Below, piece after piece: positions 1 through 64,000 of a stretch of 64,000 nt of DNA. The notes under the pieces are model-generated. The model saw nothing but the letters and a program-made list of their open reading frames with translations. It was not told where the DNA came from and made no database searches. How positions within the stretch are numbered: position 1 is the stretch's first letter; every line of letters begins with the position of its first letter. Where the stretch lies: NCBI RefSeq assembly GCF_007954275.1, contig NZ_VOLT01000001.1, positions 248,001 through 312,000 on the forward strand, in the 5' to 3' direction. The DNA is from Colwellia demingiae (lineage in GTDB: Bacteria > Pseudomonadota > Gammaproteobacteria > Enterobacterales > Alteromonadaceae). The translations under genes and the position numbers were made by a program.

Positions 1-187
1 CTGAAAGAATATGATCTGTTGGCCACCAACGGCGTTCCTCGATCCCAGTTAACGCAGTGAGTTGCCCCATTGGAATACGAAACTTTTGATATAACGGGGT
101 CAAACGAGATTCAAGCTCTGCACTGGTTACCACTTCAGGGGCCAGTTCATACGCTAAGCTATTAATAAAGACGCGGGAATATTTCAT
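1..187 (-). CDS. oleA: OleA-like 3-oxoacyl-ACP synthase III family protein, N-terminal fragment
   Basis: Partial gene: the ATG is at 187-185 and the frame runs off the left edge of the window, giving about 62 residues. The product starts MKYSRVFINSLAYELAP and contains LTALTGIEERRWWP. This matches the N-terminus of OleA-type thiolases, which condense two acyl-CoA chains head to head in long-chain olefin synthesis. The active-site Cys lies outside the window. OleA resembles FabH, so the choice rests on the start sequence and the TGIEERRWW segment. The rest of an ole cluster would be expected to the left and cannot be seen. Confidence 0.75.
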   Translation of the reverse strand, partial: MKYSRVFINSLAYELAPEVVTSAELESRLTPLYQKFRIPMGQLTALTGIEERRWWPTDHILS

Positions 188-575
188 TTATGTGACTGTT
201 GCTTATTATGTCTAGGTTATCTGTAGCAATACAATTTTAAATCCATCGATGTATTGAGGAAACATGCGAACTAAGTAACCAATGTTAATTATTTATGACT
301 CTGGGTCGCCATTTGAGCAAGAATATGCCAAGGATTCAACCAAAAACATGATTTATCGATGATCTACGCGAAATTAGGGTAAATTAATTGAAGTTATCGT
401 AAGTTAACCATAATTAGGCTATGTCATGATAATAAATTAACTAGGCACTCATAATAAGAGCCTATCCCCGTTACCAATCAAGATGCATGTTTCAGAGTGC
501 ACTTTGAATGGCAACGGGTATAAATAATTCAAGATAAACATTGCTGCTTAGTTCACGTTTTAGCTTTCTTTTTAG
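188..575. other. Intergenic region between oleA and the TSP3-repeat gene
   Basis: About 390 bases without a credible gene. It must hold the oleA promoter (oleA reads left from 187) and the 3' region of the large TSP3-repeat gene. The only clear structure is the palindromic repeat at 463-522. A 96-residue plus-strand frame at 541-831 is the antisense of the TSP3 gene's 3' end and has no homology I recognise. Confidence 0.6.
463..522. repeat. Palindromic dispersed repeat, copy 1
   Basis: Arms CCCGTTACCAATCAA..TGCA and TGCA..TTGAATGGCAACGGG face each other and end in the TATA typical of this family. The pair would fold into a hairpin of about 20 bp with the loop TGTTTCAGAG. It lies 53 bases beyond the stop codon of the TSP3-repeat gene. 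Related copies are at 5597, 8240, 21886, 30685, 52684 and 62207. Confidence 0.8.
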
Positions 576-3500
576 CTACTCTTTAGCTAAGTATTTTGGT
601 CGCTGTAATCTCGATATAAATAATGAAAATAAAGCGAACAAAGTAAAGAAGGCGAAACTACCACTGCTTGATTTTTCAGGGGTAACTTCAAGTGAAATAG
701 TATTGTTGTCAACCACGGCTATGCCGCCAGGATCATCAATCACACCATTGGCAATGCCATCTGCATCATTTGCGCCACCATCTTCAATGAATAATTTTAA
801 ACAAGTATCTCCAACATTAAGGCCTGCTTGATAAAGCTCACTATGTGGTGGCGGACAAACACCATTAACAGCCTTACTGGTGGCAATTACGTTATTACTG
901 TCTTCAGCAAAATCTGCCCATTGCTGTTCAGCGTTTACCTTACGATAGACAGAGTATTCAACGATAGCAGCTGATAGGGGCAAAATAATGGCAACTGAGC
1001 GACCAAAAGGGGCTATGTTATGTATTTCAAAATCAAAATAGCCCATTGTATTCGTTAAACTATCTTGTTCAACTAAACCTGTAGCCAAAATTTCTTGTTG
1101 CGAAAGCTCTATACCATCAGAGCTTTGCAGCAGCGCAAACTTACCCAGTTTTAATTGCAAGCCTGGCTCAGTTTCCGCTAACTTCACTAATGCCGCATTA
1201 ATATGTAATGGCTGTAAGTATGGAATTGTTGAATTATCCATGTAAGCGGGCAATCCGTCTGAGTCTGCATCGCTAAAGCCTTCAACCAAATCACTAATGC
1301 CGTCTCTATCACTATCTAAACCACGTAATGTTCGTTGAGTCGCCAATAAAGCTAGGTAAACCTGCTTAGTTTGTGACAGCTCTTCTGTACCGCTATTGGT
1401 GGTATTACCGCTATCAGTGACTGTGACGCTAAGATTAATAAGGCTTTTATTCTCTTCAGGTAGATTCAAACCATCGACGGGGAAGACAAGTTGTAATTTA
1501 TCCGTTGAAAGTACAGCACTTAAGTAGTCAGGAATTTGCCAATCAATTTGATGGGTATCTTGAACATTAGAGTCTTTAATCCTTAAAACAACTGTCACTT
1601 CACCGTCATTGATAGCAATGCTAGGCACTTGTATACCTTTTTGCCAGATTGCTAGGTCGATATTTGGCGCAACATTATCTTCTGTAATCGTAATGATATG
1701 TTTCGCATGAACGCCAGCATTTACACCTTGTTCAAGACTAACAATCAGCTGCTCATCACCTTCTAGTTGAAAATCACTATTAATATTAATATCGATAAAG
1801 CCTGCAGTACCCTGCGCTATTACGATCTTGTTATCTGCAATATTGTAATCCGCATTATCGACACCACCTGTGATTGTTAGTGGCAAGGTCACTGGATAAG
1901 CAGGCGCTTCACCAGATAACACCACTTCTACTCGGGCAACGCCACCTTCAGCAACAATTTGTGCCGATGCAAAGTTCACTAACGGATGAATGTTTAATAC
2001 TTGTGATACGTTGGCAATATTACCGGCGTTATCTACTGCTCGCCATAATATTGGGATCAAACCAGAGCTAACATTTTTAGCACCTGTTTCAAAACCTAAT
2101 GCCGTTAAACCACAGCAGTTTCTGCCATCGAGACCATCACGTACTGTAATATTGGTTAAGTCGATTAACCGCTGTAAATCTAATAAAGTAAACGTATGAT
2201 TGGCATTTATATGCACAGCTTGTGGCGGCGTAATAATTGGCGCGTAATCATCCCGCAATGGGTGACTGCCCGCTAAAGCTTCGGCTACGTTGGTAACACC
2301 ATCAAAGTCGGTATCTAAAAGTCCATCATCACCATTAAGTGGGTCAAAGTTATGCAATAGTTCAAATGCATCACTCATACCATCACCGTCATCATCTAAA
2401 TCCGCGTTATTACCAATTAAATCGCCGTCAGTGTCAAACTGTTCACTAGCATCTAGTGGCAGCTGGTCTTGAAAGTCTGATACACCATCATTATCATCAT
2501 CACTGTCAAAAACATTACCTAAACCATCACCATCAGTATCAAACGCTTCAACTGGGTTATTAGGAAATGCATCGTCTATATCTCTGATGCCATCATTATC
2601 ATCATCACTATCGCTATTATCTCCTAAGCCATCATTATCTGCATCAAGCCATTCTGTTGCATCCAGAGGGAATAAATCGATACTATCGAGACGACCATCG
2701 CCATCATCATCGGTATCGGCATTATTACCTGTGCCATCTCGGTCAGTATCAAACCATTCTAGCGGATCATCATCGAAAGCATCTATCGCATCAGAAAAAC
2801 CATCATTATCATCATCACTGTCCGCATTATCGCCAACGCCATCACCATCGTTATCGTATTGTTCGTTGGCATTTAGCGGATAAATATCATTGCCATCTAA
2901 AACGCCATCACCATCATCGTCTGTATCAGCATTATTGCCCGTTAAATCGCTATCCGTATCAAGCCATTCAGCAGGGTTAAGAGGGAATGCATCGACACTA
3001 TCAGGGTAACCATCGCCAGCTAGTGTGACATTATGAGTATCATCATCAGAGTCGCTATTGTTACCTATACCGTCACCATCTGAATCAACTGATTCTAGTG
3101 AATCAAATGGGAAATCATCTAGCCCATCAAGTACACCATCATTATCATCATCTAGATCAGCATTGTTTCCCGTACCGTCACCATCAGTATCTCGCGTTTC
3201 CAGTAAATCTAATGGTGAAGAATCTAAAAGATCATTAATGCCATCATCATCATCATCAGCATCGGTATTATTTCCCAAGCCGTCGCCATCAGTATCTAAC
3301 CATTCTGCAGGATCAAGTGGAAAGGCATCTGTGGCATCAGGTATACCGTCACCAATAAGTGTAACGTTATGGGTATCATCATCTGTATCAGCATTATTGC
3401 CGATGCCATCACCGTCAGTATCTATATACTCACCAGCATCAAAATCAAAGTCATCATTAGCATTAGTAATACCATCGCCGTCTATATCGGCATCGCTGTT

Positions 3501-4562
3501 ATCACCTAAACCATCACCATCTAAATCAAATTTCTCAGTCGAGTCTAAAGGAAAAGCATCTGTAGCATCTAGCTCACCATCACCATCAGCATCAGTGTCA
3601 GGTCCATCACAAGTCCCGTCATTATCGGTATCTAAACGCTCAAGAGGATCTAATGGACATTTATCAGTACCATCTTGTACACCATCACCATCATCGTCAT
3701 CATCGGCATTATTACCTATACCATCATTGTCCGTATCTAATGTTTCTAATGGATCAAGTGGCATATCATCATCAACATCAAGAACACCATCATTATCATC
3801 ATCGGTATCGGCATTATTACCTATCATATCCCCATCGGTGTCATACCATTCACTATTGTCATAACGGAAAATATCAAGGGTATTTACAATGCCATCACCA
3901 TCAATATCTGGATCTTGTGCATTACCAATACCATCTGCATCCAAATCAGCATTGACATTAAAATCTAAAGGAAAAGCATCACTGCCGTCATTGACACCAT
4001 CCCCATCATCATCTATATCAGCATTATTACCAATGCCATCAAGATCGGTATCGATAGTTTCAAGGGGGTCAAGTGGGAATTGGTCATAAACATCAAGAAC
4101 ACCGTCAGCATCATCATCACTATCGGCATTATTACCTACACCATCATTGTCAGAATCTAAGCTTTCTTGACTGTTAAGCGGGAATACATCAAGTAAATCA
4201 GGCGTACCATCATTATCATCATCAGTATCAGTATTGTTACCTATAGTGTCATTATCGGTATCAAGCCATTCACTGGGATCTTTAGGCAGGGGGTCATATA
4301 TATTGAGAGCTAAGTCGCCATCATCGTTATTATCATCGCCACCATATAAACCATTGAGTAGGCCATCGCCATCAATATCGGGATCACTGTTATTACCTTG
4401 GCCATCGAGATCAGTGTCAATCCATTCAAGTGGATCGCTAGGGAATAAATCAACAGCATCGTCATAGCCATCAAGATCAGTATCTACGGCAAAAGCACTG
4501 GTACTAATGACCAGTGTAAGTATGCTTAAGAATTTAAAGCTACGTATTTTATACTTCAACAC
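576..4562 (-). CDS. Large secreted calcium-binding protein with 19 thrombospondin type 3 units, Calx-beta-like and choice-of-anchor U domains, GlyGly-CTERM-like tail
   Basis: The frame is open from 4628, but I place the start at the GTG at 4562-4560. GGAG sits 6 bases before it, and the product then begins with a clean signal peptide ending ISTSAFA. The longer form has a poor leader. After the signal come 19 Asp-rich units of the form DAFPLDPxEWxDTDGDGxGNNAD, typical of thrombospondin type 3 calcium-binding repeats. Next is a Calx-beta-like segment (about residues 910-1010 of the long form). A choice-of-anchor U-like domain follows, with the hallmarks CPPP, IEDGGANDADG and DDPGG. The C-terminus is SSSGSF, a hydrophobic helix and SRLQRPK, which resembles a GlyGly-CTERM sorting signal cut by rhombosortase. 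A rhombosortase gene is at 8529-9149. Probably exported by type II secretion and surface-processed; the ligand is unknown. Confidence 0.85.
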   Translation of the reverse strand: MLKYKIRSFKFLSILTLVISTSAFAVDTDLDGYDDAVDLFPSDPLEWIDTDLDGQGNNSDPDIDGDGLLNGLYGGDDNNDDGDLALNIYDPLPKDPSEWLDTDNDTIGNNTDTDDDNDGTPDLLDVFPLNSQESLDSDNDGVGNNADSDDDADGVLDVYDQFPLDPLETIDTDLDGIGNNADIDDDGDGVNDGSDAFPLDFNVNADLDADGIGNAQDPDIDGDGIVNTLDIFRYDNSEWYDTDGDMIGNNADTDDDNDGVLDVDDDMPLDPLETLDTDNDGIGNNADDDDDGDGVQDGTDKCPLDPLERLDTDNDGTCDGPDTDADGDGELDATDAFPLDSTEKFDLDGDGLGDNSDADIDGDGITNANDDFDFDAGEYIDTDGDGIGNNADTDDDTHNVTLIGDGIPDATDAFPLDPAEWLDTDGDGLGNNTDADDDDDGINDLLDSSPLDLLETRDTDGDGTGNNADLDDDNDGVLDGLDDFPFDSLESVDSDGDGIGNNSDSDDDTHNVTLAGDGYPDSVDAFPLNPAEWLDTDSDLTGNNADTDDDGDGVLDGNDIYPLNANEQYDNDGDGVGDNADSDDDNDGFSDAIDAFDDDPLEWFDTDRDGTGNNADTDDDGDGRLDSIDLFPLDATEWLDADNDGLGDNSDSDDDNDGIRDIDDAFPNNPVEAFDTDGDGLGNVFDSDDDNDGVSDFQDQLPLDASEQFDTDGDLIGNNADLDDDGDGMSDAFELLHNFDPLNGDDGLLDTDFDGVTNVAEALAGSHPLRDDYAPIITPPQAVHINANHTFTLLDLQRLIDLTNITVRDGLDGRNCCGLTALGFETGAKNVSSGLIPILWRAVDNAGNIANVSQVLNIHPLVNFASAQIVAEGGVARVEVVLSGEAPAYPVTLPLTITGGVDNADYNIADNKIVIAQGTAGFIDININSDFQLEGDEQLIVSLEQGVNAGVHAKHIITITEDNVAPNIDLAIWQKGIQVPSIAINDGEVTVVLRIKDSNVQDTHQIDWQIPDYLSAVLSTDKLQLVFPVDGLNLPEENKSLINLSVTVTDSGNTTNSGTEELSQTKQVYLALLATQRTLRGLDSDRDGISDLVEGFSDADSDGLPAYMDNSTIPYLQPLHINAALVKLAETEPGLQLKLGKFALLQSSDGIELSQQEILATGLVEQDSLTNTMGYFDFEIHNIAPFGRSVAIILPLSAAIVEYSVYRKVNAEQQWADFAEDSNNVIATSKAVNGVCPPPHSELYQAGLNVGDTCLKLFIEDGGANDADGIANGVIDDPGGIAVVDNNTISLEVTPEKSSSGSFAFFTLFALFSLFISRLQRPKYLAKE
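2280..4490 (-). repeat. Array of 19 thrombospondin type 3 coding units
   Basis: An internal tandem array inside the large secreted protein gene, with a coding unit of about 37-40 codons. Units differ at many positions, so the array is old rather than recently expanded. Two units (around 3345-3385 and 3010-3050) carry the same extra segment DDTHNVTL before the next aspartate block, which points to duplication of a multi-unit block. On the plus strand the array gives long Ser/Pro-rich and His-rich shadow frames. Confidence 0.85.
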
Positions 4563-4746
4563 ACGTTTCTCCACGGAGAGTATTATCTGGAATTGAAACC
4601 AGATATTTATGTCAAATAACTTTAGCAAAGCTATAAGGCATAAAGGGATAGAATAAGTTTAACTGCAACAATCCGTTTACAGGTTTTCTTTATAACGGCC
4701 AATGTACATCTAACTTGAATAATTAAAGTGTTACTAACTCGTAACG

Positions 4747-5352
4747 TTAGTAGCCAACTTGACGACCAAAGCGATAATTAAAGCCGATAAATACGGTGCT
4801 GATACTGCCAAAATCAGAATAGCTAGGATAGTGTTTGAAACCTATATGCATAGCAGAGTTTTTGGTGAAGCTTTTTTGTAAAGAAATAGACATAACAGGA
4901 TTAATATCACCTTGCTCTGCAAAGTAAACATCATCTAAATTAAGGCTCGGATCAGGAATTAGTTTATTTTCACTGAGGTTAATAGATGCGCCCAATTGAA
5001 ATTCAAGCATAAGGCTACTGATAAATTTATCATAAGATTTAGGGTAATAACGATAAGCTAAAGATAAGTCTATTGTTTGGAGAGTAAAATCGAAACCTGC
5101 TTTATCCCACACTTCACTTGTTTCATCCAAGTCGCTAATCGCTACATTTTCAAGGCGATTATAACTAACCTGCCAATTAAACGCTTTTTGATTAAAGAAC
5201 TCATCACCTATTGAAAGGCTATAACCAAAGCTTTTATCTTGATCAACTTTATGCAGTTGTACTGAGCTTTCTAATGCATGACTTTGACTTGTCAAAATAA
5301 CAATAAAAAGACATAACACTTGAGCAATATACGGAAGTTTTTTCGAGGTCAC
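4747..5352 (-). CDS. Putative outer-membrane beta-barrel protein, function unknown
   Basis: 201 residues. The signal peptide (SKKLPYIAQVLCLFIVILTSQSHA) has a good cleavage site before LESS. The rest alternates polar and aromatic residues in short strands (for example FNWQVSYNRL, IDLSLAYRYYP, LMLEFQLGASINL) and ends FIGFNYRFGRQVGY. This is the pattern of an 8-10 stranded outer-membrane barrel with an aromatic C-terminus. I do not recognise a specific family. It lies 184 bases upstream of the TSP3-repeat gene on the same strand, too far to assume co-transcription. A role in outer-membrane structure or secretion is only a guess. Confidence 0.65.
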   Translation of the reverse strand: MTSKKLPYIAQVLCLFIVILTSQSHALESSVQLHKVDQDKSFGYSLSIGDEFFNQKAFNWQVSYNRLENVAISDLDETSEVWDKAGFDFTLQTIDLSLAYRYYPKSYDKFISSLMLEFQLGASINLSENKLIPDPSLNLDDVYFAEQGDINPVMSISLQKSFTKNSAMHIGFKHYPSYSDFGSISTVFIGFNYRFGRQVGY

Positions 5353-5596
5353 TATTTTACACTCCTGCCAACATTTTGTCGGTTTTAAGGAACTACTGAT
5401 AAATAGAGTTAAGCAATTATCACACCAAATTAATTCAGACTTATTTAATAACTACAGTGGCAACGACGTTATCTAGTGATTGGGAGTAAAGGTAAGAAGG
5501 TTTGGATTGGGACTAGTACAGATAATGGCGATAAATTGACGGATAAGCTTTCATTTATTAGAACCAGTTTGCTTTATCTAGACAAACAAGCCTGAC

Positions 5597-5651
5597 TATA
5601 CCTGTTCCACTTCAAGATCCCTGCTCAGGATTTTGAAGTGGAACGGCTATA
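5597..5651. repeat. Palindromic dispersed repeat, copy 2, 7 bases after ggt
   Basis: TATACCTGTTCCACTTCAA..ATCC pairs with GGAT..GAAGTGGAACGGCTATA to give a hairpin of over 20 bp. It starts only a few bases beyond the ggt stop codon at 5658 and is well placed to act as a transcription terminator or mRNA 3' end stabiliser. It belongs to the TTCCACTT variant also seen at 62207. Confidence 0.8.
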
Positions 5652-5657
5652 AATGAC

Positions 5658-7418
5658 TTAACGCCCTAGCACTAATCCTTCTCTGCGTGGATCAGCACCG
5701 CCAACAAGGCCATCTTTAATAACTTCAATCGCATGTAAGCCACTATTCAACGCTCGAACGCTAACTTTATGCCCTCTAGCTTCAAGCGCAGGTTTGAGTT
5801 TAACAACATCGGTATCTAGCTCTAAGGTAGTAACATAGTTTCGATTAGTTACTTTAGGCAAGTTAATAGCCTGTTGCACATTAAGTTGCCAATCTAAAAC
5901 ACCTATAATTGTTTGCGCAACATAATTAATAATACGACTACCACCGGGTGCACCAACAATCAAACGTAATGAATTATCTTCATTAAATACCATCATGGGT
6001 GCCATAGAGCTGCGTGGTCTCTTCAACGGCTCTACTCGATTAGCTACCCATTTTCCATCACGCTTTGGCGTCAGTGAAAAATCAGTTAACTGATTATTTA
6101 AAATAAAACCCTGCACCATTAACGCTGAGCCAAAACCATTTTCAATACTACTGGTCATTGATATGGCATTACCTTGTTTATCAACAACCACCAAATGGGT
6201 GGTTGATGGTCTTTCAATAGCGTTATCATTGCCTAACACTAAACTATCTTGAGGATTGCCTGCCATTGCCTGCCCCATATCTCTTTTTTCATTAATTAAA
6301 GTGGCACGTTTAGCGATGTAATCTTCGGCTAATAAACCTTTAACGGGTACGCTGACAAAATCGCTATCGGCAATGTATTTATTTCTATCAGCGAAGGCTA
6401 ATCGTGAGCTCTGTGTTAACAGGTGTATCGCATGTAAAGAATTTGGTGGGTATTGAGCAAGTTCAAATGATTGTAGTTGAGCTAAAATCTGAATAACGCT
6501 GATACCACCCGAGCTTGGCGGTGCCATGCCACACACTTTATATTGATGGTAAGGCCCGCAAACAGAAGCTCGCTCTATCGCCTGATATTTTTTCATATCA
6601 TCGAGACTTAACAACCCCGGTGAAATGGCTGAATTTTGCACCTTTTCAACTATTTTTTTTGCTATCCAACCTTGATAGAAAACGTCTACTCCTTCGTTAG
6701 CAATACTACGAAATGCTTTAGCAAGCTTAGGGTTTTTTAAGGTATCTCCTGCTTTTATACCGATACCATTTGGTGAAAAATAATTTTTAATCTCGGGTAA
6801 AATATGAATGCCTGGATTGAAATTCATACCCAGTAACTTTTCTAAACGCGGCGATACAATAAAGCCGTTTTCAGCTAACTCAATCGCAGGCTGAAATAAC
6901 ACTTTCCATGGCAATACACCAAATTGTTCATGCGCTTTATTAAGCGCGGCAAGTAATCCTGGTACACCAACAGATTTACCACCCACAACGGCATCAGACC
7001 AGCTAAGTGGCTTGCCATTTCCATCTAAAAACAACTCACTTGTCGCATTTTGTGGCGCAGTTTCTCTACCATCAAAAGTAGTTAGCTTTTGATCTTTATT
7101 ATGCCAATGTAGCATAAAAGTACCACCACCAAGACCCGAGGATTGCGGTTCAACTAAGCTAAGTACGAGTTGAGCTGCAATAGCAGCATCAACAGCACTA
7201 CCGCCTTTATCAAGCATTGCTAATCCTGCTTTACTTGCATAGGGATTGGCAGCAACCACCATATATTGCTTAGCAAAAACGGCTTTTTTTTGATTAAAGC
7301 CAGTTGCGGCTTCGGGTTCACGGATTTCACGTTTAGCCAGCGCTGTTTGACTTATTAAAAGGTGAGTGACAATAAATGCGAGTGTAGAAAGTCGTAATAA
7401 AAATGAATGATGAATCAT
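5658..7418 (-). CDS. ggt: Gamma-glutamyltransferase (glutathione hydrolase)
   Basis: 586 residues, a normal length for a periplasmic GGT that cleaves itself into two subunits. It transfers or hydrolyses the gamma-glutamyl group of glutathione. The signal peptide ends QTALA. The N-terminal signatures GGSAVDAAIA and SSGLGGGTFM are present. The predicted autocleavage and catalytic Thr is Thr406 in RPSTTHLVVVD. PRSSMAP (470-471) and PGGSRI (491-494) match the substrate-binding serines and the oxyanion glycines. The start overlaps the stop of the tapT-like gene by one base (TAATG), with AAGGA just upstream, so the two are probably translationally coupled. A palindromic repeat follows the stop. Confidence 0.95.
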   Translation of the reverse strand: MIHHSFLLRLSTLAFIVTHLLISQTALAKREIREPEAATGFNQKKAVFAKQYMVVAANPYASKAGLAMLDKGGSAVDAAIAAQLVLSLVEPQSSGLGGGTFMLHWHNKDQKLTTFDGRETAPQNATSELFLDGNGKPLSWSDAVVGGKSVGVPGLLAALNKAHEQFGVLPWKVLFQPAIELAENGFIVSPRLEKLLGMNFNPGIHILPEIKNYFSPNGIGIKAGDTLKNPKLAKAFRSIANEGVDVFYQGWIAKKIVEKVQNSAISPGLLSLDDMKKYQAIERASVCGPYHQYKVCGMAPPSSGGISVIQILAQLQSFELAQYPPNSLHAIHLLTQSSRLAFADRNKYIADSDFVSVPVKGLLAEDYIAKRATLINEKRDMGQAMAGNPQDSLVLGNDNAIERPSTTHLVVVDKQGNAISMTSSIENGFGSALMVQGFILNNQLTDFSLTPKRDGKWVANRVEPLKRPRSSMAPMMVFNEDNSLRLIVGAPGGSRIINYVAQTIIGVLDWQLNVQQAINLPKVTNRNYVTTLELDTDVVKLKPALEARGHKVSVRALNSGLHAIEVIKDGLVGGADPRREGLVLGR

Positions 7419-8149
7419 TAAGTTTCCTTAAGGGATTTGTTCGCAGGTCTAAAAGATAATTGGAACTGGTTAAATTGTTGAAATTTTTCAAGTAGCGGCT
7501 GGTATTTTCCCGCATGTTCAGGCGTAATCGGCACAGAATCATTACCCTGCTCTGCTGAGTCATAAATTTGTTCTGTACTCTGTTCCAAAAGGGCTAAAGC
7601 ATAACAGCTTGCTTCTAAACTAGATAAGGCATTTTTTTTCGCTACTTTTCTAATAAGATATTGCCCCGTATTCGCTAGATAATCAGGTAGGCATACTTGC
7701 GGTAATTGTTGAAGTTTTGTTGATAGCATAAACATGCGGTAAGCTTTTTTCCACGTACCATCAAGAATAAGTAAACAAAGAGGTTTGGCTTCAGTATTAG
7801 TATTGGATTTAGCATGGGTCTCTATATTTTCATTACTTTGATCATGATTAGTCAATTTCATTACTAAGTTTTGATCAAGAGTTTGTGCTTGCTCACCAGG
7901 ATAAAGTAAAACGAGCTGATACTGCTCCATCATTTGTAAGAAAGAAGCTTCCTCATCAAAACTCTCACCAACGATAACTTGGCAAGATTGTAATGATTTT
8001 GCTAATAACGCAACTGTCCCTTTTGTTTGTGATACTTCACTAGGATGCTGTAGTACCACAAGATGAATATCATTCTCGATATCTGCAATAAAAGTACAAA
8101 TACAAGCTTTTGGGGGCCGTTGACAACAAGGGCAAAGTGTTCGAGACAT
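7418..8149 (-). CDS. tapT: DTW-domain tRNA-uridine aminocarboxypropyltransferase (TapT/YfiP-like)
   Basis: 243 residues. The N-terminal zinc-type cysteines CPCCQRPPKACIC are followed by the DTW-family hallmarks QHPSE, LYPG and LDGTWKKAYRM. The family installs the 3-amino-3-carboxypropyl group on uridine of tRNA (acp3U, position 47 in E. coli) using S-adenosylmethionine. A low-complexity insert (about residues 105-122, with many Asn, Glu and Thr) sits before the LDGTW motif and looks like a species-specific loop. It ends in a one-base overlap with ggt. The specific tRNA position is inferred from the E. coli enzyme. Confidence 0.88.
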   Translation of the reverse strand: MSRTLCPCCQRPPKACICTFIADIENDIHLVVLQHPSEVSQTKGTVALLAKSLQSCQVIVGESFDEEASFLQMMEQYQLVLLYPGEQAQTLDQNLVMKLTNHDQSNENIETHAKSNTNTEAKPLCLLILDGTWKKAYRMFMLSTKLQQLPQVCLPDYLANTGQYLIRKVAKKNALSSLEASCYALALLEQSTEQIYDSAEQGNDSVPITPEHAGKYQPLLEKFQQFNQFQLSFRPANKSLKET

Positions 8150-8239
8150 AGAGTAGTAAAATAAAGCGCAATTAATTAGGCAGTCATTGTATACTTTATC
8201 ACTCTTTTATAAATCACTAACTGATAACTTTTAACTATT

Positions 8240-8503
8240 TATACCCGTTACCATTCAGAGTGCAGGTTTTCAGTGGGAATTTAAATAGCTTTAGGCAAGA
8301 AGAATAATTTAAGCATAGTCATTCTATGCTTTGATGATTTGACGCCGTATAAAGTCATTTTAAACCCATCGAAGAAGCGCTTGAGCAACATCACTTCATC
8401 GTTGCTGTGAGTTATAAGGAAATAACCATTACTTCATCACAGTGCCTTGAATTGAAATTGCTCAAGCACTCTGAAACCTGCATCTTGATTGATAACGGGT
8501 ATA
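8240..8503. mobile_element. MITE-like element with palindromic-repeat ends, upstream of rhombosortase
   Basis: The ends are inverted copies of the dispersed repeat. The left end is TATACCCGTTACCATTCAGA. The right end read in reverse is TATACCCGTTATCAATCAAG, and both continue into TGCAGGTTT(T)CAG. The element is 264 bases with no coding capacity. Internal pieces CATAGTCATTCTATG (8314-8328) and GGAAATAACCATT recur, inverted, in the element at 17976-18242. This suggests one MITE family. It fills most of the gap between divergent tapT and the rhombosortase gene, so it may supply or displace promoters. No transposase or clear target duplication is seen. Confidence 0.7.
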
Positions 8504-8528
8504 CATTCAATAACTAACAATTAAGCGC

Positions 8529-9149
8529 ATGACACTAACATTTAAAAACCTTCCACTGAAAAAACAACACAGCATGGTCGTTACAATCGTCGCTATGCTC
8601 GCTATTCTCGCCTATTTTTTCAATGATGCTATAAGTGGGCTTTTCGTTTATCAATACCAATTAATTAGCCAAGGTGAATTATGGCGTACTTTCACCGGAC
8701 ATTTTTTTCACACCAACGGAATTCATTTATTATTAAATTTAGCTGCATTAGCTCTTCTGTGGGCTTTACATGGCCATTTTTATAATTTTAAAAGCTACAG
8801 TTTACTCTTTATCACATCAGCTTTAATTTGCAGTGCCGGACTGTATTTTTTCTCTCCTGAAATTCGTCAATATGTTGGACTTTCAGGTGTTTTACACGGA
8901 ATTTTCGTTTTTGGCGCCATCATGGACATTCGACATAAAGATAAAACTGGCTACTTATTATTTGTCGGAGTATGGCTAAAAATAGCACATGAACAATTTT
9001 ACGGAGCAAGCGAGCAAGTATCGACATTAATTAATGCTAATGTAGCGATCGATGCGCATTTATGGGGAGCTGTGGGTGGATTACTCTTTAGCTGTTGTTA
9101 TGTGGTGGTAACTAAAGAGAAAGTTTTATCAAATAATAATGAACATTAA
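8529..9149 (+). CDS. rrtA: Rhombosortase, rhomboid-family intramembrane serine protease
   Basis: 206 residues with about six hydrophobic helices. It keeps the rhomboid signature ELWRTFTGHFFH..HLLLN (residues 50-70). The catalytic serine motif is GLSGVLHG with Ser119, and the catalytic His177 is in IDAHLWGAVGG. The GLSGVLHG form with a short body is typical of rhombosortases, which process GlyGly-CTERM tails of secreted proteins. A candidate substrate ends at 576 in this window. The ATG at 8529 is preceded only by a weak ribosome site. A bidirectional terminator follows. Confidence is high for rhomboid and good for the rhombosortase subtype. Confidence 0.87.
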   Translation: MTLTFKNLPLKKQHSMVVTIVAMLAILAYFFNDAISGLFVYQYQLISQGELWRTFTGHFFHTNGIHLLLNLAALALLWALHGHFYNFKSYSLLFITSALICSAGLYFFSPEIRQYVGLSGVLHGIFVFGAIMDIRHKDKTGYLLFVGVWLKIAHEQFYGASEQVSTLINANVAIDAHLWGAVGGLLFSCCYVVVTKEKVLSNNNEH

Positions 9150-9154
9150 AAAAC

Positions 9155-9196
9155 GAAAAAAAGACCAAAAGTATAAACCCTTAGTCTTTTTTTACT
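9155..9196. terminator. Bidirectional terminator between rhombosortase and galE
   Basis: The run AAAAAAAGAC and the facing run GTCTTTTTTT form a stem between two convergent genes, with A and T tracts on opposite sides. It would therefore work for both the plus-strand rhombosortase and minus-strand galE transcripts. Confidence 0.75.
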
Positions 9197-9232
9197 TTTT
9201 ATATCAGTCAGTACTTTAACTTTGATTAGTAT

Positions 9233-10255
9233 TTAAAAACCATTCGGGTTTTCAGACTGCCAACGCCAAGTATCTTGGATCATGGCAGTTAAATCGAGCT
9301 TAGCTTGCCAATCTAATAGTTCATTCGCTAAAGATGCATCAGCGTACACAGTAGCTAAATCCCCAGCTCTGCGTGGCACTACTTGATAAGGGATATCTTG
9401 TTTACTAATGTCTTTAAAGGTATTAACTATCTCTAATACAGATGTACCGTTACCAGTACCTAAGTTAATTGCCTGACAACCTTTAACGATGCCCTTAGCA
9501 TGACCTAGACTTTCTAACGCTTTTACATGGCCTTGTGCTAAGTCAACCACATGAATATAGTCACGTACACCGGTGCCATCTTGCGTATCATAATCATCGC
9601 CAAAAACTTGTAACTGCGCTAAACGCCCTACTGCCACCTGCGCTACGTAAGGCAATAAATTATTAGGAATACCGTTAGGGTTTTCACCGATCAACCCAGA
9701 TTGGTGTGCGCCAATAGGATTAAAGTAGCGTAAACAAGCAATAGACCAAGAGGCATCACTTTTGGCTAAATCAAATAGAACATGTTCAACCATCAGCTTG
9801 GTTTGACCATAAGGGTTAGTTGCTGAAGTAGCCATGGTTTCGTTTAATGGTGAAACGTTATTCCCATAAACAGTGGCTGAAGAGCTAAAAACTAAATTCT
9901 TTACCTGATGTTTTTCCATGACTCGCAATAACGTAATCGTACCTGAAACATTATTTTGATAATACGCTAATGGAATTTCAGTAGACTCACCAACCGCTTT
10001 TAGTCCAGCAAAGTGAATTACCGCTTCTATCTTATGCTGATTAAACACTTGGTCTAAGGCATCTGCATCACAAACATCCGCTTTAATAAAGGTAACGGTT
10101 TTATTGGTGATTTTTTCAATACGTTCAAGTACTTTAGTTGACGAGTTCGATAAATTATCAACTATAACAATTTCTTGCTCATTGGTACTTTGTAGTAACT
10201 CAACAACAGTATGACTACCAATATAGCCTGTACCGCCTGTGATTAATAAACTCAT
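9233..10255 (-). CDS. galE: UDP-glucose 4-epimerase
   Basis: 340 residues, the usual length. An extended SDR enzyme that interconverts UDP-glucose and UDP-galactose for surface polysaccharide and galactose use. The NAD-binding motif GGTGYIGSH is at residues 7-15. The catalytic Ser is in FSSSATVYG, and the Tyr and Lys are in NPYGQTK. The family segment RYFNPIGAHQSGLIGE is present. It stands alone between a shared terminator and the DHH gene, with no polysaccharide cluster next to it. Confidence 0.95.
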   Translation of the reverse strand: MSLLITGGTGYIGSHTVVELLQSTNEQEIVIVDNLSNSSTKVLERIEKITNKTVTFIKADVCDADALDQVFNQHKIEAVIHFAGLKAVGESTEIPLAYYQNNVSGTITLLRVMEKHQVKNLVFSSSATVYGNNVSPLNETMATSATNPYGQTKLMVEHVLFDLAKSDASWSIACLRYFNPIGAHQSGLIGENPNGIPNNLLPYVAQVAVGRLAQLQVFGDDYDTQDGTGVRDYIHVVDLAQGHVKALESLGHAKGIVKGCQAINLGTGNGTSVLEIVNTFKDISKQDIPYQVVPRRAGDLATVYADASLANELLDWQAKLDLTAMIQDTWRWQSENPNGF

Positions 10256-10419
10256 TGCATCCCTACTCTTTTCTTTAACTGACTGAAATAGCTCGTTGAA
10301 TTAATTTGTTGAAATAAAGTAAAACAGTTCAACTTGATACTAACTATTTTAGCGCTTAGTTTTTGACTTTGATACTAATTTCTATTTTTGATGGTAGGTT
10401 CTAACGTTACAATTTTTTT

Positions 10420-11418
10420 CTAATGTCGATAATAGCTTTCAACCTGCTTTATAAATTCAACTAATCTACCCTTGGGCAAAGCATTAACGCCTGCTGCAGC
10501 TGCTCTGCCACCGCCTGTTGGAAACTGAGCACAGATATCACCAGCACCCTGTTTATTATTTAACGGTGCCCGTAAACTTAAGGTATAACTTTGCTCATTT
10601 TGAATTTTATTTTTCGATTGAAGATCAACTTCAATTGGATTTAGCGTAATCACAATGTGGGCTTTATCTGGTGCTTGATTGGCTAGGTCATTACCAAAAA
10701 CACCGCTGACTCGACGAGACCACGCTGCATCTTCAAGCACTATCGTTTTGACAATGTCATTATCACTCAAAACATCTGCGGTGCGCGCTTTAGCCATATC
10801 AGCTAAATAAGCAGCTTTGAGTTGACTAAAAATAGAGTTTTCTTGATTAATTAATACGAAAGGGTCGGGATACTCAAGTAATGACTGGTATAGCGCTGCG
10901 GGATGAAAGTGTAAGTCACTTAACTCCTGCCCATAACCATTATAATTAATATAAGTACCTAACTCATTGAGTTGATCTTTCTGCCGTTCTGATAAACCAA
11001 CTTTCTGCGCTAAATCGCTAGCACTGGCATGCATATTATCGCCAAAAGCTGCGGCAATGGCCCAATAGCTATATTGACCTTTTAACAAATCATTAACTAA
11101 CAAACTGGTACAAGTATTTGCATCAGTATTAAGTAATGTCGTTAGTTTATTTGATTTGGGAATATCACCCGTTCTATGGTGATCAACATAAAACACATCA
11201 ACTTGATTATTGATTAGTGCTTGAAGCGCTTGATTATTCTTTTCTAAAGAGATGTCTAACACAGTTACCGCTGTTGCTTTATTTACATCAACTTGTTTTA
11301 GCAGGCCAATATCACGCTTAACGCCCGTAATTAACAACGAATCTTTAGGCGTGGCTAAGCGTAACTGGAGTAAAGCAATAATGCCGTCTGCATCGCCATT
11401 AAACACATCATAATGCAT
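10420..11418 (-). CDS. DHH-family phosphoesterase
   Basis: 332 residues. N-terminal MHYDVFNGDADG and the DHH motif VFYVDHHRTG (about residue 76) supply metal-binding aspartates and histidines. The C-terminal DHHA1-type glycine motif is GGGRAAAAG. The layout matches DHH/DHHA1 phosphoesterases that cut short oligonucleotides, pAp or cyclic dinucleotides. The position right after cysC makes 3'-phosphoadenosine 5'-phosphate (pAp), the by-product of PAPS use, an attractive substrate, but that is inference. The canonical GGGH appears here as GGGR. It lies 68 bases downstream of cysC and is probably co-transcribed. Confidence 0.8.
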   Translation of the reverse strand: MHYDVFNGDADGIIALLQLRLATPKDSLLITGVKRDIGLLKQVDVNKATAVTVLDISLEKNNQALQALINNQVDVFYVDHHRTGDIPKSNKLTTLLNTDANTCTSLLVNDLLKGQYSYWAIAAAFGDNMHASASDLAQKVGLSERQKDQLNELGTYINYNGYGQELSDLHFHPAALYQSLLEYPDPFVLINQENSIFSQLKAAYLADMAKARTADVLSDNDIVKTIVLEDAAWSRRVSGVFGNDLANQAPDKAHIVITLNPIEVDLQSKNKIQNEQSYTLSLRAPLNNKQGAGDICAQFPTGGGRAAAAGVNALPKGRLVEFIKQVESYYRH

Positions 11419-11486
11419 GATAAAATATCCCTGACTTTTTCAGTTTATAATATTTAATTGAAAGGTAACTGATAGTTAACTAATTA

Positions 11487-12131
11487 TTAGCCTAGCGTCG
11501 CTTCACTAATAAAGCCTTGCGATATTAAGTAACCAACAATTTGCTCTGCACATTGCTCAACAGATTGCTCTGCCGTTTTTACGTGAATTTGCGGCAACGT
11601 TGGTACATCGTACGTTGAATCGATACCGGTAAAGTCTTTTATCTCACCTGCTCTCGCTTTTTTGTATAACCCTTTAGGATCGCGCTGTTCACACACACTG
11701 ATAGGGGTATCAATAAAGACTTCAATAAACTCTCCTTCTTCAAGCTTAGCTTTGGCTAATGCTCTATCACTAGCAAAAGGAGAAATAAACGCGGTTGAAA
11801 CAATTAGGCCTGCATCAAGGAATAATTTAGCCACTTCTGAAATACGACGAATGTTTTCAATACGCGCTTCATCACTAAAACCTAAATCTCCATTCAGACC
11901 GTGACGAACATTATCACCATCAAGTAAATAGCTGTGACAACCCAATTTAAACAACAACGAATCCACGGCATTAGCTACGGTAGATTTACCTGAGCCACTT
12001 AAACCGGTATACCAAAGCAGTGCTGGTTTTTGCTGTTTTAAATTAGCACGTTGTTCTTTGCTGATTTGTTGATTATGCCACACGGTATTTTCTGTTTTCA
12101 TACTGGCTGTTTTCTCATTGGCTGTTGTCAT
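11487..12131 (-). CDS. cysC: Adenylyl-sulfate kinase
   Basis: 214 residues. It phosphorylates adenosine 5'-phosphosulfate to PAPS. The P-loop GLSGSGKST is preceded by WYT, and LLDGDNVRHGLNGDLGFS and IENIRR match the APS kinase family closely. The N-terminus (about 25 residues) carries the common HNQQISKEQRA lead. It sits downstream of cysD, cysN and the SLC13 transporter on the same strand, so uptake, activation and phosphorylation of sulfate are encoded together. Confidence 0.95.
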   Translation of the reverse strand: MTTANEKTASMKTENTVWHNQQISKEQRANLKQQKPALLWYTGLSGSGKSTVANAVDSLLFKLGCHSYLLDGDNVRHGLNGDLGFSDEARIENIRRISEVAKLFLDAGLIVSTAFISPFASDRALAKAKLEEGEFIEVFIDTPISVCEQRDPKGLYKKARAGEIKDFTGIDSTYDVPTLPQIHVKTAEQSVEQCAEQIVGYLISQGFISEATLG

Positions 12132-12224
12132 GCTAAGTAAGCTCTATATTGGGATGTAATCAAGGTCACTAATTAGATTGCATTAAATTAAGCAATATAA
12201 TTAACGACTAAGTTAACAGGAAAA

Positions 12225-13952
12225 TTAAAACGGATAAACAATGGGAATAACCAAAATTACCGTTGCGCTATAAATCAGTGAAATAGGTAAACCAAAACTG
12301 ACAAAATCCTTTAATTGGTAATTACCCGCGTTATACACCATAACATTGGTTTGATAACCATAAGGGCTGATAAAGCTACCACTTGCAGCAAAAGCTACCG
12401 CCATTACAAAGGGCGTTGGGTCTACGCCAAGGCCGAGGGCAATATTGTAAGCAATAGGAAAGGCTAATGCTGCTGCAGCGCTATTGGTAATCAACTCAGT
12501 CATTATCAGCGTTAAAAGAAAGATACTAACAAAAGCGATATAGATACTTTGACCGTGTAAAAATCCTTCAATATTTTGCGCCAACATAACGGCAATGCCG
12601 GTATTTTCAATGGCTGAAGCTAACGTTAATGCACCTAATACAATCATCCAAATTTCTAAGGGAAAACGGCGCTTTATTTCATTCACTGAGAGTGAGTCAC
12701 TGAAAATTAAAAAAGCTAGGTAGATAAATAAGCAGCTAAGTAAAGGCAGTGGCGTAAAAACTGACACTAAAATACTGGTAATAAAACCCCATACCGTGGT
12801 GTAATCACGCCAACCATTGAGCATATTCTCAGCCTGATGGCCTGATAATATGAAAAAGTTTTTTGACAAATTAGGTCTAGTGGCAAAATCTTGCCCTACC
12901 GCTAACACCAAAAAGTCTCCTGGTTGTAGTACGATATCGCCTAATTTCCCTGATAATGCTCCACCCTCTCGGCGAACAGCAACAACAGCTGCATCAAAAC
13001 GCGCACGAAAGCCGGCTTTTTTTAAGGTTTTTCCTGCGATGGTTGAATCAGCTTTTACTAGTACTTCAGTTAAATTATCACGTAATAAGTCATCTTGCTC
13101 TGCATACAAATTCAAACCATCAAACTGCTGTAATGTCAGTACTTTTGATATATCTCCACTAAAAATGAGCTTATCTTGTGCTTGGAGGCATTCTTCAGGG
13201 CAGACAGGTGAAATTAATCGTCCCTGACGTACTATTTCAACGAGAAATAAAGAATTTAAATTTCTCAGGCCATTTTCTTCAATACTTTTACCAATTAAAG
13301 CAGATGCTGTTGCTACTTCGGCTTCGAGCAAATACTCATTGGTCGCTAAATCATCATCAACTAAGTTAGGTAAAGTTCGGCTGCGCACTAAGATAACAAA
13401 TAAACATAAAACAAAAGCCGATAGACCAATTAAGGTAAAATCAAAAAAACCAAAACCTTGATGACCTTGTTTAATCAATAAGCTGTTTACAATAAGATTG
13501 GTAGAGGTGCCCACTAACGTTAGCGTTCCCCCTAAGATAGCGGCAAACGACAAGGGTAATAAAAGCTTACCAGGATTAATGAGTTTATTTTTTTTCACGG
13601 TATTGATGAGCGTTGCTACCACCGCAGTGTTGCTCATAAGCGCTGAAGCCAAAGCAGTACCGAGTAATAATCGTAAGGTCGACTTTACTTTTGAGCCGTT
13701 AAAAACACCGGCTGATAAGCGTCTTAAAATACTGGTTCGTTCAAATGCAAAAGAACACAAGACTAACAAAACCAGGGTGACAAGACCTGGGTTAACGGCA
13801 TTCGTTAAAATGTCATCAACGCTGACAAACGACAGTGCCAAACACAACAAGACCGTCACAGAGAAAACCCGCTCTGGTACATGGCTGTATTTAACTAAGC
13901 TGATAAAAGTGGCAACAAACACACTTATCATCAACCACTGTTCTATTGCCAT
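12225..13952 (-). CDS. SLC13/DASS-family transporter with two TrkA-C domains, probable sulfate uptake
   Basis: 575 residues with 10 or more membrane helices in two blocks. Between them (about residues 205-370) is a cytoplasmic insert with two TrkA-C (RCK_C) modules, recognisable as ASALIGKSIEENGLRNLN..LIFSGD and IAGKTLKKAGFR..LQPGDFLVLAVG. The SNTAVVATL and TNSAAAALAFP segments are typical substrate- and sodium-binding loops of SLC13 proteins. The gene lies between cysN and cysC, so sulfate is the likely substrate. AAGGAAAC precedes the ATG. Confidence 0.88.
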   Translation of the reverse strand: MAIEQWLMISVFVATFISLVKYSHVPERVFSVTVLLCLALSFVSVDDILTNAVNPGLVTLVLLVLCSFAFERTSILRRLSAGVFNGSKVKSTLRLLLGTALASALMSNTAVVATLINTVKKNKLINPGKLLLPLSFAAILGGTLTLVGTSTNLIVNSLLIKQGHQGFGFFDFTLIGLSAFVLCLFVILVRSRTLPNLVDDDLATNEYLLEAEVATASALIGKSIEENGLRNLNSLFLVEIVRQGRLISPVCPEECLQAQDKLIFSGDISKVLTLQQFDGLNLYAEQDDLLRDNLTEVLVKADSTIAGKTLKKAGFRARFDAAVVAVRREGGALSGKLGDIVLQPGDFLVLAVGQDFATRPNLSKNFFILSGHQAENMLNGWRDYTTVWGFITSILVSVFTPLPLLSCLFIYLAFLIFSDSLSVNEIKRRFPLEIWMIVLGALTLASAIENTGIAVMLAQNIEGFLHGQSIYIAFVSIFLLTLIMTELITNSAAAALAFPIAYNIALGLGVDPTPFVMAVAFAASGSFISPYGYQTNVMVYNAGNYQLKDFVSFGLPISLIYSATVILVIPIVYPF

Positions 13953-14040
13953 TTAGTTTCCTTATTCTCAAAAAAAGACGCCACAAACACTATTACCAAA
14001 AGGTATAAAGAGTTTATGGCGGTATTTGTGCTGTAAAAGG

Positions 14041-14063
14041 TAGCGCGACATTATATCGCGCTA
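14041..14063. other. Hairpin between cysN and the SLC13 transporter gene
   Basis: TAGCGCGA and TCGCGCTA (8 bp) flank the loop CATTATA, in the 157-base gap of the cys operon. There is no T-run, so it is more likely an mRNA processing or stability element, or a weak attenuator, than a strong terminator. Confidence 0.5.
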
Positions 14064-14110
14064 AATTGATACTATTACTCAGTACTTTATTAAGTATTTT
14101 ACTTAATACG

Positions 14111-15511
14111 CTACTTCGTAATGTCGCGAGCACCCCAGTGTGGGAACTGCTTGCGAACTAATGCATTCAACTCTAATTCAAACGCTGAGTACTCATGTGT
14201 TTTCTCATCGATAGCATGATTTATCATGCCCGCACCAACGGTAACATTACTTAATCTGTCGATGATAATGAAAGCGCCCGTGCCTTGATTATCTTCATAA
14301 GCGTCAAAATGTAAGGTTTCGCCAGCAACAAAGTTAACGATACCGATATCGTTAACCGCTAGCTGTGAGCTAGGTAAACTTTCCATGGTGTTAACGTCAT
14401 ACTTGCTAACAATGCTTTGCGCATGACCTGTGGTCATTTTGCTACCGTGTTTGATAAAGTACTCACGACCCGGCTCAAGTTCATTCTCATGCATCCATAC
14501 TACGGTTGCACTGAACTCTTTGGCTGATACAGGTAAACAGCCTTTTTTAACAATAATTTCGCCGCGACTGATATCAATTTCATCTTCAAGGGTTAGCGTT
14601 ACCGCCATACCTTTATCAGCACGTTCTAAATTACCATCATAAGTGACGATTTCTTTTACCACACTTTCTTTGCCTGATGGCAACGCAACAATGGTATCGC
14701 CAACGAGTACATGACCTGAAGCAATAGTGCCGGCAAAACCACGGAAATCGAGATTAGGTCGGTTAACATATTGCACTTGGAAACGCAGTTGGGTGAATTC
14801 TTCTTGTTTCTTCACGTCAATAGTATTAAGCAGCTTCATTAACGTAGCCCCTGGATACCAAGGCATGTTTACGCTTTCGTCTACCACGTTATCGCCATTA
14901 AGCGCTGACAGAGGTACAAAACGCACATCACTAAACGTTAACGATTCGGCAAATTCACGGTATTCTTTTTTGATTTCTTGGTAGCGCTCTTGCGAGTAAT
15001 CAACCAAATCCATTTTGTTTACCGCAACAACAATGTTCTTAATACCTAATAACGAACAAATAAACGAGTGACGACGCGTTTGTGTTTGCACGCCATAACG
15101 CGCATCAATCAGGATAATTGCAATATCACAGGTTGAAGCACCAGTAGCCATGTTACGGGTATATTGTTCATGGCCTGGAGTGTCGGCGATAATAAACTTA
15201 CGCTTATCGGTTGAGAAGTAACGATAAGCAACATCAATAGTGATGCCTTGCTCACGTTCAGACTGTAAACCATCAACAAGCAGTGCTAAATCGATTGCTT
15301 CACCTGTTGTACCTGATTTTTTGGAATCTTTTTCAATCGCAGCAAGCTGATCTTCAAAAATCATTTTTGAGTCATGCAATAAACGACCAATTAAGGTACT
15401 TTTGCCATCATCTACGCTACCGCACGTTAAAAAACGTACTAGTTCTTTGTTTTCATGTTGCTTTAAATAAGCTTGAATATCGTCTTCAATTAACTCTGAC
15501 TGGTGACTCAT
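14111..15511 (-). CDS. cysN: Sulfate adenylyltransferase subunit 1 (GTPase)
   Basis: 466 residues. The regulatory GTPase of ATP sulfurylase, whose GTP hydrolysis drives APS formation by CysD. The translation-factor GTPase motifs are all present: [18 protein letters not shown] and NKMDLVD. Two beta-barrel domains follow. There is no fused APS kinase, in line with a separate cysC. AAGGA lies 8 bases before the ATG, and the gene follows cysD by 56 bases. Confidence 0.97.
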
Positions 15512-15567
15512 AAGGTTTTCCTTGCAAAAATTTTCATCAATAAAATGCTATAAAGTAAAGTTGGGGC

Positions 15568-16467
15568 TTAGAAGTAGCCTTCCATCTTTTTCTTTTCCAT
15601 CGAACCAGCGCTATCGTGATCTATCACGCGCCCTTGACGTTCAGAGGTTTTCGTTAATAGCATTTCTTGAATAATTTCAGGTAAGGTATTCGCCGTTGAC
15701 TCAACCGCGCCCGTTAATGGATAACAGCCTAAGGTTCTAAAGCGTACACTCTTCATTTGTATTTCTTCATCGTCACCAATGGGCATACGATCATCATCAA
15801 CCATGATCAACGTTCCATCACGCTCAACAACAGGACGTTTTTCAGCTAAATAAAGCGGCACAATTGGAATACTTTCTAAGTAGATGTACTGCCAAATATC
15901 AAGTTCAGTCCAGTTTGATAAAGGGAAAACACGAATGCTTTCGCCTTTATTTACTTTACCGTTATAGATATTCCACAATTCTGGACGTTGACTTTTTGGA
16001 TCCCAACGATGGTTTTCATCACGGAATGAATAAACACGCTCTTTCGCACGTGATTTTTCTTCATCACGACGTGCGCCACCAAAAGCAGCATCAAAACCGT
16101 ATTTGTTTAACGCTTGTTTTAAGCCTTGAGTTTTCATCACATCAGTATGCGTAGCACTACCGTGAGTAAATGGACCAATGCCCATTTCAATGCCTTCTGG
16201 ATTTTTATGTACTAGCAACTCAAAATCGTAGTCTTTAGCCATTTGATCACGAAAAGCAATCATCTCTTTAAATTTCCAATCCGTATCAACATGCAATAAC
16301 GGAAAAGGTATTTTACCTGGAGCGAAGGCTTTGCGAGCTAAATGTAGTAATACAGCCGAGTCTTTGCCGACAGAATACAACATCACGGGATTATCAAATT
16401 CAGCCGCTACCTCACGAAAAATATGGATAGATTCAGCTTCAAGTGTTTTTAAATGGGTTAAATTCAT
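15568..16467 (-). CDS. cysD: Sulfate adenylyltransferase subunit 2
   Basis: 299 residues, full length. The catalytic subunit of ATP sulfurylase. The PP-loop ATP pyrophosphatase motif is [14 protein letters not shown], followed by [13 protein letters not shown] and the family-specific [16 protein letters not shown] and [11 protein letters not shown]. First gene of the minus-strand sulfate cluster, so its promoter should lie in 16470-16640. That stretch is AT-rich, and I see no site I can assign to CysB. Confidence 0.97.
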
Positions 16468-16647
16468 TGCTAATACAAACTTTATGAAAAATTAATAAGC
16501 TTATAATGCCATAAATAGATATATTTTCCATATAAGAAACGTATTCGATATAACCAAAAGTAATATAGAGCCCTAAAGCTAATATAATTATTGTGATATT
16601 ACCGCTACATTTTATGAAAGATTATACTAAAAAATGCAAAATTAAAA

Positions 16648-16672
16648 AAAAGTCAGCATAACGCTGACTTTT
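16648..16672 (-). terminator. Rho-independent terminator of the comEA-like gene
   Basis: AAAAGTCAGC and GCTGACTTTT pair perfectly (10 bp) around the loop ATAAC. Read on the minus strand the stem runs into a T tract. It lies 29 bases beyond the stop of the gene ending at 16701. Confidence 0.85.
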
Positions 16673-16700
16673 AAATAATGGATCTGAGCTTATACCAAGC

Positions 16701-17039
16701 CTAAATACTTAACCTCGCCTTATTTTCACTAACAATCTTTTCACCAATACCACTAACATTAGTTAGCTCATTGACCGATTTGAAGGCACCAACTTGTTGG
16801 CGATAAACAATAATGGCTTGAGCTTTAGTATGCCCGACGCCCTTTAATGTGACCAACTGTTCAAATGTTGATTTATTCAAGTTAACAACTTGCTGTTTTA
16901 CTGATTGCGCACTTTGTCCTTGTGCAGCCTGAGTAACATTGGTCTCTTTAGCAAGACCGAATGAAGAGTTAACAAGTAAAATAATGCCTAAAGTTAAGGC
17001 TGAAAGGGTTTTGTTGAGGTGTTTTGGCTGAATATTCAT
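16701..17039 (-). CDS. ComEA-like helix-hairpin-helix protein
   Basis: 112 residues with a signal peptide (TLGIILLVNSSFGLA), a short Gln/Ser linker and a C-terminal ComEA-type module. The two hairpins are LVTLKGVGHTKAQAIIVYRQ and LTNVSGIGEKIVSENKARL. It should be a periplasmic protein that binds incoming double-stranded DNA during natural transformation; some short members of the family have no proven uptake role. The uptake channel gene comEC is also in this window (52743-55337) but is not linked. Confidence 0.85.
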   Translation of the reverse strand: MNIQPKHLNKTLSALTLGIILLVNSSFGLAKETNVTQAAQGQSAQSVKQQVVNLNKSTFEQLVTLKGVGHTKAQAIIVYRQQVGAFKSVNELTNVSGIGEKIVSENKARLSI

Positions 17040-17095
17040 CTTTAATTCCTTGTAAAGTTATCCATTAAAAAAGCAACTGAATAGCGTCTAATAAA

Positions 17096-17131
17096 AAACC
17101 TAGTAGCAACTGAACAGTCATTACTAGGTTT
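17096..17131 (-). terminator. Terminator after the thioredoxin-fold lipoprotein gene
   Basis: AAACCTAGTA and TACTAGGTTT (10 bp) pair across a 16-base loop. On the minus strand the stem is followed by a T-rich run. It lies about 110 bases beyond the stop at 17243. Confidence 0.65.
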
Positions 17132-17242
17132 AGATCGATAACTCGCTTTTGTCAAAATACACTTTAAACATTCAAATTATTATTGGCTGGTTCGTTACAA
17201 GCTAATAATGATTATCTTATGCTAAGTTATTGTTAGACTATT

Positions 17243-17767
17243 TTATTTCCAAACGATCTTAGCCAGTTGCTGCTCACCTTCGGCCAAGTTCATTTTGATA
17301 ATTTTATTATTTTCACCAATGGTGATCAAACGAGGAATACCACCCGAAGCAAAGCGTCTATATATACTACGGTCATTATCAACCGCTAATGCGACCTTAA
17401 TACCACGCTTATCACGCCAAGCCGTAACCGTCTCAATATCTTCTTCTCGAGCAATAGCAATGACTTCAATATCTTCCATTTCGAGTAAAGGTGAACTATT
17501 TAACGCTTTAAGTAAACGATTAGAATCATGACACCAAGTGGCAAACAAAATAACCAATTTACGTTTTCCTAATTGCTGTAAATCCAGTTCTTCACCGTCA
17601 ATAGTGGTAATAGTTTCAATGGGTAATAAGTCGCCCGAATTCACATATTCATCATGCACTATAGCTTGCGATTGGTTCAATGGCATAGCCTGACAAGCAG
17701 ACAAAACAATCGTTAAACTAACGATAAAAAATAAACGTTTTAATTTACTCTCAGTGGTTTTAACCAT
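17243..17767 (-). CDS. Thioredoxin-fold (TlpA/redoxin-like) lipoprotein with a single active-site cysteine
   Basis: 174 residues. A lipoprotein signal peptide (LFFIVSLTIVLSAC) places the lipid-anchored Cys at about residue 25. The body has the TlpA-like order of segments: ETITTIDGEELDLQQLGKRKLVILFATWCHDSNR, then a GGIPRLITIG segment with the cis-Pro of thioredoxin folds. The usual WCxxC is WCHDS, so the second, resolving Cys is absent and a normal dithiol exchange is not possible. It could act as a monothiol reductase, peroxidase-like enzyme or binding protein. It is followed by a terminator and shows no operon partner. Confidence 0.75.
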   Translation of the reverse strand: MVKTTESKLKRLFFIVSLTIVLSACQAMPLNQSQAIVHDEYVNSGDLLPIETITTIDGEELDLQQLGKRKLVILFATWCHDSNRLLKALNSSPLLEMEDIEVIAIAREEDIETVTAWRDKRGIKVALAVDNDRSIYRRFASGGIPRLITIGENNKIIKMNLAEGEQQLAKIVWK

Positions 17768-17803
17768 GAAAAATATCCCTAAATAAATTGAATTTTGTTA
17801 ACA

Positions 17804-17854
17804 AACCTGAACTTGGTTTAATACTTTAACTATCCAATAAACAGAGTTCAGGTT
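17804..17854. repeat. Inverted repeat upstream of the thioredoxin-fold lipoprotein gene
   Basis: AACCTGAACT and AGTTCAGGTT (10 bp, perfect) are separated by 31 bases. GTTAAC flanks both outer sides, offset by a short insertion on the left. It lies 37-87 bases upstream of the minus-strand start at 17767, so it overlaps the likely promoter. It could be an operator or a folded leader. Confidence 0.5.
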
Positions 17855-17975
17855 AACTACCTAGTATTTAACCCTAAATTCAACTATTTTCCAACAAACA
17901 AAACAAAAATACGTATCTACTAGCGCTTTGCTCATAGCTTAATTAGAATAGCTGTCATTATTATTATTGTCTGTC

Positions 17976-18242
17976 ATACCAATCAGATTAAATAAGTGAT
18001 CACTTAGCGAGAATTAAAAGGCTTAGAGGCAAGGCATTGATTGAAGAGAATGGTTATTCCCTTGTCAAGATCGATAACGCCGCATGTAAGCCTTTTTAAA
18101 CTCGCCCTTCGGGAGCTCATTAGCAAACTGATAACATCACAAAATGAATAAAATATAGAATGACTATGTTTAACCCATTTTATTTGTTCTAAGCTCGCTA
18201 ATGTAGCTCTAAGTTGGTCAGTTAATTAATACGACTGGTATC
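17976..18242. mobile_element. MITE-like element upstream of mfd
   Basis: About 267 non-coding bases bounded by inverted ends. ATACCAATCAGATTAA..TAGCGAG on the left faces CTCGCTA..TTAATACGACTGGTAT on the right. Inside are TAGAATGACTATG and GAATGGTTATTCCCTT, which recur in inverted form in the element at 8240-8503. It ends about 18 bases before the mfd start codon, so mfd may be transcribed through it or from a promoter in its right end. No open frame and no transposase. Confidence 0.65.
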
Positions 18243-18259
18243 ATTAGTGTAAGGAAATC

Positions 18260-21200
18260 ATGAGCAAAGCAAGCAGCCTGTTAACGCCGGTATTGGCCAA
18301 GCGCCGTGGCAAAAATCCCGATAAGAAGAGTTGGCATAATTTACATGGCAGCAGCAGCAGTTTTGCCCTTTATCAAGCAGCGAAAACAGCGAAAACGCCT
18401 ATATTATTGATCACCAGTAATACTCCCCAGGCACTTAAAATTGAGCAAGAGTTACTCAGTTTAGCTAAGAGTGATAGCCAAAATAAGGCTAATATCTGCT
18501 TGTTTCCTGATTGGGAAACATTACCGTACGATAATTTTTCACCTCACCAAGATATTATCTCTCAGCGCCTTGCTACCTTGTACCAATTATCACGTATGGA
18601 CTCTGGCATTATTATTGTGCCGGTAACCACCCTAGTACAAAAGCTTGCTCCTAAACAATACATTGAAGCAAACAGCTTAATAATAAAACAAGGTGATAAG
18701 AGAGATTTACATCAAATGCGACAAGCCTTAGAAGCAAGTGGCTATCGTAATGTTGATCAAGTATTAGAACATGGAGAGTTTTCTGCTCGAGGCGCTATTT
18801 TAGATCTTTTCCCTATGGGAAGTAATAAGCCATTTCGTTTAGATTTCTTTGATGATGAAATTGATGAAATTAGACTCTTTGATACTGAGAGTCAGCGTTC
18901 AAAAGAGAAGATTGAGGAAATTAATTTACTGCCCGCGCACGAATTTCCCATAGATGAAGCAGGTATCAACTTATTTCGTAGTCAATTTCGTGAACAATTT
19001 CAGGGCAATATTCATAAAGAGTCTGTTTATCACCAAGTCAGTAATGGTATTTTACCGCCTGGTATCGAGTATTACCTGCCCCTGTTTTTTGATAACAAAC
19101 AGGACAGTGAAAAAGAAGGTGTAATACTTAGCAATACTCTTTGTGATTATTTAACTGATAATACTCTGGTCGTTATTAGCGGTGATATTGAACACTCTTT
19201 AACGCAATACTGGCTTGATATAGAGTATCGTTATGAAAATAGACGTTACGACCCTACTCGGCCTTTATTACCGCCAGAACAGCTATTTTTAACCGCTGAT
19301 ACGCTTTATGGCGCGTTAAAGCCGTTTGATCGTATCACCATTGCCAAGCAAACCTCAACAGAGCAGAGCCAAACGCAAAGTGATATCAATCAAACTGGTG
19401 AAGATGTTCTTATCACAGAGAATATTGATGAAAGTGTAGAGGTAAAAAGCAAAAGCAGTGAAATATGTTTTGATGTTAAACCGCTACCTGATTTAACCAT
19501 CAACCATAAATTGAAGCAGCCGTTCGAATTAATCAATAAATTCATCCTCAGCAAAGAAACCCCCAACAAAGTACTTTTTATCGCGCAAAGCCAAGGTCGC
19601 CGAGAAAGTGTGCTTGAGTTGCTCGAACGTGACAACATTAAACCTGCTCAGTTTGATAACATCGATGACTTTATCAATGCAACGGATACCATTGGTATTA
19701 CCGTAAATAGCTTAACTCAAGGATTTGCTTTTCAAGCGAAAGGTAATAGCCAGAAAAATGCGATTGCACTGGTTACTGAAGCCGAGTTATTGGGTGATCA
19801 TGTATCTCAAGCCAGACGACGTACCAAAGCGCAAGATTTACAAGCTGATGCCTTATTTAAAAACCTTGCTGAGTTAACCATTGGCCAACCAGTTGTTCAC
19901 ATAGAACATGGTATTGGACGATATTTAGGTCTGCAAACGATTGAAAATGGCGGCATAGTTACCGAATTCCTAGTGCTTAGTTATGCGAACGAAGCCAAAC
20001 TTTATGTACCAGTAAGCTCTTTACACTTAATAGGTCGATATTCTGGCGCTGATAGTGATCATGCCCCTCTGCATAAATTAGGCAATGATACCTGGAGTAA
20101 AGCGAAGCAAAAAGCAGCAGAAAAAGTTCGTGACGTTGCCGCCGAATTACTCGATATTTACGCAAAACGTGCCAGTAATCATGGTTATAGTTTCAAACGT
20201 GATAAACAAGACTACCAAGCATTTAGTGACAGTTTTGGCTTTGAAGAAACCTTCGACCAAAAACAAGCAATTAATGCCGTAGTAAGCGACATGTTATCAC
20301 CTAAAACCATGGACAGACTTGTTTGTGGTGATGTTGGTTTTGGTAAAACTGAAGTCGCTATGCGTGCTGCTTTTGTGGCGGTAAATGATGGCAAACAAGT
20401 CGCAATACTTGTCCCCACAACATTACTGGCTCAACAACATTATGAAAACTTTAGAGATAGATTTGCCAACTGGCCGGTAGTCACTGAAGTATTATCACGA
20501 TTTAAAACACCTAAAGAACAAAAAGAAGTCATCGCTAGAGTTGAATCTGGCCAAGTTGATATCCTCATCGGCACCCATAAGTTACTGCAAAACAGCATAA
20601 AATATAAAGACTTAGGCTTGCTTGTTGTTGATGAAGAACACCGGTTTGGTGTTAAACAAAAAGAAAAAATCAAACAACTACGCAGTAACGTTGATATTTT
20701 AACGCTAACGGCAACCCCTATTCCACGTACCTTAAATATGGCCATGGGCGGTATGCGTGATTTATCTATTATTGCCACTCCGCCTGCAAAACGCTTAGCG
20801 GTAAAAACCTTTGTTCGCGAACACGATGAAGCCTTGATCAGAGAAGCTATTTTACGTGAAACCTTACGTGGTGGTCAGGTCTATTACTTACATAACCATG
20901 TAGATACTATTGATAAAACAGCCGCAGACATTCAAAAATTAGTACCTGAGGCGCGTGTCGTTACCGCCCATGGACAAATGCGTGAGCGTGAGCTTGAACG
21001 CATCATGAGTGATTTTTATCATCAACGATTTAATGTCATTGTTTGTACTACGATCATTGAAACGGGTATCGATGTACCCAGTGCCAATACGATCATAATG
21101 GACAGAGCAGACCATCTTGGTTTGGCACAATTACACCAACTGCGTGGCCGAGTAGGTCGTTCGCATCATCAAGCTTATGCTTATCTATTAACGCCACATG

Positions 21201-21880
21201 AAAAACGTATCACTAAAGATGCTAAAAAACGATTAGAAGCTATCGCCTCATTGGAAGATTTAGGCGCAGGTTTTACTTTAGCGACCCACGATCTGGAAAT
21301 TCGTGGCGCGGGTGAGTTATTAGGTGAAGACCAAAGTGGCTCAATGTGCCAAGTTGGCTTTAGTTTGTATATGGAAATGCTCGATCAAGCTGTTGCAGCA
21401 CTAAAAGAAGGTAAACAACTATCATTAGACCAAGTAATGTCTACGCAGACTGAGATAGAGTTACGTGTACCGGCGCTGCTACCTGATGATTACATTTTTG
21501 ACGTTAGCTTACGCTTAAGTTTATATAAACGTATTGCCAGCTGTAAAAACAAAAATGAGTTAGATGATATTCAAGTTGAGCTCATTGACCGTTTTGGTTT
21601 ACTACCTCAACCAAGTAAAAACTTAGTTCAAATTGCTAAGCTACGTCTTAAAGCACAGACTATTGGTATTTCACGAATTGAGGCAAGTGCTACTGGCGGC
21701 TCCATTGAATTTAGTAATGACACTAGCGTTGACCCTATGCTAATTATTGGCTTAATTCAAAAAAATCCAGCAGTGTATAGCATGGCTGGAGCGAGTAAGT
21801 TGAAGTTTGTAAAAGCCAACGATGATACTCAAAAACGCTTTACCTTAATTTCTAATATCTTAAATGACTTAGCAAAATAA
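18260..21880 (+). CDS. mfd: Transcription-repair coupling factor
   Basis: 1206 residues, longer than the 1148 of E. coli Mfd. It releases RNA polymerase stalled at DNA damage and recruits UvrA. It has a UvrB-like N-terminal module, an RNA-polymerase interaction region, then RecG-like helicase motifs: DRLVCGDVGFGKTEVAMRAAF (split P-loop), VVDEEHRFG, TATPIPRT, and HQLRGRVGRSHHQAYAYLL. A C-terminal TRCF domain closes it. The extra length is partly a Gln/Ser/Glu-rich linker at about residues 365-415 (KQTSTEQSQTQSD and on), likely disordered. AAGGA precedes the ATG. A palindromic repeat lies 6 bases after the stop. Confidence 0.97.
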   Translation: MSKASSLLTPVLAKRRGKNPDKKSWHNLHGSSSSFALYQAAKTAKTPILLITSNTPQALKIEQELLSLAKSDSQNKANICLFPDWETLPYDNFSPHQDIISQRLATLYQLSRMDSGIIIVPVTTLVQKLAPKQYIEANSLIIKQGDKRDLHQMRQALEASGYRNVDQVLEHGEFSARGAILDLFPMGSNKPFRLDFFDDEIDEIRLFDTESQRSKEKIEEINLLPAHEFPIDEAGINLFRSQFREQFQGNIHKESVYHQVSNGILPPGIEYYLPLFFDNKQDSEKEGVILSNTLCDYLTDNTLVVISGDIEHSLTQYWLDIEYRYENRRYDPTRPLLPPEQLFLTADTLYGALKPFDRITIAKQTSTEQSQTQSDINQTGEDVLITENIDESVEVKSKSSEICFDVKPLPDLTINHKLKQPFELINKFILSKETPNKVLFIAQSQGRRESVLELLERDNIKPAQFDNIDDFINATDTIGITVNSLTQGFAFQAKGNSQKNAIALVTEAELLGDHVSQARRRTKAQDLQADALFKNLAELTIGQPVVHIEHGIGRYLGLQTIENGGIVTEFLVLSYANEAKLYVPVSSLHLIGRYSGADSDHAPLHKLGNDTWSKAKQKAAEKVRDVAAELLDIYAKRASNHGYSFKRDKQDYQAFSDSFGFEETFDQKQAINAVVSDMLSPKTMDRLVCGDVGFGKTEVAMRAAFVAVNDGKQVAILVPTTLLAQQHYENFRDRFANWPVVTEVLSRFKTPKEQKEVIARVESGQVDILIGTHKLLQNSIKYKDLGLLVVDEEHRFGVKQKEKIKQLRSNVDILTLTATPIPRTLNMAMGGMRDLSIIATPPAKRLAVKTFVREHDEALIREAILRETLRGGQVYYLHNHVDTIDKTAADIQKLVPEARVVTAHGQMRERELERIMSDFYHQRFNVIVCTTIIETGIDVPSANTIIMDRADHLGLAQLHQLRGRVGRSHHQAYAYLLTPHEKRITKDAKKRLEAIASLEDLGAGFTLATHDLEIRGAGELLGEDQSGSMCQVGFSLYMEMLDQAVAALKEGKQLSLDQVMSTQTEIELRVPALLPDDYIFDVSLRLSLYKRIASCKNKNELDDIQVELIDRFGLLPQPSKNLVQIAKLRLKAQTIGISRIEASATGGSIEFSNDTSVDPMLIIGLIQKNPAVYSMAGASKLKFVKANDDTQKRFTLISNILNDLAK

Positions 21881-21885
21881 TGACC

Positions 21886-21946
21886 TATATTCTCGTTACC
21901 AAACAAGATGCATGTTTTTAGCGTGCTTTGAGTGGTAACGGGTATA
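21886..21946. repeat. Palindromic dispersed repeat, copy after mfd
   Basis: CTCGTTACCAAACAAGATGCATG and the facing AGCGTGCTTTGAGTGGTAACGGGTATA form a long imperfect hairpin, starting 6 bases after the mfd stop. Same family as 463-522, with the arms in the same relative order. Confidence 0.8.
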
Positions 21947-22073
21947 ATGGTAAACTTGAGCAAGTAACGTTTTCGCTAAACTTACTTTGCTCAAGCCTCT
22001 AAACAGTTTTAATGTAAAAATAAAATTGAGTTAGCTCAACTGATATACTTTTGTCTTAACATACGGATTTTTA

Positions 22074-23753
22074 ATGAAATACCATTCAATTCTTACCCCT
22101 GCATTAACCTCATTATGCTTATTAACAAGTTGTATTGCTTTGGCAACCGACAGCGCTAATGTCTCAGCAGTTGAGGAAGCTCGTTGGTTTGAAATTGAAG
22201 TTATTATTTTTAAGCAAATTACAAATAACTCAAAAAATACCGAGCAATTTTCCCCTAGTGATCTAGCGGCTAAAAAAAGAAAAGCTATTGACTTATTAGC
22301 ACCTTATTTACAACCGGATATAGCCTCATTAAAAAAATTACTGCCAATTTGTGAGCAGCAACAAACAAAATTACCGTATGACATAACCATTAAGCCATAC
22401 AACCTTTGGCCTGAGAGTACTGATACTGAAGAAGCAGCTCTTCTATCAGAAAGCAAAAGCGGTCAAAAGATCAATAAGGCTCAACTTGATGATAATGAAG
22501 ATGTAAAGTCTTCAGCCAAGATGTCTGTAACTGTTCTTCCAGAAGTTATCAATGAAACAACTGAAGCTATAGCCGAACATAATATAACGGAGCAAGGCGA
22601 GCAACCACAATATGTCGCGGTTGATGTACCGGTTTATAACCAATATCCGATTAATCGCCAAATGCCGTTATGTGTGATCCCTGATGAATTTTTCCAACAG
22701 CACTTAACTTCAGAGCAACTTGAAAGCTTTAATATCGATGGCTTCCCCATAGATAAACTAACAAACACAATCAATGGGCTTGAACAATGGCGCGATGATG
22801 ACAATGGTGAAATTACCTGGGCAAGCGATACTCCTTACTTAATTGGTCAAGATTCTCTGCGTTTGAAATCTATTGCTAACCGCATCAAACGATCACGTAA
22901 TTACGCACCGTTATTGCATCTAGGCTGGCGACAAATTGGTGAAAGTAAAAGAAAATCAAAAGCCATGAAGCTTTATGCTGGTGAACATTTAGATTTGCGC
23001 TACCAACAAGCAATGGCTAAACAAGAATCTGAGCAACAGGCACTTGAGATACAAGTTATTTTAGAACAAAGAAAACAAGCTGAAGAGCTGATTCGTAGTC
23101 AAATTAATTTAGTTGGCAATGAAACTGCACAAGTAACTACAAACGCAACATCTACCATTACACCTGATAGTGTTACAAACAATGCTATAGAGAGTTCTGA
23201 ATCGTTCAATGAGTTGTCAATAGCAGAAGAATTACGCCAGCAAGCAAAACAGCAACAGCTTGATACTATATTTCAACAACTGTCGTTAGTGGACAATCAA
23301 AAAAGTAACTCTAGCAGCACAAATGTAGATAACACCAATGAATCCGTTAATAACGAAGAGAATATCAAAAGTATTGTTGCTGAGCTGTCATCTGATATAA
23401 CGGTAAAAAATGGACCATTAAGTGCAAATAGCGCAACAGAAAATCAAGAACAAACCACACCACCGTTACAACCTTGGTCAATAGATGGGCTTTTTAAGGT
23501 GCACTTAGATCATTATCTGTATATCGATACCGAATTAAATATTATTGACTCATCTAATAACTCATCGACACTAACTGCGAAACAGAATAAAACATCAAAT
23601 CGAAATAAAGTAATTTCCTTTAAACAAGATCGCCGAGTGATCACCGGAGAGATTCATTATTTTGACCATCCACACATCGGCATGGTAGTACAAATTAGAC
23701 GTTTTGATCCGACAAAACCTGCTGATGAAGCGGTTAGCCAGTCGAAAAAATAA
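22074..23753 (+). CDS. csiV: CsiV-family protein
   Basis: 559 residues. Signal peptide with a Cys-containing hydrophobic stretch (SLCLLTSCIALA), then the CsiV hallmark ARWFEIEVIIFKQ. The conserved C-terminal half contains LLHLGWRQIG, AGEHL and DGLFKVHLDHYLYIDTELNI, with IHYFDHPHIGMVVQIRRFDP at the end. In Vibrio cholerae CsiV is a peptidoglycan-binding periplasmic protein next to mfd, and the same adjacency is seen here. The middle (residues 300-460) is unusually rich in Gln, Asn, Ser and Thr and probably disordered, making this copy much longer than the roughly 260-residue core. The SCIA context leaves a lipoprotein possible. Confidence 0.85.
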   Translation: MKYHSILTPALTSLCLLTSCIALATDSANVSAVEEARWFEIEVIIFKQITNNSKNTEQFSPSDLAAKKRKAIDLLAPYLQPDIASLKKLLPICEQQQTKLPYDITIKPYNLWPESTDTEEAALLSESKSGQKINKAQLDDNEDVKSSAKMSVTVLPEVINETTEAIAEHNITEQGEQPQYVAVDVPVYNQYPINRQMPLCVIPDEFFQQHLTSEQLESFNIDGFPIDKLTNTINGLEQWRDDDNGEITWASDTPYLIGQDSLRLKSIANRIKRSRNYAPLLHLGWRQIGESKRKSKAMKLYAGEHLDLRYQQAMAKQESEQQALEIQVILEQRKQAEELIRSQINLVGNETAQVTTNATSTITPDSVTNNAIESSESFNELSIAEELRQQAKQQQLDTIFQQLSLVDNQKSNSSSTNVDNTNESVNNEENIKSIVAELSSDITVKNGPLSANSATENQEQTTPPLQPWSIDGLFKVHLDHYLYIDTELNIIDSSNNSSTLTAKQNKTSNRNKVISFKQDRRVITGEIHYFDHPHIGMVVQIRRFDPTKPADEAVSQSKK

Positions 23754-23828
23754 AGTAACAATACTTACTCTGAAAAATACAAAACTCGAACTTATTATCA
23801 ACAAAAAATCACTGTAAAGGTTAATAAA

Positions 23829-24116
23829 ATGGATAAAGAAATAGAAATTCAAGCAGCAGTATTTCGTCGTTTACTAGCACACTTGGACTCACGTAAAGAC
23901 GTACAAAATATTGAGTTAATGAATTTAGCTGGTTTTTGCCGCAATTGTTTTAGTAAATGGACAGTGAGTGAAGCCGAAAAGTTAGGTGTAGACGTTGATA
24001 TAGATACTGCGCGTGAGCAGGTATACGGTATGCCTTACAGTGAATGGAAAGAAAAACATCAATTGCCAGCAACAGATGAACAGATGGCTAAATTTAACGA
24101 GCTAAATAAAAAGTAG
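23829..24116 (+). CDS. DUF1244 family protein
   Basis: 95 residues. It matches the small, highly conserved DUF1244 family: AVFRRLLAHLDSRKDVQNIELMNLAGFCRNC, then the segment FSKWTVSEAE and YGMPYSEWKEKHQ. Two cysteines lie close together in GFCRNCF. The family is mostly helical and has no assigned function. It lies 75 bases after csiV on the same strand and may share its transcript. Confidence 0.88.
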   Translation: MDKEIEIQAAVFRRLLAHLDSRKDVQNIELMNLAGFCRNCFSKWTVSEAEKLGVDVDIDTAREQVYGMPYSEWKEKHQLPATDEQMAKFNELNKK

Positions 24117-24525
24117 ACATTTTGTTTAGCATGAAATGAGTAACTTTATGTGTATTAGCTCAGACTAGAGCTAACTATTATAAATATTAGGTTTACATTA
24201 TATCTGGCAGGCAGTTTTAAGATCTAAACTGCCGTTGGTATTTCACCTCTTAACGCTAACTAATGCCACCAAAGAAGACACAAGACCTTAATGCCAAAAG
24301 GGTTGCTAACAATCTTAAAGCGGACGCTAGCTCAAGAATTACCTTGTGACTTATTCTTTCTGAATTTTCAGAGCGTAAATGAAGAGTCGTTATGATTCGT
24401 GTATCTATATTTACACACCTCGCCCAGCTGAACTTACGTGCACTCCTGCGACATCAGCTATAAAGGTGAAGCAACACCAAATTAGTTGAACATTTCACGT
24501 AGAGGATAAATTGTAAATAATAAAT
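24117..24525. other. Intergenic region, start of the accessory stretch
   Basis: About 410 bases between convergent genes with no credible frame. A short hairpin GGCAGTTT..AAACTGCC lies at 24210-24233 and could end the DUF1244 transcript, although it lacks a T-run. Nothing else I can name. Base composition is as AT-rich as its neighbours. Confidence 0.5.
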
Positions 24526-25245
24526 CTAGACATCCAAAAGCAGTATTCTAGGATCTCGAATACTCAAATCTACCTCATTTAATAAATAACCTAAGCCTTT
24601 TAGGTTTAGCAAGTTAATGCAGTTTCGTTCCAAAGAAATATAGTGCATTAATTGTAAATTGATCAAAACTTCATTAACCCGCTGTCTGGATATGCCTATC
24701 ATTTCACTTAACGCCTGCTGTGATATGAATAAATTAGTATTTGCAGCACTGTTTCTCAATTGATGTACAGCTAGCTCTAATAATAAATAGACAATTTTTA
24801 CTTCCTTTTTTTCAGAACTGAGTAGTTGTGACTGTAACCATTTAGGTTTCGACTCGTATGAAATATAATAAAGCCAACGGAATGTTTCCATATCTTCATG
24901 GATTAAGTGTTGGAGCTTCTCATTATCAAAAGTAATAATATCGATTGTTCCCACCAATGAGAATTTGAAAGAGAGGATACTGTCTTTCTGTGACTGATAA
25001 TCACCAAACCAATCTCCAGGGCCAAACACCATACTGTTTATTGTCTTTAAACTGGGTGTCTGCATCGTTACAACCGCTGTCCCCTTAATAATATAGCTAA
25101 CACCTGATGATGATAATTTTTGAAGACTAACATGGTCTGTTGGAACAATTATTTTATGTTGAGCAATAGTTGCCAATTTACCTTTGAATTCATCTGATAA
25201 TGAACTAGCCCAACGAATGCCATCAATATATTTTTTTTCAATCAC
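24526..25245 (-). CDS. Crp/Fnr-family transcriptional regulator
   Basis: 239 residues. An N-terminal cyclic-nucleotide-binding-like barrel (GVSYIIKGTAVVTM and FGPGDWFGDYQSQ) is followed by a long dimer helix and a winged helix with the recognition motif SQQALSEMIGISRQRVNEVLINLQ. There is no FNR cysteine cluster, and the phosphate-binding residues of Crp are not obvious, so the ligand is unknown. The start is a GTG at 25245 with AAAGG 6-7 bases upstream. It faces away from the membrane-protein genes to its right. Confidence 0.85.
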   Translation of the reverse strand: MIEKKYIDGIRWASSLSDEFKGKLATIAQHKIIVPTDHVSLQKLSSSGVSYIIKGTAVVTMQTPSLKTINSMVFGPGDWFGDYQSQKDSILSFKFSLVGTIDIITFDNEKLQHLIHEDMETFRWLYYISYESKPKWLQSQLLSSEKKEVKIVYLLLELAVHQLRNSAANTNLFISQQALSEMIGISRQRVNEVLINLQLMHYISLERNCINLLNLKGLGYLLNEVDLSIRDPRILLLDV

Positions 25246-25396
25246 TTAATTAACCTTTCAAACTAAAAATAAATGTAAAAATTTCAAAATGTTAATGCTC
25301 TAATTTTGAATTTACTAAGTTTATCAAAATAATATACCGCTGTGTCCTATAGCGGACATATTAATAAGATCACACTCTTTATAATTGCGTCTAATA

Positions 25397-25477
25397 AATA
25401 AGGGACTGGCACTAATATATTACTGATATATCATCAAGTAACGAACGTTAGTCAACGAAGATTTTAACCTGTTCTTA
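25397..25477. repeat. Direct repeat, left copy
   Basis: Starts AATAAGGGACTGGCACT, continues ATATATTACTGATATA, then ACGTTAGTCAACGAAG and CCTGTTCTT. About 80 bases, closely matching the copy at 26404-26490. Together they bracket the 253-residue gene. It contains no frame of its own. Confidence 0.8.
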
Positions 25478-25494
25478 TTCTCATCAGCCCGCGA

Positions 25495-25582
25495 TTATAT
25501 AACTGGAAGCCGGAGGTGGTAGTTCTGCACGTCCGGCTCTATGTGGTGATGGCTCAGTAATGGATCGCTCTACCACGATTTT
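25495..25582 (+). mobile_element. Probable group II intron 3'-end remnant (domain V and VI-like)
   Basis: GAAGCCGGAGG..TGCACGTCCGGCTCT resembles intron domain V: the AGC triad start, a stem closing around a short loop, and the GCACGTCCGG 3' strand with its AC bulge. It is followed by a second stem-like segment ending GCTCTACCACGA, close to the usual YCTACCCGAY 3' end of bacterial group II introns. No reverse transcriptase or other intron domain is present, and the tetraloop is not the standard GAAA, so it would be inactive. Confidence 0.5.
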
Positions 25583-25635
25583 TTTAAATCAAAATTCAGG
25601 TTTAACATATAGGATTTTAATTATTAGGATGAATT

Positions 25636-26397
25636 ATGTACCACAATAAAAAAGATACGTATTCTATGAATGCCTTAATGTTCATAGTTCACGTGATGGA
25701 ATCAATAGTTAAAGATACTTATCCTGACAGCTTACAAGTATGGCCAACGTTACGTAGCTATGACGGCACTGCACATTTAACCGATGAACATGTGATTTTA
25801 GTCATTAGAGATAAAATCCAAGGAGATCCTTGTGTAGGGTTAAGTATTGACAAAGTTAGCTTTCATGATCTGCCGACTTTTAGTTTAACAACTACTAATT
25901 GTGAAATTTATTGTAATTATTTGATAAAAAAGTTTCAACTTACGAATCGAGATTTCGCAGTTGTAATACCTCTTTCTCATAGTGATAGCTGGAAGCAAGA
26001 TTATGCTGGACTGCCTAAAGGAATTCTAGAACACCTTCATTGGCAATTAGCAATATTTGCAAATAGATATAATTTATCAATACCGGAGAAAAAAATTGTG
26101 AACAACGTAGTTACTACTGGAGATAACAACAAGGTGCTTGTCAACTCAATTGATAATTCGATTAATATCAAAACTGATTCTTTCCCAGAAGTTTTTCAAG
26201 AATTAAGAGCGGTTTTAGATAATGTAAAAGATATTAGTGAACGTGAGGCAATTACTCAGTCTATTGTAGAAATGGAAGAATCCGTTAAAACAGAAGGATT
26301 TGCAGAAAAATACAATAATTTTATAAGTGTTGCTGCATCTCATTTAACTATTTTCGCTTCTATGCTGCCAGCGTTATCCCAACTATTGGTGCCATAA
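25636..26397 (+). CDS. Unrecognised 253-residue protein of the accessory stretch
   Basis: I do not recognise a named family. The N-terminal 150 residues look like a globular alpha/beta domain (QVWPTLRSYDGTAHLTDEHVILVIRDK). A linker rich in Asn, Asp and Gly follows (TTGDNNKVLVNSIDNSINIK). The C-terminal part is helical (FQELRAVLDNVKDISEREAITQ) and ends in a hydrophobic stretch, HLTIFASMLPALSQLL. An N-rich linker then a helical tail with a terminal hydrophobic segment also occurs in some phage-defence and effector proteins; here that is only an analogy. TTAGGATGAATT gives a good ribosome site. The gene is bracketed by direct repeats at 25397 and 26404. Confidence 0.6.
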   Translation: MYHNKKDTYSMNALMFIVHVMESIVKDTYPDSLQVWPTLRSYDGTAHLTDEHVILVIRDKIQGDPCVGLSIDKVSFHDLPTFSLTTTNCEIYCNYLIKKFQLTNRDFAVVIPLSHSDSWKQDYAGLPKGILEHLHWQLAIFANRYNLSIPEKKIVNNVVTTGDNNKVLVNSIDNSINIKTDSFPEVFQELRAVLDNVKDISEREAITQSIVEMEESVKTEGFAEKYNNFISVAASHLTIFASMLPALSQLLVP

Positions 26398-26403
26398 AAA
26401 ATG

Positions 26404-26490
26404 AAATAAGGGACTGGCACTTATATATTACTGATATAACAAATAAAGTAGCGAGCGTTAGTCAATGAAGATATTTTTCCTGTTCTTTTT
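26404..26490. repeat. Direct repeat, right copy
   Basis: AAATAAGGGACTGGCACTTATATATTACTGATATA and GCGTTAGTCAATGAAG match the left copy at 25397-25477 over about 75 bases with a few substitutions and small indels. It begins within 10 bases of the stop of the 253-residue gene. Repeat-to-repeat distance is about 1.0 kb. Confidence 0.8.
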
Positions 26491-26491
26491 T

Positions 26492-26554
26492 AATACTAAA
26501 TCCTAATTAACCCTAAAGGGCTAACACGTAAAGTACGGCCTTTTTTTTAGTATT
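26492..26554 (+). terminator. Nested hairpin, probable terminator
   Basis: An outer stem AATACTAAA / TTTAGTATT (9 bp) encloses an inner stem AAAGGGC / GCCTTT that runs into eight T residues. It follows the right direct repeat and lies just before the next gene. It should end transcription coming from the 253-residue gene. Confidence 0.6.
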
Positions 26555-26590
26555 TACCTATGTTTTTAGTTCGCAACTAAAAGAGGTTGT

Positions 26591-27214
26591 ATGCCAGATT
26601 TAACAGTTGAAGAGTTTTCATTAAAAGAAGCAATCACGTCCTTACGGGTTTTAGAGTCACGAATTGAGAAGTTTTCGATATCGGCATTTTTATTCTTTTC
26701 TTTAGCTTCACTCGTAGCCTTAACCAATAATAGCATTGAGATAAACGGGCTAAATATTCAGTCTTCAATGGCTCTGGTTATCATGTTTGTAATTGGCGTT
26801 TTTTGTTTCGTATGTAGAACTCTTAGTCTTTTAGGTACACAAGTTTACATTGAAAAAGTAAAAGAGTTGCATATTGCAGTATACCCAAAAGATAAAGGAA
26901 AGCATCTTAGTAGTCTTTGGAGCTTCAGCCCATTATCTACATTAGCCTTATTTACTGTTATTAAAGCTACTGGTTGTGCAGGACATATTTTAAAGCCAAT
27001 TATAGCTATTGGTTTTTTATCGCCTGTAGTTTTTTCATTATTTAAAATACTACAGGCTGGATATTTTAACAGTTTAGTTAAACTGGAACCAATCGCTGTT
27101 GTTTTTTTCCTATCATGTCTCTTATTAATGGCCTCCTATTTACTTGAAGGGTACATTGTAAAAGGCGATTTTTCAGTTAGAACCAAAAAAGCGTTAGATT
27201 CGATGGTGTGGTAA
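26591..27214 (+). CDS. Small membrane protein with four predicted helices, function unknown
   Basis: 207 residues. Four hydrophobic segments: ISAFLFFSLASLVAL, ALVIMFVIGVFCFVC, PIIAIGFLSPVVFSLF and IAVVFFLSCLLLMASYLL. The soluble part between the second and third (VYIEKVKELHIAVYPKDKGKH) is basic. The N-terminus is acidic (PDLTVEEFSLKEAI). I recognise no family. AGAGG lies just upstream of the ATG. It sits between structured non-coding segments, with its own ribosome site and wide gaps on both sides, so it is probably a single-gene transcript. Confidence 0.65.
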   Translation: MPDLTVEEFSLKEAITSLRVLESRIEKFSISAFLFFSLASLVALTNNSIEINGLNIQSSMALVIMFVIGVFCFVCRTLSLLGTQVYIEKVKELHIAVYPKDKGKHLSSLWSFSPLSTLALFTVIKATGCAGHILKPIIAIGFLSPVVFSLFKILQAGYFNSLVKLEPIAVVFFLSCLLLMASYLLEGYIVKGDFSVRTKKALDSMVW

Positions 27215-27457
27215 AAGTTAGCTTACAAGTACTTCAAACGGAAAAATACAGTTAACTGTATAATTTATAAAGTTTAAATTTTATAATCAAAAACTATGCA
27301 GTACTGAGTAATTTATTGAAGAAATAGCCTGATATACGCCTCAATATTTACGTAGAAACGCGTTTTTAACGCAAATAAATCGAAAATTTAATGGCTGTTT
27401 TTCATCAATGATAAATTCTACAGCCTCGTTATACACAATAGAGGCAGACTTCGTAGT

Positions 27458-28087
27458 ATGAAATGGTTCCATAAAATAGATCAAAAAAAATTTAGTGTAA
27501 TATTAGTTATTTTATTGTTTTTATTTTTAGCAATTGGTTTTTTCGGAGACAAAAATAGTTACTTTGTCGGAAACTTAACCCCTGAGATAACAGGCGTCTG
27601 TCTCGAACTTCTTGTTATATTATGGATTTTTGATCGATGGCAAGAGAAGAGTAAGAAAAAAAAATTAATCTCACTAGAGCGAAGACTTCGTGAGTATTTG
27701 ATTTTCTTTTTGAAACATAACTTTAAAACCCTCCCAAAAGAGTTACGAGTTGGTCGTTTTTTTGGTATTGATCACGATAAGAATATGGAAGAGTTAGACA
27801 CACTTCGTGAGTATATCAGCAATAATAAACTTTCAAAGAAAGAAATATTGTCGATTCAAGAGCATTGCGTTCGAGAGGCAAGTACTTTAGATAACCTTTT
27901 ACCAGTTGCCTCAGAATTGACGAATGAACATTTTAAAGCTTGGTGTCGGATAGTTTATTTCGTAAATTGTATTGCAAAGCAAAAAGAACCAATAAGTAAA
28001 TCGACGCTTGATATTATTCAAAATATTAAGAAATTTGATACAGCTTCGTATAACAGAGAGTTGTATGTTGGTTCAAACAGCGCATAA
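27458..28087 (+). CDS. Membrane-anchored cytoplasmic protein, function unknown
   Basis: 209 residues. Two N-terminal hydrophobic helices (VILVILLFLFLAIGFF and ITGVCLELLVILWIF) form a hairpin. A strongly basic turn (DRWQEKSKKKK) follows, then about 145 residues of helical, charged cytoplasmic domain. No catalytic motif is visible. The arrangement resembles small two-helix anchor proteins in some phage-resistance and stress loci, but I cannot assign it. GAGG lies rather far (13 bases) before the ATG. Confidence 0.6.
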   Translation: MKWFHKIDQKKFSVILVILLFLFLAIGFFGDKNSYFVGNLTPEITGVCLELLVILWIFDRWQEKSKKKKLISLERRLREYLIFFLKHNFKTLPKELRVGRFFGIDHDKNMEELDTLREYISNNKLSKKEILSIQEHCVREASTLDNLLPVASELTNEHFKAWCRIVYFVNCIAKQKEPISKSTLDIIQNIKKFDTASYNRELYVGSNSA

Positions 28088-28225
28088 AAAAACCTAAACC
28101 AGACAGTGACACTGTCGAATTTTTCGCAAAATATACGTAAAAACTGCTCCAGTACACCGCTGGTTAGATTGGCGTTAGTGGGCAAGTCTTCCTGATATAC
28201 CATCAAACTTTACAAGGAGTTTAAA

Positions 28226-28591
28226 ATGAACTTAGATGCACTAAAAGAAATAAATACGAATAACCCTGAGATATTAGAACAATCAGCAAGAGACAATAAT
28301 GCAAATGAAAGTACCGTAACAGGTATAGCCTTATTTGCAGCAAACAACGGTTACGATAGCTTAACTCCCCCACAAAAATATCATTTTGATAATTGTATTA
28401 GACCCCTAATCGAAGATGTTCAATGCTCTGGTTATAATCATGAATGTGAAGAGGTTCCACGTGAGTGCCCAGCCACTTTAGATGATCAAGATCTTGTTGA
28501 GTATTATCAGAATGATGGTAAATACTGTGAAAGTTGCGAAGGTCAAGCATCATCAGATGCCCATTCTAAAGAATCATTTATGCGTGATTAA
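28226..28591 (+). CDS. Cysteine-rich 121-residue protein, function unknown
   Basis: A perfect AAGGAG lies 8 bases before the ATG. The N-terminal half is helical (EILEQSARDNNANESTVTGI). The C-terminal half has six cysteines in spaced pairs (FDNCIRP, QCSGYNHEC, RECPATL, YCESCEG), which suggests zinc binding. There is no signal peptide or membrane segment. A terminator-like hairpin follows. Confidence 0.6.
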   Translation: MNLDALKEINTNNPEILEQSARDNNANESTVTGIALFAANNGYDSLTPPQKYHFDNCIRPLIEDVQCSGYNHECEEVPRECPATLDDQDLVEYYQNDGKYCESCEGQASSDAHSKESFMRD

Positions 28592-28621
28592 AAGCTCACT
28601 ATAAGTTTCTTAAACAGGCAC

Positions 28622-28667
28622 AAACAGCTAGCTGAGATCGTTCCTCGATATTATAGCCAGCTGTTTT
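28622..28667 (+). terminator. Terminator-like hairpin after the cysteine-rich gene
   Basis: AAACAGCTAGCT and AGCCAGCTGTTT pair with one G-T type mismatch across a 21-base loop and end in TTTT. It lies 30 bases after the stop at 28591. Confidence 0.55.
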
Positions 28668-28843
28668 AGGCGCTTAGCAAAGCGATATGCTTCTTCGCAC
28701 CTCATAAATAGGTGTTCACTAATTTTTTCGTCCCAGAATTTAGGTTGCTGGAATTCAATTACCCACGAACAGAGGAATAATCTTAACAGGTAATCACAGC
28801 TTGTACTGAGTGGCTATGCTAGCTCTCGGAACAAGGAATATAT

Positions 28844-28987
28844 ATGTTAGAAATATACTTGATACTGAAATTAGCGGTTACTATTGACCCAATTACAGTG
28901 TTTGAAGCCGTAACTTCAATGGTTACGCTAGTAGGCAACGGTGCTTTCGCTTACTACTGGATTAATAAAATTAACAAGGAAGCTTAA
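28844..28987 (+). CDS. Small membrane peptide of 47 residues
   Basis: Starts MLEIYLILKLAVTIDP. A hydrophobic helix AVTSMVTLVGNGAFAYYWI is followed by a basic tail, NKINKEA. AAGGA is placed 6-7 bases before the ATG. Length and composition fit a single-pass peptide such as a holin-like, toxin-like or subunit-type small protein. I recognise no family. It is isolated, with non-coding stretches of 252 and 272 bases on either side. The ribosome site and clean hydrophobic profile are the only support. Confidence 0.45.
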   Translation: MLEIYLILKLAVTIDPITVFEAVTSMVTLVGNGAFAYYWINKINKEA

Positions 28988-29259
28988 TTTTTTAATTAAA
29001 GTGGAACAATAATCCCGCTTACACTTTGAAATCCAGTTAATTCTGGTACTTAAAAAATAAATATTAAATTAGTAGTGTCTTATCCTCCATTAATGCGAGT
29101 TTGGCACTCACCAAATAACATTGAAACATAAGAAAATCAACAAGGACACGTTACAGATAATTGGACTCCCCCCCCTAAAGAGTGAGGTAATATAAAAGCT
29201 ACCACACAAATATATTATAAAGAGTCCTATTACTTAATTCGCAGTGACTTGCACAAAAC

Positions 29260-30198
29260 CTATTCAATACAGACTTTATTACGTCCACTTGTCTTTGCCG
29301 TATACAGCGCAATATCTGCTCGTTTGGTCACGTTCTCAAATGAAGTGTCATTTACTGTAATCTCACTAACACCAATACTTACCGTTACGGTAATACTTTT
29401 TTCATCGTGAAGTATATTGCACTGCTGAGTTGCTACTCTAATTCTTTCAGCAACAACCATCGCTTTTTGGGTCGTGGTATTGGGTAATAATACAATAAAC
29501 TCTTCACCGCCATATCTAGCCAGTAAATCAATATCTCGTATGGAGTCTTTAAATACATCAGTTAGCGCTATTAATAATTTATCACCACCATCATGACCGA
29601 AGTTATCGTTTACCGCTTTGAAAAAGTCTATATCTAGCATTAGTATGCAAAAAGGGAGTTTATCTCGAAGATAAAGTAAAAAAGAGCGTTGAATCACTTC
29701 TGTAAAGTAACGTCTATTATATGAACCTGTTAATCCGTCTTTTTCTGCTAGATTTTTAAGTTCTAATTCAAGTAACTTCTGCTCTGTAATATTTATTGCT
29801 ATCCATAAAACTACCCTAACATCATCTCTTCTTTGTTTTAGTGGGAATACTCTGCCTTGATACCACTGATTTTTAATACCTAATATATTACCTTCATTGG
29901 CAATCTCGAAGTCAACACATGTCAAACTATCATCATTAATCGTTTTATTTATGGTATCCATGAAAGTGCTGAACAGATGACTAGGCAATAGCGTCGATAA
30001 GTTATTACCCTCTAATTTATCCTTAAAAGGATAAAGAAAAGGATATATTTCATTAGCATTCCCGCCAAGCTGTTTTATAACAAAGCCAGTTTGATCAATA
30101 ACAAAAATAGGATCAGGAAGCGCATTAAAAAAAAGCGTCAGAACCTCTTCAAATTCATTTGCATCTAATTCGCTTGATGACTTGGTTTTAGATTTCAT
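29260..30198 (-). CDS. PAS-GGDEF diguanylate cyclase
   Basis: 312 residues. An N-terminal PAS-like domain (FFNALPDPIFVIDQTGFVIK to NITEQKLLELE) is joined to a GGDEF domain with DGLTGSYNRRYF, MLDIDFFKAVNDNFGHDGGD and ARYGGEEFIVLLP. The active site GGEEF is intact, and RDID five residues upstream matches the inhibitory I-site, so it should make cyclic di-GMP with product inhibition. No membrane helix, so it is a cytoplasmic sensor. AAGGG lies 7 bases before the ATG. An HD-GYP receptor at 31677 could counteract it. Confidence 0.93.
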   Translation of the reverse strand: MKSKTKSSSELDANEFEEVLTLFFNALPDPIFVIDQTGFVIKQLGGNANEIYPFLYPFKDKLEGNNLSTLLPSHLFSTFMDTINKTINDDSLTCVDFEIANEGNILGIKNQWYQGRVFPLKQRRDDVRVVLWIAINITEQKLLELELKNLAEKDGLTGSYNRRYFTEVIQRSFLLYLRDKLPFCILMLDIDFFKAVNDNFGHDGGDKLLIALTDVFKDSIRDIDLLARYGGEEFIVLLPNTTTQKAMVVAERIRVATQQCNILHDEKSITVTVSIGVSEITVNDTSFENVTKRADIALYTAKTSGRNKVCIE

Positions 30199-30752
30199 TA
30201 TTACCCTTATGACTGAAAATGTTATCTACTTTTCGTGTGTAACCGATGTTAAAAAACGTATTGATTCAATTATATATTTAATAATTGTTAGGTTAAAGGG
30301 ATCGCTAGATTGAAATGTATTTACGTTAAAATATATCGAAGTCTCGCTAGCTACTCAGTATTAATTTTGGCTAAAGATGAAACAAAGCTTAGTGTAGTGG
30401 GCAGGTCAGATTAGCCTCTACCTTAGTAGCTATTGCAACAAAAGTTCGTAATTAAAATAACACATCAATGACTGATTTTTAATGAGAAGAAGTTATAAGG
30501 TAATCATAAATGCTTAAGTCCGCTTTATTAGTAGAGGCCGACGTTAGCATAACAGTCCCTAGTGTCTGCAATTCGCACTTTTGAAGTCATGCCAATGCAA
30601 ATACGTGAACGACCGCAATGTGCCTTTTTCGACTGTCAGTTCGAGTTTGAGCCACTACACTTTATGATGCGATCTGCTGTAATATATACTCTTCGTCACC
30701 TCAAGATGCAGGACTCAGTGTCTTGAAGTATCATAGCTATAAAACCCAAAGA
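30199..30752. other. Long intergenic region between the GGDEF gene and rsuA
   Basis: About 550 bases with no credible frame on either strand. The right part holds the palindromic repeat at 30685-30741. The rest is AT-rich with no stem I would defend. It must contain the promoter of the minus-strand GGDEF gene near 30200-30300. Confidence 0.5.
30685..30741. repeat. Palindromic dispersed repeat, copy after rsuA
   Basis: TATACTCTTCGTCACCTCAAGA and the facing TCTTGAAGTATCATAGCTATA close around TGCAGGACTCAGTG. It lies 12 bases beyond the rsuA stop at 30753. It is the most diverged copy, with several mismatches in the arms, but keeps the TATA ends and the TCAAGATGCAGGA core. Confidence 0.65.
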
Positions 30753-31484
30753 CTATGAAAACTGAGCGATTTCATCTTCAGTTAAGTCACGCCATTCTCC
30801 TGGTGCTAAATCACCCAAGGTTATGTCTCCTATCTGTTCTCTGTGTAAACCCACTACCCTATTACCTACCGCTGCAAACATACGTTTAACTTGATGATAT
30901 TTACCTTCGGTAATAGTAAGTAGTACTTCACTTCGATAAGAAGCTTCATCAACCAAGTTCTCTTTTTCTACCCGCGTTAATATTGCAGGTCGAGTAAGCG
31001 AGTCTTCACCTTGAAGCTGAAGTCCACTGTCAAACCTAGCAACTAAAGCTGATAACTTATCATCATCAATTTCACTGCGTAGCCATACACGGTATGTTTT
31101 TTGGCACTGCTTTTTCGGCGAAATAACGTTATGCGACCAGCGACCATCATCGGTGATCAATACCAAACCAGTGGTATCAGCATCTAATCGGCCCGCGATG
31201 TGTAAATCGAAAGCTTTATCTACCTCAAGAGAATGTAATACTGACGGGTAGACTTCATCAACATTTGAACAAATGGTGTCTACTACCTTATGTAAAATAT
31301 AATAGCGAGAGCCACGTGCACTAAGTTGTTGACCATCGATAGTAATAATATTGTTTTCATGTACTTGCATTGCCGCATTTTTAGCAACTTCATTATTAAC
31401 ACGTACCTCACCACTTTTAAGCACTTTTTTAGCTTCGGTTCGGGTGAGTTCAGTACTTTTACAAATAAATTTATCTAAGCGCAT
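30753..31484 (-). CDS. rsuA: 16S rRNA pseudouridine(516) synthase
   Basis: I start at the ATG at 31484-31482, giving MRLDKFICKSTELTR as in known RsuA. A TTG four codons upstream is too close to the AAGG. An S4 RNA-binding domain (EAKKVLKSGEVRVNN) precedes the synthase domain, with the catalytic Asp in GRLDADTTGLVLITDDG. It converts U516 of 16S rRNA to pseudouridine. The sequence LTITEGKYHQVKRMFAAVGN is the conserved C-terminal part. Confidence 0.93.
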   Translation of the reverse strand: MRLDKFICKSTELTRTEAKKVLKSGEVRVNNEVAKNAAMQVHENNIITIDGQQLSARGSRYYILHKVVDTICSNVDEVYPSVLHSLEVDKAFDLHIAGRLDADTTGLVLITDDGRWSHNVISPKKQCQKTYRVWLRSEIDDDKLSALVARFDSGLQLQGEDSLTRPAILTRVEKENLVDEASYRSEVLLTITEGKYHQVKRMFAAVGNRVVGLHREQIGDITLGDLAPGEWRDLTEDEIAQFS

Positions 31485-31676
31485 ATTGGCAAGCAAGGCC
31501 TTACTATCAATGAAAATAAGCCGCTATTATCCGCATTGCTTATCAACAAGCAATAACTAATCTCATTTAGTTGTAAAAATGAAAAAAATAAATAACTATT
31601 ATTAACTATAAAAAAAAATTGATTATAAGTTAAGCTGTTATTATTAAATATAATTTTGTTGTAGGGACATAGCATC

Positions 31677-34600
31677 TTGAAATTTATACCAAAGCTAGCA
31701 CAGCACACTATTCGATTTACCGTGGTGAGTATTTTCATTTTAGCTACGGTTGTTACTGCCGTTATTGCTATCAGTTTGCAATATCACTTCAGCAAAAATA
31801 TGGCGACAGAATCCGCTAGCCAACTATTTTCATTATCGAGTCAAAAAACACAAGAGCATTTACAATCACTTGATCAAAGAGCTAAAAATATTACTCGCAT
31901 GTTTGCTAAATTTGGAGACCTTGTTGAAGGTAATAAGGTAAGTAATTCTGTCGGGCCTGTTTTTTCAGAAGTGCTAAAGTCTAGTAGTGACTTTTATGCA
32001 GTATATATAGGTTTTGGAAATGGTGATCTCTATGAATTAATCAATTTAGACGCTAGTCCACTAATTCGTGCACAAGTCGATGCTTCAGTTTCCGACCGCT
32101 GGCTTATCATTGAAGTTAATGGCGAAGCAAGTAATAGGAAACGAGTCTTTAGTTATCTTAATGAAGACTTTACTGTACGAATAGCCCGTGAAGAATACAG
32201 TGATTATGACGCGAGTGTTCGGCTATGGTATTTAAACGCTAAAATGGGAGAGGTGTATAAAACTGCCCCCTATATGTTCCAAAATTTGCAAGCCCCGGGG
32301 CAAACCTATTCAGCTAAAATCCCTGGCTCTGATGCTGTCCTTGCAGTAGATATTGCATTATCTTCTGTTGATCAATATTTAACGAATCAAGGAGCTGCAC
32401 AGCACGGTAATAGAGATAAAGAAGTCTATTTATTTCAAAAGTCAGGGGAGATAATTTCAAGTAACCAAGGCAATATAACTAAGACTGCTGATATAAAAGT
32501 CAATAAAATAGCACTGTCCGATAAACAGAAGCAACTGATTGCAAACACCCCCCCGCTAAAAGTATCTAATGAGACTGATTGGGCCCCTATGGATTTTTCA
32601 GTCTCAGGGCAACCAAGAGGTTATAGCATTGAAATGCTTTCTTTAGTTTCTCAGATGACTGGCTTAACATTTGAATATACCAATGGTTTTACTTGGCTTG
32701 AGTTAGTTAAAGAGTTTGAAAGCAAGAGCCTTGATCTACTTCAACCGGTATTCAAAACAGAAGAAAACAATCAAAGAGGAATCTTTTCTAAAACATTTAT
32801 CAACTTACCATTTACAATTATAACCCAGAAAAATGTAGATAAAATAAGCAAATTAAGCCAGTTACAGGGGAAAGATTTAGCAATTACTCAAGGTTGGTCA
32901 AACACAAAGACCCTTAAACAACATTTTCCCACAATTAATATTATTGAATACCCTTCAAGTAAAGCTATGTTAACAGCTGTGGCACAAGGGGAGGTTTTTG
33001 CCGGCTTTGATAACGAAGTTATTTTTCGTTACACTCAACAGCAGTTTTTTATTAAAAACATTCAATATCACTCCGATATAAACTTTTATCCAGCAGATTT
33101 AAAAAACTCATTACATTTCATGCTGCATGAGTCACAAACCGAGTTAATGGCCATTATTAATCTAGCTATAGATAATATTTCGGAAAAACAAAAAAATTCA
33201 CTTAAAGCTAAATGGTTTACTCAAAATAAAAAAAACACCAAACAAGGAGTAGTCCCCTATGTGGAGTTAATTGCGTTAGCTGATAATGCCCCGCTTCATG
33301 GGAAACTCGTACCATTAGTGATAAATGATATCGAGAGTTTTATCTACTTAACACCTATTAATCTCAGCGAAACAGAGTTTTTAGCCATAATAGTACCGCG
33401 TGAAACTATTTGGGCCCCCAGTGCTGCAAAGGTAAAGTTGTCAATTATCATCACAACAATTTGTTTATTGCTCGTGCTGCCGGTGAGCTGGATTTTTTCC
33501 AGCCCAATAGTGAAGCCTATTAAGTTACTTGCCTTAGAAAATGAGAAAATTAAAAACCGAAAGTATGAGGAAGTCGATTTAGTTAAAAGTAATATTAAAG
33601 AAATTGATGACCTTGCCTCTTCATTAGTTGAAATGTCTGTTGCGATTAAAGACCATGAGCTAAAGCAGCAAGAGTTGATGGACTCTTTTATACAGCTTAT
33701 CGCACAAACTATCGATGATAAATCGGCTTATACTGGCGGTCACTGCAATAGAGTGCCTGAATTAGGCTTAATGTTAGTGAATGAAGTTGTTAAAGATAAT
33801 AGTACCTTTAAAGATTTCTCATTCAAGTCCAATGATGAATACCGTGAATTTAAAATTTCTGCCTGGTTACACGATTGCGGGAAAATTATTACTCCTGAAC
33901 ATATCGTTGATAAAGGCAGTAAACTTGAAAGCATCTATAACCGTATTCACGAAGTAAGAATGCGCTTTGAAGTGTTATGGCGAGATGCTGAAGTGAATTA
34001 TTATCAGGCTTTAATAGAAAAACCTGAACAACAAAAAAAATTAGGTCAATTACTCACAGAGCAACAGCGACAATTAACACAAGACTTTGCTTTTGTAGCC
34101 AATGCTAATGTCGGTGGTGAGTTTATGGCTGAAGATAAAGTTGAGCAATTACATCTCATTGCTCAGCAAACTTGGCAACGTCACTTTGACGATACCTTAG
34201 GTTTATCTCCAGTAGAAGAGTTACATTTAGCTAAACAAAACGAACAGCAAGGTGACCAACAACAAACGGATGTGCAATCAAAAATTCTTCCTGTAACTGA
34301 ACAGTTATTAACAGACAAAGCAGAACATATTATTAAACGAGATAATCCTGTCGATTTCGATGAAAAACTTGCTATAAAGATGTCTGCTCCTGAACATCAG
34401 GCTAATTTGGGTGAGTTATATAACTTATCTGTTTCTCGTGGCACATTAACAGCAGAAGACCGATATATTATCAATGAGCACATTATAGGTACGATCAAAA
34501 TGTTAGAGCAACTGCCCTTTCCTCCTGAGCTTGCTAATGTTCCTCGATTTGCTTCAACACACCATGAAACACTTATTGGCACGGGTTATCCAAGACAGTT

Positions 34601-34868
34601 AACTGCTGAGGAATTAACTGTCCCTGAACGAGTATTAGTGATTGCTGATATTTTTGAAGCTTTAACTGCGGCTGATAGGCCCTATAAAAAAGCAAAGCCC
34701 TTAAGTGTATCAATTAATATTTTGCATAAATTCGCCCTTGATCAACATATCGATATTGATTTATTCGAGCTATTTTTAACTTCTGGTATTTATTTAACCT
34801 ATGCCAATAAATACATGAGAAGCGAACAAATTGACGAGGTTGATATCACTAAATATCTGCGAGTATAA
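31677..34868 (+). CDS. Membrane HD-GYP receptor with periplasmic solute-binding-like domain
   Basis: 1063 residues. An N-terminal helix (FTVVSIFILATVVTAVIAISL) is followed by a Cache-like sensor to about residue 270. Then comes a bacterial family-3 solute-binding domain (about 285-525, PPLKVSNETDWAPMDF onward), a second helix (IIITTICLLLVLPVSWIF), a HAMP-like linker and an HD-GYP domain. The HD motif is in WLHDCGKI (about residue 731) and the GYP motif in HHETLIGTGYP (about 967). The family hydrolyses cyclic di-GMP. The two motifs are about 235 residues apart instead of about 60; the insert contains Gln-rich and helical sequence. Signal is probably a small ligand in the periplasm. Confidence 0.88.
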   Translation: MKFIPKLAQHTIRFTVVSIFILATVVTAVIAISLQYHFSKNMATESASQLFSLSSQKTQEHLQSLDQRAKNITRMFAKFGDLVEGNKVSNSVGPVFSEVLKSSSDFYAVYIGFGNGDLYELINLDASPLIRAQVDASVSDRWLIIEVNGEASNRKRVFSYLNEDFTVRIAREEYSDYDASVRLWYLNAKMGEVYKTAPYMFQNLQAPGQTYSAKIPGSDAVLAVDIALSSVDQYLTNQGAAQHGNRDKEVYLFQKSGEIISSNQGNITKTADIKVNKIALSDKQKQLIANTPPLKVSNETDWAPMDFSVSGQPRGYSIEMLSLVSQMTGLTFEYTNGFTWLELVKEFESKSLDLLQPVFKTEENNQRGIFSKTFINLPFTIITQKNVDKISKLSQLQGKDLAITQGWSNTKTLKQHFPTINIIEYPSSKAMLTAVAQGEVFAGFDNEVIFRYTQQQFFIKNIQYHSDINFYPADLKNSLHFMLHESQTELMAIINLAIDNISEKQKNSLKAKWFTQNKKNTKQGVVPYVELIALADNAPLHGKLVPLVINDIESFIYLTPINLSETEFLAIIVPRETIWAPSAAKVKLSIIITTICLLLVLPVSWIFSSPIVKPIKLLALENEKIKNRKYEEVDLVKSNIKEIDDLASSLVEMSVAIKDHELKQQELMDSFIQLIAQTIDDKSAYTGGHCNRVPELGLMLVNEVVKDNSTFKDFSFKSNDEYREFKISAWLHDCGKIITPEHIVDKGSKLESIYNRIHEVRMRFEVLWRDAEVNYYQALIEKPEQQKKLGQLLTEQQRQLTQDFAFVANANVGGEFMAEDKVEQLHLIAQQTWQRHFDDTLGLSPVEELHLAKQNEQQGDQQQTDVQSKILPVTEQLLTDKAEHIIKRDNPVDFDEKLAIKMSAPEHQANLGELYNLSVSRGTLTAEDRYIINEHIIGTIKMLEQLPFPPELANVPRFASTHHETLIGTGYPRQLTAEELTVPERVLVIADIFEALTAADRPYKKAKPLSVSINILHKFALDQHIDIDLFELFLTSGIYLTYANKYMRSEQIDEVDITKYLRV

Positions 34869-35095
34869 GTAGTAAGTAAGGATGTCACCTGAAAGTAGAC
34901 TAACAACCTTTAAGTTTAGGTTTTAGGTTTGAGGTTTGAGGTTTGCAAAGTAAATTTCGATTTGCGTAGATTGGCTACAACACCAAGTGATAACATGCCT
35001 TGTTTAATAATATCAGGGCATACAATCCCTATTACGGCTGTGGAGCTCAGTTACACAATTAAAAAACTTGTTATAATACGGTCGATAGCTGCAAA
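34869..35095. other. Intergenic region with a short TTTAGG-type tandem repeat
   Basis: No gene. Positions 34915-34945 read as five near-repeats of a 6-7 base unit, TTTAGG/TTTTAGG/TTTGAGG. This is a small low-complexity tract probably made by slippage. The rest is unstructured apart from the terminator that follows. Confidence 0.6.
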
Positions 35096-35125
35096 AAAGG
35101 CTTCTGAATTAATTCAGAAGCCTTT
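35096..35125 (-). terminator. Perfect 15-bp palindromic terminator of the protease III gene
   Basis: AAAGGCTTCTGAATT and AATTCAGAAGCCTTT are perfectly complementary with no spacer. Read on the minus strand the stem is followed by TTT, after the stop at 35168. An A-run on the other side would also allow termination of leftward transcripts only. Confidence 0.8.
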
Positions 35126-35167
35126 GATCAATTAAAGAAACTACATCACTTTATTATTCAATAATAG

Positions 35168-36247
35168 TTATCTAACAACCTTACTAAGTTCATTAGTAAA
35201 ACACTGCTCAGTGCGACAAATACTCTTATCGTTCAAGGCTTGTTTGTAATCTTCATCACCTTGATGGGCAGTACCAAAACTTCGCACAATAATAGGTTGA
35301 GTTGTTTCTATTATTGAAGAGAAAAACGCTTTCATATCGCTATGAGTTAACTTTTCAACTTCAGCAATAATTTTTTCTTTACTATTAAAATCAAACATCT
35401 TTTCATTAATTTCTGACCAGTAATGGCGTGTTCGCTCATTTAAGTTCTTATCTTTGGCCTGTAAATCTTTAATCAGCCCTTGCTTATATTCATCAAATTT
35501 TTCAGCGGTCATCTCATTTAATGTCACTTTGAAATTAGTCATGAATTGATCGATACGGCGTTTTAATTCAACCGGCCCTGCTTTGGGCGATTGAACTAAA
35601 AATGACAATCCAGGTAGGTTTTCTAACTTAGTATTTCGTCCACTCACAATATAACCAAGTTGCTGATCGGTACGGATAGATTTAAAGAAAGGAGCGTTTA
35701 TCATACTACCCAACAAGCCATATTTCGCGCGATTGGTGAATGAGTCATTATTACTAATATAGCTTTCAACGATGGTTGAATCGTTATGGTCTACCACTAT
35801 TTCTTGAACTAATGCATGACTCATGTTGTTTATCTTAACAACTTTATTAGCACGTTCTTTAGCTACAGAGTTGGTCATATTAAGTGCATGAAGCGTTTTG
35901 CCCAATTGAACCGACTCTGCTTTGAGCATATTACCGTGTACCAATACTTCGACTTCAATCTCCTTATGGAAATCGTTAATATATTGCGCTAACTGTGCTG
36001 GAGTTACCGTAGAAAGTGCACTAGCTAATGCTTTAGCTGAATAGACTTTAGTACGCTGCATTTGACTTAACGCTGAACGTGCTTGGCTATATGGGCGATC
36101 AAACTTAGCATTGTTCCATTTACGTACTAAGCGCTCTTTGTGTAAATTAAAAGCCGCTTCATCGATATCCAAATGTCGAATGCGTTTATTAATCGTACTT
36201 AATAGCATGGCTTGCTTTTCATCATAACCATTTACGCCAAAGCCCAT
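35168..36247 (-). CDS. ptrA: Protease III (M16 peptidase), C-terminal part after an in-frame TGA
   Basis: 359 residues, in the same frame as the gene to its right and starting directly after that frame's TGA (TGA ATG). It continues the same M16 protein: MGFGVNGYDEKQAML, then HLDIDEAAFNLHKERLVRKW, QLGYIVSGR and FLVQSPKAG correspond to the inactive half of pitrilysin-like enzymes. The halves add up to about 967 residues, the usual length of protease III (962 in E. coli). The ATG can in principle reinitiate, but no ribosome site precedes it. Either a disrupted gene or a split two-part enzyme. Confidence 0.75.
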   Translation of the reverse strand: MGFGVNGYDEKQAMLLSTINKRIRHLDIDEAAFNLHKERLVRKWNNAKFDRPYSQARSALSQMQRTKVYSAKALASALSTVTPAQLAQYINDFHKEIEVEVLVHGNMLKAESVQLGKTLHALNMTNSVAKERANKVVKINNMSHALVQEIVVDHNDSTIVESYISNNDSFTNRAKYGLLGSMINAPFFKSIRTDQQLGYIVSGRNTKLENLPGLSFLVQSPKAGPVELKRRIDQFMTNFKVTLNEMTAEKFDEYKQGLIKDLQAKDKNLNERTRHYWSEINEKMFDFNSKEKIIAEVEKLTHSDMKAFFSSIIETTQPIIVRSFGTAHQGDEDYKQALNDKSICRTEQCFTNELSKVVR

Positions 36248-38074
36248 TCATGCACTAGTAGACCAAACGTTATAGTATAATTCAGCTTCTTTAGCGGGAT
36301 AACCAAATTCATTTAAGCTGTCTTGTAATAACGCACTATAAAGATAGTTTTTAGCGCGAGATAGAGCACTTTTTCCTGCTTGGTCAGAGTAAATTTGTAC
36401 ATTAACAGATGCTTTAGGCACTCTAAATTCAGTGTCTTGCTTGTGCCATAATGTAAAGCCTGACTTTTCAAAAACGATGACTGGCTTGTTCGCATCAGAC
36501 TCAACTTTTTTCATTGTTAGGTTAGTAGCAATAAATGGGTTAGGTGCTGGCAACGAAAAGGCATCAATGCTTTTAGGTGATTGATAACGACTCATCTCTT
36601 CTGCATTGATTTTACTCATTGCATAAGGCGTGTTGTATTCAGGTTGCACTTGATCCGTTGTTAACCCTTTAGCAACTAACACTAATCTCATATTTTCAGG
36701 TGTTATCTGCGCCAAGTATTCTGTAATTAATTGGTGAGAATAGTCATTATACAAATAACCTTCATTTAAAATATTTTTTGGTGAAAAATACTGTAACTGT
36801 CTTGAAAGGTTGCTAGCGGTATCTGCTGCACCCTGTTTCTCTACAAAATCAAAACTATTTTTTGAGATAGCCGCTTGTTCTTTAAAGTACTGTTGGTTGT
36901 ATTTCTCATTTGATAACAATTGTAAATAAGAAAATACTGCTTCAGTGACTTGTTGATAATCAGCTAAACCTTTAGGTGTCAGTGTAATTCTTACAGTAAA
37001 ACGCTCAAAATCATCTGGACCATAAGCGCTAGTACCTAAAGATTCTATTAACCCTTGGTTTTTAAGGTGGCTATATAAGCTGCCTTTGCCTTCTTGACCT
37101 AATAAAGACGAGATAATAGTAAGTGGCTTTTCTTCAAAATACTGAGTTGACTTGGTAACAGGAAATGCCAACGTTAACTTTCTTATATCTTTCATCGGCT
37201 CTATATTGATTTTTACGCCTAACTGCTCAGGTAAATAAGGCTCAACTTTTGCTGGTGTAGATTTTGAACCATTATTTGGAATGGCTGTAAATTTTTCACG
37301 TGCCCATTTCTCTAATGTGTCTAGGTCTTCACGACCTACCAATGAAAGTGACATACGGCTAGCCGTATAGTTTTCTTTATAAAGCGCTTTTAAGTCATCA
37401 ATAAGTGCATCATTTTCGCGATCCGCTAATGTATCTAAATTACCTACCGAAAATTGACTCGATGGATGTTCAGGGTTTCGAGTATCTTTTAATACTTCTC
37501 TAATACGGCGAGCATCATCTTTAATTTTCATGCTGTATTCAGAGTGAACCGCATTTTTTTCACGGTCAACGTATTGCGTATCTAAACTAGGTGAGATAAA
37601 AAATTGTGCAAAACGATCCGTTGCTTCTTCTAAAGAATCTTGATTTACTTGGAAAAAATAATTTGTGTGCTCTTGACCTGTTCCCGCATTTGACCAACCG
37701 CCATTCGCTTTTAAATATTCATTGTATTCACCCACATTCGGGTATTTATCGGTACCTAAAAACAACATATGTTCTAAGAAATGAGCAAGACCTTCGCGAT
37801 CTTTAGGATCAGCCATATGGCCGATATGTACATCCATTGAAGCAGCAGATTTATCAGCGCTACTATCAGAAACAAGTATCACTTTTAAGCCATTATCAAG
37901 CTCAACATAACGGTATTGGCGTTGATCATTTTGACTTTTAACTACCGTTTCTTGATTCGCTAATACCGATTGAGTGTTAGCAGTAGACTCAGTAGTGTTG
38001 CAACCACTAAGAGTACTAACGCCTAAGGCTGCGGCAACTAGGGCTGCGATTAAAGTATAATTGTTATTTCTCAT
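36248..38074 (-). CDS. ptrA: Protease III (M16 zinc peptidase), N-terminal catalytic part, ends at an in-frame TGA
   Basis: I start at the ATG at 38074-38072. AAGGATAATA precedes it and the product is then a lipoprotein precursor (TLIAALVAAALGVSTLSGC); the upstream ATG at 38116 lacks these features. The M16 zinc site HFLEHMLFLG with the downstream EKNAVHSEY is intact, so this half holds all catalytic residues. The frame ends ELYYNVWSTSA then TGA at 36250-36248, where related enzymes continue without a break. The adjoining C-terminal half is in the same frame. Confidence 0.8.
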   Translation of the reverse strand: MRNNNYTLIAALVAAALGVSTLSGCNTTESTANTQSVLANQETVVKSQNDQRQYRYVELDNGLKVILVSDSSADKSAASMDVHIGHMADPKDREGLAHFLEHMLFLGTDKYPNVGEYNEYLKANGGWSNAGTGQEHTNYFFQVNQDSLEEATDRFAQFFISPSLDTQYVDREKNAVHSEYSMKIKDDARRIREVLKDTRNPEHPSSQFSVGNLDTLADRENDALIDDLKALYKENYTASRMSLSLVGREDLDTLEKWAREKFTAIPNNGSKSTPAKVEPYLPEQLGVKINIEPMKDIRKLTLAFPVTKSTQYFEEKPLTIISSLLGQEGKGSLYSHLKNQGLIESLGTSAYGPDDFERFTVRITLTPKGLADYQQVTEAVFSYLQLLSNEKYNQQYFKEQAAISKNSFDFVEKQGAADTASNLSRQLQYFSPKNILNEGYLYNDYSHQLITEYLAQITPENMRLVLVAKGLTTDQVQPEYNTPYAMSKINAEEMSRYQSPKSIDAFSLPAPNPFIATNLTMKKVESDANKPVIVFEKSGFTLWHKQDTEFRVPKASVNVQIYSDQAGKSALSRAKNYLYSALLQDSLNEFGYPAKEAELYYNVWSTSA

Positions 38075-38116
38075 TATTATCCTTGTGCTAATGACTTTGT
38101 AGCCACTAATATCCAA

Positions 38117-38760
38117 TTGTTTGTAGTAATATACACGCTAAAATAGTGTTAGTGAATGTATAAAGCACGCAATATGTAACATTAAATTCACTAAAAAATC
38201 ACCTTAAATTAACCTTTTGCTTTTTTCTTGTAAAAAGGATATTCAAAGGATCAACTTTCCCCGCTAGGCACTTTTTGGGACATTCATTTTGAGCTTGAGT
38301 TTGGCATCTTGATTCGAAAGACGTGCAGAATGGATTTTTATGTTATAGCGAGAATCAAAGGCATAAGTATGGCGTTTTTCTAGTTAGCGCTGAGGTGGGA
38401 TCAGATTAGTTAAAACTGAAGATTAAATTTTATCCGTTATCGATAGTTGACAAAGGCTCGTCGCAACTCGATATCAGTTCAAATCATGCCTGTCACTTTT
38501 GGGGAGGTATCACTACCGGTTTAGTCTAGAAGCGCTTTGTGCTGCGTTATTGTTCTACAATAACGCAGCACGGCTGTAGTTTATTAGAGTATGCTGGTGC
38601 ATATTTTACTGAATAGCTATTATCTTTAATCAATTCCTTGCCTGAAGACGTTTCTTAATCCCAGCTGAACCCGCATATTGAAGTAACATAGGTACAACAT
38701 AATCAGGTAACTGCTATTTTTGAAGGGCAAGCTCAGCTTAATTGACTAAAGCCAAGTTAC
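38117..38760. other. Long intergenic region between protease III and roxA
   Basis: About 640 bases with no gene I can support. The protease III promoter should lie near 38120-38200. The only strong structure is the hairpin at 38539-38571. Between 38230 and 38530 I see only mixed sequence without clear coding bias. Confidence 0.5.
38539..38571. repeat. Perfect 15-bp inverted repeat with a 3-base loop
   Basis: GTGCTGCGTTATTGT and ACAATAACGCAGCAC are exact reverse complements around TCT. No T-run follows in either direction, so it is not an ordinary terminator. It lies about 190 bases beyond the stop of minus-strand roxA at 38761. The loop is very short and the stem GC-rich for this genome. Confidence 0.75.
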
Positions 38761-39912
38761 CTATTCTGCTTCAGCTAAATACCAATAACCTTGGTTCAAC
38801 AACTCTGTCGCTAACTCAACAAAAGCTGCATTATGACTCCAGTCACTAAGATCATCAGGTAACAACATCACTTTGTCACAAAGTAGTTTAACACCATTAG
38901 CAATTTCAGCTGAGAAAGCCAATTCACTTCCATTGATGTAACACAAACCCTGTTCAACAGTATCTTCAAAGTAAAAAGCACGTAAGCCGCCTAATCGTTT
39001 AATAGCATGGCTATTGAGGAGATTGCTCACTTCTGAAAGTTCAAACGGCTCATCTGGTATTAAAATATCGAGTTCGTGTTTCGCCGCAGTTAAAAACTGG
39101 CCAGTGAATTTTTTAAAGCTTGTTTCATCATCAAGTAAATTTTGAACTTGCGACTTAATACTCGCATAATCGTTATTACTCACTTCACCACTGTTGCTAA
39201 CAACCTGTCTGTTAGGATCTTCAAGTAATTGAGCACCTTGTTCGCTATCAATTAAATGATCGGCAAAAGCGCTTAATAAACTTACCGCGGAGTTGGCTCT
39301 AAAACCAATAGAGAAACTCATCGACGTTTCAAGGGTAATACCTTCATGTGGAAAGCCTGGTGGAATATAAACGATGTCTCCGGCTTCAAGCTCTTCATCA
39401 ATAATGGCATCAAAAGGCTCTACGTGTAATAAAGCTTCATGGGCAGCAAATTGTACATGCTCTCCACGCGATCCTACGCGCCAGCGACGTTTACCTGAGC
39501 CTTGGCAAATAAATACATCATAGTTATCAATATGGGGGCCTACACTGCCACCTGGTGTCGCAAAACTAGCCATTAAATCATCTAAACGCCAGTGCGGGAT
39601 AAAACGAAATGCTTCAATCATTTCTGCCGCTTCTTCAGAGAAGTTATCAAGGGCTTGAACCACTAAAGACCAGTTCTCATTACCTAAATGTTCATAGCTT
39701 TCAAATGGACCAAAAGCAGCTTGCCATTGCCCATCTTTTTTATGAACCAAACGAGACTCTATTTGCTCTTCCATCGCAAGGCCAGCGACTTCATCAGCAG
39801 CAATAGGGTCAACAAAGTTTTTAAACCCTCCACGTATTACTACAGGTTTCTTTTGCCAGTATTCGTCTAAGAATTCTTGCTGAGTCATTTGGTTCAAGTT
39901 TAAGGTATACAT
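38761..39912 (-). CDS. roxA: Ribosomal protein L16 arginine hydroxylase (cupin, 2-oxoglutarate/Fe(II) oxygenase)
   Basis: 383 residues, normal for the YcfD/RoxA family, which hydroxylates an arginine of ribosomal protein L16. The start is YTLNLNQMTQQEFLDEYWQKKP. The JmjC-like iron-binding HxD lies in GPHIDNYDVF, and the distal His is in IPPGFPHEGITLE. The C-terminal half is the helical domain that follows the cupin in this family. It lies 40 bases after ubiV on the same strand. Confidence 0.92.
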   Translation of the reverse strand: MYTLNLNQMTQQEFLDEYWQKKPVVIRGGFKNFVDPIAADEVAGLAMEEQIESRLVHKKDGQWQAAFGPFESYEHLGNENWSLVVQALDNFSEEAAEMIEAFRFIPHWRLDDLMASFATPGGSVGPHIDNYDVFICQGSGKRRWRVGSRGEHVQFAAHEALLHVEPFDAIIDEELEAGDIVYIPPGFPHEGITLETSMSFSIGFRANSAVSLLSAFADHLIDSEQGAQLLEDPNRQVVSNSGEVSNNDYASIKSQVQNLLDDETSFKKFTGQFLTAAKHELDILIPDEPFELSEVSNLLNSHAIKRLGGLRAFYFEDTVEQGLCYINGSELAFSAEIANGVKLLCDKVMLLPDDLSDWSHNAAFVELATELLNQGYWYLAEAE

Positions 39913-39952
39913 AGTGCTCTCATTTAATTTATTTCAATTAGTACAATTGGTA

Positions 39953-40834
39953 TTAAGCCACGGACATGCCTGCAATTTTATGCCAAAAGCCATTACATTC
40001 GCTGATACCATCGAGCTCTTTCCTCGTTGGGTTAACGAGTTGTTCTCTAAAGTTGTCAAGTTGGGTAAAAGCAGCGGTACTATCTGCACTAATTCGGGCA
40101 ATATCCACCCCCATTGCATCAAGGGCTGGCATTTCATTGATGAGATTATACTGGTAACCCGACAAAGTTTGAATACCATTGAGCACAAATACTCGTTCTC
40201 CTTCGCGACTATTCATTCGACGACCTTCTGGGTACTTAATACAACAGTACTCACAATCATCTTTTGCTTTATCTTCTGAGCGTGCAGTAAAGCAACGGGC
40301 AGAATAGGCTAGCGGTAGGTATCCCCACGAAAAAACTTCACATTCGAACTGCTGACGAATACCTGCTTCAGTCGCTTGATCTAATAATATTTTTAACCAA
40401 TCACCACTGAGTTCAACTGGCATCAACCAACGCGTCATTCCCTGTTTTAACAAAACTTTGAGGGTTGATAAGTTATAACAATTAATCGCAGGGCCAGCGA
40501 CAAAAGGCATTTTCAGCTCATGCATAATTTGCACTGCGCTTAAATCGTTGGCTTCTACCAGAAATTCACCATTATCACACAAGCGCTTTAACACTTGTAT
40601 TTCAGCAGGAGATTCGAGTAAGGTCATCGTAGAAACAACCACTTGTTTCTTGGTGTCTTTGGCAACGTCTTGCGCTAAGCCTAGCCAATCTTTAGCGCGA
40701 AGTTCACGTCTTTTTGAACAAACCGTTTCGCCCAAATAAATAATATCAGCACTCGATTCTTTCGCTTGTTGGTAGAAGTCTACCACCTCGTTTTTCGGCC
40801 AAAAGAATAGACTAGGTCCTAAAGAGAATTTCAT
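39953..40834 (-). CDS. ubiV: UbiV, oxygen-independent ubiquinone hydroxylation subunit
   Basis: 293 residues of the U32 peptidase-like family. UbiU and UbiV form a heterodimer with two iron-sulfur clusters that adds hydroxyl groups to the ubiquinone ring without oxygen. UbiV features are MKFSLGPSLFFWPK, GETVCSKRRELR and, for the cluster, ARCFTARSEDKAKDDCEYCCIKYP. It follows ubiU by 224 bases. No ordinary protease residues are expected or seen. Confidence 0.93.
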   Translation of the reverse strand: MKFSLGPSLFFWPKNEVVDFYQQAKESSADIIYLGETVCSKRRELRAKDWLGLAQDVAKDTKKQVVVSTMTLLESPAEIQVLKRLCDNGEFLVEANDLSAVQIMHELKMPFVAGPAINCYNLSTLKVLLKQGMTRWLMPVELSGDWLKILLDQATEAGIRQQFECEVFSWGYLPLAYSARCFTARSEDKAKDDCEYCCIKYPEGRRMNSREGERVFVLNGIQTLSGYQYNLINEMPALDAMGVDIARISADSTAAFTQLDNFREQLVNPTRKELDGISECNGFWHKIAGMSVA

Positions 40835-41058
40835 GATTTTTCCTAAATTTTATTGCTATCGCTAATTTTATAGTTATTCAACGTTAAGCTGTATGCTTCA
40901 ATTCAAAGGACAAAGCACGGAGTTGACGTTAGTCATTGCTCTTTACATGCAATACTTCGCCTTACAGGTCATACTTCGGGTGTTTAAATATTTCCCGAAG
41001 AATGTGTGAGTACTTATGACAAATAAATTGGACAATACAGCGACAGAATAAGTGACGA

Positions 41059-42054
41059 TTACTGCCACTTTCGGTGATATGCACCTAACGTGGTTTGTGA
41101 GCCTTCAGATAAATTGGCTAAGGTATTCATCCAAGCACCTTCAACGGCAAAATTTTCTGGATTCTGCTGATATCTGTCTAATGCCATTCGCCAAGTTTTA
41201 GCCACTTGTTCAACATAAGCAGGGCTACGTTGTCTGCCTTCAATTTTTACCGATACTATCCCCATAGCAATTAAGTCAGGGATAAGCTCTAAAGTATTAA
41301 GGCTGGTAGGCTCTTCTAGGGCATGATAAACATTATTATCAACTTCAAAACGACCTTTACATAGTGTCGGATAACCCGCATTTTCATCTTCTTGGTAACG
41401 ATCGATAAGTACACCATTTAAGCGAGACTCTAAGCCTTTATCTGTTTCTTGCCATCGAACATATTTCGCCGGTGAGCACGCGCCTACCGTATTAGGAGAC
41501 TCTCCCGTCATATAAGAAGATAAGTAACAGCGCCCTTCTGCCATTATGCATAAGCTACCAAAAGCAAAGACTTCTAAAGGTACAGGACTACTTTTAGCTA
41601 ACTGTCTAACTTGTTGTACAGACAAAACTCGTGGCAGTACTACTCGCTGAACATCAAAGTTATTTTTAAAGAATTTGATCGCTTCCAGATTCGTTGTTGA
41701 GGCTTGTACTGACACATGACGCTCAACATCAGGATATTTTGTAGCGGCGTAATCTAACACACCTAAATCTGCGATAATTAAAGCATCTGTACCTATAGCA
41801 ACAGCGTTATCAACGGCCTTTTGCCAACGTTCTTCACCACCAGCATGCGCAAAGGTATTAATGGCTACATGCAGTTTTTTACCCCGTTGATGCACGTAAT
41901 CTGCAGCTTTAGCCAACTTACCATCATTAAAGTTAAGACCTGCAAAGTGGCGGGCATTGGTATCATCTTTTAAACCGATATAAACCGCATCGGCGCCATT
42001 ATCTATAGCTGTTTTTAGTGCGGGTAAATTTCCAGCAGGACAAAGTAACTCCAC
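41059..42054 (-). CDS. ubiU: UbiU, oxygen-independent ubiquinone hydroxylation subunit
   Basis: 331 residues, start MELLCPAGNLPALKTAIDNGADAVYIGLKD as in known UbiU. The cluster-binding cysteines are in FGSLCIMAEGRCYLSS and VGACSPAKYVRW, with a fourth in TLCKGRF. It is divergent from ubiT, which completes the UbiTUV system of anaerobic ubiquinone synthesis. The promoter region at 42055-42226 contains an FNR-like site. Confidence 0.94.
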   Translation of the reverse strand: MELLCPAGNLPALKTAIDNGADAVYIGLKDDTNARHFAGLNFNDGKLAKAADYVHQRGKKLHVAINTFAHAGGEERWQKAVDNAVAIGTDALIIADLGVLDYAATKYPDVERHVSVQASTTNLEAIKFFKNNFDVQRVVLPRVLSVQQVRQLAKSSPVPLEVFAFGSLCIMAEGRCYLSSYMTGESPNTVGACSPAKYVRWQETDKGLESRLNGVLIDRYQEDENAGYPTLCKGRFEVDNNVYHALEEPTSLNTLELIPDLIAMGIVSVKIEGRQRSPAYVEQVAKTWRMALDRYQQNPENFAVEGAWMNTLANLSEGSQTTLGAYHRKWQ

Positions 42055-42127
42055 ATCAACTCCAAATAGTCATTGTTATTAGAAATAAAAATTTTCAGCA
42101 GTGTATGTTGTTCATCATTCTTATTTA

Positions 42128-42141
42128 TTGATGTGTATTAA
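42128..42141. promoter_or_regulatory. FNR-like binding site between ubiU and ubiT
   Basis: TTGATGTGTATTAA matches the FNR consensus TTGATnnnnATCAA at 9 of 10 defined positions. It lies 74 bases before the ubiU ATG and 86 before the ubiT GTG. These genes serve anaerobic ubiquinone synthesis, so oxygen-responsive control is plausible; FNR control of this set is known in E. coli. Single 14-base matches can occur by chance. Confidence 0.6.
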
Positions 42142-42226
42142 AGAAAACTTGATCTGCAATATTAATTTATTTTTAAGCCTTGCTAGAATGTTCGCCAATC
42201 AATAAGCAGCATCAGAGTAAATATAA

Positions 42227-42823
42227 GTGCTAAAAGTCCCTACGGTATTACCCCTTACACAATCGATAACGGCAAGTCTAATTCCCTCTTTATCGCTAGT
42301 TGAAAAAAAAATACCGTTACGATTAAAGGAAAAGTTAATCAAGGTAATGCCAAAAATTTTACAGCCTAGTTTACGCTTTGTGCCTTTTAGTGCGCAAAGG
42401 TCTCTACTCATTCCAGCACTACATTCTATTTTTAGTGAGGCAATTACAGACGGTGACTTTGAGTTTTTACAAGGTAAATGGCTAAAGATTTCTATCATCG
42501 ATTTACAACTCAATTGGTGGTTAAGCTTTGATCAAGACCAATTAATCATGGCATCGCCCAAAGATAATATTGCTGAAGATGTAAGTTTTAGTGCTAACGG
42601 TGATGACTTGGTGCTCATTGCAGGTCGCAAACAAGATCCTGATACCTTATTTTTCCAACGTCGATTGAAAATTGAAGGCGATACTGAATTAGGGTTAGAA
42701 GTAAAAAACTTAATTGATGCCATTGATATTGAGCAATTACCGAGTTCTATTCATGATTTAGTAGACTTTAGTGCCAGCTTTTTACAAAATACCCATGATG
42801 AACTTGCTTTAGTACAGGGTTAA
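42227..42823 (+). CDS. ubiT: UbiT, SCP2-domain lipid carrier for oxygen-independent ubiquinone synthesis
   Basis: 198 residues from a GTG at 42227 with only a weak ribosome site (GAGTAA). The body matches the SCP2 lipid-binding fold of UbiT: HSIFSEAITDGDFEFLQGKWLKI, LIAGRKQDPDTLFFQRRLKIEGDT and LVDFSASFLQ. UbiT holds lipid-tailed intermediates for UbiU-UbiV. Divergent from ubiU, as is common. An antisense frame at 42199-42513 has no support. Confidence 0.92.
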   Translation: MLKVPTVLPLTQSITASLIPSLSLVEKKIPLRLKEKLIKVMPKILQPSLRFVPFSAQRSLLIPALHSIFSEAITDGDFEFLQGKWLKISIIDLQLNWWLSFDQDQLIMASPKDNIAEDVSFSANGDDLVLIAGRKQDPDTLFFQRRLKIEGDTELGLEVKNLIDAIDIEQLPSSIHDLVDFSASFLQNTHDELALVQG

Positions 42824-43227
42824 AAAACACCTATAAAAATAGCCGAACCACTCTAAATTAATCACTTGCTTTAACCAAGTAACATACGCTCACTTGTCAA
42901 CTTCACTGACAAAGTGGCTGGGTGATTATTACTCTGCGCGATAACCTACTCCGACATACCTGCTAATCAACACTTAGCTTCCTTAGCACTATTGGAAGCC
43001 ACGGACGCCTTTTTATTTCCGTATTGGTCATTGAAACAGCTTTTTATTATTTTAAACGGATATTTGATAGAATAGAAACTATAGTTTACAGTAACTTTTC
43101 GTAATAACTCGTCAGGGTTATCATCGCTATAGAATAAAAAACACAGTGCTAGCATTAATTCGTAAGGGATATATCGGATTGAATTATTAGGCTGTGTAAA
43201 TGCTGTAATTAAAGGTTAGTAGTCTTA
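42824..43227. other. Intergenic region before the broken sensor kinase gene
   Basis: About 400 bases. A 62-residue minus-strand frame at 42967-43155 has no ribosome site or family match, so I leave it out. The kinase promoter should be near 43150-43220. I see no repeat or strong hairpin. Confidence 0.5.
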
Positions 43228-44394
43228 ATGAATTTATCCCAATGTGAAATAAAGAACATCCTCTATTCTTACGAAGATACTGTGGTTGCACGTGTTATCC
43301 CTAACAATGATGAGTTTGCTAATACAACCTCTGAAAAGCCAACCGTTATAATTAAATACCAAAATACCGATTACCCTTCAACAGAATTAGACTCTCGTTG
43401 GAAAAATGAATACAGAATTTTACGTGCTATTGACTCAAAATGGGTGATTAAAGCACACGCTTTAAAGCGACATAAGAACAGTCACATATTGGTACTAGAA
43501 GATTTTTCATCAACTACGTTAAGTGATCTCATAACGACGAACGAACTAACTTTTAGTCAACGTTTACATATAGCTTGCCAGTTAATCTCCGCCTTAGCTG
43601 ATGTGCATCGTTTACAATTAATCCATAGAGATATTAACCCAAGTAATATTTTAATAGACCCTGCGACACTGCAATTAAAATTGTGTGATTTTGCTTTAGC
43701 CACACGACTTAGTCATAAACAAATAAAATTACTTAATTATGACCTGTGGGGGAGATTTGAATATATTTCACCTGAACAAACAGGGCGTACTAGTATCAAG
43801 GTAGATTATCGCAGTGATTTTTATTCGCTAGGCGTCACTCTATATGAACTTTTCAGCGGGCGATTACCCTTTACTTCACAAAATGCGATGACCTTATTAC
43901 ACTCCCACATTGCTCGTACGCCCGAGTCTTTAGCCGATATAAAACAAGGTATTCCAGCGGTAGTTTCAGCGATTGTCACGAAACTCATGGATAAATCGCC
44001 AGAGAACCGTTACCAGAGTACTTATGGCCTACAAGCTGATTTAGATAAATGCTTCGAGCAATGGAACAAGAACAACACTATTGAAAATTTCATTTTAGCC
44101 GAATCTGATGTATCTCTTCATTTCAATGTATCGAATAAACTTTATGGCCGAGAAAGTGAACTTGCTACTATTTTAGAAGCATATCAACGTGCCTGCACAG
44201 GGCATACCGAGTTAGCTATGGTTAGCGGCTATTCTGGTGTGGGTAAATCAGCATTAGTGCATGAATTGCAAAAAAACATTATTGCCACTGATGGGTTATT
44301 TATCACAGGTAAATGTGATCAATACAACCGTGGGCAGCCTTTTTTAGTCTTAATTGAAGCGCTACAACAGTTACTACAACATCTGTTAAGTTAA
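43228..44394 (+). CDS. Serine/threonine kinase-ATPase-GAF-GGDEF sensor, N-terminal part, ends at an in-frame TAA
   Basis: 388 residues. A protein kinase domain (about 10-270) has the catalytic loop LIHRDINPSNIL and, in place of DFG, CDFALATRL; HxDINPSN is usual for this family. It is followed by YGRESELATILEAY and a P-loop SGYSGVGKSALVHEL, the start of the AAA/NACHT-like ATPase of large bacterial sensor kinases. The frame ends QQLLQHLLS then TAA at 44392-44394. The next open frame continues the same domain in the same phase after 33 bases. So one nonsense codon cuts the gene between the Walker A and B motifs. Confidence 0.75.
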   Translation: MNLSQCEIKNILYSYEDTVVARVIPNNDEFANTTSEKPTVIIKYQNTDYPSTELDSRWKNEYRILRAIDSKWVIKAHALKRHKNSHILVLEDFSSTTLSDLITTNELTFSQRLHIACQLISALADVHRLQLIHRDINPSNILIDPATLQLKLCDFALATRLSHKQIKLLNYDLWGRFEYISPEQTGRTSIKVDYRSDFYSLGVTLYELFSGRLPFTSQNAMTLLHSHIARTPESLADIKQGIPAVVSAIVTKLMDKSPENRYQSTYGLQADLDKCFEQWNKNNTIENFILAESDVSLHFNVSNKLYGRESELATILEAYQRACTGHTELAMVSGYSGVGKSALVHELQKNIIATDGLFITGKCDQYNRGQPFLVLIEALQQLLQHLLS

Positions 44395-44427
44395 AGTAGT
44401 GAAAAACTCAGCCAATGGCGAACTAAG

Positions 44428-47400
44428 TTGCAAGTAGCCCTTGGTAACAATGCTGCCATTATCACTGAATTATTACCCGATTTAGCCTTAATCATTGGCG
44501 CTCCCCCCGCATTAACCTTATTACCACCTGCTGAAGCTGAGATGCGTCTGAATATGGTGTTTATTGATTTTGTGAGTGTGCTGTATTCTAAAGAGCAACC
44601 TCTGGTTATATTTCTTGACGACTTGCAGTGGGTTGATATGCCGACATTGACTCTATTACAACAGCAAGTTAACGATAGTAATAAAAATGGTTTATATGTT
44701 ATTGGTGCCTATCGCGATAACGAAGTGGATGAAGCACATCCCCTTGCGATTGCCTTACAGAAGATAGAACAGGCAAACGCATTAACAAAAATACATCTTC
44801 TCCCGCTAAAGCTAAGCCACGTTCAAGAATTACTGTGTAATACACTACAGTGCGATTTTGATGATGTATTGACTTTGGCTGAGTTATGCTTGAAAAAAAC
44901 ACAGGGGAATCCCTTTTTCCTCAACCAATTTTTATTGGCACTTTATCAAAAAGACACCATTAATTATAACCATATAAAAGGGTTGTGGCAGTGGCGTATT
45001 GAAGAAATAAACCAACATTCAATGACCGATAATGTTGTTGATTTAATGATTGAGAAATTTACACTACTTAATAGTGAAACACAGTTACTTTCGTCTATAG
45101 CTGCACACCTTGGGCATAGTTTTAGCCTCCGCCAATTATCATCGGCATGCAAATACGACACGATAACAACCGCAAAAACCTTATGGCCACTACTCGAGGC
45201 AGGTTTCATATTGCCGCAAGATGAGTACTATCAATTTATCGATGATGAAGCGAGCTTAAACCAATCAAGCTATTACTTTTTACACGATAAAGTTCAACAA
45301 GCCGCTTACCAATTAACGCCTGAAGCAGGTCGCGAACAATTGTTGCTGCATATAGGAATAAATTGGCTAGAAAACATAACAGAAGAAGAGTTAGAACTTA
45401 ACCTTTTTACACTTCTACGTGTGCTTAATGGCGCCATCAATATCATAGAAAATAATGATGAATTAAAACAGATCGTCACCTTAAATTTGAGAGCTGGATT
45501 AAAAAGCAAAGATGCCGCAACTTATAATGCCGCGGCCAATTATCTACGAATGGCTAAAGAACATTTAACGGTTGATGCATGGGAAGATGATCCACAGCAA
45601 ACCTTAGCCGTATATAAAGGGCTAATAGAAACAGAGTTTTTAGCAGGAAACATTGATACCGCAAGAGTTTTATACCTTAAGAGTGTTGATAATGCTCCTA
45701 CAAATAAAGGAAAAGTAGCCCTGATTTTATTTCAAGCAGAGCAATTTCAATCACGAGGCAGTTTTCCTGATGCCATTGAAATATTAATGGGTGGCCTAGC
45801 CCTTTTAAATGTTGATTTCCCAGCAAACGAAAATGAAGCCGAACAACAAGTAGTTGCAACTTTTACCACGACGCAAGAGTTACGTAATCAATATACTGAC
45901 GAGCAATTATTAGCCGCAGAAAAGATGACTGATGAGCATTGTTTACTGAGAATGGAAATACATAATGCTTTAGCTTCCGCTTTTTACTTATCTGGCTGCG
46001 CCCGTTCATACGCGACTAACGCCTGTAATATGGTGCATTTAACCTTAGAATATGGCCAATGTGAACTTAGCTCAATTGGTTATGCTGCTTATGCCACAGC
46101 AATGTCTATGATGGGTGAAAAATACCCCGCTTGTTACCAAATGAGTAAACTGGCAAAAAGTGTTTCAGACTTATGGGAAAGTAAATATCACCGCTCCACT
46201 ATTTATCAATATTTTGCTTCAAGCTACCAACATTGGTGTGAACCTATCGAAAACAGCTATGTTTTTCAAGAACAGATTATAGCTTGGGGAGAAGAAGGTA
46301 CTAATCTTATTTTCGCTGGTTATGGTGTTTTATTTAAAGCCTGTAACAAATTCATTAAAGGCGTACAGTTAGAAGAATTACAACAAGACATTGAACATGG
46401 CTTAGCTTTTTTAAATAAAAAACAACAACCAGCCACTGTAAATTTTGTTTTATTAGGTGCTTATCAATCGTTATTAGCCTTACAAGGTAAAACACTTACC
46501 CCACAATCATTGAACATAGAAGCATTAAACACAGAAACGTTTAACGTTGGACAATATTTTAATGATGATTTCCATACCCCATCCATGGATATGGCTTTTT
46601 ATACCTTTGCAACTATCCGATATGCTTACCTTATGAATAACAAAGCATTACAAGCGCAATGTATTAAAAATATTGATATTGTCTGCATGTTTTTACCTGA
46701 CACTCCTGAAATGACAGAGAGCTTGTTTTATTTGGCATTAATTTTACTGGATGACAGTATTACTGATAAGAATATTACTGATAAGAATTCCAAAGATAAT
46801 CTAAGCATAGAAAACCTGATGAAAGCACAAGAAATTTGTGACCAGTTTCAAACATGGTCGCTTCATAGTTCCGAAAACTATTCACATAAATATTTATTAA
46901 TTGCCGCAGAGATAGCGCGAGTAAAAAAACAAGATACTCTAGCGACACAATTGTACGCTAAAGCACTTGATGCGGTTGAAATAGCCAATTTCAGTCATTG
47001 TGAAGCACTGATTAATGAACGTTACGCAAAATATTGGGCTGATGTAGGACAAAAACGTATCGCCGCAAATTTTATTAAAGATGCGCATTATCTTTATGCT
47101 CACTGGGGGGCTTCAGCAAAATGTACTCAGTTAGAAGAACAGTGGCCGCAACAACGTTTCAATATAATCAGCGGTACTGTTCCATTTGGCGGCAGTTTAC
47201 AAAGTTCAATACCAAACATAGTCACTGATCAAACTCAATCTATTGATTTACATTCACTGCTAAAAGCCAATCAGCTTTTATCTGAAGAAATTTATGTCAA
47301 TTCATTATTAGAAAAGATGATGATAGTACTGATGGAAAATGCAGGCGCTCAACATGGTGCAATTATAATTAATGAAGAAGAACAATTGATAGTGGAGATA

Positions 47401-48339
47401 GTCGGTTCTATCAATGATTTTTCTGCCTGTATTGACAGCCAATTACATAACATCAACCTTGACAATGTTGATGCGGCAGAACAACCTTTATTACCTGATA
47501 CCTTAATTCGTTATACGCAACAAACTATGAAAACGTTGCTCATAGATAACCCTAGTGAAGATCCTCGTTTTATTAATAATAGTTACTTACGGATAAATAA
47601 TCCTAAATCGGTCTTATGTCTACCTATTACAGCCCAAGGTCGATTGATCGCTATCGTCTATTTGGAAAACAATCTCACAGAACACGCCTTTACTAAAAAG
47701 CATAAAGATACGGTTGAACTTATTTCAGCACAAGCGGCTGTTTCTTTAATTAACGCACGACATTATGAAACACTAGAAAAGAAAGTCGCGCAGCGTACAG
47801 AAGAATTACATTTATTAGCGATTAAAGACGGTCTTACCGGTATTTTTAATCGCCGTGAGTTTGATACCACCTTAGACAAAGAATGGAGTCGTGCTTCTAG
47901 AGAATTGGGCTCATTAACATTGATGATGATAGATATAGATCACTTTAAAGACTATAACGATAATTACGGACACCCTGAAGGCGATTCATGTATAAAGTTA
48001 ATTGCTCAAGCATTGAGTTCTGTAGTCGCACGTAAAAATGACTTTGTCGCTCGTTATGGGGGTGAAGAGTTTGCCATTCTAATGACAACGTCAAATAAAA
48101 GTTCGATTGAACTTCTTGCACAACATTGTTTGAACAGGATTAGGGATTTAGCTATTCCACATCAATTTTCAGACACTGCTGAACATGTCACCATTAGCAT
48201 AGGTATTGCGACGGTAAATGTATTACCTAAAGCTCATCCTGCTACATTAATAAAACAAGCAGATTCAGCTTTGTATCAATCAAAAGAAAAGGGTCGTGAT
48301 CAATATACCTTTTCTTCCAAGCTATCAACGCTCGTTTAA
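44428..48339 (+). CDS. Sensor kinase-ATPase-GAF-GGDEF protein, C-terminal part after the in-frame TAA
   Basis: 1303 residues counted from a TTG at 44428, which is only the first possible start. The true reading frame continues upstream through SSEKLSQWRTK to the TAA at 44392-44394. It completes the ATPase (Walker B LVIFLDDLQWVDM), then a long helical-repeat region (about 330-880), a GAF domain (LLEKMMIVLMENAGAQHGAIII to AAVSLINARHYE) and a GGDEF domain with VARYGGEEFAILM and a possible RxxD I-site (RKND). Intact relatives join kinase, helical repeats and output in one chain. Whether this part is translated is unknown. Confidence 0.75.
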   Translation: MQVALGNNAAIITELLPDLALIIGAPPALTLLPPAEAEMRLNMVFIDFVSVLYSKEQPLVIFLDDLQWVDMPTLTLLQQQVNDSNKNGLYVIGAYRDNEVDEAHPLAIALQKIEQANALTKIHLLPLKLSHVQELLCNTLQCDFDDVLTLAELCLKKTQGNPFFLNQFLLALYQKDTINYNHIKGLWQWRIEEINQHSMTDNVVDLMIEKFTLLNSETQLLSSIAAHLGHSFSLRQLSSACKYDTITTAKTLWPLLEAGFILPQDEYYQFIDDEASLNQSSYYFLHDKVQQAAYQLTPEAGREQLLLHIGINWLENITEEELELNLFTLLRVLNGAINIIENNDELKQIVTLNLRAGLKSKDAATYNAAANYLRMAKEHLTVDAWEDDPQQTLAVYKGLIETEFLAGNIDTARVLYLKSVDNAPTNKGKVALILFQAEQFQSRGSFPDAIEILMGGLALLNVDFPANENEAEQQVVATFTTTQELRNQYTDEQLLAAEKMTDEHCLLRMEIHNALASAFYLSGCARSYATNACNMVHLTLEYGQCELSSIGYAAYATAMSMMGEKYPACYQMSKLAKSVSDLWESKYHRSTIYQYFASSYQHWCEPIENSYVFQEQIIAWGEEGTNLIFAGYGVLFKACNKFIKGVQLEELQQDIEHGLAFLNKKQQPATVNFVLLGAYQSLLALQGKTLTPQSLNIEALNTETFNVGQYFNDDFHTPSMDMAFYTFATIRYAYLMNNKALQAQCIKNIDIVCMFLPDTPEMTESLFYLALILLDDSITDKNITDKNSKDNLSIENLMKAQEICDQFQTWSLHSSENYSHKYLLIAAEIARVKKQDTLATQLYAKALDAVEIANFSHCEALINERYAKYWADVGQKRIAANFIKDAHYLYAHWGASAKCTQLEEQWPQQRFNIISGTVPFGGSLQSSIPNIVTDQTQSIDLHSLLKANQLLSEEIYVNSLLEKMMIVLMENAGAQHGAIIINEEEQLIVEIVGSINDFSACIDSQLHNINLDNVDAAEQPLLPDTLIRYTQQTMKTLLIDNPSEDPRFINNSYLRINNPKSVLCLPITAQGRLIAIVYLENNLTEHAFTKKHKDTVELISAQAAVSLINARHYETLEKKVAQRTEELHLLAIKDGLTGIFNRREFDTTLDKEWSRASRELGSLTLMMIDIDHFKDYNDNYGHPEGDSCIKLIAQALSSVVARKNDFVARYGGEEFAILMTTSNKSSIELLAQHCLNRIRDLAIPHQFSDTAEHVTISIGIATVNVLPKAHPATLIKQADSALYQSKEKGRDQYTFSSKLSTLV

Positions 48340-48421
48340 CTTTCTAGACAGAGTAAGATACTAGCGATATCAATGGTATGGTGGGTTGCTTTGATTTTAT
48401 AGTCGTCATTGTTTTACTAGG

Positions 48422-48459
48422 CAACCTATATGATTTTTATGATAAAAGCATATAGGTTG
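48422..48459. terminator. Hairpin terminator between the sensor kinase and kdsB
   Basis: CAACCTATATG and CATATAGGTTG pair perfectly (11 bp), and the enclosed TTTTTATGATAAAAG extends the stem. It lies between convergent genes, 83 bases after 48339. There is no outer T-run, so termination strength is uncertain. Confidence 0.6.
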
Positions 48460-48519
48460 GGGCCGCTTAATGGCCTAACAGAGATATTACATAGCCTACC
48501 TATTAAAAGACAAAGCAGG

Positions 48520-49374
48520 TTAAGCTAAACTAGCTGCATACGCTCTTGCTTTGGCTAAGTCTTCTGGTGTATCAACCCCCTCAACTGGTACATGGCTATT
48601 TGCTACAGCGACGTGAATTCTCTCACCTTGATATAAAACTCTTAGCTGCTCTAGCGCTTCAACTTGTTCTAACTCACTCGTTGGCCAATTGACATAATCT
48701 TTAATAAAGCCAGCACGATAAGCATAAATGCCGACATGTCTTAAGTAAAAATCACCTATCGCGCGAATGTTTTCTTCAGTATTAGCATCAGCAGTTAAAA
48801 AACGCTCTCTATCGTAAGGAATAGTTGCTCTGGAGAAATATAAAGCATAACCATCTTTATCAAGTATGACTTTAACCGCATTAGGATTAAAGGCTTCATC
48901 TACAGAATCAATGTTAATAGCCAAGGTCGACATGCGTGCTACACGACTATTTTGTTGCTGGTTAGCTAGGTTATTAGCTACTTGTGCAATATTCTCTGGC
49001 GGGATAAAAGGTTCATCACCTTGCACATTAACAATGATTTCATCATCACTAAATTGGTATTGCTCCATGACCTCTGCAAGACGTTCAGTGCCTGATTGAT
49101 GATCAGCGCGAGTTTTACACACTTCAGCGCCAAAACTACTAACCACGGCAGCCACTTCATCATTATCTGTCGCAACAATCACTTGGCGAGCACCACTCAA
49201 TTGCGCTTTTTCAACAACCCATTGGATCATAGGTTTACCATTAATATCGGCTAATACCTTTCCGGGCAAACGTGATGATTGATATCTAGCAGGTATAACA
49301 ACAACAAAGCTAGTATCGCCAGTGCCCTTGTTAATTGTTGGCTTGCTCAATACTGAAGGTTCACTAACAGCCAT
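48520..49374 (-). CDS. kdsB: 3-deoxy-manno-octulosonate cytidylyltransferase
   Basis: 284 residues. It activates Kdo as CMP-Kdo for lipopolysaccharide inner-core synthesis. The nucleotide-binding motif is [16 protein letters not shown], followed by [20 protein letters not shown] and the C-terminal [17 protein letters not shown]. About 20 residues precede the usual start ([16 protein letters not shown]); AGGATAG before the ATG supports this longer start. It lies 2 bases downstream of the Trm112-like gene. Confidence 0.95.
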
Positions 49375-49376
49375 GA

Positions 49377-49574
49377 TTAGCTATCCTGCTCAGTAGACTG
49401 GTTAGCATTAATTTCACGCGCTTCATTTTCGAGTAATACGGGTATGTCTTTTTCTATGCTATAAGCTAAACGATCAAAGTGACAAATAAGCTCTTGGGCT
49501 GCTTTATCATAATCTAACTTACCTTTACATACTGGGCAGGCAAGGATTTCCATTAATTTTGTATCAAAAGCCAT
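49377..49574 (-). CDS. ycaR: Trm112/YcaR-family zinc-ribbon-like protein
   Basis: 65 residues. Start [22 protein letters not shown] with two cysteines, then [27 protein letters not shown], the hallmark of the Trm112-like (UPF0434) family. Small proteins of this type can support methyltransferases, but its partner in bacteria is not known. Position between lpxK and kdsB is conserved in gammaproteobacteria. Confidence 0.93.
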
Positions 49575-49662
49575 GTTAACTTCTCTCTGGTTAATATTTT
49601 AATAGATGAGCAATATTCTCATTTACTGAATGTACTAGTGAATGTATTGCCGCTTATATTGT

Positions 49663-50709
49663 TTAATGTATAGCTGATTGAATTGCTATTTGAGTTTTAT
49701 CGATTATTAACTGTCTGTCTTCGTCACTAAAAACGGCATAAACAGGTAAATACCACCAGTTTTCTTTACAAAAACCATGACACTTAACGGCATCTTTTTC
49801 AGTCATTAATAAGGGTATATTATCATCAAATTCTTTAAAGTCATCAAGGACAAAAGCATGATGATCAACAAAACTTTGCTGATTAATTACCTTAAGTTGG
49901 TGCTCTTTTAGCGTATCGAAAAATCGCTGTGGTGCGCCAATGCCTGCAATTGCATTCACCGAGTCATTTAATTTAATAAAATCCGTTAAATTAATGCGTT
50001 CGCCGGTAAATAAGTTACACAACTCTGTTGCTGCCAATGTCATGTGCATACACGGATAAGGTTTTTTCTGGTAGTCCTGCGCGTTTTTACCATTATAACC
50101 TGTACCATTAAAGATAACTAAGTCACTTTTAGGTAAACGCCACTGCCCTTCTCGCAATGGGCCCGCAGGTAATAACAAACCATTACCAAATAAACGTTTG
50201 CCATCGACAACCACTAGTTCTAAATCACGGGCTAAACGATAATGCTGTAAACCATCATCACTGATAATGATGTCGCAACCTTGAGCAATAAGTAACTCTG
50301 CGCTAGCGATGCGATCACTACCAACAGCAATAGGAACCTGACAACGTTGCTGAATAAGTATAGGCTCATCACCGGCTTCTAATGAAGTAGAGTTTTCATT
50401 AAGCAAATAGGGATAGTGAGGCGCTTTACCGCCATAACCTCGCGAGATTACACCTGGCGTTAAACCGAGTAAACGAGTCAGTTCAACCAAATATAAAACT
50501 ATCGGGGTTTTACCATTGCCGCCGACACCTATGTTACCAACAACAATAACAGGCTTACTTAATTGACATGATTTTGATAAACCAATGTTAAAACTGAGAC
50601 GTCTTAATGTACTAATCAGCCAGAATAACGCTGATAAAGGCAGTAACATTGGTACTAACAGCCATTTAGCCGGATGATGATTAAACCAAACTTTCTCAAT
50701 TAAGCGCAT
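49663..50709 (-). CDS. lpxK: Tetraacyldisaccharide 4'-kinase
   Basis: 348 residues. It phosphorylates the 4' position of the lipid A precursor at the inner membrane. An N-terminal membrane-associated helix (WLLVPMLLPLSALFWLI) is followed by the P-loop GNIGVGGNGKTPIVLYL. Further family motifs are PGVISRGYGGK, DEPILIQQR, ISDDGLQHYRLARDLE and LLMTEKDAVKC. It starts 12 bases after the msbA stop, so the two are in one operon. Confidence 0.95.
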   Translation of the reverse strand: MRLIEKVWFNHHPAKWLLVPMLLPLSALFWLISTLRRLSFNIGLSKSCQLSKPVIVVGNIGVGGNGKTPIVLYLVELTRLLGLTPGVISRGYGGKAPHYPYLLNENSTSLEAGDEPILIQQRCQVPIAVGSDRIASAELLIAQGCDIIISDDGLQHYRLARDLELVVVDGKRLFGNGLLLPAGPLREGQWRLPKSDLVIFNGTGYNGKNAQDYQKKPYPCMHMTLAATELCNLFTGERINLTDFIKLNDSVNAIAGIGAPQRFFDTLKEHQLKVINQQSFVDHHAFVLDDFKEFDDNIPLLMTEKDAVKCHGFCKENWWYLPVYAVFSDEDRQLIIDKTQIAIQSAIH

Positions 50710-50721
50710 ATCACCTCTTCC

Positions 50722-52530
50722 CTATTCAAATTGGAAACTATGCAACTGGGCATAAGCACCTTGTTTGGCAAGTAAACTTTGATGGTTACCTTGCTCCACA
50801 ATTTTACCTTGGTCCATAACTATTATTTTATCTGCATTCTCAATAGTCGATAATCGATGGGCAATAACAATTGAAGTACGATTTTGCTGTAATGTTTGTA
50901 GCGCATCTTGAATATGACGTTCCGATTCTGTATCTAACGCACTGGTTGCTTCATCTAAAATTAAGAATGGCGTATCGCACAATAAAGCTCGCGCAATAGC
51001 TACACGCTGACGTTGACCACCTGAAAGTAAAGCCCCATTTTCACCAATATTGGTTTCAAGCCCTTGCTCCATATGCTCAGCAAATTCCATAACATGCGCA
51101 CTTTTTGCCGCGGCGATGATTTCAGCTTCAGTCGCTTCAGGTTTACCATAGGCGATATTATTGGCTAAAGTATCATTAAATAATACAACCTGTTGAGATA
51201 CATAAGAAAACTGTTTACGTAAATCTTTTAACTGAAATTTTTCAATATTAGTATCATCGATTAATATCTCACCACGTGTGGCATCATAAAAGCGTAATAA
51301 TAATGAACTTGCCGTTGATTTACCGCTGCCTGAACGTCCAACTAACGCCATAGTTTCGCCTGGCGCTAAGTCAAAAGTAAGATCACGTAGCGCTAGCTTA
51401 GTTTCTTGCTCTTTATCACTTGCTGCCATGGTATCGGTATTTGTATAAGAAAAATCAACATGCTTGAAAGACAAAGTCCCTGAGGCTCTATCAAGTTTTT
51501 TGTCACCATTATCTTTTTCTTTTTCATGATCGAGTATCGAAAATATACTGACACAAGCCGCCATGCCTTGTTGAAACTCACTATTGACATTAGTTAGCAT
51601 TTTCAGAGGTCTAAGTAACATAGTCATATAAGTGATAATACTGACAAAAGTACCTGGGGATATGTTATCGCGTAAACTATCTGAAGTGATGGCATAGAAA
51701 ACAAAGGCTAAAGCAAACGAGGCTATTACTTGAATAATGGGTACACTGGCAGATTTTGTTGCCCGCATTTTCATGCGCTGTTGGCGGTTATGTTTATTTA
51801 TTTTGGCAAAACGTGAGAACTCTCGTTGTTGACCACCAAAAGTTAACACCACTTTGTGGCCATTAAAGGTTTGTTCTGCCGCTGTGGTAACTTCACCCAT
51901 TGCACCTTGAATATTTTTACTCACTTTTCTAAAGCGCTTTGATACCACACTGACAATCACTGCAATAATAGGGGTTATCAATAAAAAGATTAATGATAAC
52001 TGCCAACTGTAATAAAACATCAAGCCAAGTAAGCCAATAATAAAGGCGCTTTGTTGCACTATGACTAGAATAGATTTACTCACCGAATTTAAAACTTGCT
52101 CGGTATCAAAGGTTATTTTTGAAATCAATGAGCCGGTAGATGTTTGATCATGAAAAGCAACGGGCATTGACATAATATGTTCAAAGAGCTTTTGTCTTAA
52201 GTCCGCGACGACATTATTACCTACCCAAGCTAGGCAATAATTAGCGATAAAGTGAGCTATACCGCGAACAGTAAAGGCCACAACAATAAACAATGGCGCC
52301 CATTTCATAAAGTTAGCATTCGCCCCAGCGAGCCCTTCATCAACAAGCGGTTTTAATTGTGATAAAAAATATACATCGATGGCTGCATAACCAAGCATAC
52401 CAATGATTGCGGCGACAAAACCGAGTTTATAAGGTTTGGCGTAGCTAACCAATCGTTTAAAATTTTGCCATGTAGTTGCATTGGCTGAGTCAGAAGAAGG
52501 TAAGGCGCTTGTTTTTGAAGATGATGCCAT
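50722..52530 (-). CDS. msbA: Lipid A export ATP-binding/permease protein
   Basis: 602 residues. A half-transporter: six membrane helices (to about residue 330), then the nucleotide-binding domain with Walker A GRSGSGKST, the signature LSGGQRQRVAIARALL, Walker B FLILDEATSALD and the switch His in VIAHRLST. It flips lipid A-core to the outer leaflet of the inner membrane. It is followed by lpxK, the Trm112-like gene and kdsB, all lipopolysaccharide-related. Confidence 0.96.
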   Translation of the reverse strand: MASSSKTSALPSSDSANATTWQNFKRLVSYAKPYKLGFVAAIIGMLGYAAIDVYFLSQLKPLVDEGLAGANANFMKWAPLFIVVAFTVRGIAHFIANYCLAWVGNNVVADLRQKLFEHIMSMPVAFHDQTSTGSLISKITFDTEQVLNSVSKSILVIVQQSAFIIGLLGLMFYYSWQLSLIFLLITPIIAVIVSVVSKRFRKVSKNIQGAMGEVTTAAEQTFNGHKVVLTFGGQQREFSRFAKINKHNRQQRMKMRATKSASVPIIQVIASFALAFVFYAITSDSLRDNISPGTFVSIITYMTMLLRPLKMLTNVNSEFQQGMAACVSIFSILDHEKEKDNGDKKLDRASGTLSFKHVDFSYTNTDTMAASDKEQETKLALRDLTFDLAPGETMALVGRSGSGKSTASSLLLRFYDATRGEILIDDTNIEKFQLKDLRKQFSYVSQQVVLFNDTLANNIAYGKPEATEAEIIAAAKSAHVMEFAEHMEQGLETNIGENGALLSGGQRQRVAIARALLCDTPFLILDEATSALDTESERHIQDALQTLQQNRTSIVIAHRLSTIENADKIIVMDQGKIVEQGNHQSLLAKQGAYAQLHSFQFE

Positions 52531-52683
52531 TAGTTAAGATTACTCAAGTATTTTAATTGCCTAAAGGAAACGTTGATAAAACATTAACAATACTTACGTT
52601 AATTATAGTTGCTTTTATCATGCTTACATTATCGAAATAGTATTTTACCGTGAATTAGCGATACAACCAACAAAAACTATAAC

Positions 52684-52737
52684 TATACCCGTTACCATTC
52701 AAAGTGTTGTTTTTCAGTCGGAATTAAAATGGCTTTA
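52684..52737. repeat. Half copy of the palindromic repeat, 6 bases after comEC
   Basis: TATACCCGTTACCATTCAAA, then TTTTTCAGTCGGAATTAAAATGGCTTTA. It matches the left end of the MITE at 8240 over about 54 bases, but the right end is missing. It ends 6 bases before the comEC stop at 52743 (read on the plus strand), so insertion may have reset the comEC 3' end. Confidence 0.7.
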
Positions 52738-52742
52738 CGTTT

Positions 52743-55337
52743 TTAATGGCTAAACCAAAATGGCCGTAAATCATTGACATAATTTTGAGTAGTGATGCCC
52801 TTTTCATCAACTGTTATGATGATTTGCCCCAGCTCTGCACTATTTAACAATTCAATTTTACTATCATGGTAACGCTGACTAACAATTGGGACTGGCATAT
52901 GCCAACGATTTAAGTAACCTGCACTAACTAACGCAATTTTAGGCGATAGTTGACTAAGAAACGGCTGACTTGATGATGTTTTAGAGCCGTGGTGAGGTAC
53001 TTGTAAAATATCAACACTAAGCTGCGGATAAATTTTTAGTAACTTCTGTTCTACTTTCGAGGAAATATCCCCGGTTAAAAGCAGTGTAGTTCCCTGTTGA
53101 TCACTAATTAAGATGACACAAGAATCATCATTTTTTTGCTTGCCCCTATTAATACTTTCATCTGAAGAATCCCAAGCTAAAGGCCATAAAATGTCAAACC
53201 TCAATCCTTGCCAAGAAAAGCTATTATTTGGCTGACAATCCGTAAGTCGCATACTGCTAGGGTTTAAGTTCTCAGTAGTTGATAAATCATTAAGTAATAA
53301 GGCCTTAGTTGGATTATAGAGTGTTTTATCATTACTGATTATTTCATCAATCGATATATTCTCTATCAGGGTATCAAGGCCACCAACATGGTCATTATCA
53401 CTGTGACTTAATATCACTTTATCGAGCTTCTCAATGGCTGAATATTGTAGAAATGGCAGTATCACCGCATCACTCATAGTAAAACCACTGGGGTAAGCTG
53501 CACCGGTATCATATAGAATGGCCTGGTTATCTCGTTTAAGTAATACCGAAGTTCCCTGACCAACATCAAAAAAAATTATTTCCCATGAGGTAAAGCCAAA
53601 CGCTGCTTGGAAATCAATATCATCCTTTGGAGTTTTTTCTTTTTTTGACCAAAAGTTGGTATTTACAGAGGACATACTTGGATAATAAAAATTAAACAAA
53701 CTCACACTAAGAACTAAAGCTAGCAGAACAAAAGTGACTTGCTTGACCCCCCTACTAGTCCAGAGAAACGGCGAAAGATAAAGCATTATAAAAGCAACAT
53801 TACCCACTACCAGAACAATCAATTGTTGAGTTAATGAAAGTGAAATAATTGCATAAGGGAGCTCACTAAGTAAATCAAGGTAATACCACAACCAGGTTAA
53901 CGACTGCAGTGATAACATCATAAACCATTGCGCTAATGACTCATTTATTGGCATCAAGACCACTGACATGAGCGCTGTAGGTATGCTAAAAACACTCATC
54001 CAAGGCACAGCAATGATATTTGCCAATAAACTAACTAGTGATACCTTTTGGAAAAATAATGCAGTAATCGGCATTAACATCACGGTAAGTGCTACTTGAA
54101 TAATAAATAGCGCTTTGAAGAAACGCCAAAAATAACCGCCCTTATTCATCCATGACTTAAATCGCCATAGTGATACAAAAATAATAGCCACAGCATAAAG
54201 AGATAACCAAAAGCTAGCGGTTAATAAACTAAAAGGGCTGATAATCAACAAAATAAAAATCGTCATGAGAATTAAACGTTTAGCTGATATTTTTATGCCA
54301 ACTACGCGACTAATCCAGTACAAGTTTAACATCACCAAAGCAAGCTTTGTTGGAAGAGAGAAACCTGCTAAATAAGCATATGCAGTTGCGAGTAACAAAC
54401 TCACAGCAATAGCAATATAACGGCTGTTGATACGCTGCCAGCCAGGGTTTCTCAACGGGATATATTGAACAAACAACATCACAATAAAAAATGCACTACC
54501 GGCAAGCAAGCCTACATGTAAACCCGAAATAGCAATAAGGTGACTAGTACCTGTCACTTGTAGTGTCTGCCAAAGGTCGGTATTAAGTGAACTACGCTCC
54601 CCAAAGGCTAATGCCAATAAAATGGGGGTAAGCTTATGATTTGGGGTAAGGCTTTGATAGTGCTCAAATAGCGTTTGCCTCATAGTGATATCTGCTATTA
54701 GCAATTTATTCGCTTTTAAGCTTTTTAAGTATTCCGCTTCTTGATAATTTGAATCTTTCTTCTTTCTCGGATTAACCACATATCCTGTTGCGACAATGTT
54801 ATGTGCTTTGAGCCAACTTAAATAATTAAACGTGCCTATATTTGCTAATCCATGGGCTGGTTTTACTTTAACGTTAAGAGAAAGTCTTTGACCTTGAGCA
54901 AGGTCAATAGTCGACTTTTGCCAACTTAGCCTAAGAGTCATTGGGCTTTCAAGTAGCTGTTGATTTATCTTATTAACGAGAAAATTAAAGCGTTTAGTGG
55001 AATTAGCTTTCTGTTGAACAGCGCTTTCCTTTATATGTTCGCTCAACATGTTCGGTGGCTTAACTTGGATACTAAGTACCTCACCTTCAATAAAAAATGG
55101 TTGTTTATTTTCCATTAGTTCAATAAGAGGGGGCGGTAACAGGTTATGATAGAGGTAAGCTTGGGCTAAGATCCATAAAGCACCAAACCATAATCCGGAG
55201 CTATAACGTAGTTTTTTATGGGAATAAAAGCCAATAGCGAGACAAAGAAGTAAAAATAGCTGAAAAAGCGCTGGCACTTCCTGCAAAAATAGGGACAATA
55301 TAGCACCAAGAAAAAATGTCAGTAACCACCAATCCAT
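52743..55337 (-). CDS. comEC: ComEC/Rec2 DNA uptake channel protein
   Basis: 864 residues. An N-terminal domain (DUF4131-type, to about 200) is followed by a competence domain with many helices and the motif SHLIAISGLHVGLLAGSAFF (residues about 262-282). The C-terminal metallo-beta-lactamase-like part has LSHSDNDHVGGL and VPHHGSKTSSS. It moves single-stranded DNA across the inner membrane in natural transformation. The lactamase-like metal ligands look intact. It precedes msbA, a common arrangement. A ComEA-like gene is at 16701. Confidence 0.92.
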   Translation of the reverse strand: MDWWLLTFFLGAILSLFLQEVPALFQLFLLLCLAIGFYSHKKLRYSSGLWFGALWILAQAYLYHNLLPPPLIELMENKQPFFIEGEVLSIQVKPPNMLSEHIKESAVQQKANSTKRFNFLVNKINQQLLESPMTLRLSWQKSTIDLAQGQRLSLNVKVKPAHGLANIGTFNYLSWLKAHNIVATGYVVNPRKKKDSNYQEAEYLKSLKANKLLIADITMRQTLFEHYQSLTPNHKLTPILLALAFGERSSLNTDLWQTLQVTGTSHLIAISGLHVGLLAGSAFFIVMLFVQYIPLRNPGWQRINSRYIAIAVSLLLATAYAYLAGFSLPTKLALVMLNLYWISRVVGIKISAKRLILMTIFILLIISPFSLLTASFWLSLYAVAIIFVSLWRFKSWMNKGGYFWRFFKALFIIQVALTVMLMPITALFFQKVSLVSLLANIIAVPWMSVFSIPTALMSVVLMPINESLAQWFMMLSLQSLTWLWYYLDLLSELPYAIISLSLTQQLIVLVVGNVAFIMLYLSPFLWTSRGVKQVTFVLLALVLSVSLFNFYYPSMSSVNTNFWSKKEKTPKDDIDFQAAFGFTSWEIIFFDVGQGTSVLLKRDNQAILYDTGAAYPSGFTMSDAVILPFLQYSAIEKLDKVILSHSDNDHVGGLDTLIENISIDEIISNDKTLYNPTKALLLNDLSTTENLNPSSMRLTDCQPNNSFSWQGLRFDILWPLAWDSSDESINRGKQKNDDSCVILISDQQGTTLLLTGDISSKVEQKLLKIYPQLSVDILQVPHHGSKTSSSQPFLSQLSPKIALVSAGYLNRWHMPVPIVSQRYHDSKIELLNSAELGQIIITVDEKGITTQNYVNDLRPFWFSH

Positions 55338-55410
55338 AGTGATATAAATCCTTTTATGTTTAGTGGTTAAATTATCGAGCTAACGCCTTACTGACATTAC
55401 CGATTGCTTT

Positions 55411-55453
55411 ACTTAGCAACATATATATTACGTAAATATATATGTTGCTAAGT
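55411..55453. repeat. Perfect 19-bp inverted repeat between divergent comEC and DUF2062
   Basis: ACTTAGCAACATATATATT and its exact complement AATATATATGTTGCTAAGT surround the 5-base loop ACGTA. It lies 74 bases before the comEC start and 48 bases before the DUF2062 start. Centred in the promoter gap, it could be a protein-binding dyad or a cruciform-prone site; no T-run follows. Confidence 0.8.
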
Positions 55454-55500
55454 AAATTATTTACCACATTAACTTTTAGCTAAGGGACCTATAGAAGTAT

Positions 55501-56010
55501 ATGCCCAAAAAAACCATCAAACGTATGATGCCAGATCATCAAACGATAAAAGAAAACAAATATCTGAAAATTTTTGGCAATTTACTCCACAATGCCAATC
55601 TTTGGCACTTAAATCGTCACTCTGTCGCTAAAGCCTTTGCTGTTGGTTTATTTTTTGCTTTTATTCCAGTGCCATTTCAAATGGTTTTATCGGCTGGTAT
55701 TGCCATTATAGTACATGCAAACCTACCGCTCTCCATTGCATTGGTGTGGATAACAAATCCGTTGACTATGCCTTTTATATTTTATGCCTGTTATTTGGTA
55801 GGTGTCTGGGTATTATCGGTACCTGAGCAAGAGTTTGCCTTTCAAGCAAACTGGCAATGGGTATTAGATAGCTTATCAACCATAGGCCCTGCCTTTTTAG
55901 TTGGCTGCGGTGTTCTTGCTGTTATTGCTTCAATATTAGGTTATTTCATAATACATTCGTTTTGGCGTTACCAAACAATTAAAGCATGGAAAAGTCGTCC
56001 GCACCGTTAA
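55501..56010 (+). CDS. DUF2062 membrane protein
   Basis: 169 residues. Matches DUF2062: WHLNRHSVAKAFAVGLFFAFIPVPFQMVLSAGIAI and ITNPLTMPFIFYACYLVGVW, with three or four membrane segments and basic ends (MPKKTIKRMMP). Function is unknown. It is divergent from comEC across a striking inverted repeat. Confidence 0.9.
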   Translation: MPKKTIKRMMPDHQTIKENKYLKIFGNLLHNANLWHLNRHSVAKAFAVGLFFAFIPVPFQMVLSAGIAIIVHANLPLSIALVWITNPLTMPFIFYACYLVGVWVLSVPEQEFAFQANWQWVLDSLSTIGPAFLVGCGVLAVIASILGYFIIHSFWRYQTIKAWKSRPHR

Positions 56011-56081
56011 GTCTTTCGATGAATTTACCGAACAGCCAAAATAAAGCGTTAATAATAATAAAAAAGACATTAAGAGAAGTA

Positions 56082-57425
56082 TCACAGGGTTAATTCTATG
56101 GTTGCTATGCAACCACTGACACCTAACCTATTTGTTAAACTTATCTTGCCGCCATGTGCTTCAATAATTTGTCGGCATAAGACTAAACCTATGCCTGAGC
56201 CTTTACTTTTTGTGCTATAAAAAGGCACAAACAAGTTCTCTAGATTGCTTACACCTGTGCCGTCATCCACTAATGACAAACTAAATACCTTTCCATTAAC
56301 TTGCCCGCTAATTACAACCTTACCTTCTTCGCCAGCACTTTTTACCGCTTCTACCGCATTTTTAACCAAGTTAATAAGCACTTGTTCAAATTGCACTGCA
56401 TCAATAACTAAAGTGATGTCGTCTATTTTTTGTACTTCAATGCATTCATCCGGGTATAAGGCTACCGTCTTATTAACTAATTCAAGTACCGAACAGGGCT
56501 GTTTTTTTGGCTCAGGTAAACTGGCTATTTGCTTATAACTATTAACAAACTCAGTTAAGCTATTACTGCGTTGTGAAATGATAGATAAGCCTTCAACCAG
56601 ATAGTCTTTATGGTTTTCAAGTTTTTCTTGTCGGGCAAGTAAACGCCTTAAGCTTTGGCTTATTGAAGCGATAGGAGATAAAGAGTTGTTTATTTCATGA
56701 CTAATAACCCGCACTAACGCTTGCCATGCATTTCGCTCTTCACTACGAAGCATAGTGCTAACATCAGTAATAAATACTAACTTTTGTGGTTTGCCATTTT
56801 CGCGATATTCTTCAAGGTGAACATTAAACTTACCTTGCTGATTAGCAAAAGAAAGCGACATTACTTGGCTATTACCACTGTTCATTGCAGCGATTTGACT
56901 AAATTGTGAGAATGATTCAATTAAGTCAAATTCTTGCTGCTCAGCAGGTATTTGCAATAATTTTTTTGCGGCGGGGTTAGTCAAGACCAATTCATTATTC
57001 TCATTTAAAGCGAGAATAGCGACATCAATATGGTTAATTACAGTAGTTAGTAACAATTGACTTTCTGTCGTCTCAATTCTTTGCTTATTAAGGCGTAAAC
57101 TAAGGCTATTTATCGAATCAACTAATTCATTTAATGCTTCATCACCATCACTAATACGGGCTCTCAGACTATAATCGCCTTGTACCATAGCATCGAGTAA
57201 ATTACTTAAACTTCGAAATTGATAAGCTGACTTTTGGTGAAGTTTACTGTGACTATAAACAATCACTAAACCACTAATAAGCACAGTTAATAAAATCAAA
57301 TATAGCGATATATTCGCATATATCATCACCCCAATTAGCAAGAAAAATAGCGGCAAAGAGGTAAATAAAAATAGCTGAGTTAGCTGTACTTCAAATGATT
57401 TCTTATTTTGTTGATTCTGTTTCAT
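56082..57425 (-). CDS. Membrane sensor histidine kinase (NtrY-like)
   Basis: 447 residues. Two adjacent N-terminal helices (LFLFTSLPLFFLLIGVMIY and LILLTVLISGLVIVYS) leave almost no periplasmic loop. A HAMP-like region (LDAMVQGDYSLRARI) and a PAS-like domain (residues 130-220) precede the kinase core: H-box VISHEINNSLSP, then NLVKNAVEAV, DDGTGV and GSGIGLVLCRQIIEAHGG. It should phosphorylate the regulator encoded 68 bases upstream (57494-58891). Lack of a loop suggests a signal from the membrane or the cytoplasm. Confidence 0.9.
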   Translation of the reverse strand: MKQNQQNKKSFEVQLTQLFLFTSLPLFFLLIGVMIYANISLYLILLTVLISGLVIVYSHSKLHQKSAYQFRSLSNLLDAMVQGDYSLRARISDGDEALNELVDSINSLSLRLNKQRIETTESQLLLTTVINHIDVAILALNENNELVLTNPAAKKLLQIPAEQQEFDLIESFSQFSQIAAMNSGNSQVMSLSFANQQGKFNVHLEEYRENGKPQKLVFITDVSTMLRSEERNAWQALVRVISHEINNSLSPIASISQSLRRLLARQEKLENHKDYLVEGLSIISQRSNSLTEFVNSYKQIASLPEPKKQPCSVLELVNKTVALYPDECIEVQKIDDITLVIDAVQFEQVLINLVKNAVEAVKSAGEEGKVVISGQVNGKVFSLSLVDDGTGVSNLENLFVPFYSTKSKGSGIGLVLCRQIIEAHGGKISLTNRLGVSGCIATIELTL

Positions 57426-57493
57426 ATTGTCTTTGTTACACTCGACTACTTTGCCTGCTACTGACTATTTCATTACCTTTTATAGCAGCTGAT

Positions 57494-58891
57494 TTAAATT
57501 TTATCTAATCGTCGATAAAGAGCACTACGGCTTAAGCCCAGTGACTTAGCTGCTTTAAGTACATTACCATCAAAGTGCTTCAATCTTTGATCAATTATGG
57601 TTAATTCTAAATCAGCTAAACTATCTAGGGTCTGCTTTTCTATAAACTCTCCCTGCTTAACATCTACCTTAGCGGTATCAGTTTGCGTAGCATTAACTGA
57701 TAAACCTAAGTCATTTACATTGATAAAAACACCTTGGCATAATATCTGTGCTCGTTCGAGCACATGGTTTAACTCTCTGATATTCCCTGGCCAATCATAA
57801 CTAACTAAGGCATTTTTCGCCTGTTCATCTAAAACCAACTTATTTCTGCCGTACTTATTTGCCCATTGAGTTAAGAAAGCATCAGCAAGCAAAACAATAT
57901 CTTCCTTTCGGTGTCTTAATGCTGGAATTTCAATGGCAATAGTATTAATACGATATAATAAATCTTTACGAAACTCTCCCGCTGCTACCATTTGATTCAA
58001 GTTAGCGTTAGTCGCACAAATTAAACGCACATCGACCGACTGGGTTTTACTCGCACCCACTTTCTCAAATTGCTGATCTTCTAAAACACGTAATAATTTA
58101 GCTTGTTGTGAATAGGGAGTGTTGGCTATCTCATCTAAAAACAAACTGCCACAATCGGCCAATTCAAAACGACCAATGCGTGTCGATTTAGCGTCAGTAA
58201 ACGCCCCTTTTACGTGGCCAAACATCTCACTTTCAAATAAGGTTTCACTCACTGCGCCCATGTTGACCGAAATCTGGTTTGCGTCTTTTCGATTTGACTG
58301 TTGATGGATATAACGGGCAAACATACTTTTGCCAGTACCATTTTCCCCTGTCAGCAAAATACAGGCATCACTTTGTGCTACTTGCTCTATCAAAGCTAAA
58401 GCTTTTTGCATAACAGGTGACTGACTTATGATGTCACCTTTAAATTCACTATCAAGGCGTTGCTGCAATAGTTGGTTTTGTTGAGTGAGCCTTTGCGAGT
58501 TCTTTTCGCTACTCGCTAATTTCAGTTGATTATTGATAATACTGATAAGACGTTCAATATCCCAAGGCTTTTGAACAAAGTCATTTGCACCATTTTGCAT
58601 AGTACTTACTGCTACCTCAACTGTTGCCCAGCCAGTCATAACCACTATAGGTAAGTCGTCTTCAAGTTTTCTAATGTCCGCAATGAGTGTCAGTCCCTCT
58701 TCCCCAGAGGTGGTATCAAGAGAGTAATTTAAGTCCATTAATACCAAATCAAATTGCGTTTTTTTAATCGCAGCTAAAGCTGAGCTTGGTGTTTGACAAA
58801 GGTTCACGCCATAACCTTCCGGTACCAGTAAAATCTTTAAGGCTGACAGTATATCGAGGTCGTCATCGACTAATAGAATGTTTTTATTCAT
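57494..58891 (-). CDS. Sigma-54-dependent NtrC-family response regulator
   Basis: 465 residues. Receiver domain with the acidic pair in LLVDDDLD and the phospho-Asp in LVLMDLNYS, then VVMTGWA and VQKP. The AAA domain has TGENGTGKSMFAR and DEIANTPYSQQAKLLR. A Fis-type helix-turn-helix (GNVLKAAKSLGLSRSALYRRL) ends the protein. The sigma-54 contact loop reads GAFTDA instead of the usual GAFTGA. It follows the efflux permease gene by 117 bases and likely controls the whole cluster via the promoter upstream of the adaptor. Confidence 0.93.
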   Translation of the reverse strand: MNKNILLVDDDLDILSALKILLVPEGYGVNLCQTPSSALAAIKKTQFDLVLMDLNYSLDTTSGEEGLTLIADIRKLEDDLPIVVMTGWATVEVAVSTMQNGANDFVQKPWDIERLISIINNQLKLASSEKNSQRLTQQNQLLQQRLDSEFKGDIISQSPVMQKALALIEQVAQSDACILLTGENGTGKSMFARYIHQQSNRKDANQISVNMGAVSETLFESEMFGHVKGAFTDAKSTRIGRFELADCGSLFLDEIANTPYSQQAKLLRVLEDQQFEKVGASKTQSVDVRLICATNANLNQMVAAGEFRKDLLYRINTIAIEIPALRHRKEDIVLLADAFLTQWANKYGRNKLVLDEQAKNALVSYDWPGNIRELNHVLERAQILCQGVFINVNDLGLSVNATQTDTAKVDVKQGEFIEKQTLDSLADLELTIIDQRLKHFDGNVLKAAKSLGLSRSALYRRLDKI

Positions 58892-59008
58892 CGTTTCTTT
58901 CTTTTAAATTCCATGGTCTTACATAAATAAAAACACTAAAAAAAATATAATTAAGCAGTTAATATATACTATTAGCTGCTTAATTTTCAAAGTAGGTATT
59001 ATCTACCA

Positions 59009-61444
59009 TTATTCATAGTGTAATGCTTGGCTTGGCTCTAACCTTAACGCATTTTTTGTTGGTAAGTAAGTCGCTACCAGCACAGTAGCAACCACTATGC
59101 TCACCATAATAATGACTATTAATACTAGTGACGAATATGAAGTACCAAACATTTGCGCCATAGCAAAGCCCATAAAACCACCGGCTAAAATACCGGGTAT
59201 ACCACCCCAAAGTAATAATTTCACACCAGCAAAGACAAACTCTCTGCTGATTCTTTGCTCATCAGCACCTAACGCACGTTTAATGCCTATTTCCTGCGTT
59301 CGTTGGCTTATCATATTTGCCATAACACCATAAATACCACTTGCTGCTAGCACCACACCTGCGATAGCAAATATTGCCGTTAAGCTACTAATAAAAACTA
59401 CCGGCGCTGTAATTCTATCGTTACTTGCTTGATAAGTTTCAATGCGGTATGAAGCTAGTTCACTATCAATACCTTGTAAAGTCTTACGCAAATGCTGTAC
59501 AGCAAGGCTTCCTTTTGAACTTAATTGCATTGCAATAGTAAGCTGATTTCGTGGTGCTTGAGTTAACGGTCTATAGATTGCAGGCATACTTGCTGCATCA
59601 CCGTCTCTGTTACCTTGAATCGTATGCTCAACTATGCCGACAATAGTCACCCATTCAATGTTGTCTTGCGCTGTCTTCGCTAAACGAAACCTTTTCCCCA
59701 AAGCACCCTGCTCTGGAAAATGGCGCTTGGCAAAGCTTTCTGAAACCAAAGCTGTCGCTTTAGCCAAACCATCATCACTATTGTTAAAATAACGCCCTTG
59801 GCGTAATTCAACGCCCAGCTTTGCCAAAGAGCCTGGCATAGTGGCAATATCATTAGCACTCGGATAACTATTGTTACTATCCTTGCTATATTCTTTACCT
59901 TCTATAATGACTTTCGAGATTGAACTATAGTGCCCTGGTAACGACGTTGCTAACATTACTGCTTCAATTGAAGCACTGTTTTCTAAACGTGATTGCAACG
60001 TTTTGGCAAAGTGTGCCTTTTTAGCATCCGTATCATAATTCGCTGCAGGTAATAAAACACTTGCCACTAAACTATTTTCGGTATCAGCCCCCATATCACT
60101 ATTGGTTTGCTCATAAGCAGATTGCACCATAACGGCAGAAGATATTAATACCGTCATAGAAATAAATATTTCACTAATAACCAGAAAACGATTCAGGCGA
60201 CCTGCCTTCTTCCCTTGTGCGCCTCGAGTACCATCGCGTAGTACGGCATTAAAGTCACCCCCTGTACTTCTCCAAGCAGGCAAAAATCCGGTGACAAAAA
60301 TAGTGCTAATAAGGATGGTTAAAAACAGTGTTACCGTATAAGTATCAATGCCAAAGTCCCACCAAAATGCTAATGGGTCTGCAAAGAAAGTAGCTACAAT
60401 TGGCTCTGTAATCTCCAAGCCCCAGGCCATAACTAAAAAACCTATCATTCCGCCAAGCGTGCAAATTATGGTACTTTCCCATAACATCTGACTAATTAAT
60501 CGTGACCTAGGTGCGCCTAACGCGACTCTAATTGCTGTTTCTTTCCCACGTTCTAATGCGCGCGATAATAATAAATTTCCAACATTTATCGACGCCAACA
60601 GCAAAATTAACAAGGCAACAGTATGCATAGTATAAATGACCGGAGCACCATCAGCGCCACCAACACCCGGAATTGATGTGACATGAGCACTAATACCAGT
60701 ATTTGTTTGTGGGTGTTGATTCTCAATTCGTTTCATAACAACGCTTAGTTCACGATTTACCTCAGCCATAGTCACGCCATCTTCTAAGTGTGCTAAACCA
60801 TGTAAAGTTGTGCTATTTTCTCGGACTAATTGTTTAGGATCAATTTGTAAAGGCAACCATATCTGGGCATTTCGAGGGAACAAATATCCTTGTGGCATCA
60901 CACCTACCACGTTGTGTTTTTCACCATTAATGCGCATGTTTTGTTTGAGTACATCATTTTCGCCACTGAACTGGTTTTGCCAAAGCTCATAACCAATAAC
61001 AACAACCTTTTCAGAGCCAGCTTTTTCATCTTCAGCCCTAAATTCTCGTCCTAAAATAGGCTTTGTTCGAGTCAGTTGAAATATATTCGCTTGTGCCATT
61101 ATCGCCGGAAATCTTATCGCCCCTTCAGTTGCTGAAACAACAACATTAGCGTTGTTATAACCACCGTACTCTTTTAAACCCTTTACGCTACTTTTGATTT
61201 CAGCATAATCTAAGGCATTAATTCTATAAGCATCTTCTTTGCCATTTATAGAGCCACTGACCATGACGAGAGAGGCCCCATCTTGAAAGTTTAAGTCTTT
61301 AAACAAAATAGTGTGAAAAAACGAGAACATATAAACACTCAAACCTATGCCTGTTGCCATTACTAAAGTAGTAAGCGCAGTAAAGCCAGGCTTTTTTGAT
61401 AACAACCTGATCGCATATTTAAAATCTTGCCATATCATAATCAT
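59009..61444 (-). CDS. MacB-like ABC transporter permease with two FtsX units
   Basis: 811 residues. Two copies of the MacB periplasmic-core plus FtsX arrangement: first helix GFTALTTLVMATGIGLSVYMF, first extracytoplasmic domain to about residue 275, and a three-helix FtsX block. A second set follows from FLVISEIFISMTVLIS to the end. No ATPase domain; that is on the gene just upstream. Such permeases move small molecules or peptides mechanically between the periplasm and outside, or extract lipids. It starts 5 bases after the ATPase stop. Confidence 0.9.
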   Translation of the reverse strand: MIMIWQDFKYAIRLLSKKPGFTALTTLVMATGIGLSVYMFSFFHTILFKDLNFQDGASLVMVSGSINGKEDAYRINALDYAEIKSSVKGLKEYGGYNNANVVVSATEGAIRFPAIMAQANIFQLTRTKPILGREFRAEDEKAGSEKVVVIGYELWQNQFSGENDVLKQNMRINGEKHNVVGVMPQGYLFPRNAQIWLPLQIDPKQLVRENSTTLHGLAHLEDGVTMAEVNRELSVVMKRIENQHPQTNTGISAHVTSIPGVGGADGAPVIYTMHTVALLILLLASINVGNLLLSRALERGKETAIRVALGAPRSRLISQMLWESTIICTLGGMIGFLVMAWGLEITEPIVATFFADPLAFWWDFGIDTYTVTLFLTILISTIFVTGFLPAWRSTGGDFNAVLRDGTRGAQGKKAGRLNRFLVISEIFISMTVLISSAVMVQSAYEQTNSDMGADTENSLVASVLLPAANYDTDAKKAHFAKTLQSRLENSASIEAVMLATSLPGHYSSISKVIIEGKEYSKDSNNSYPSANDIATMPGSLAKLGVELRQGRYFNNSDDGLAKATALVSESFAKRHFPEQGALGKRFRLAKTAQDNIEWVTIVGIVEHTIQGNRDGDAASMPAIYRPLTQAPRNQLTIAMQLSSKGSLAVQHLRKTLQGIDSELASYRIETYQASNDRITAPVVFISSLTAIFAIAGVVLAASGIYGVMANMISQRTQEIGIKRALGADEQRISREFVFAGVKLLLWGGIPGILAGGFMGFAMAQMFGTSYSSLVLIVIIMVSIVVATVLVATYLPTKNALRLEPSQALHYE

Positions 61445-61449
61445 TCTCC

Positions 61450-62175
61450 CTAAGCTGCTACAGTGTCACTTGATTTATTTTCTTTGGTTAATGAGTTATC
61501 ACTAATCACCTGTCCATCTAAAATATCAATATTACGAGAAGCTCGCTGCGCTGAGCGAGGATCATGTGTAACCATACATATAGTGGCACCTTCTGCATGT
61601 AATAAGTCTAAAAGCTCCATTACTGCTTCAGCATTTTTCGAATCTAAATTTCCGGTAGGTTCATCAGCAAGAATAATTGAAGGTTTCCCAACGATGGCAC
61701 GTGCTACCGCGATACGTTGCTGTTGGCCACCAGAAAGTTGCGAAGGAAAATGCTTAGATCTGTGTGACATATTCACTTTTTCTAATGCTTCCTTAACCAT
61801 TGCCTTACGCTGGTCTTTGCTTAGATCTTTACGATAAGTAAGTGGCAATTCAACATTCTCTTCAACATCAAGGTCACTGATCAAATTGAAAGATTGAAAT
61901 ATAAAGCCAATTTCCATATTACGAATTCGGGCACGCTCTTTTTTAGATATATTAGAAACATCATGTTCAGCCAATTGGTACAAACCTTCAGTACTAGCAT
62001 CTAATAAGCCTAATAACGAAAGCAAAGTAGATTTTCCACAACCAGAAGGTCCTGAAATTGAGACATACTCACCTTTATTAATAGTTAACGTTATGTCTGC
62101 TAACGCATGGGTTTCTACTTCATCGGTAAAAAATACTTTTTGAATGTTTTCTAATTTAATTAATGTATCACTCAT
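61450..62175 (-). CDS. ABC transporter ATP-binding protein, MacB/LolD type
   Basis: 241 residues. Walker A GPSGCGKSTLLSLLGLLD, Q-loop FIFQSFNLI, signature LSGGQQQRIAVARAI, Walker B SIILADEPTGNLD and switch MVTHDPRSA. The close match to LolD/MacB-type ATPases fits the FtsX permease it overlaps in operon. A Ser/Lys-rich tail (about 15 residues) follows the core. Confidence 0.95.
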   Translation of the reverse strand: MSDTLIKLENIQKVFFTDEVETHALADITLTINKGEYVSISGPSGCGKSTLLSLLGLLDASTEGLYQLAEHDVSNISKKERARIRNMEIGFIFQSFNLISDLDVEENVELPLTYRKDLSKDQRKAMVKEALEKVNMSHRSKHFPSQLSGGQQQRIAVARAIVGKPSIILADEPTGNLDSKNAEAVMELLDLLHAEGATICMVTHDPRSAQRASRNIDILDGQVISDNSLTKENKSSDTVAA

Positions 62176-62206
62176 AATCTGTCCTTATGATCTGTTATTT
62201 ATCATA

Positions 62207-62300
62207 TATACCCGCTCCACTTGAAGATGCTCGTTTCAGGAAGTCTGAGCGATTCATAATCAAGGCACATTTTTTTATTAAGGGTTATTCCCTTAAAAAG
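62207..62300. repeat. Half copy of the palindromic repeat inside the efflux operon
   Basis: TATACCCGCTCCACTTGAAGATG and TCGTTTCAGGA at the left, continuing to an AAGGGTTATTCCCTTA core also seen in the MITE at 17976. The right end is absent. It lies between the adaptor stop (62335) and the ATPase start (62175), so it could attenuate or stabilise the shared transcript. Confidence 0.6.
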
Positions 62301-62334
62301 AAAAGTGTTCGGTAAGTGTTTTTATAGCTTAGTA

Positions 62335-63591
62335 TTAGTTAATTCTAACTTTTTGATATTTTTGCCAACTACTTGAATCTGAAATGATCACTCTGTCTCC
62401 AACAGCTAACCCTTCAATGACTTGTATTTGGTTTATAGAGCCTTTACCTAATTTAACCTGTGTACGCTGTGCTAAGTTGCCATCTTGATTTAACTTGTAA
62501 ATGGTTGTGTTTGATTGTCTTTGCGAAAAGATAGGACGACTCACATACAAGGTATCGGCAATATCGGTGATCATGATTTCACCATCGACACTCAAATCGG
62601 GTCTTGCGTCACTGGGTAATGCTTCTGTGAAGGTTACATCTACTTGTACATTGCCATTAACAACGGCGGGGTCTACGCGAGCAACAATGCCACTTACTGT
62701 GTTATTACGTGTATCAATAGTGACTAGCTGGCCGATACGGACTTCGCCAATTAATAGCTCTGCAACTTGTAATTCGGCAATAAGTGAGTCTTGTTGAGCA
62801 AGTTTAGCTAAATTGCTGCCCATATTTACGCGCTGCCCTGGTTCAACAGAGACATCTTGAACAACACTATCTAGACTGGCATAAATCATCAGGTCTTTAA
62901 CCTGTTGTTCAGCTCGCTCAAGTGTTTTGCGCATTTTATTGATACGTGAATTATGGGCATTGTCTTGAACAACAATATTCTCGGTCATGCTAACCAGCAC
63001 TTCTTCTTGAATTTTCCAGCGTTGATTAAACTGTTGGGTTTCTAACTTAGTTTTTTCATAATCAATTTTTGAAACCGCGCCGGTTTTATTGTTAAATAAC
63101 TCGCGTTGGGCATCGAGCTTTAACTTACTACTCTGATAGTTTAGCTTGGCATCAAGCATGCGTGCTTTTTGAAAAAGTAATCCCGACTTTTGCTCAGCCT
63201 GACTCGCTTTGCTTTCTGCAATAATAGCTTCAAGCTCCCACTTAGTTTCTTCCTGCAATTGTTTTAATCTTGGATTACTAAGCTCAATAATTAGTTCTCC
63301 TTTTTTCACCGATTTCCCTGGTTTTACAACAACACGTTCAACATGGCCATCAACACTTGCTGCTAACCATTTAATTTTATCTGGCACCAGTAAACCAGCA
63401 CCTCGAACTGAAATAGAGAACGGTCCCTGCTTAACTTCGCCATATACCAAGGTATCATTATCAATAACGTAGTCTGCTTGTAGCAAAAAGGCACTATAGT
63501 TTAAGGCTATAGCGAGAATGGCTATGACTAGAGCCAACGGCCACACTCTTTTTAGTAAGGTTTTCTTTTGTTTTTTAACGGCAATATCCAA
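62335..63591 (-). CDS. HlyD-family periplasmic adaptor (membrane fusion protein)
   Basis: 418 residues. An N-terminal helix (VWPLALVIAILAIALNYSAFLL) precedes a barrel and lipoyl half-motif (SVDGHVERVVVKPGKSVKKGELIIELSN). A long coiled coil (about 120-240) and the second half-motif (VVQDVSVEPGQRVNMGSNLAKLA) follow. It links the inner-membrane transporter to an outer-membrane channel, which is not encoded here. The start is a TTG at 63591, chosen because GGAG lies 8 bases before it and no ATG fits. It is the first gene of the cluster, downstream of a sigma-54-like promoter. Confidence 0.92.
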   Translation of the reverse strand: MDIAVKKQKKTLLKRVWPLALVIAILAIALNYSAFLLQADYVIDNDTLVYGEVKQGPFSISVRGAGLLVPDKIKWLAASVDGHVERVVVKPGKSVKKGELIIELSNPRLKQLQEETKWELEAIIAESKASQAEQKSGLLFQKARMLDAKLNYQSSKLKLDAQRELFNNKTGAVSKIDYEKTKLETQQFNQRWKIQEEVLVSMTENIVVQDNAHNSRINKMRKTLERAEQQVKDLMIYASLDSVVQDVSVEPGQRVNMGSNLAKLAQQDSLIAELQVAELLIGEVRIGQLVTIDTRNNTVSGIVARVDPAVVNGNVQVDVTFTEALPSDARPDLSVDGEIMITDIADTLYVSRPIFSQRQSNTTIYKLNQDGNLAQRTQVKLGKGSINQIQVIEGLAVGDRVIISDSSSWQKYQKVRIN

Positions 63592-63628
63592 GGGTAATTC
63601 TCCAACAAATCTTCTTACTAAGACTTAT

Positions 63629-63644
63629 TGCAGTCTCTATACCA
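63629..63644 (-). promoter_or_regulatory. Candidate sigma-54 promoter for the efflux operon
   Basis: On the minus strand it reads TGGTATAGAGACTGCA. The invariant GG and GC are present at the 10-base spacing of sigma-54 promoters, and 8 bases match TGGCACGnnnnTTGCA. Transcription would start about 63617, some 26 bases before the TTG start. The NtrC-type regulator at 57494-58891 in the same cluster supports this. Confidence 0.55.
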
Positions 63645-63710
63645 CAATTAATAACCACTTGATAAATATCACTTAAAGTTACATTTTGAAAGGTTTCATA
63701 CAAACTAATG

Positions 63711-63759
63711 TTCCATGAATGGGAAAATACAGTTTTTTTGCTTTCCCATTCATGGGAAA
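63711..63759. promoter_or_regulatory. Two phased dyads, candidate enhancer sites
   Basis: TTTCCCATTCATGGGAAA at 63742-63759 is an 8-bp perfect dyad around TC. TTCCATGAATGGGAAA at 63711-63726 is a near copy lacking one C. Centres are about 32 bases apart, three helical turns, and about 65-115 bases upstream of the sigma-54-like promoter. The two could also pair with each other as one hairpin of about 14 bp. Likely the binding sites of the cluster's own NtrC-type regulator. Confidence 0.55.
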
Positions 63760-63894
63760 GTTCTTCTTATTAAGGGGAGTTTGTTAATGATAAAGCGGTT
63801 ACGGAGTTTTGAAGGGGAGTCGAAGTAGTCTCCGCCAGCATAGACACTGACGGATAAACTAACAACTTATAAGGAAGAGCAAAAACTATGGGGC

Positions 63895-64000
63895 TTAGTC
63901 TTTAGTTTGATCTTTAGTGATACCAAAATGTTGGTAAGCTCTATCTGTTGCTATTCTGCCACGCGGAGTACGTTGCAAAAAGCCTTGTTGAATTAAAAAA
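63895..64000 (-). CDS. ruvB: Holliday junction DNA helicase RuvB, C-terminal fragment
   Basis: The 3' end only: the stop is at 63897-63895 and the frame runs off the right edge. The 34 visible residues include [20 protein letters not shown] and end [13 protein letters not shown], which matches the winged-helix end of RuvB, the motor for branch migration of Holliday junctions. The tail after HFG is a short, variable extension. Confidence 0.9.

Follow-up and report, generated by a model that had tools for sequence, protein, structure and literature searches.

Short intergenic hairpins of Colwellia as probable collapsed ends of IS630-type MITEs

Seven copies of a palindromic repeat family in a 64,000-nucleotide stretch of Colwellia DNA (hereafter, the window) lie between genes, six of them shortly after a stop codon. 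Do such sequences end or stabilise the mRNAs of the genes that they follow, as a sequence-only reading of the window had suggested, or are they remains of a mobile element that happen to be tolerated there?

Seven related copies of three kinds

All seven places proved to hold related intergenic sequence, and both motifs of the family were more frequent than in shuffled sequence. TATACCCGTTACCA with up to three mismatches occurred 19 times in the window, against a shuffle expectation of 4.3 and a shuffle maximum of 10, and TATACCYGYTCCACTT occurred 8 times, against 1.6 expected; in the whole genome of origin (G000; 5.23 Mb in 37 contigs), TATACCCGTTACCA with at most one mismatch was found 77 times, compared with 4 times for a reversed control. 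The earlier description of seven copies of one family was right about relatedness but not about kind, since the copies comprise four hairpins of 55 to 60 bp, one intact 264-bp MITE, and two truncated ends (Table 1). The six copies said to follow genes do all lie beyond a stop, at 53, 6, 7, 11, 5, and 28 nt, and the remaining copy, described as forming both ends of a 264-base MITE, is an intact element of that length with inverted ends. The hairpins at 463, 5597, and 21888 folded far better than shuffled sequences, and the one at 30685 did not. No Rfam family scored over its threshold in the window.

Table 1. Members of the repeat family in the window, with one neighbouring stem-loop; z, folding score relative to shuffled sequences
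Feature	Coordinates	Strand	Context and remarks
60-bp hairpin, in-place internal-deletion remnant of MITE-A	463..522	-	53 nt beyond stop of TSP3-repeat gene (576-4628, -); z -6.6
55-bp hairpin, TTCCACTT (MITE-B-like) subtype	5597..5651	-	6 nt past ggt stop (5658-7418, -); z -6.9; 78% fit to joined MITE-B ends; absent in G011
Intact 264-bp MITE-A	8240..8503		Between starts of DTW-domain gene and rhomboid gene; site empty in G009 and G035
59-bp hairpin	21888..21946	+	7 nt past mfd stop (18260-21880); z -5.0; TA duplication from empty and filled genus sites
Separate stem-loop beyond mfd, outside the element	21955..21995	+	Also in species without the element
Diverged 57-bp hairpin	30685..30741	-	11 nt past stop of rsuA-type pseudouridine synthase gene (30753-31496, -); weak fold, z -0.93; copy also in hairpin-model training set
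Truncated MITE-A left end, no hairpin	52684..52737		5 nt past comEC stop (52743-55337, -); 87% to MITE left end; z +0.4
Truncated MITE-B, first 100 bp	62207..62306		28 nt past stop of HlyD-type adaptor gene (62335-63591, -); 97% to L087 copy, 94% to 267-bp copy in L094

Other repeats were seen nearby. A 38-nt direct repeat, 95% identical between its copies (25396-25433 and 26404-26441), precedes two adjacent genes, and two perfect inverted repeats with arms of 22 nt (55408-55456) and 15 nt (38539-38571) lack the ends of the family. On the 3' side of ggt, near the site of the 5597 hairpin, two relatives (L358 in G009 and L364 in G012) carry a different palindrome, CACTCTACTTGATGAT...CAAGTAGAGTG, which may be an ancient copy with a third type of end.

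Full-length elements and their probable IS630 parentage

A search of the window's genome with the 264-bp MITE returned 53 matches, including 26 single near-full copies (the window copy among them) and one joined from two. Near-full copies are either about 264 or about 312 bp long, the difference being a 48-bp internal piece. The terminal inverted repeats of the window copy have arms of 33 nt that are 82% complementary, and as RNA both of its strands are much more stably folded than shuffled sequences (z -9.2 and -9.6); no open reading frame of at least 80 amino acids lies within it. Inverted ends were aligned across 15 MITE copies, one of which lacks its left half. A second subfamily, MITE-B, has TTCCACTT ends and lengths of 267 and 316 bp. 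Because it aligns with the first, MITE-A, over its full length and contains the same 48-bp module, the two sub-types with a common core that had been recognised from the window alone are the two end types of one superfamily.

MITE-A was present in 28 of 39 genus genomes, and a model of the short hairpin matched in 33 (593 matches on both strands, 31 of them in the window's genome). Under stricter filters the model matched 14 of 118 genomes drawn from the taxonomic family, 3 of the 14 belonging to the genus itself, and a pattern specific for the ends picked out 70 stretches in named genome records, 67 from Colwellia and 3 from Thalassotalea.

The 48-bp module, which contains two small hairpins, is found within internal arms in both subfamilies and in most cases immediately precedes (C/T)AAC(C/T) (L128:1553-1868, L028, L023, L078, L092, L131, and others). 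Among 32 near-full module copies, 26 were in one arm and 3 in the other, with 3 left unclassified by the script. The module, which has a parallel in the insert of about 50 bp in Correia elements, may be a nested element.

The proposal that the family derives from a mobile element was supported by its MITE structure, its IS630-type ends, TA duplication, and the contrast of filled and empty sites. At the mfd site, where 29 of the 30 genus loci fetched were readable, the sequence in element-free species, such as that of L242, is TTACTTATAATGG, whereas the window has TA, element, TA, ATGG, which defines a mobile unit TACCCG...CGGGTA between duplicated TA. At the two empty sites of the 264-bp MITE, the target bases have since changed. 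In two species (L244 and L249) the mfd-csiV spacer, which in the window carries the hairpin, contains the beginning of a MITE of the second subfamily.

The MITE ends, TATACCC...GGGTATA, and the TA target duplication match those of IS630-family insertion sequences of about 1.1 kb in genus relatives. DDE_3 matches occurred in 15 of the 39 genus genomes, and among 30 of the 49 DDE_3 loci there were five TATACCC-ended elements of 1,093 to 1,101 bp with a DDE_3 transposase (L296, L297, L298, L299, and L311), which by their flanks represent three distinct insertions. The frame is fully open only in L296, whose protein is an IS630-family transposase (NF033545, 227.7 bits against a cut-off of 100; DDE_3, 128 bits). 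In L311 one end is TATACCCATCACCATTCAAAGTGC, which resembles the MITE end TATACCCGTTACCATTCAAAGTGC; such likeness, judged by eye, spans only about 25 to 35 bp, and none of the same 30 loci held an IS630 element with ends identical to those of the MITE. Neither a DDE_3 match nor, in a search run without a positive control, a match to the L296 transposase was found in the window's own genome. A second IS630-type group of about 1.0 to 1.1 kb (L312, L318, L320, and L324), with ATACCAATT ends, is distinct from the TATACCC group.

The family consists of non-autonomous MITEs with IS630-type ends, which, judged by end similarity and TA duplication, were most likely moved by an IS630-family transposase of the kind present in relatives. 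The target habit of IS630 elements is illustrated by ISY100, for which insertion at TA with TA duplication has been demonstrated in vitro (PMC2170065).

Collapse of full MITEs to hairpins

At the site of the window's 463 hairpin, and with the same flanks, one species (G009) carries a 265-bp MITE, another (G011) a 60-bp hairpin like that of the window, and a third (G012) nothing; an unusual GGCAACGGG end is common to the window hairpin and the G009 MITE. Hairpin and full MITE were also paired at the same site in L141 (G005) and L281 (G022), in L154 (G028) and L287 (G021), and in L171 (G017) and L280 (G019), the last pair being judged by flank alignments that abut the element and are 77% and 96% identical. 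Across these four sites the hairpins measure 57 to 60 bp, each facing a full MITE in another species, and at w463, L141, and L154 hairpin and full MITE have unusual bases in common. Pairing of L137 with the L083 MITE was rejected, as the immediate flanks differ.

Most short hairpins could be reconstructed from two MITE ends. A fit of at least 75% to one MITE-A end joined to the other was obtained for 105 of 126 (102 from relatives and 24 from the window's genome), in 33 junction classes, a number to which small indels add false classes because the end-to-end fit is free of gaps. Of 12 hairpins with other end types, 11 fitted MITE-B ends at 75% or more, and a few also passed the MITE-A fit. The commonest junction, with 38 copies, lies at a 3-bp TGC repeat, and that of L154 lies, by eye, at a 5-bp CTTGA repeat. 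Junction microhomology averaged 1.95 per copy, a figure that includes some non-independent copies within classes, and 0.97 per class; random junctions gave 0.72. With the per-class value near random, a repeat-guided mechanism rests on the common classes.

Another reading makes the short hairpins an independent family that transposes in units of 55 to 66 bp, with the full MITEs at the same sites being coincidental or later. A 58-bp hairpin that occurs in identical form in G038 and G012, but not at the same site, and the 11 copies of one 58-bp class with just 1 bp of microhomology, would suit it; it sits poorly with the four same-site pairs and with the unusual bases shared at three of them, and we consider it unlikely.

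As a whole, the observations are best explained by the origin of most hairpins as two MITE ends joined by internal deletion, a reading that we hold with high confidence. An IS630-family transposase would move full MITEs into TA sites, and deletions within the folded element, many of them joining short direct repeats close to where the terminal stem has its tip, then remove about 205 bp and leave a 46- to 82-bp hairpin of two ends back to back, as comparison between species shows for four sites. Slippage, or cleavage at a cruciform, may cause the deletion. Some short forms may also move on their own, as the identical hairpin at different sites in two species suggests.

Position relative to genes

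Gene context was taken from genes called with a codon-bias script. The window's genome contributed 24 hairpins, 27 full MITEs (in one case with no gene called on the right), and 15 of 16 partial copies with context, and 101 of 103 hairpin loci examined in relatives, mostly the best-scoring ones, gave context. The hairpin model had been trained on seven copies, four of them from the window, and its completeness is therefore limited to forms of about 46 to 90 nt. Grouping by flank similarity reduced 125 hairpins with context to 102 independent groups, one of which, with 11 members, seems to merge unrelated copies through repeats in the flanks.

Genome-wide enrichment after stop codons, which had been predicted from the window, appeared in one respect and not in another. 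The 102 independent hairpins fell into 16 convergent, 61 tandem, and 25 divergent gaps, which equals the shares of intergenic bases in a 464-kb background (p = 0.76). Within tandem gaps, on the other hand, 50 of the 61 hairpins were nearer the stop than the start (p = 5e-7), and 21 lay within 12 nt of the stop, compared with 8.0 expected from uniform placing in the same gaps; none of the 61 lay within 12 nt of a start. The skew persisted when the window copies were removed (46 of 57 nearer the stop; 18 within 12 nt, against 7.8 expected) and had also appeared after a rougher removal of duplicates, in which loci of the window's genome and of relatives were left uncompared (55 of 71 nearer the stop).

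The position set for full MITEs held 47 copies, 26 from the window's genome and 21 of the 29 fetched from relatives; in tandem gaps, 15 of 26 were nearer the stop. For random TA sites, 49% were nearer the stop and 8.3% within 12 nt of it. The difference in position between hairpins and MITEs, in the rough set, was weak (p = 0.04 for relative position and 0.10 for distance). On the stop side, 8 of 32 intact MITEs and 31 of 89 hairpins lay within 12 nt, compared with 9.6% of random TA sites.

The majority of copies have the look of insertions that are tolerated. Hairpins may survive best just after stop codons because promoters and leaders would tolerate them least. For pneumococcal repeats, which are described as over-represented between convergent genes, a 3' bias was likewise read as tolerance by Croucher and colleagues (PMC3049150).

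A proposed terminator or stabiliser role

The position data can also be taken to mean that the hairpins are functional terminators or 3'-end stabilisers throughout, kept after stops by selection, and their stable folds, the crowding within 12 nt of stops in tandem gaps, and the conserved arms of one hairpin, between prpC and acnD, agree with such a role. Ribosome stalling has been reported for REPs located up to about 15 nt from a stop codon. Intrinsic termination, which had been suggested for the window copies, is disfavoured: of 89 stop-side hairpins, 1 had TTTT in the 12 nt after the element, whereas 10.4% of random intergenic 12-mers contain it, and mfd has a separate stem-loop downstream that is also present in element-free species.

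Other measurements tell against selection for function throughout. Gap-class shares equal those of intergenic bases, with about a quarter of the independent hairpins (25 of 102) between divergent starts, and intact MITEs share part of the closeness of hairpins to stops. Better pairing near stops, considered as a sign of selection, was rejected, as outer-arm pairing (of 20 pairs) was 0.85 near stops, 0.87 further away, and 0.85 in divergent gaps. At mfd, where six species have the element or a remnant, decay is evident: the outer left arm is gone from three, and another retains no more than a fragment. Across 8 orthologous groups, which include a pair from prpC-acnD, variable sites numbered 16 of 304 in stems, 11 of 190 in loops, and 127 of 966 in flanks; in the 7 groups without prpC-acnD, stems varied more than loops (16 of 266 against 5 of 158). 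The groups were drawn from high-scoring matches and are biased toward intact stems. A terminator or stabiliser role throughout the family is accordingly improbable. Most hairpins are probably passengers, and a few, such as that between prpC and acnD, may have been recruited as stable RNA stems between cistrons, where they would determine how abundant or long-lived one half of the message is relative to the other.

The prpC-acnD hairpin

In the prpC-acnD spacer, which lies outside the window, a 69- to 70-bp hairpin is situated 45 nt before the acnD start in five species (G000, G009, G011, G012, and G035). A 500-bp search of the genus matched 34 of 39 genomes, and the five were the only carriers among 30 loci fetched. 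The upstream gene was assigned to NF009006 (2-methylcitrate synthase); the best match of acnD was TIGR02333, with a score below cut-off because its reading frame runs off the end of the locus. Among the five carriers the arms vary at 0 of 38 sites, compared with 15 of 32 in the inner part (p = 8e-7) and 16 of 40 in the 40 nt upstream (p = 5e-6). Codon-position counts for acnD were set aside, as L328 is misaligned in them and gaps at the ends had been included. Conservation of the arms suggests co-option of the hairpin at this one locus, which was noticed post hoc; nearly equal conservation extends over the 45 nt downstream (2 of 45 sites variable), so that the whole leader may be constrained. 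Upstream of the MITE hairpin, the spacer holds a further long inverted repeat, TTATTTGCCAC...GTGGCAAAT, in many genus genomes (L326-L350).

Relation to known repeat families

Spread as REP elements by a RAYT (Y1 tyrosine) transposase, which short extragenic palindromes near genes might bring to mind, was rejected as highly improbable, given that PF01797 had no match in the window's genome (0 of 1; the control matched in 5 of 14), that the elements start with TATACCC and end with GGGTATA (with variants) and no hairpin end has an unpaired GTAG or CGTC tag, a feature described for REPs (PMC3733652), and that the family has TA duplication and full-length forms with inverted ends of DDE type. The likeness to REP/BIME sequences lies in short palindromes beside genes and, for stop-side copies, possibly in how they work.

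Closer parallels are found, by description, among three families treated in PMC2229807. RUP of Streptococcus pneumoniae (107 bp; about 108 copies) is likewise non-autonomous and tightly folded, with a TA target and ends like those of IS630-Spn1; it differs in sequence and host, and the Colwellia family has full forms of 264 and 312 bp and collapsed forms of 46 to 82 bp. Unlike pneumococcal repeats, the Colwellia family shows no excess in convergent gaps; the window's genome yielded no autonomous element. Correia/NEMIS elements of Neisseria (about 107 and 155 bp) share TA ends, inverted ends, a long stem-loop, and two lengths that differ by an insert of about 50 bp; the Neisseria insert has an IHF site, whereas the 48-bp Colwellia module has no IHF consensus and occurs in both internal arms. 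ERIC of enterobacteria (127 bp) is also a MITE that folds and lies between genes, and there is evidence that it affects the stability of operon mRNAs; in Colwellia, by contrast, many copies are collapsed ends. ISY100, of the Tc1/mariner/IS630 family, similarly inserts at and duplicates TA; being autonomous, it serves as a mechanistic model only. No paper on the present family in Colwellia was found in the open-licence PMC literature.

Significance

In kind the family is ordinary, as IS630-type MITEs are already known. What is unusual is that in several cases the step from MITE to bare hairpin can be seen by comparing one site between sister species, so that the origin of short genomic hairpins becomes open to direct testing. 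The family also cautions against taking every short palindrome beside a stop codon for a terminator. We tentatively propose, as a possibility that is somewhat less likely than its negation, that collapse of DDE-type MITEs is a second, RAYT-free route to REP-like hairpins, in which the middles would be lost at recurrent short repeats, two-end stems would be left near stops, and some of these would last as intercistronic regulators, with the prpC-acnD hairpin of five Colwellia species as a domesticated case. The prpC-acnD spacer offers one concrete locus at which a pair of transposon ends may have joined the RNA of an operon.
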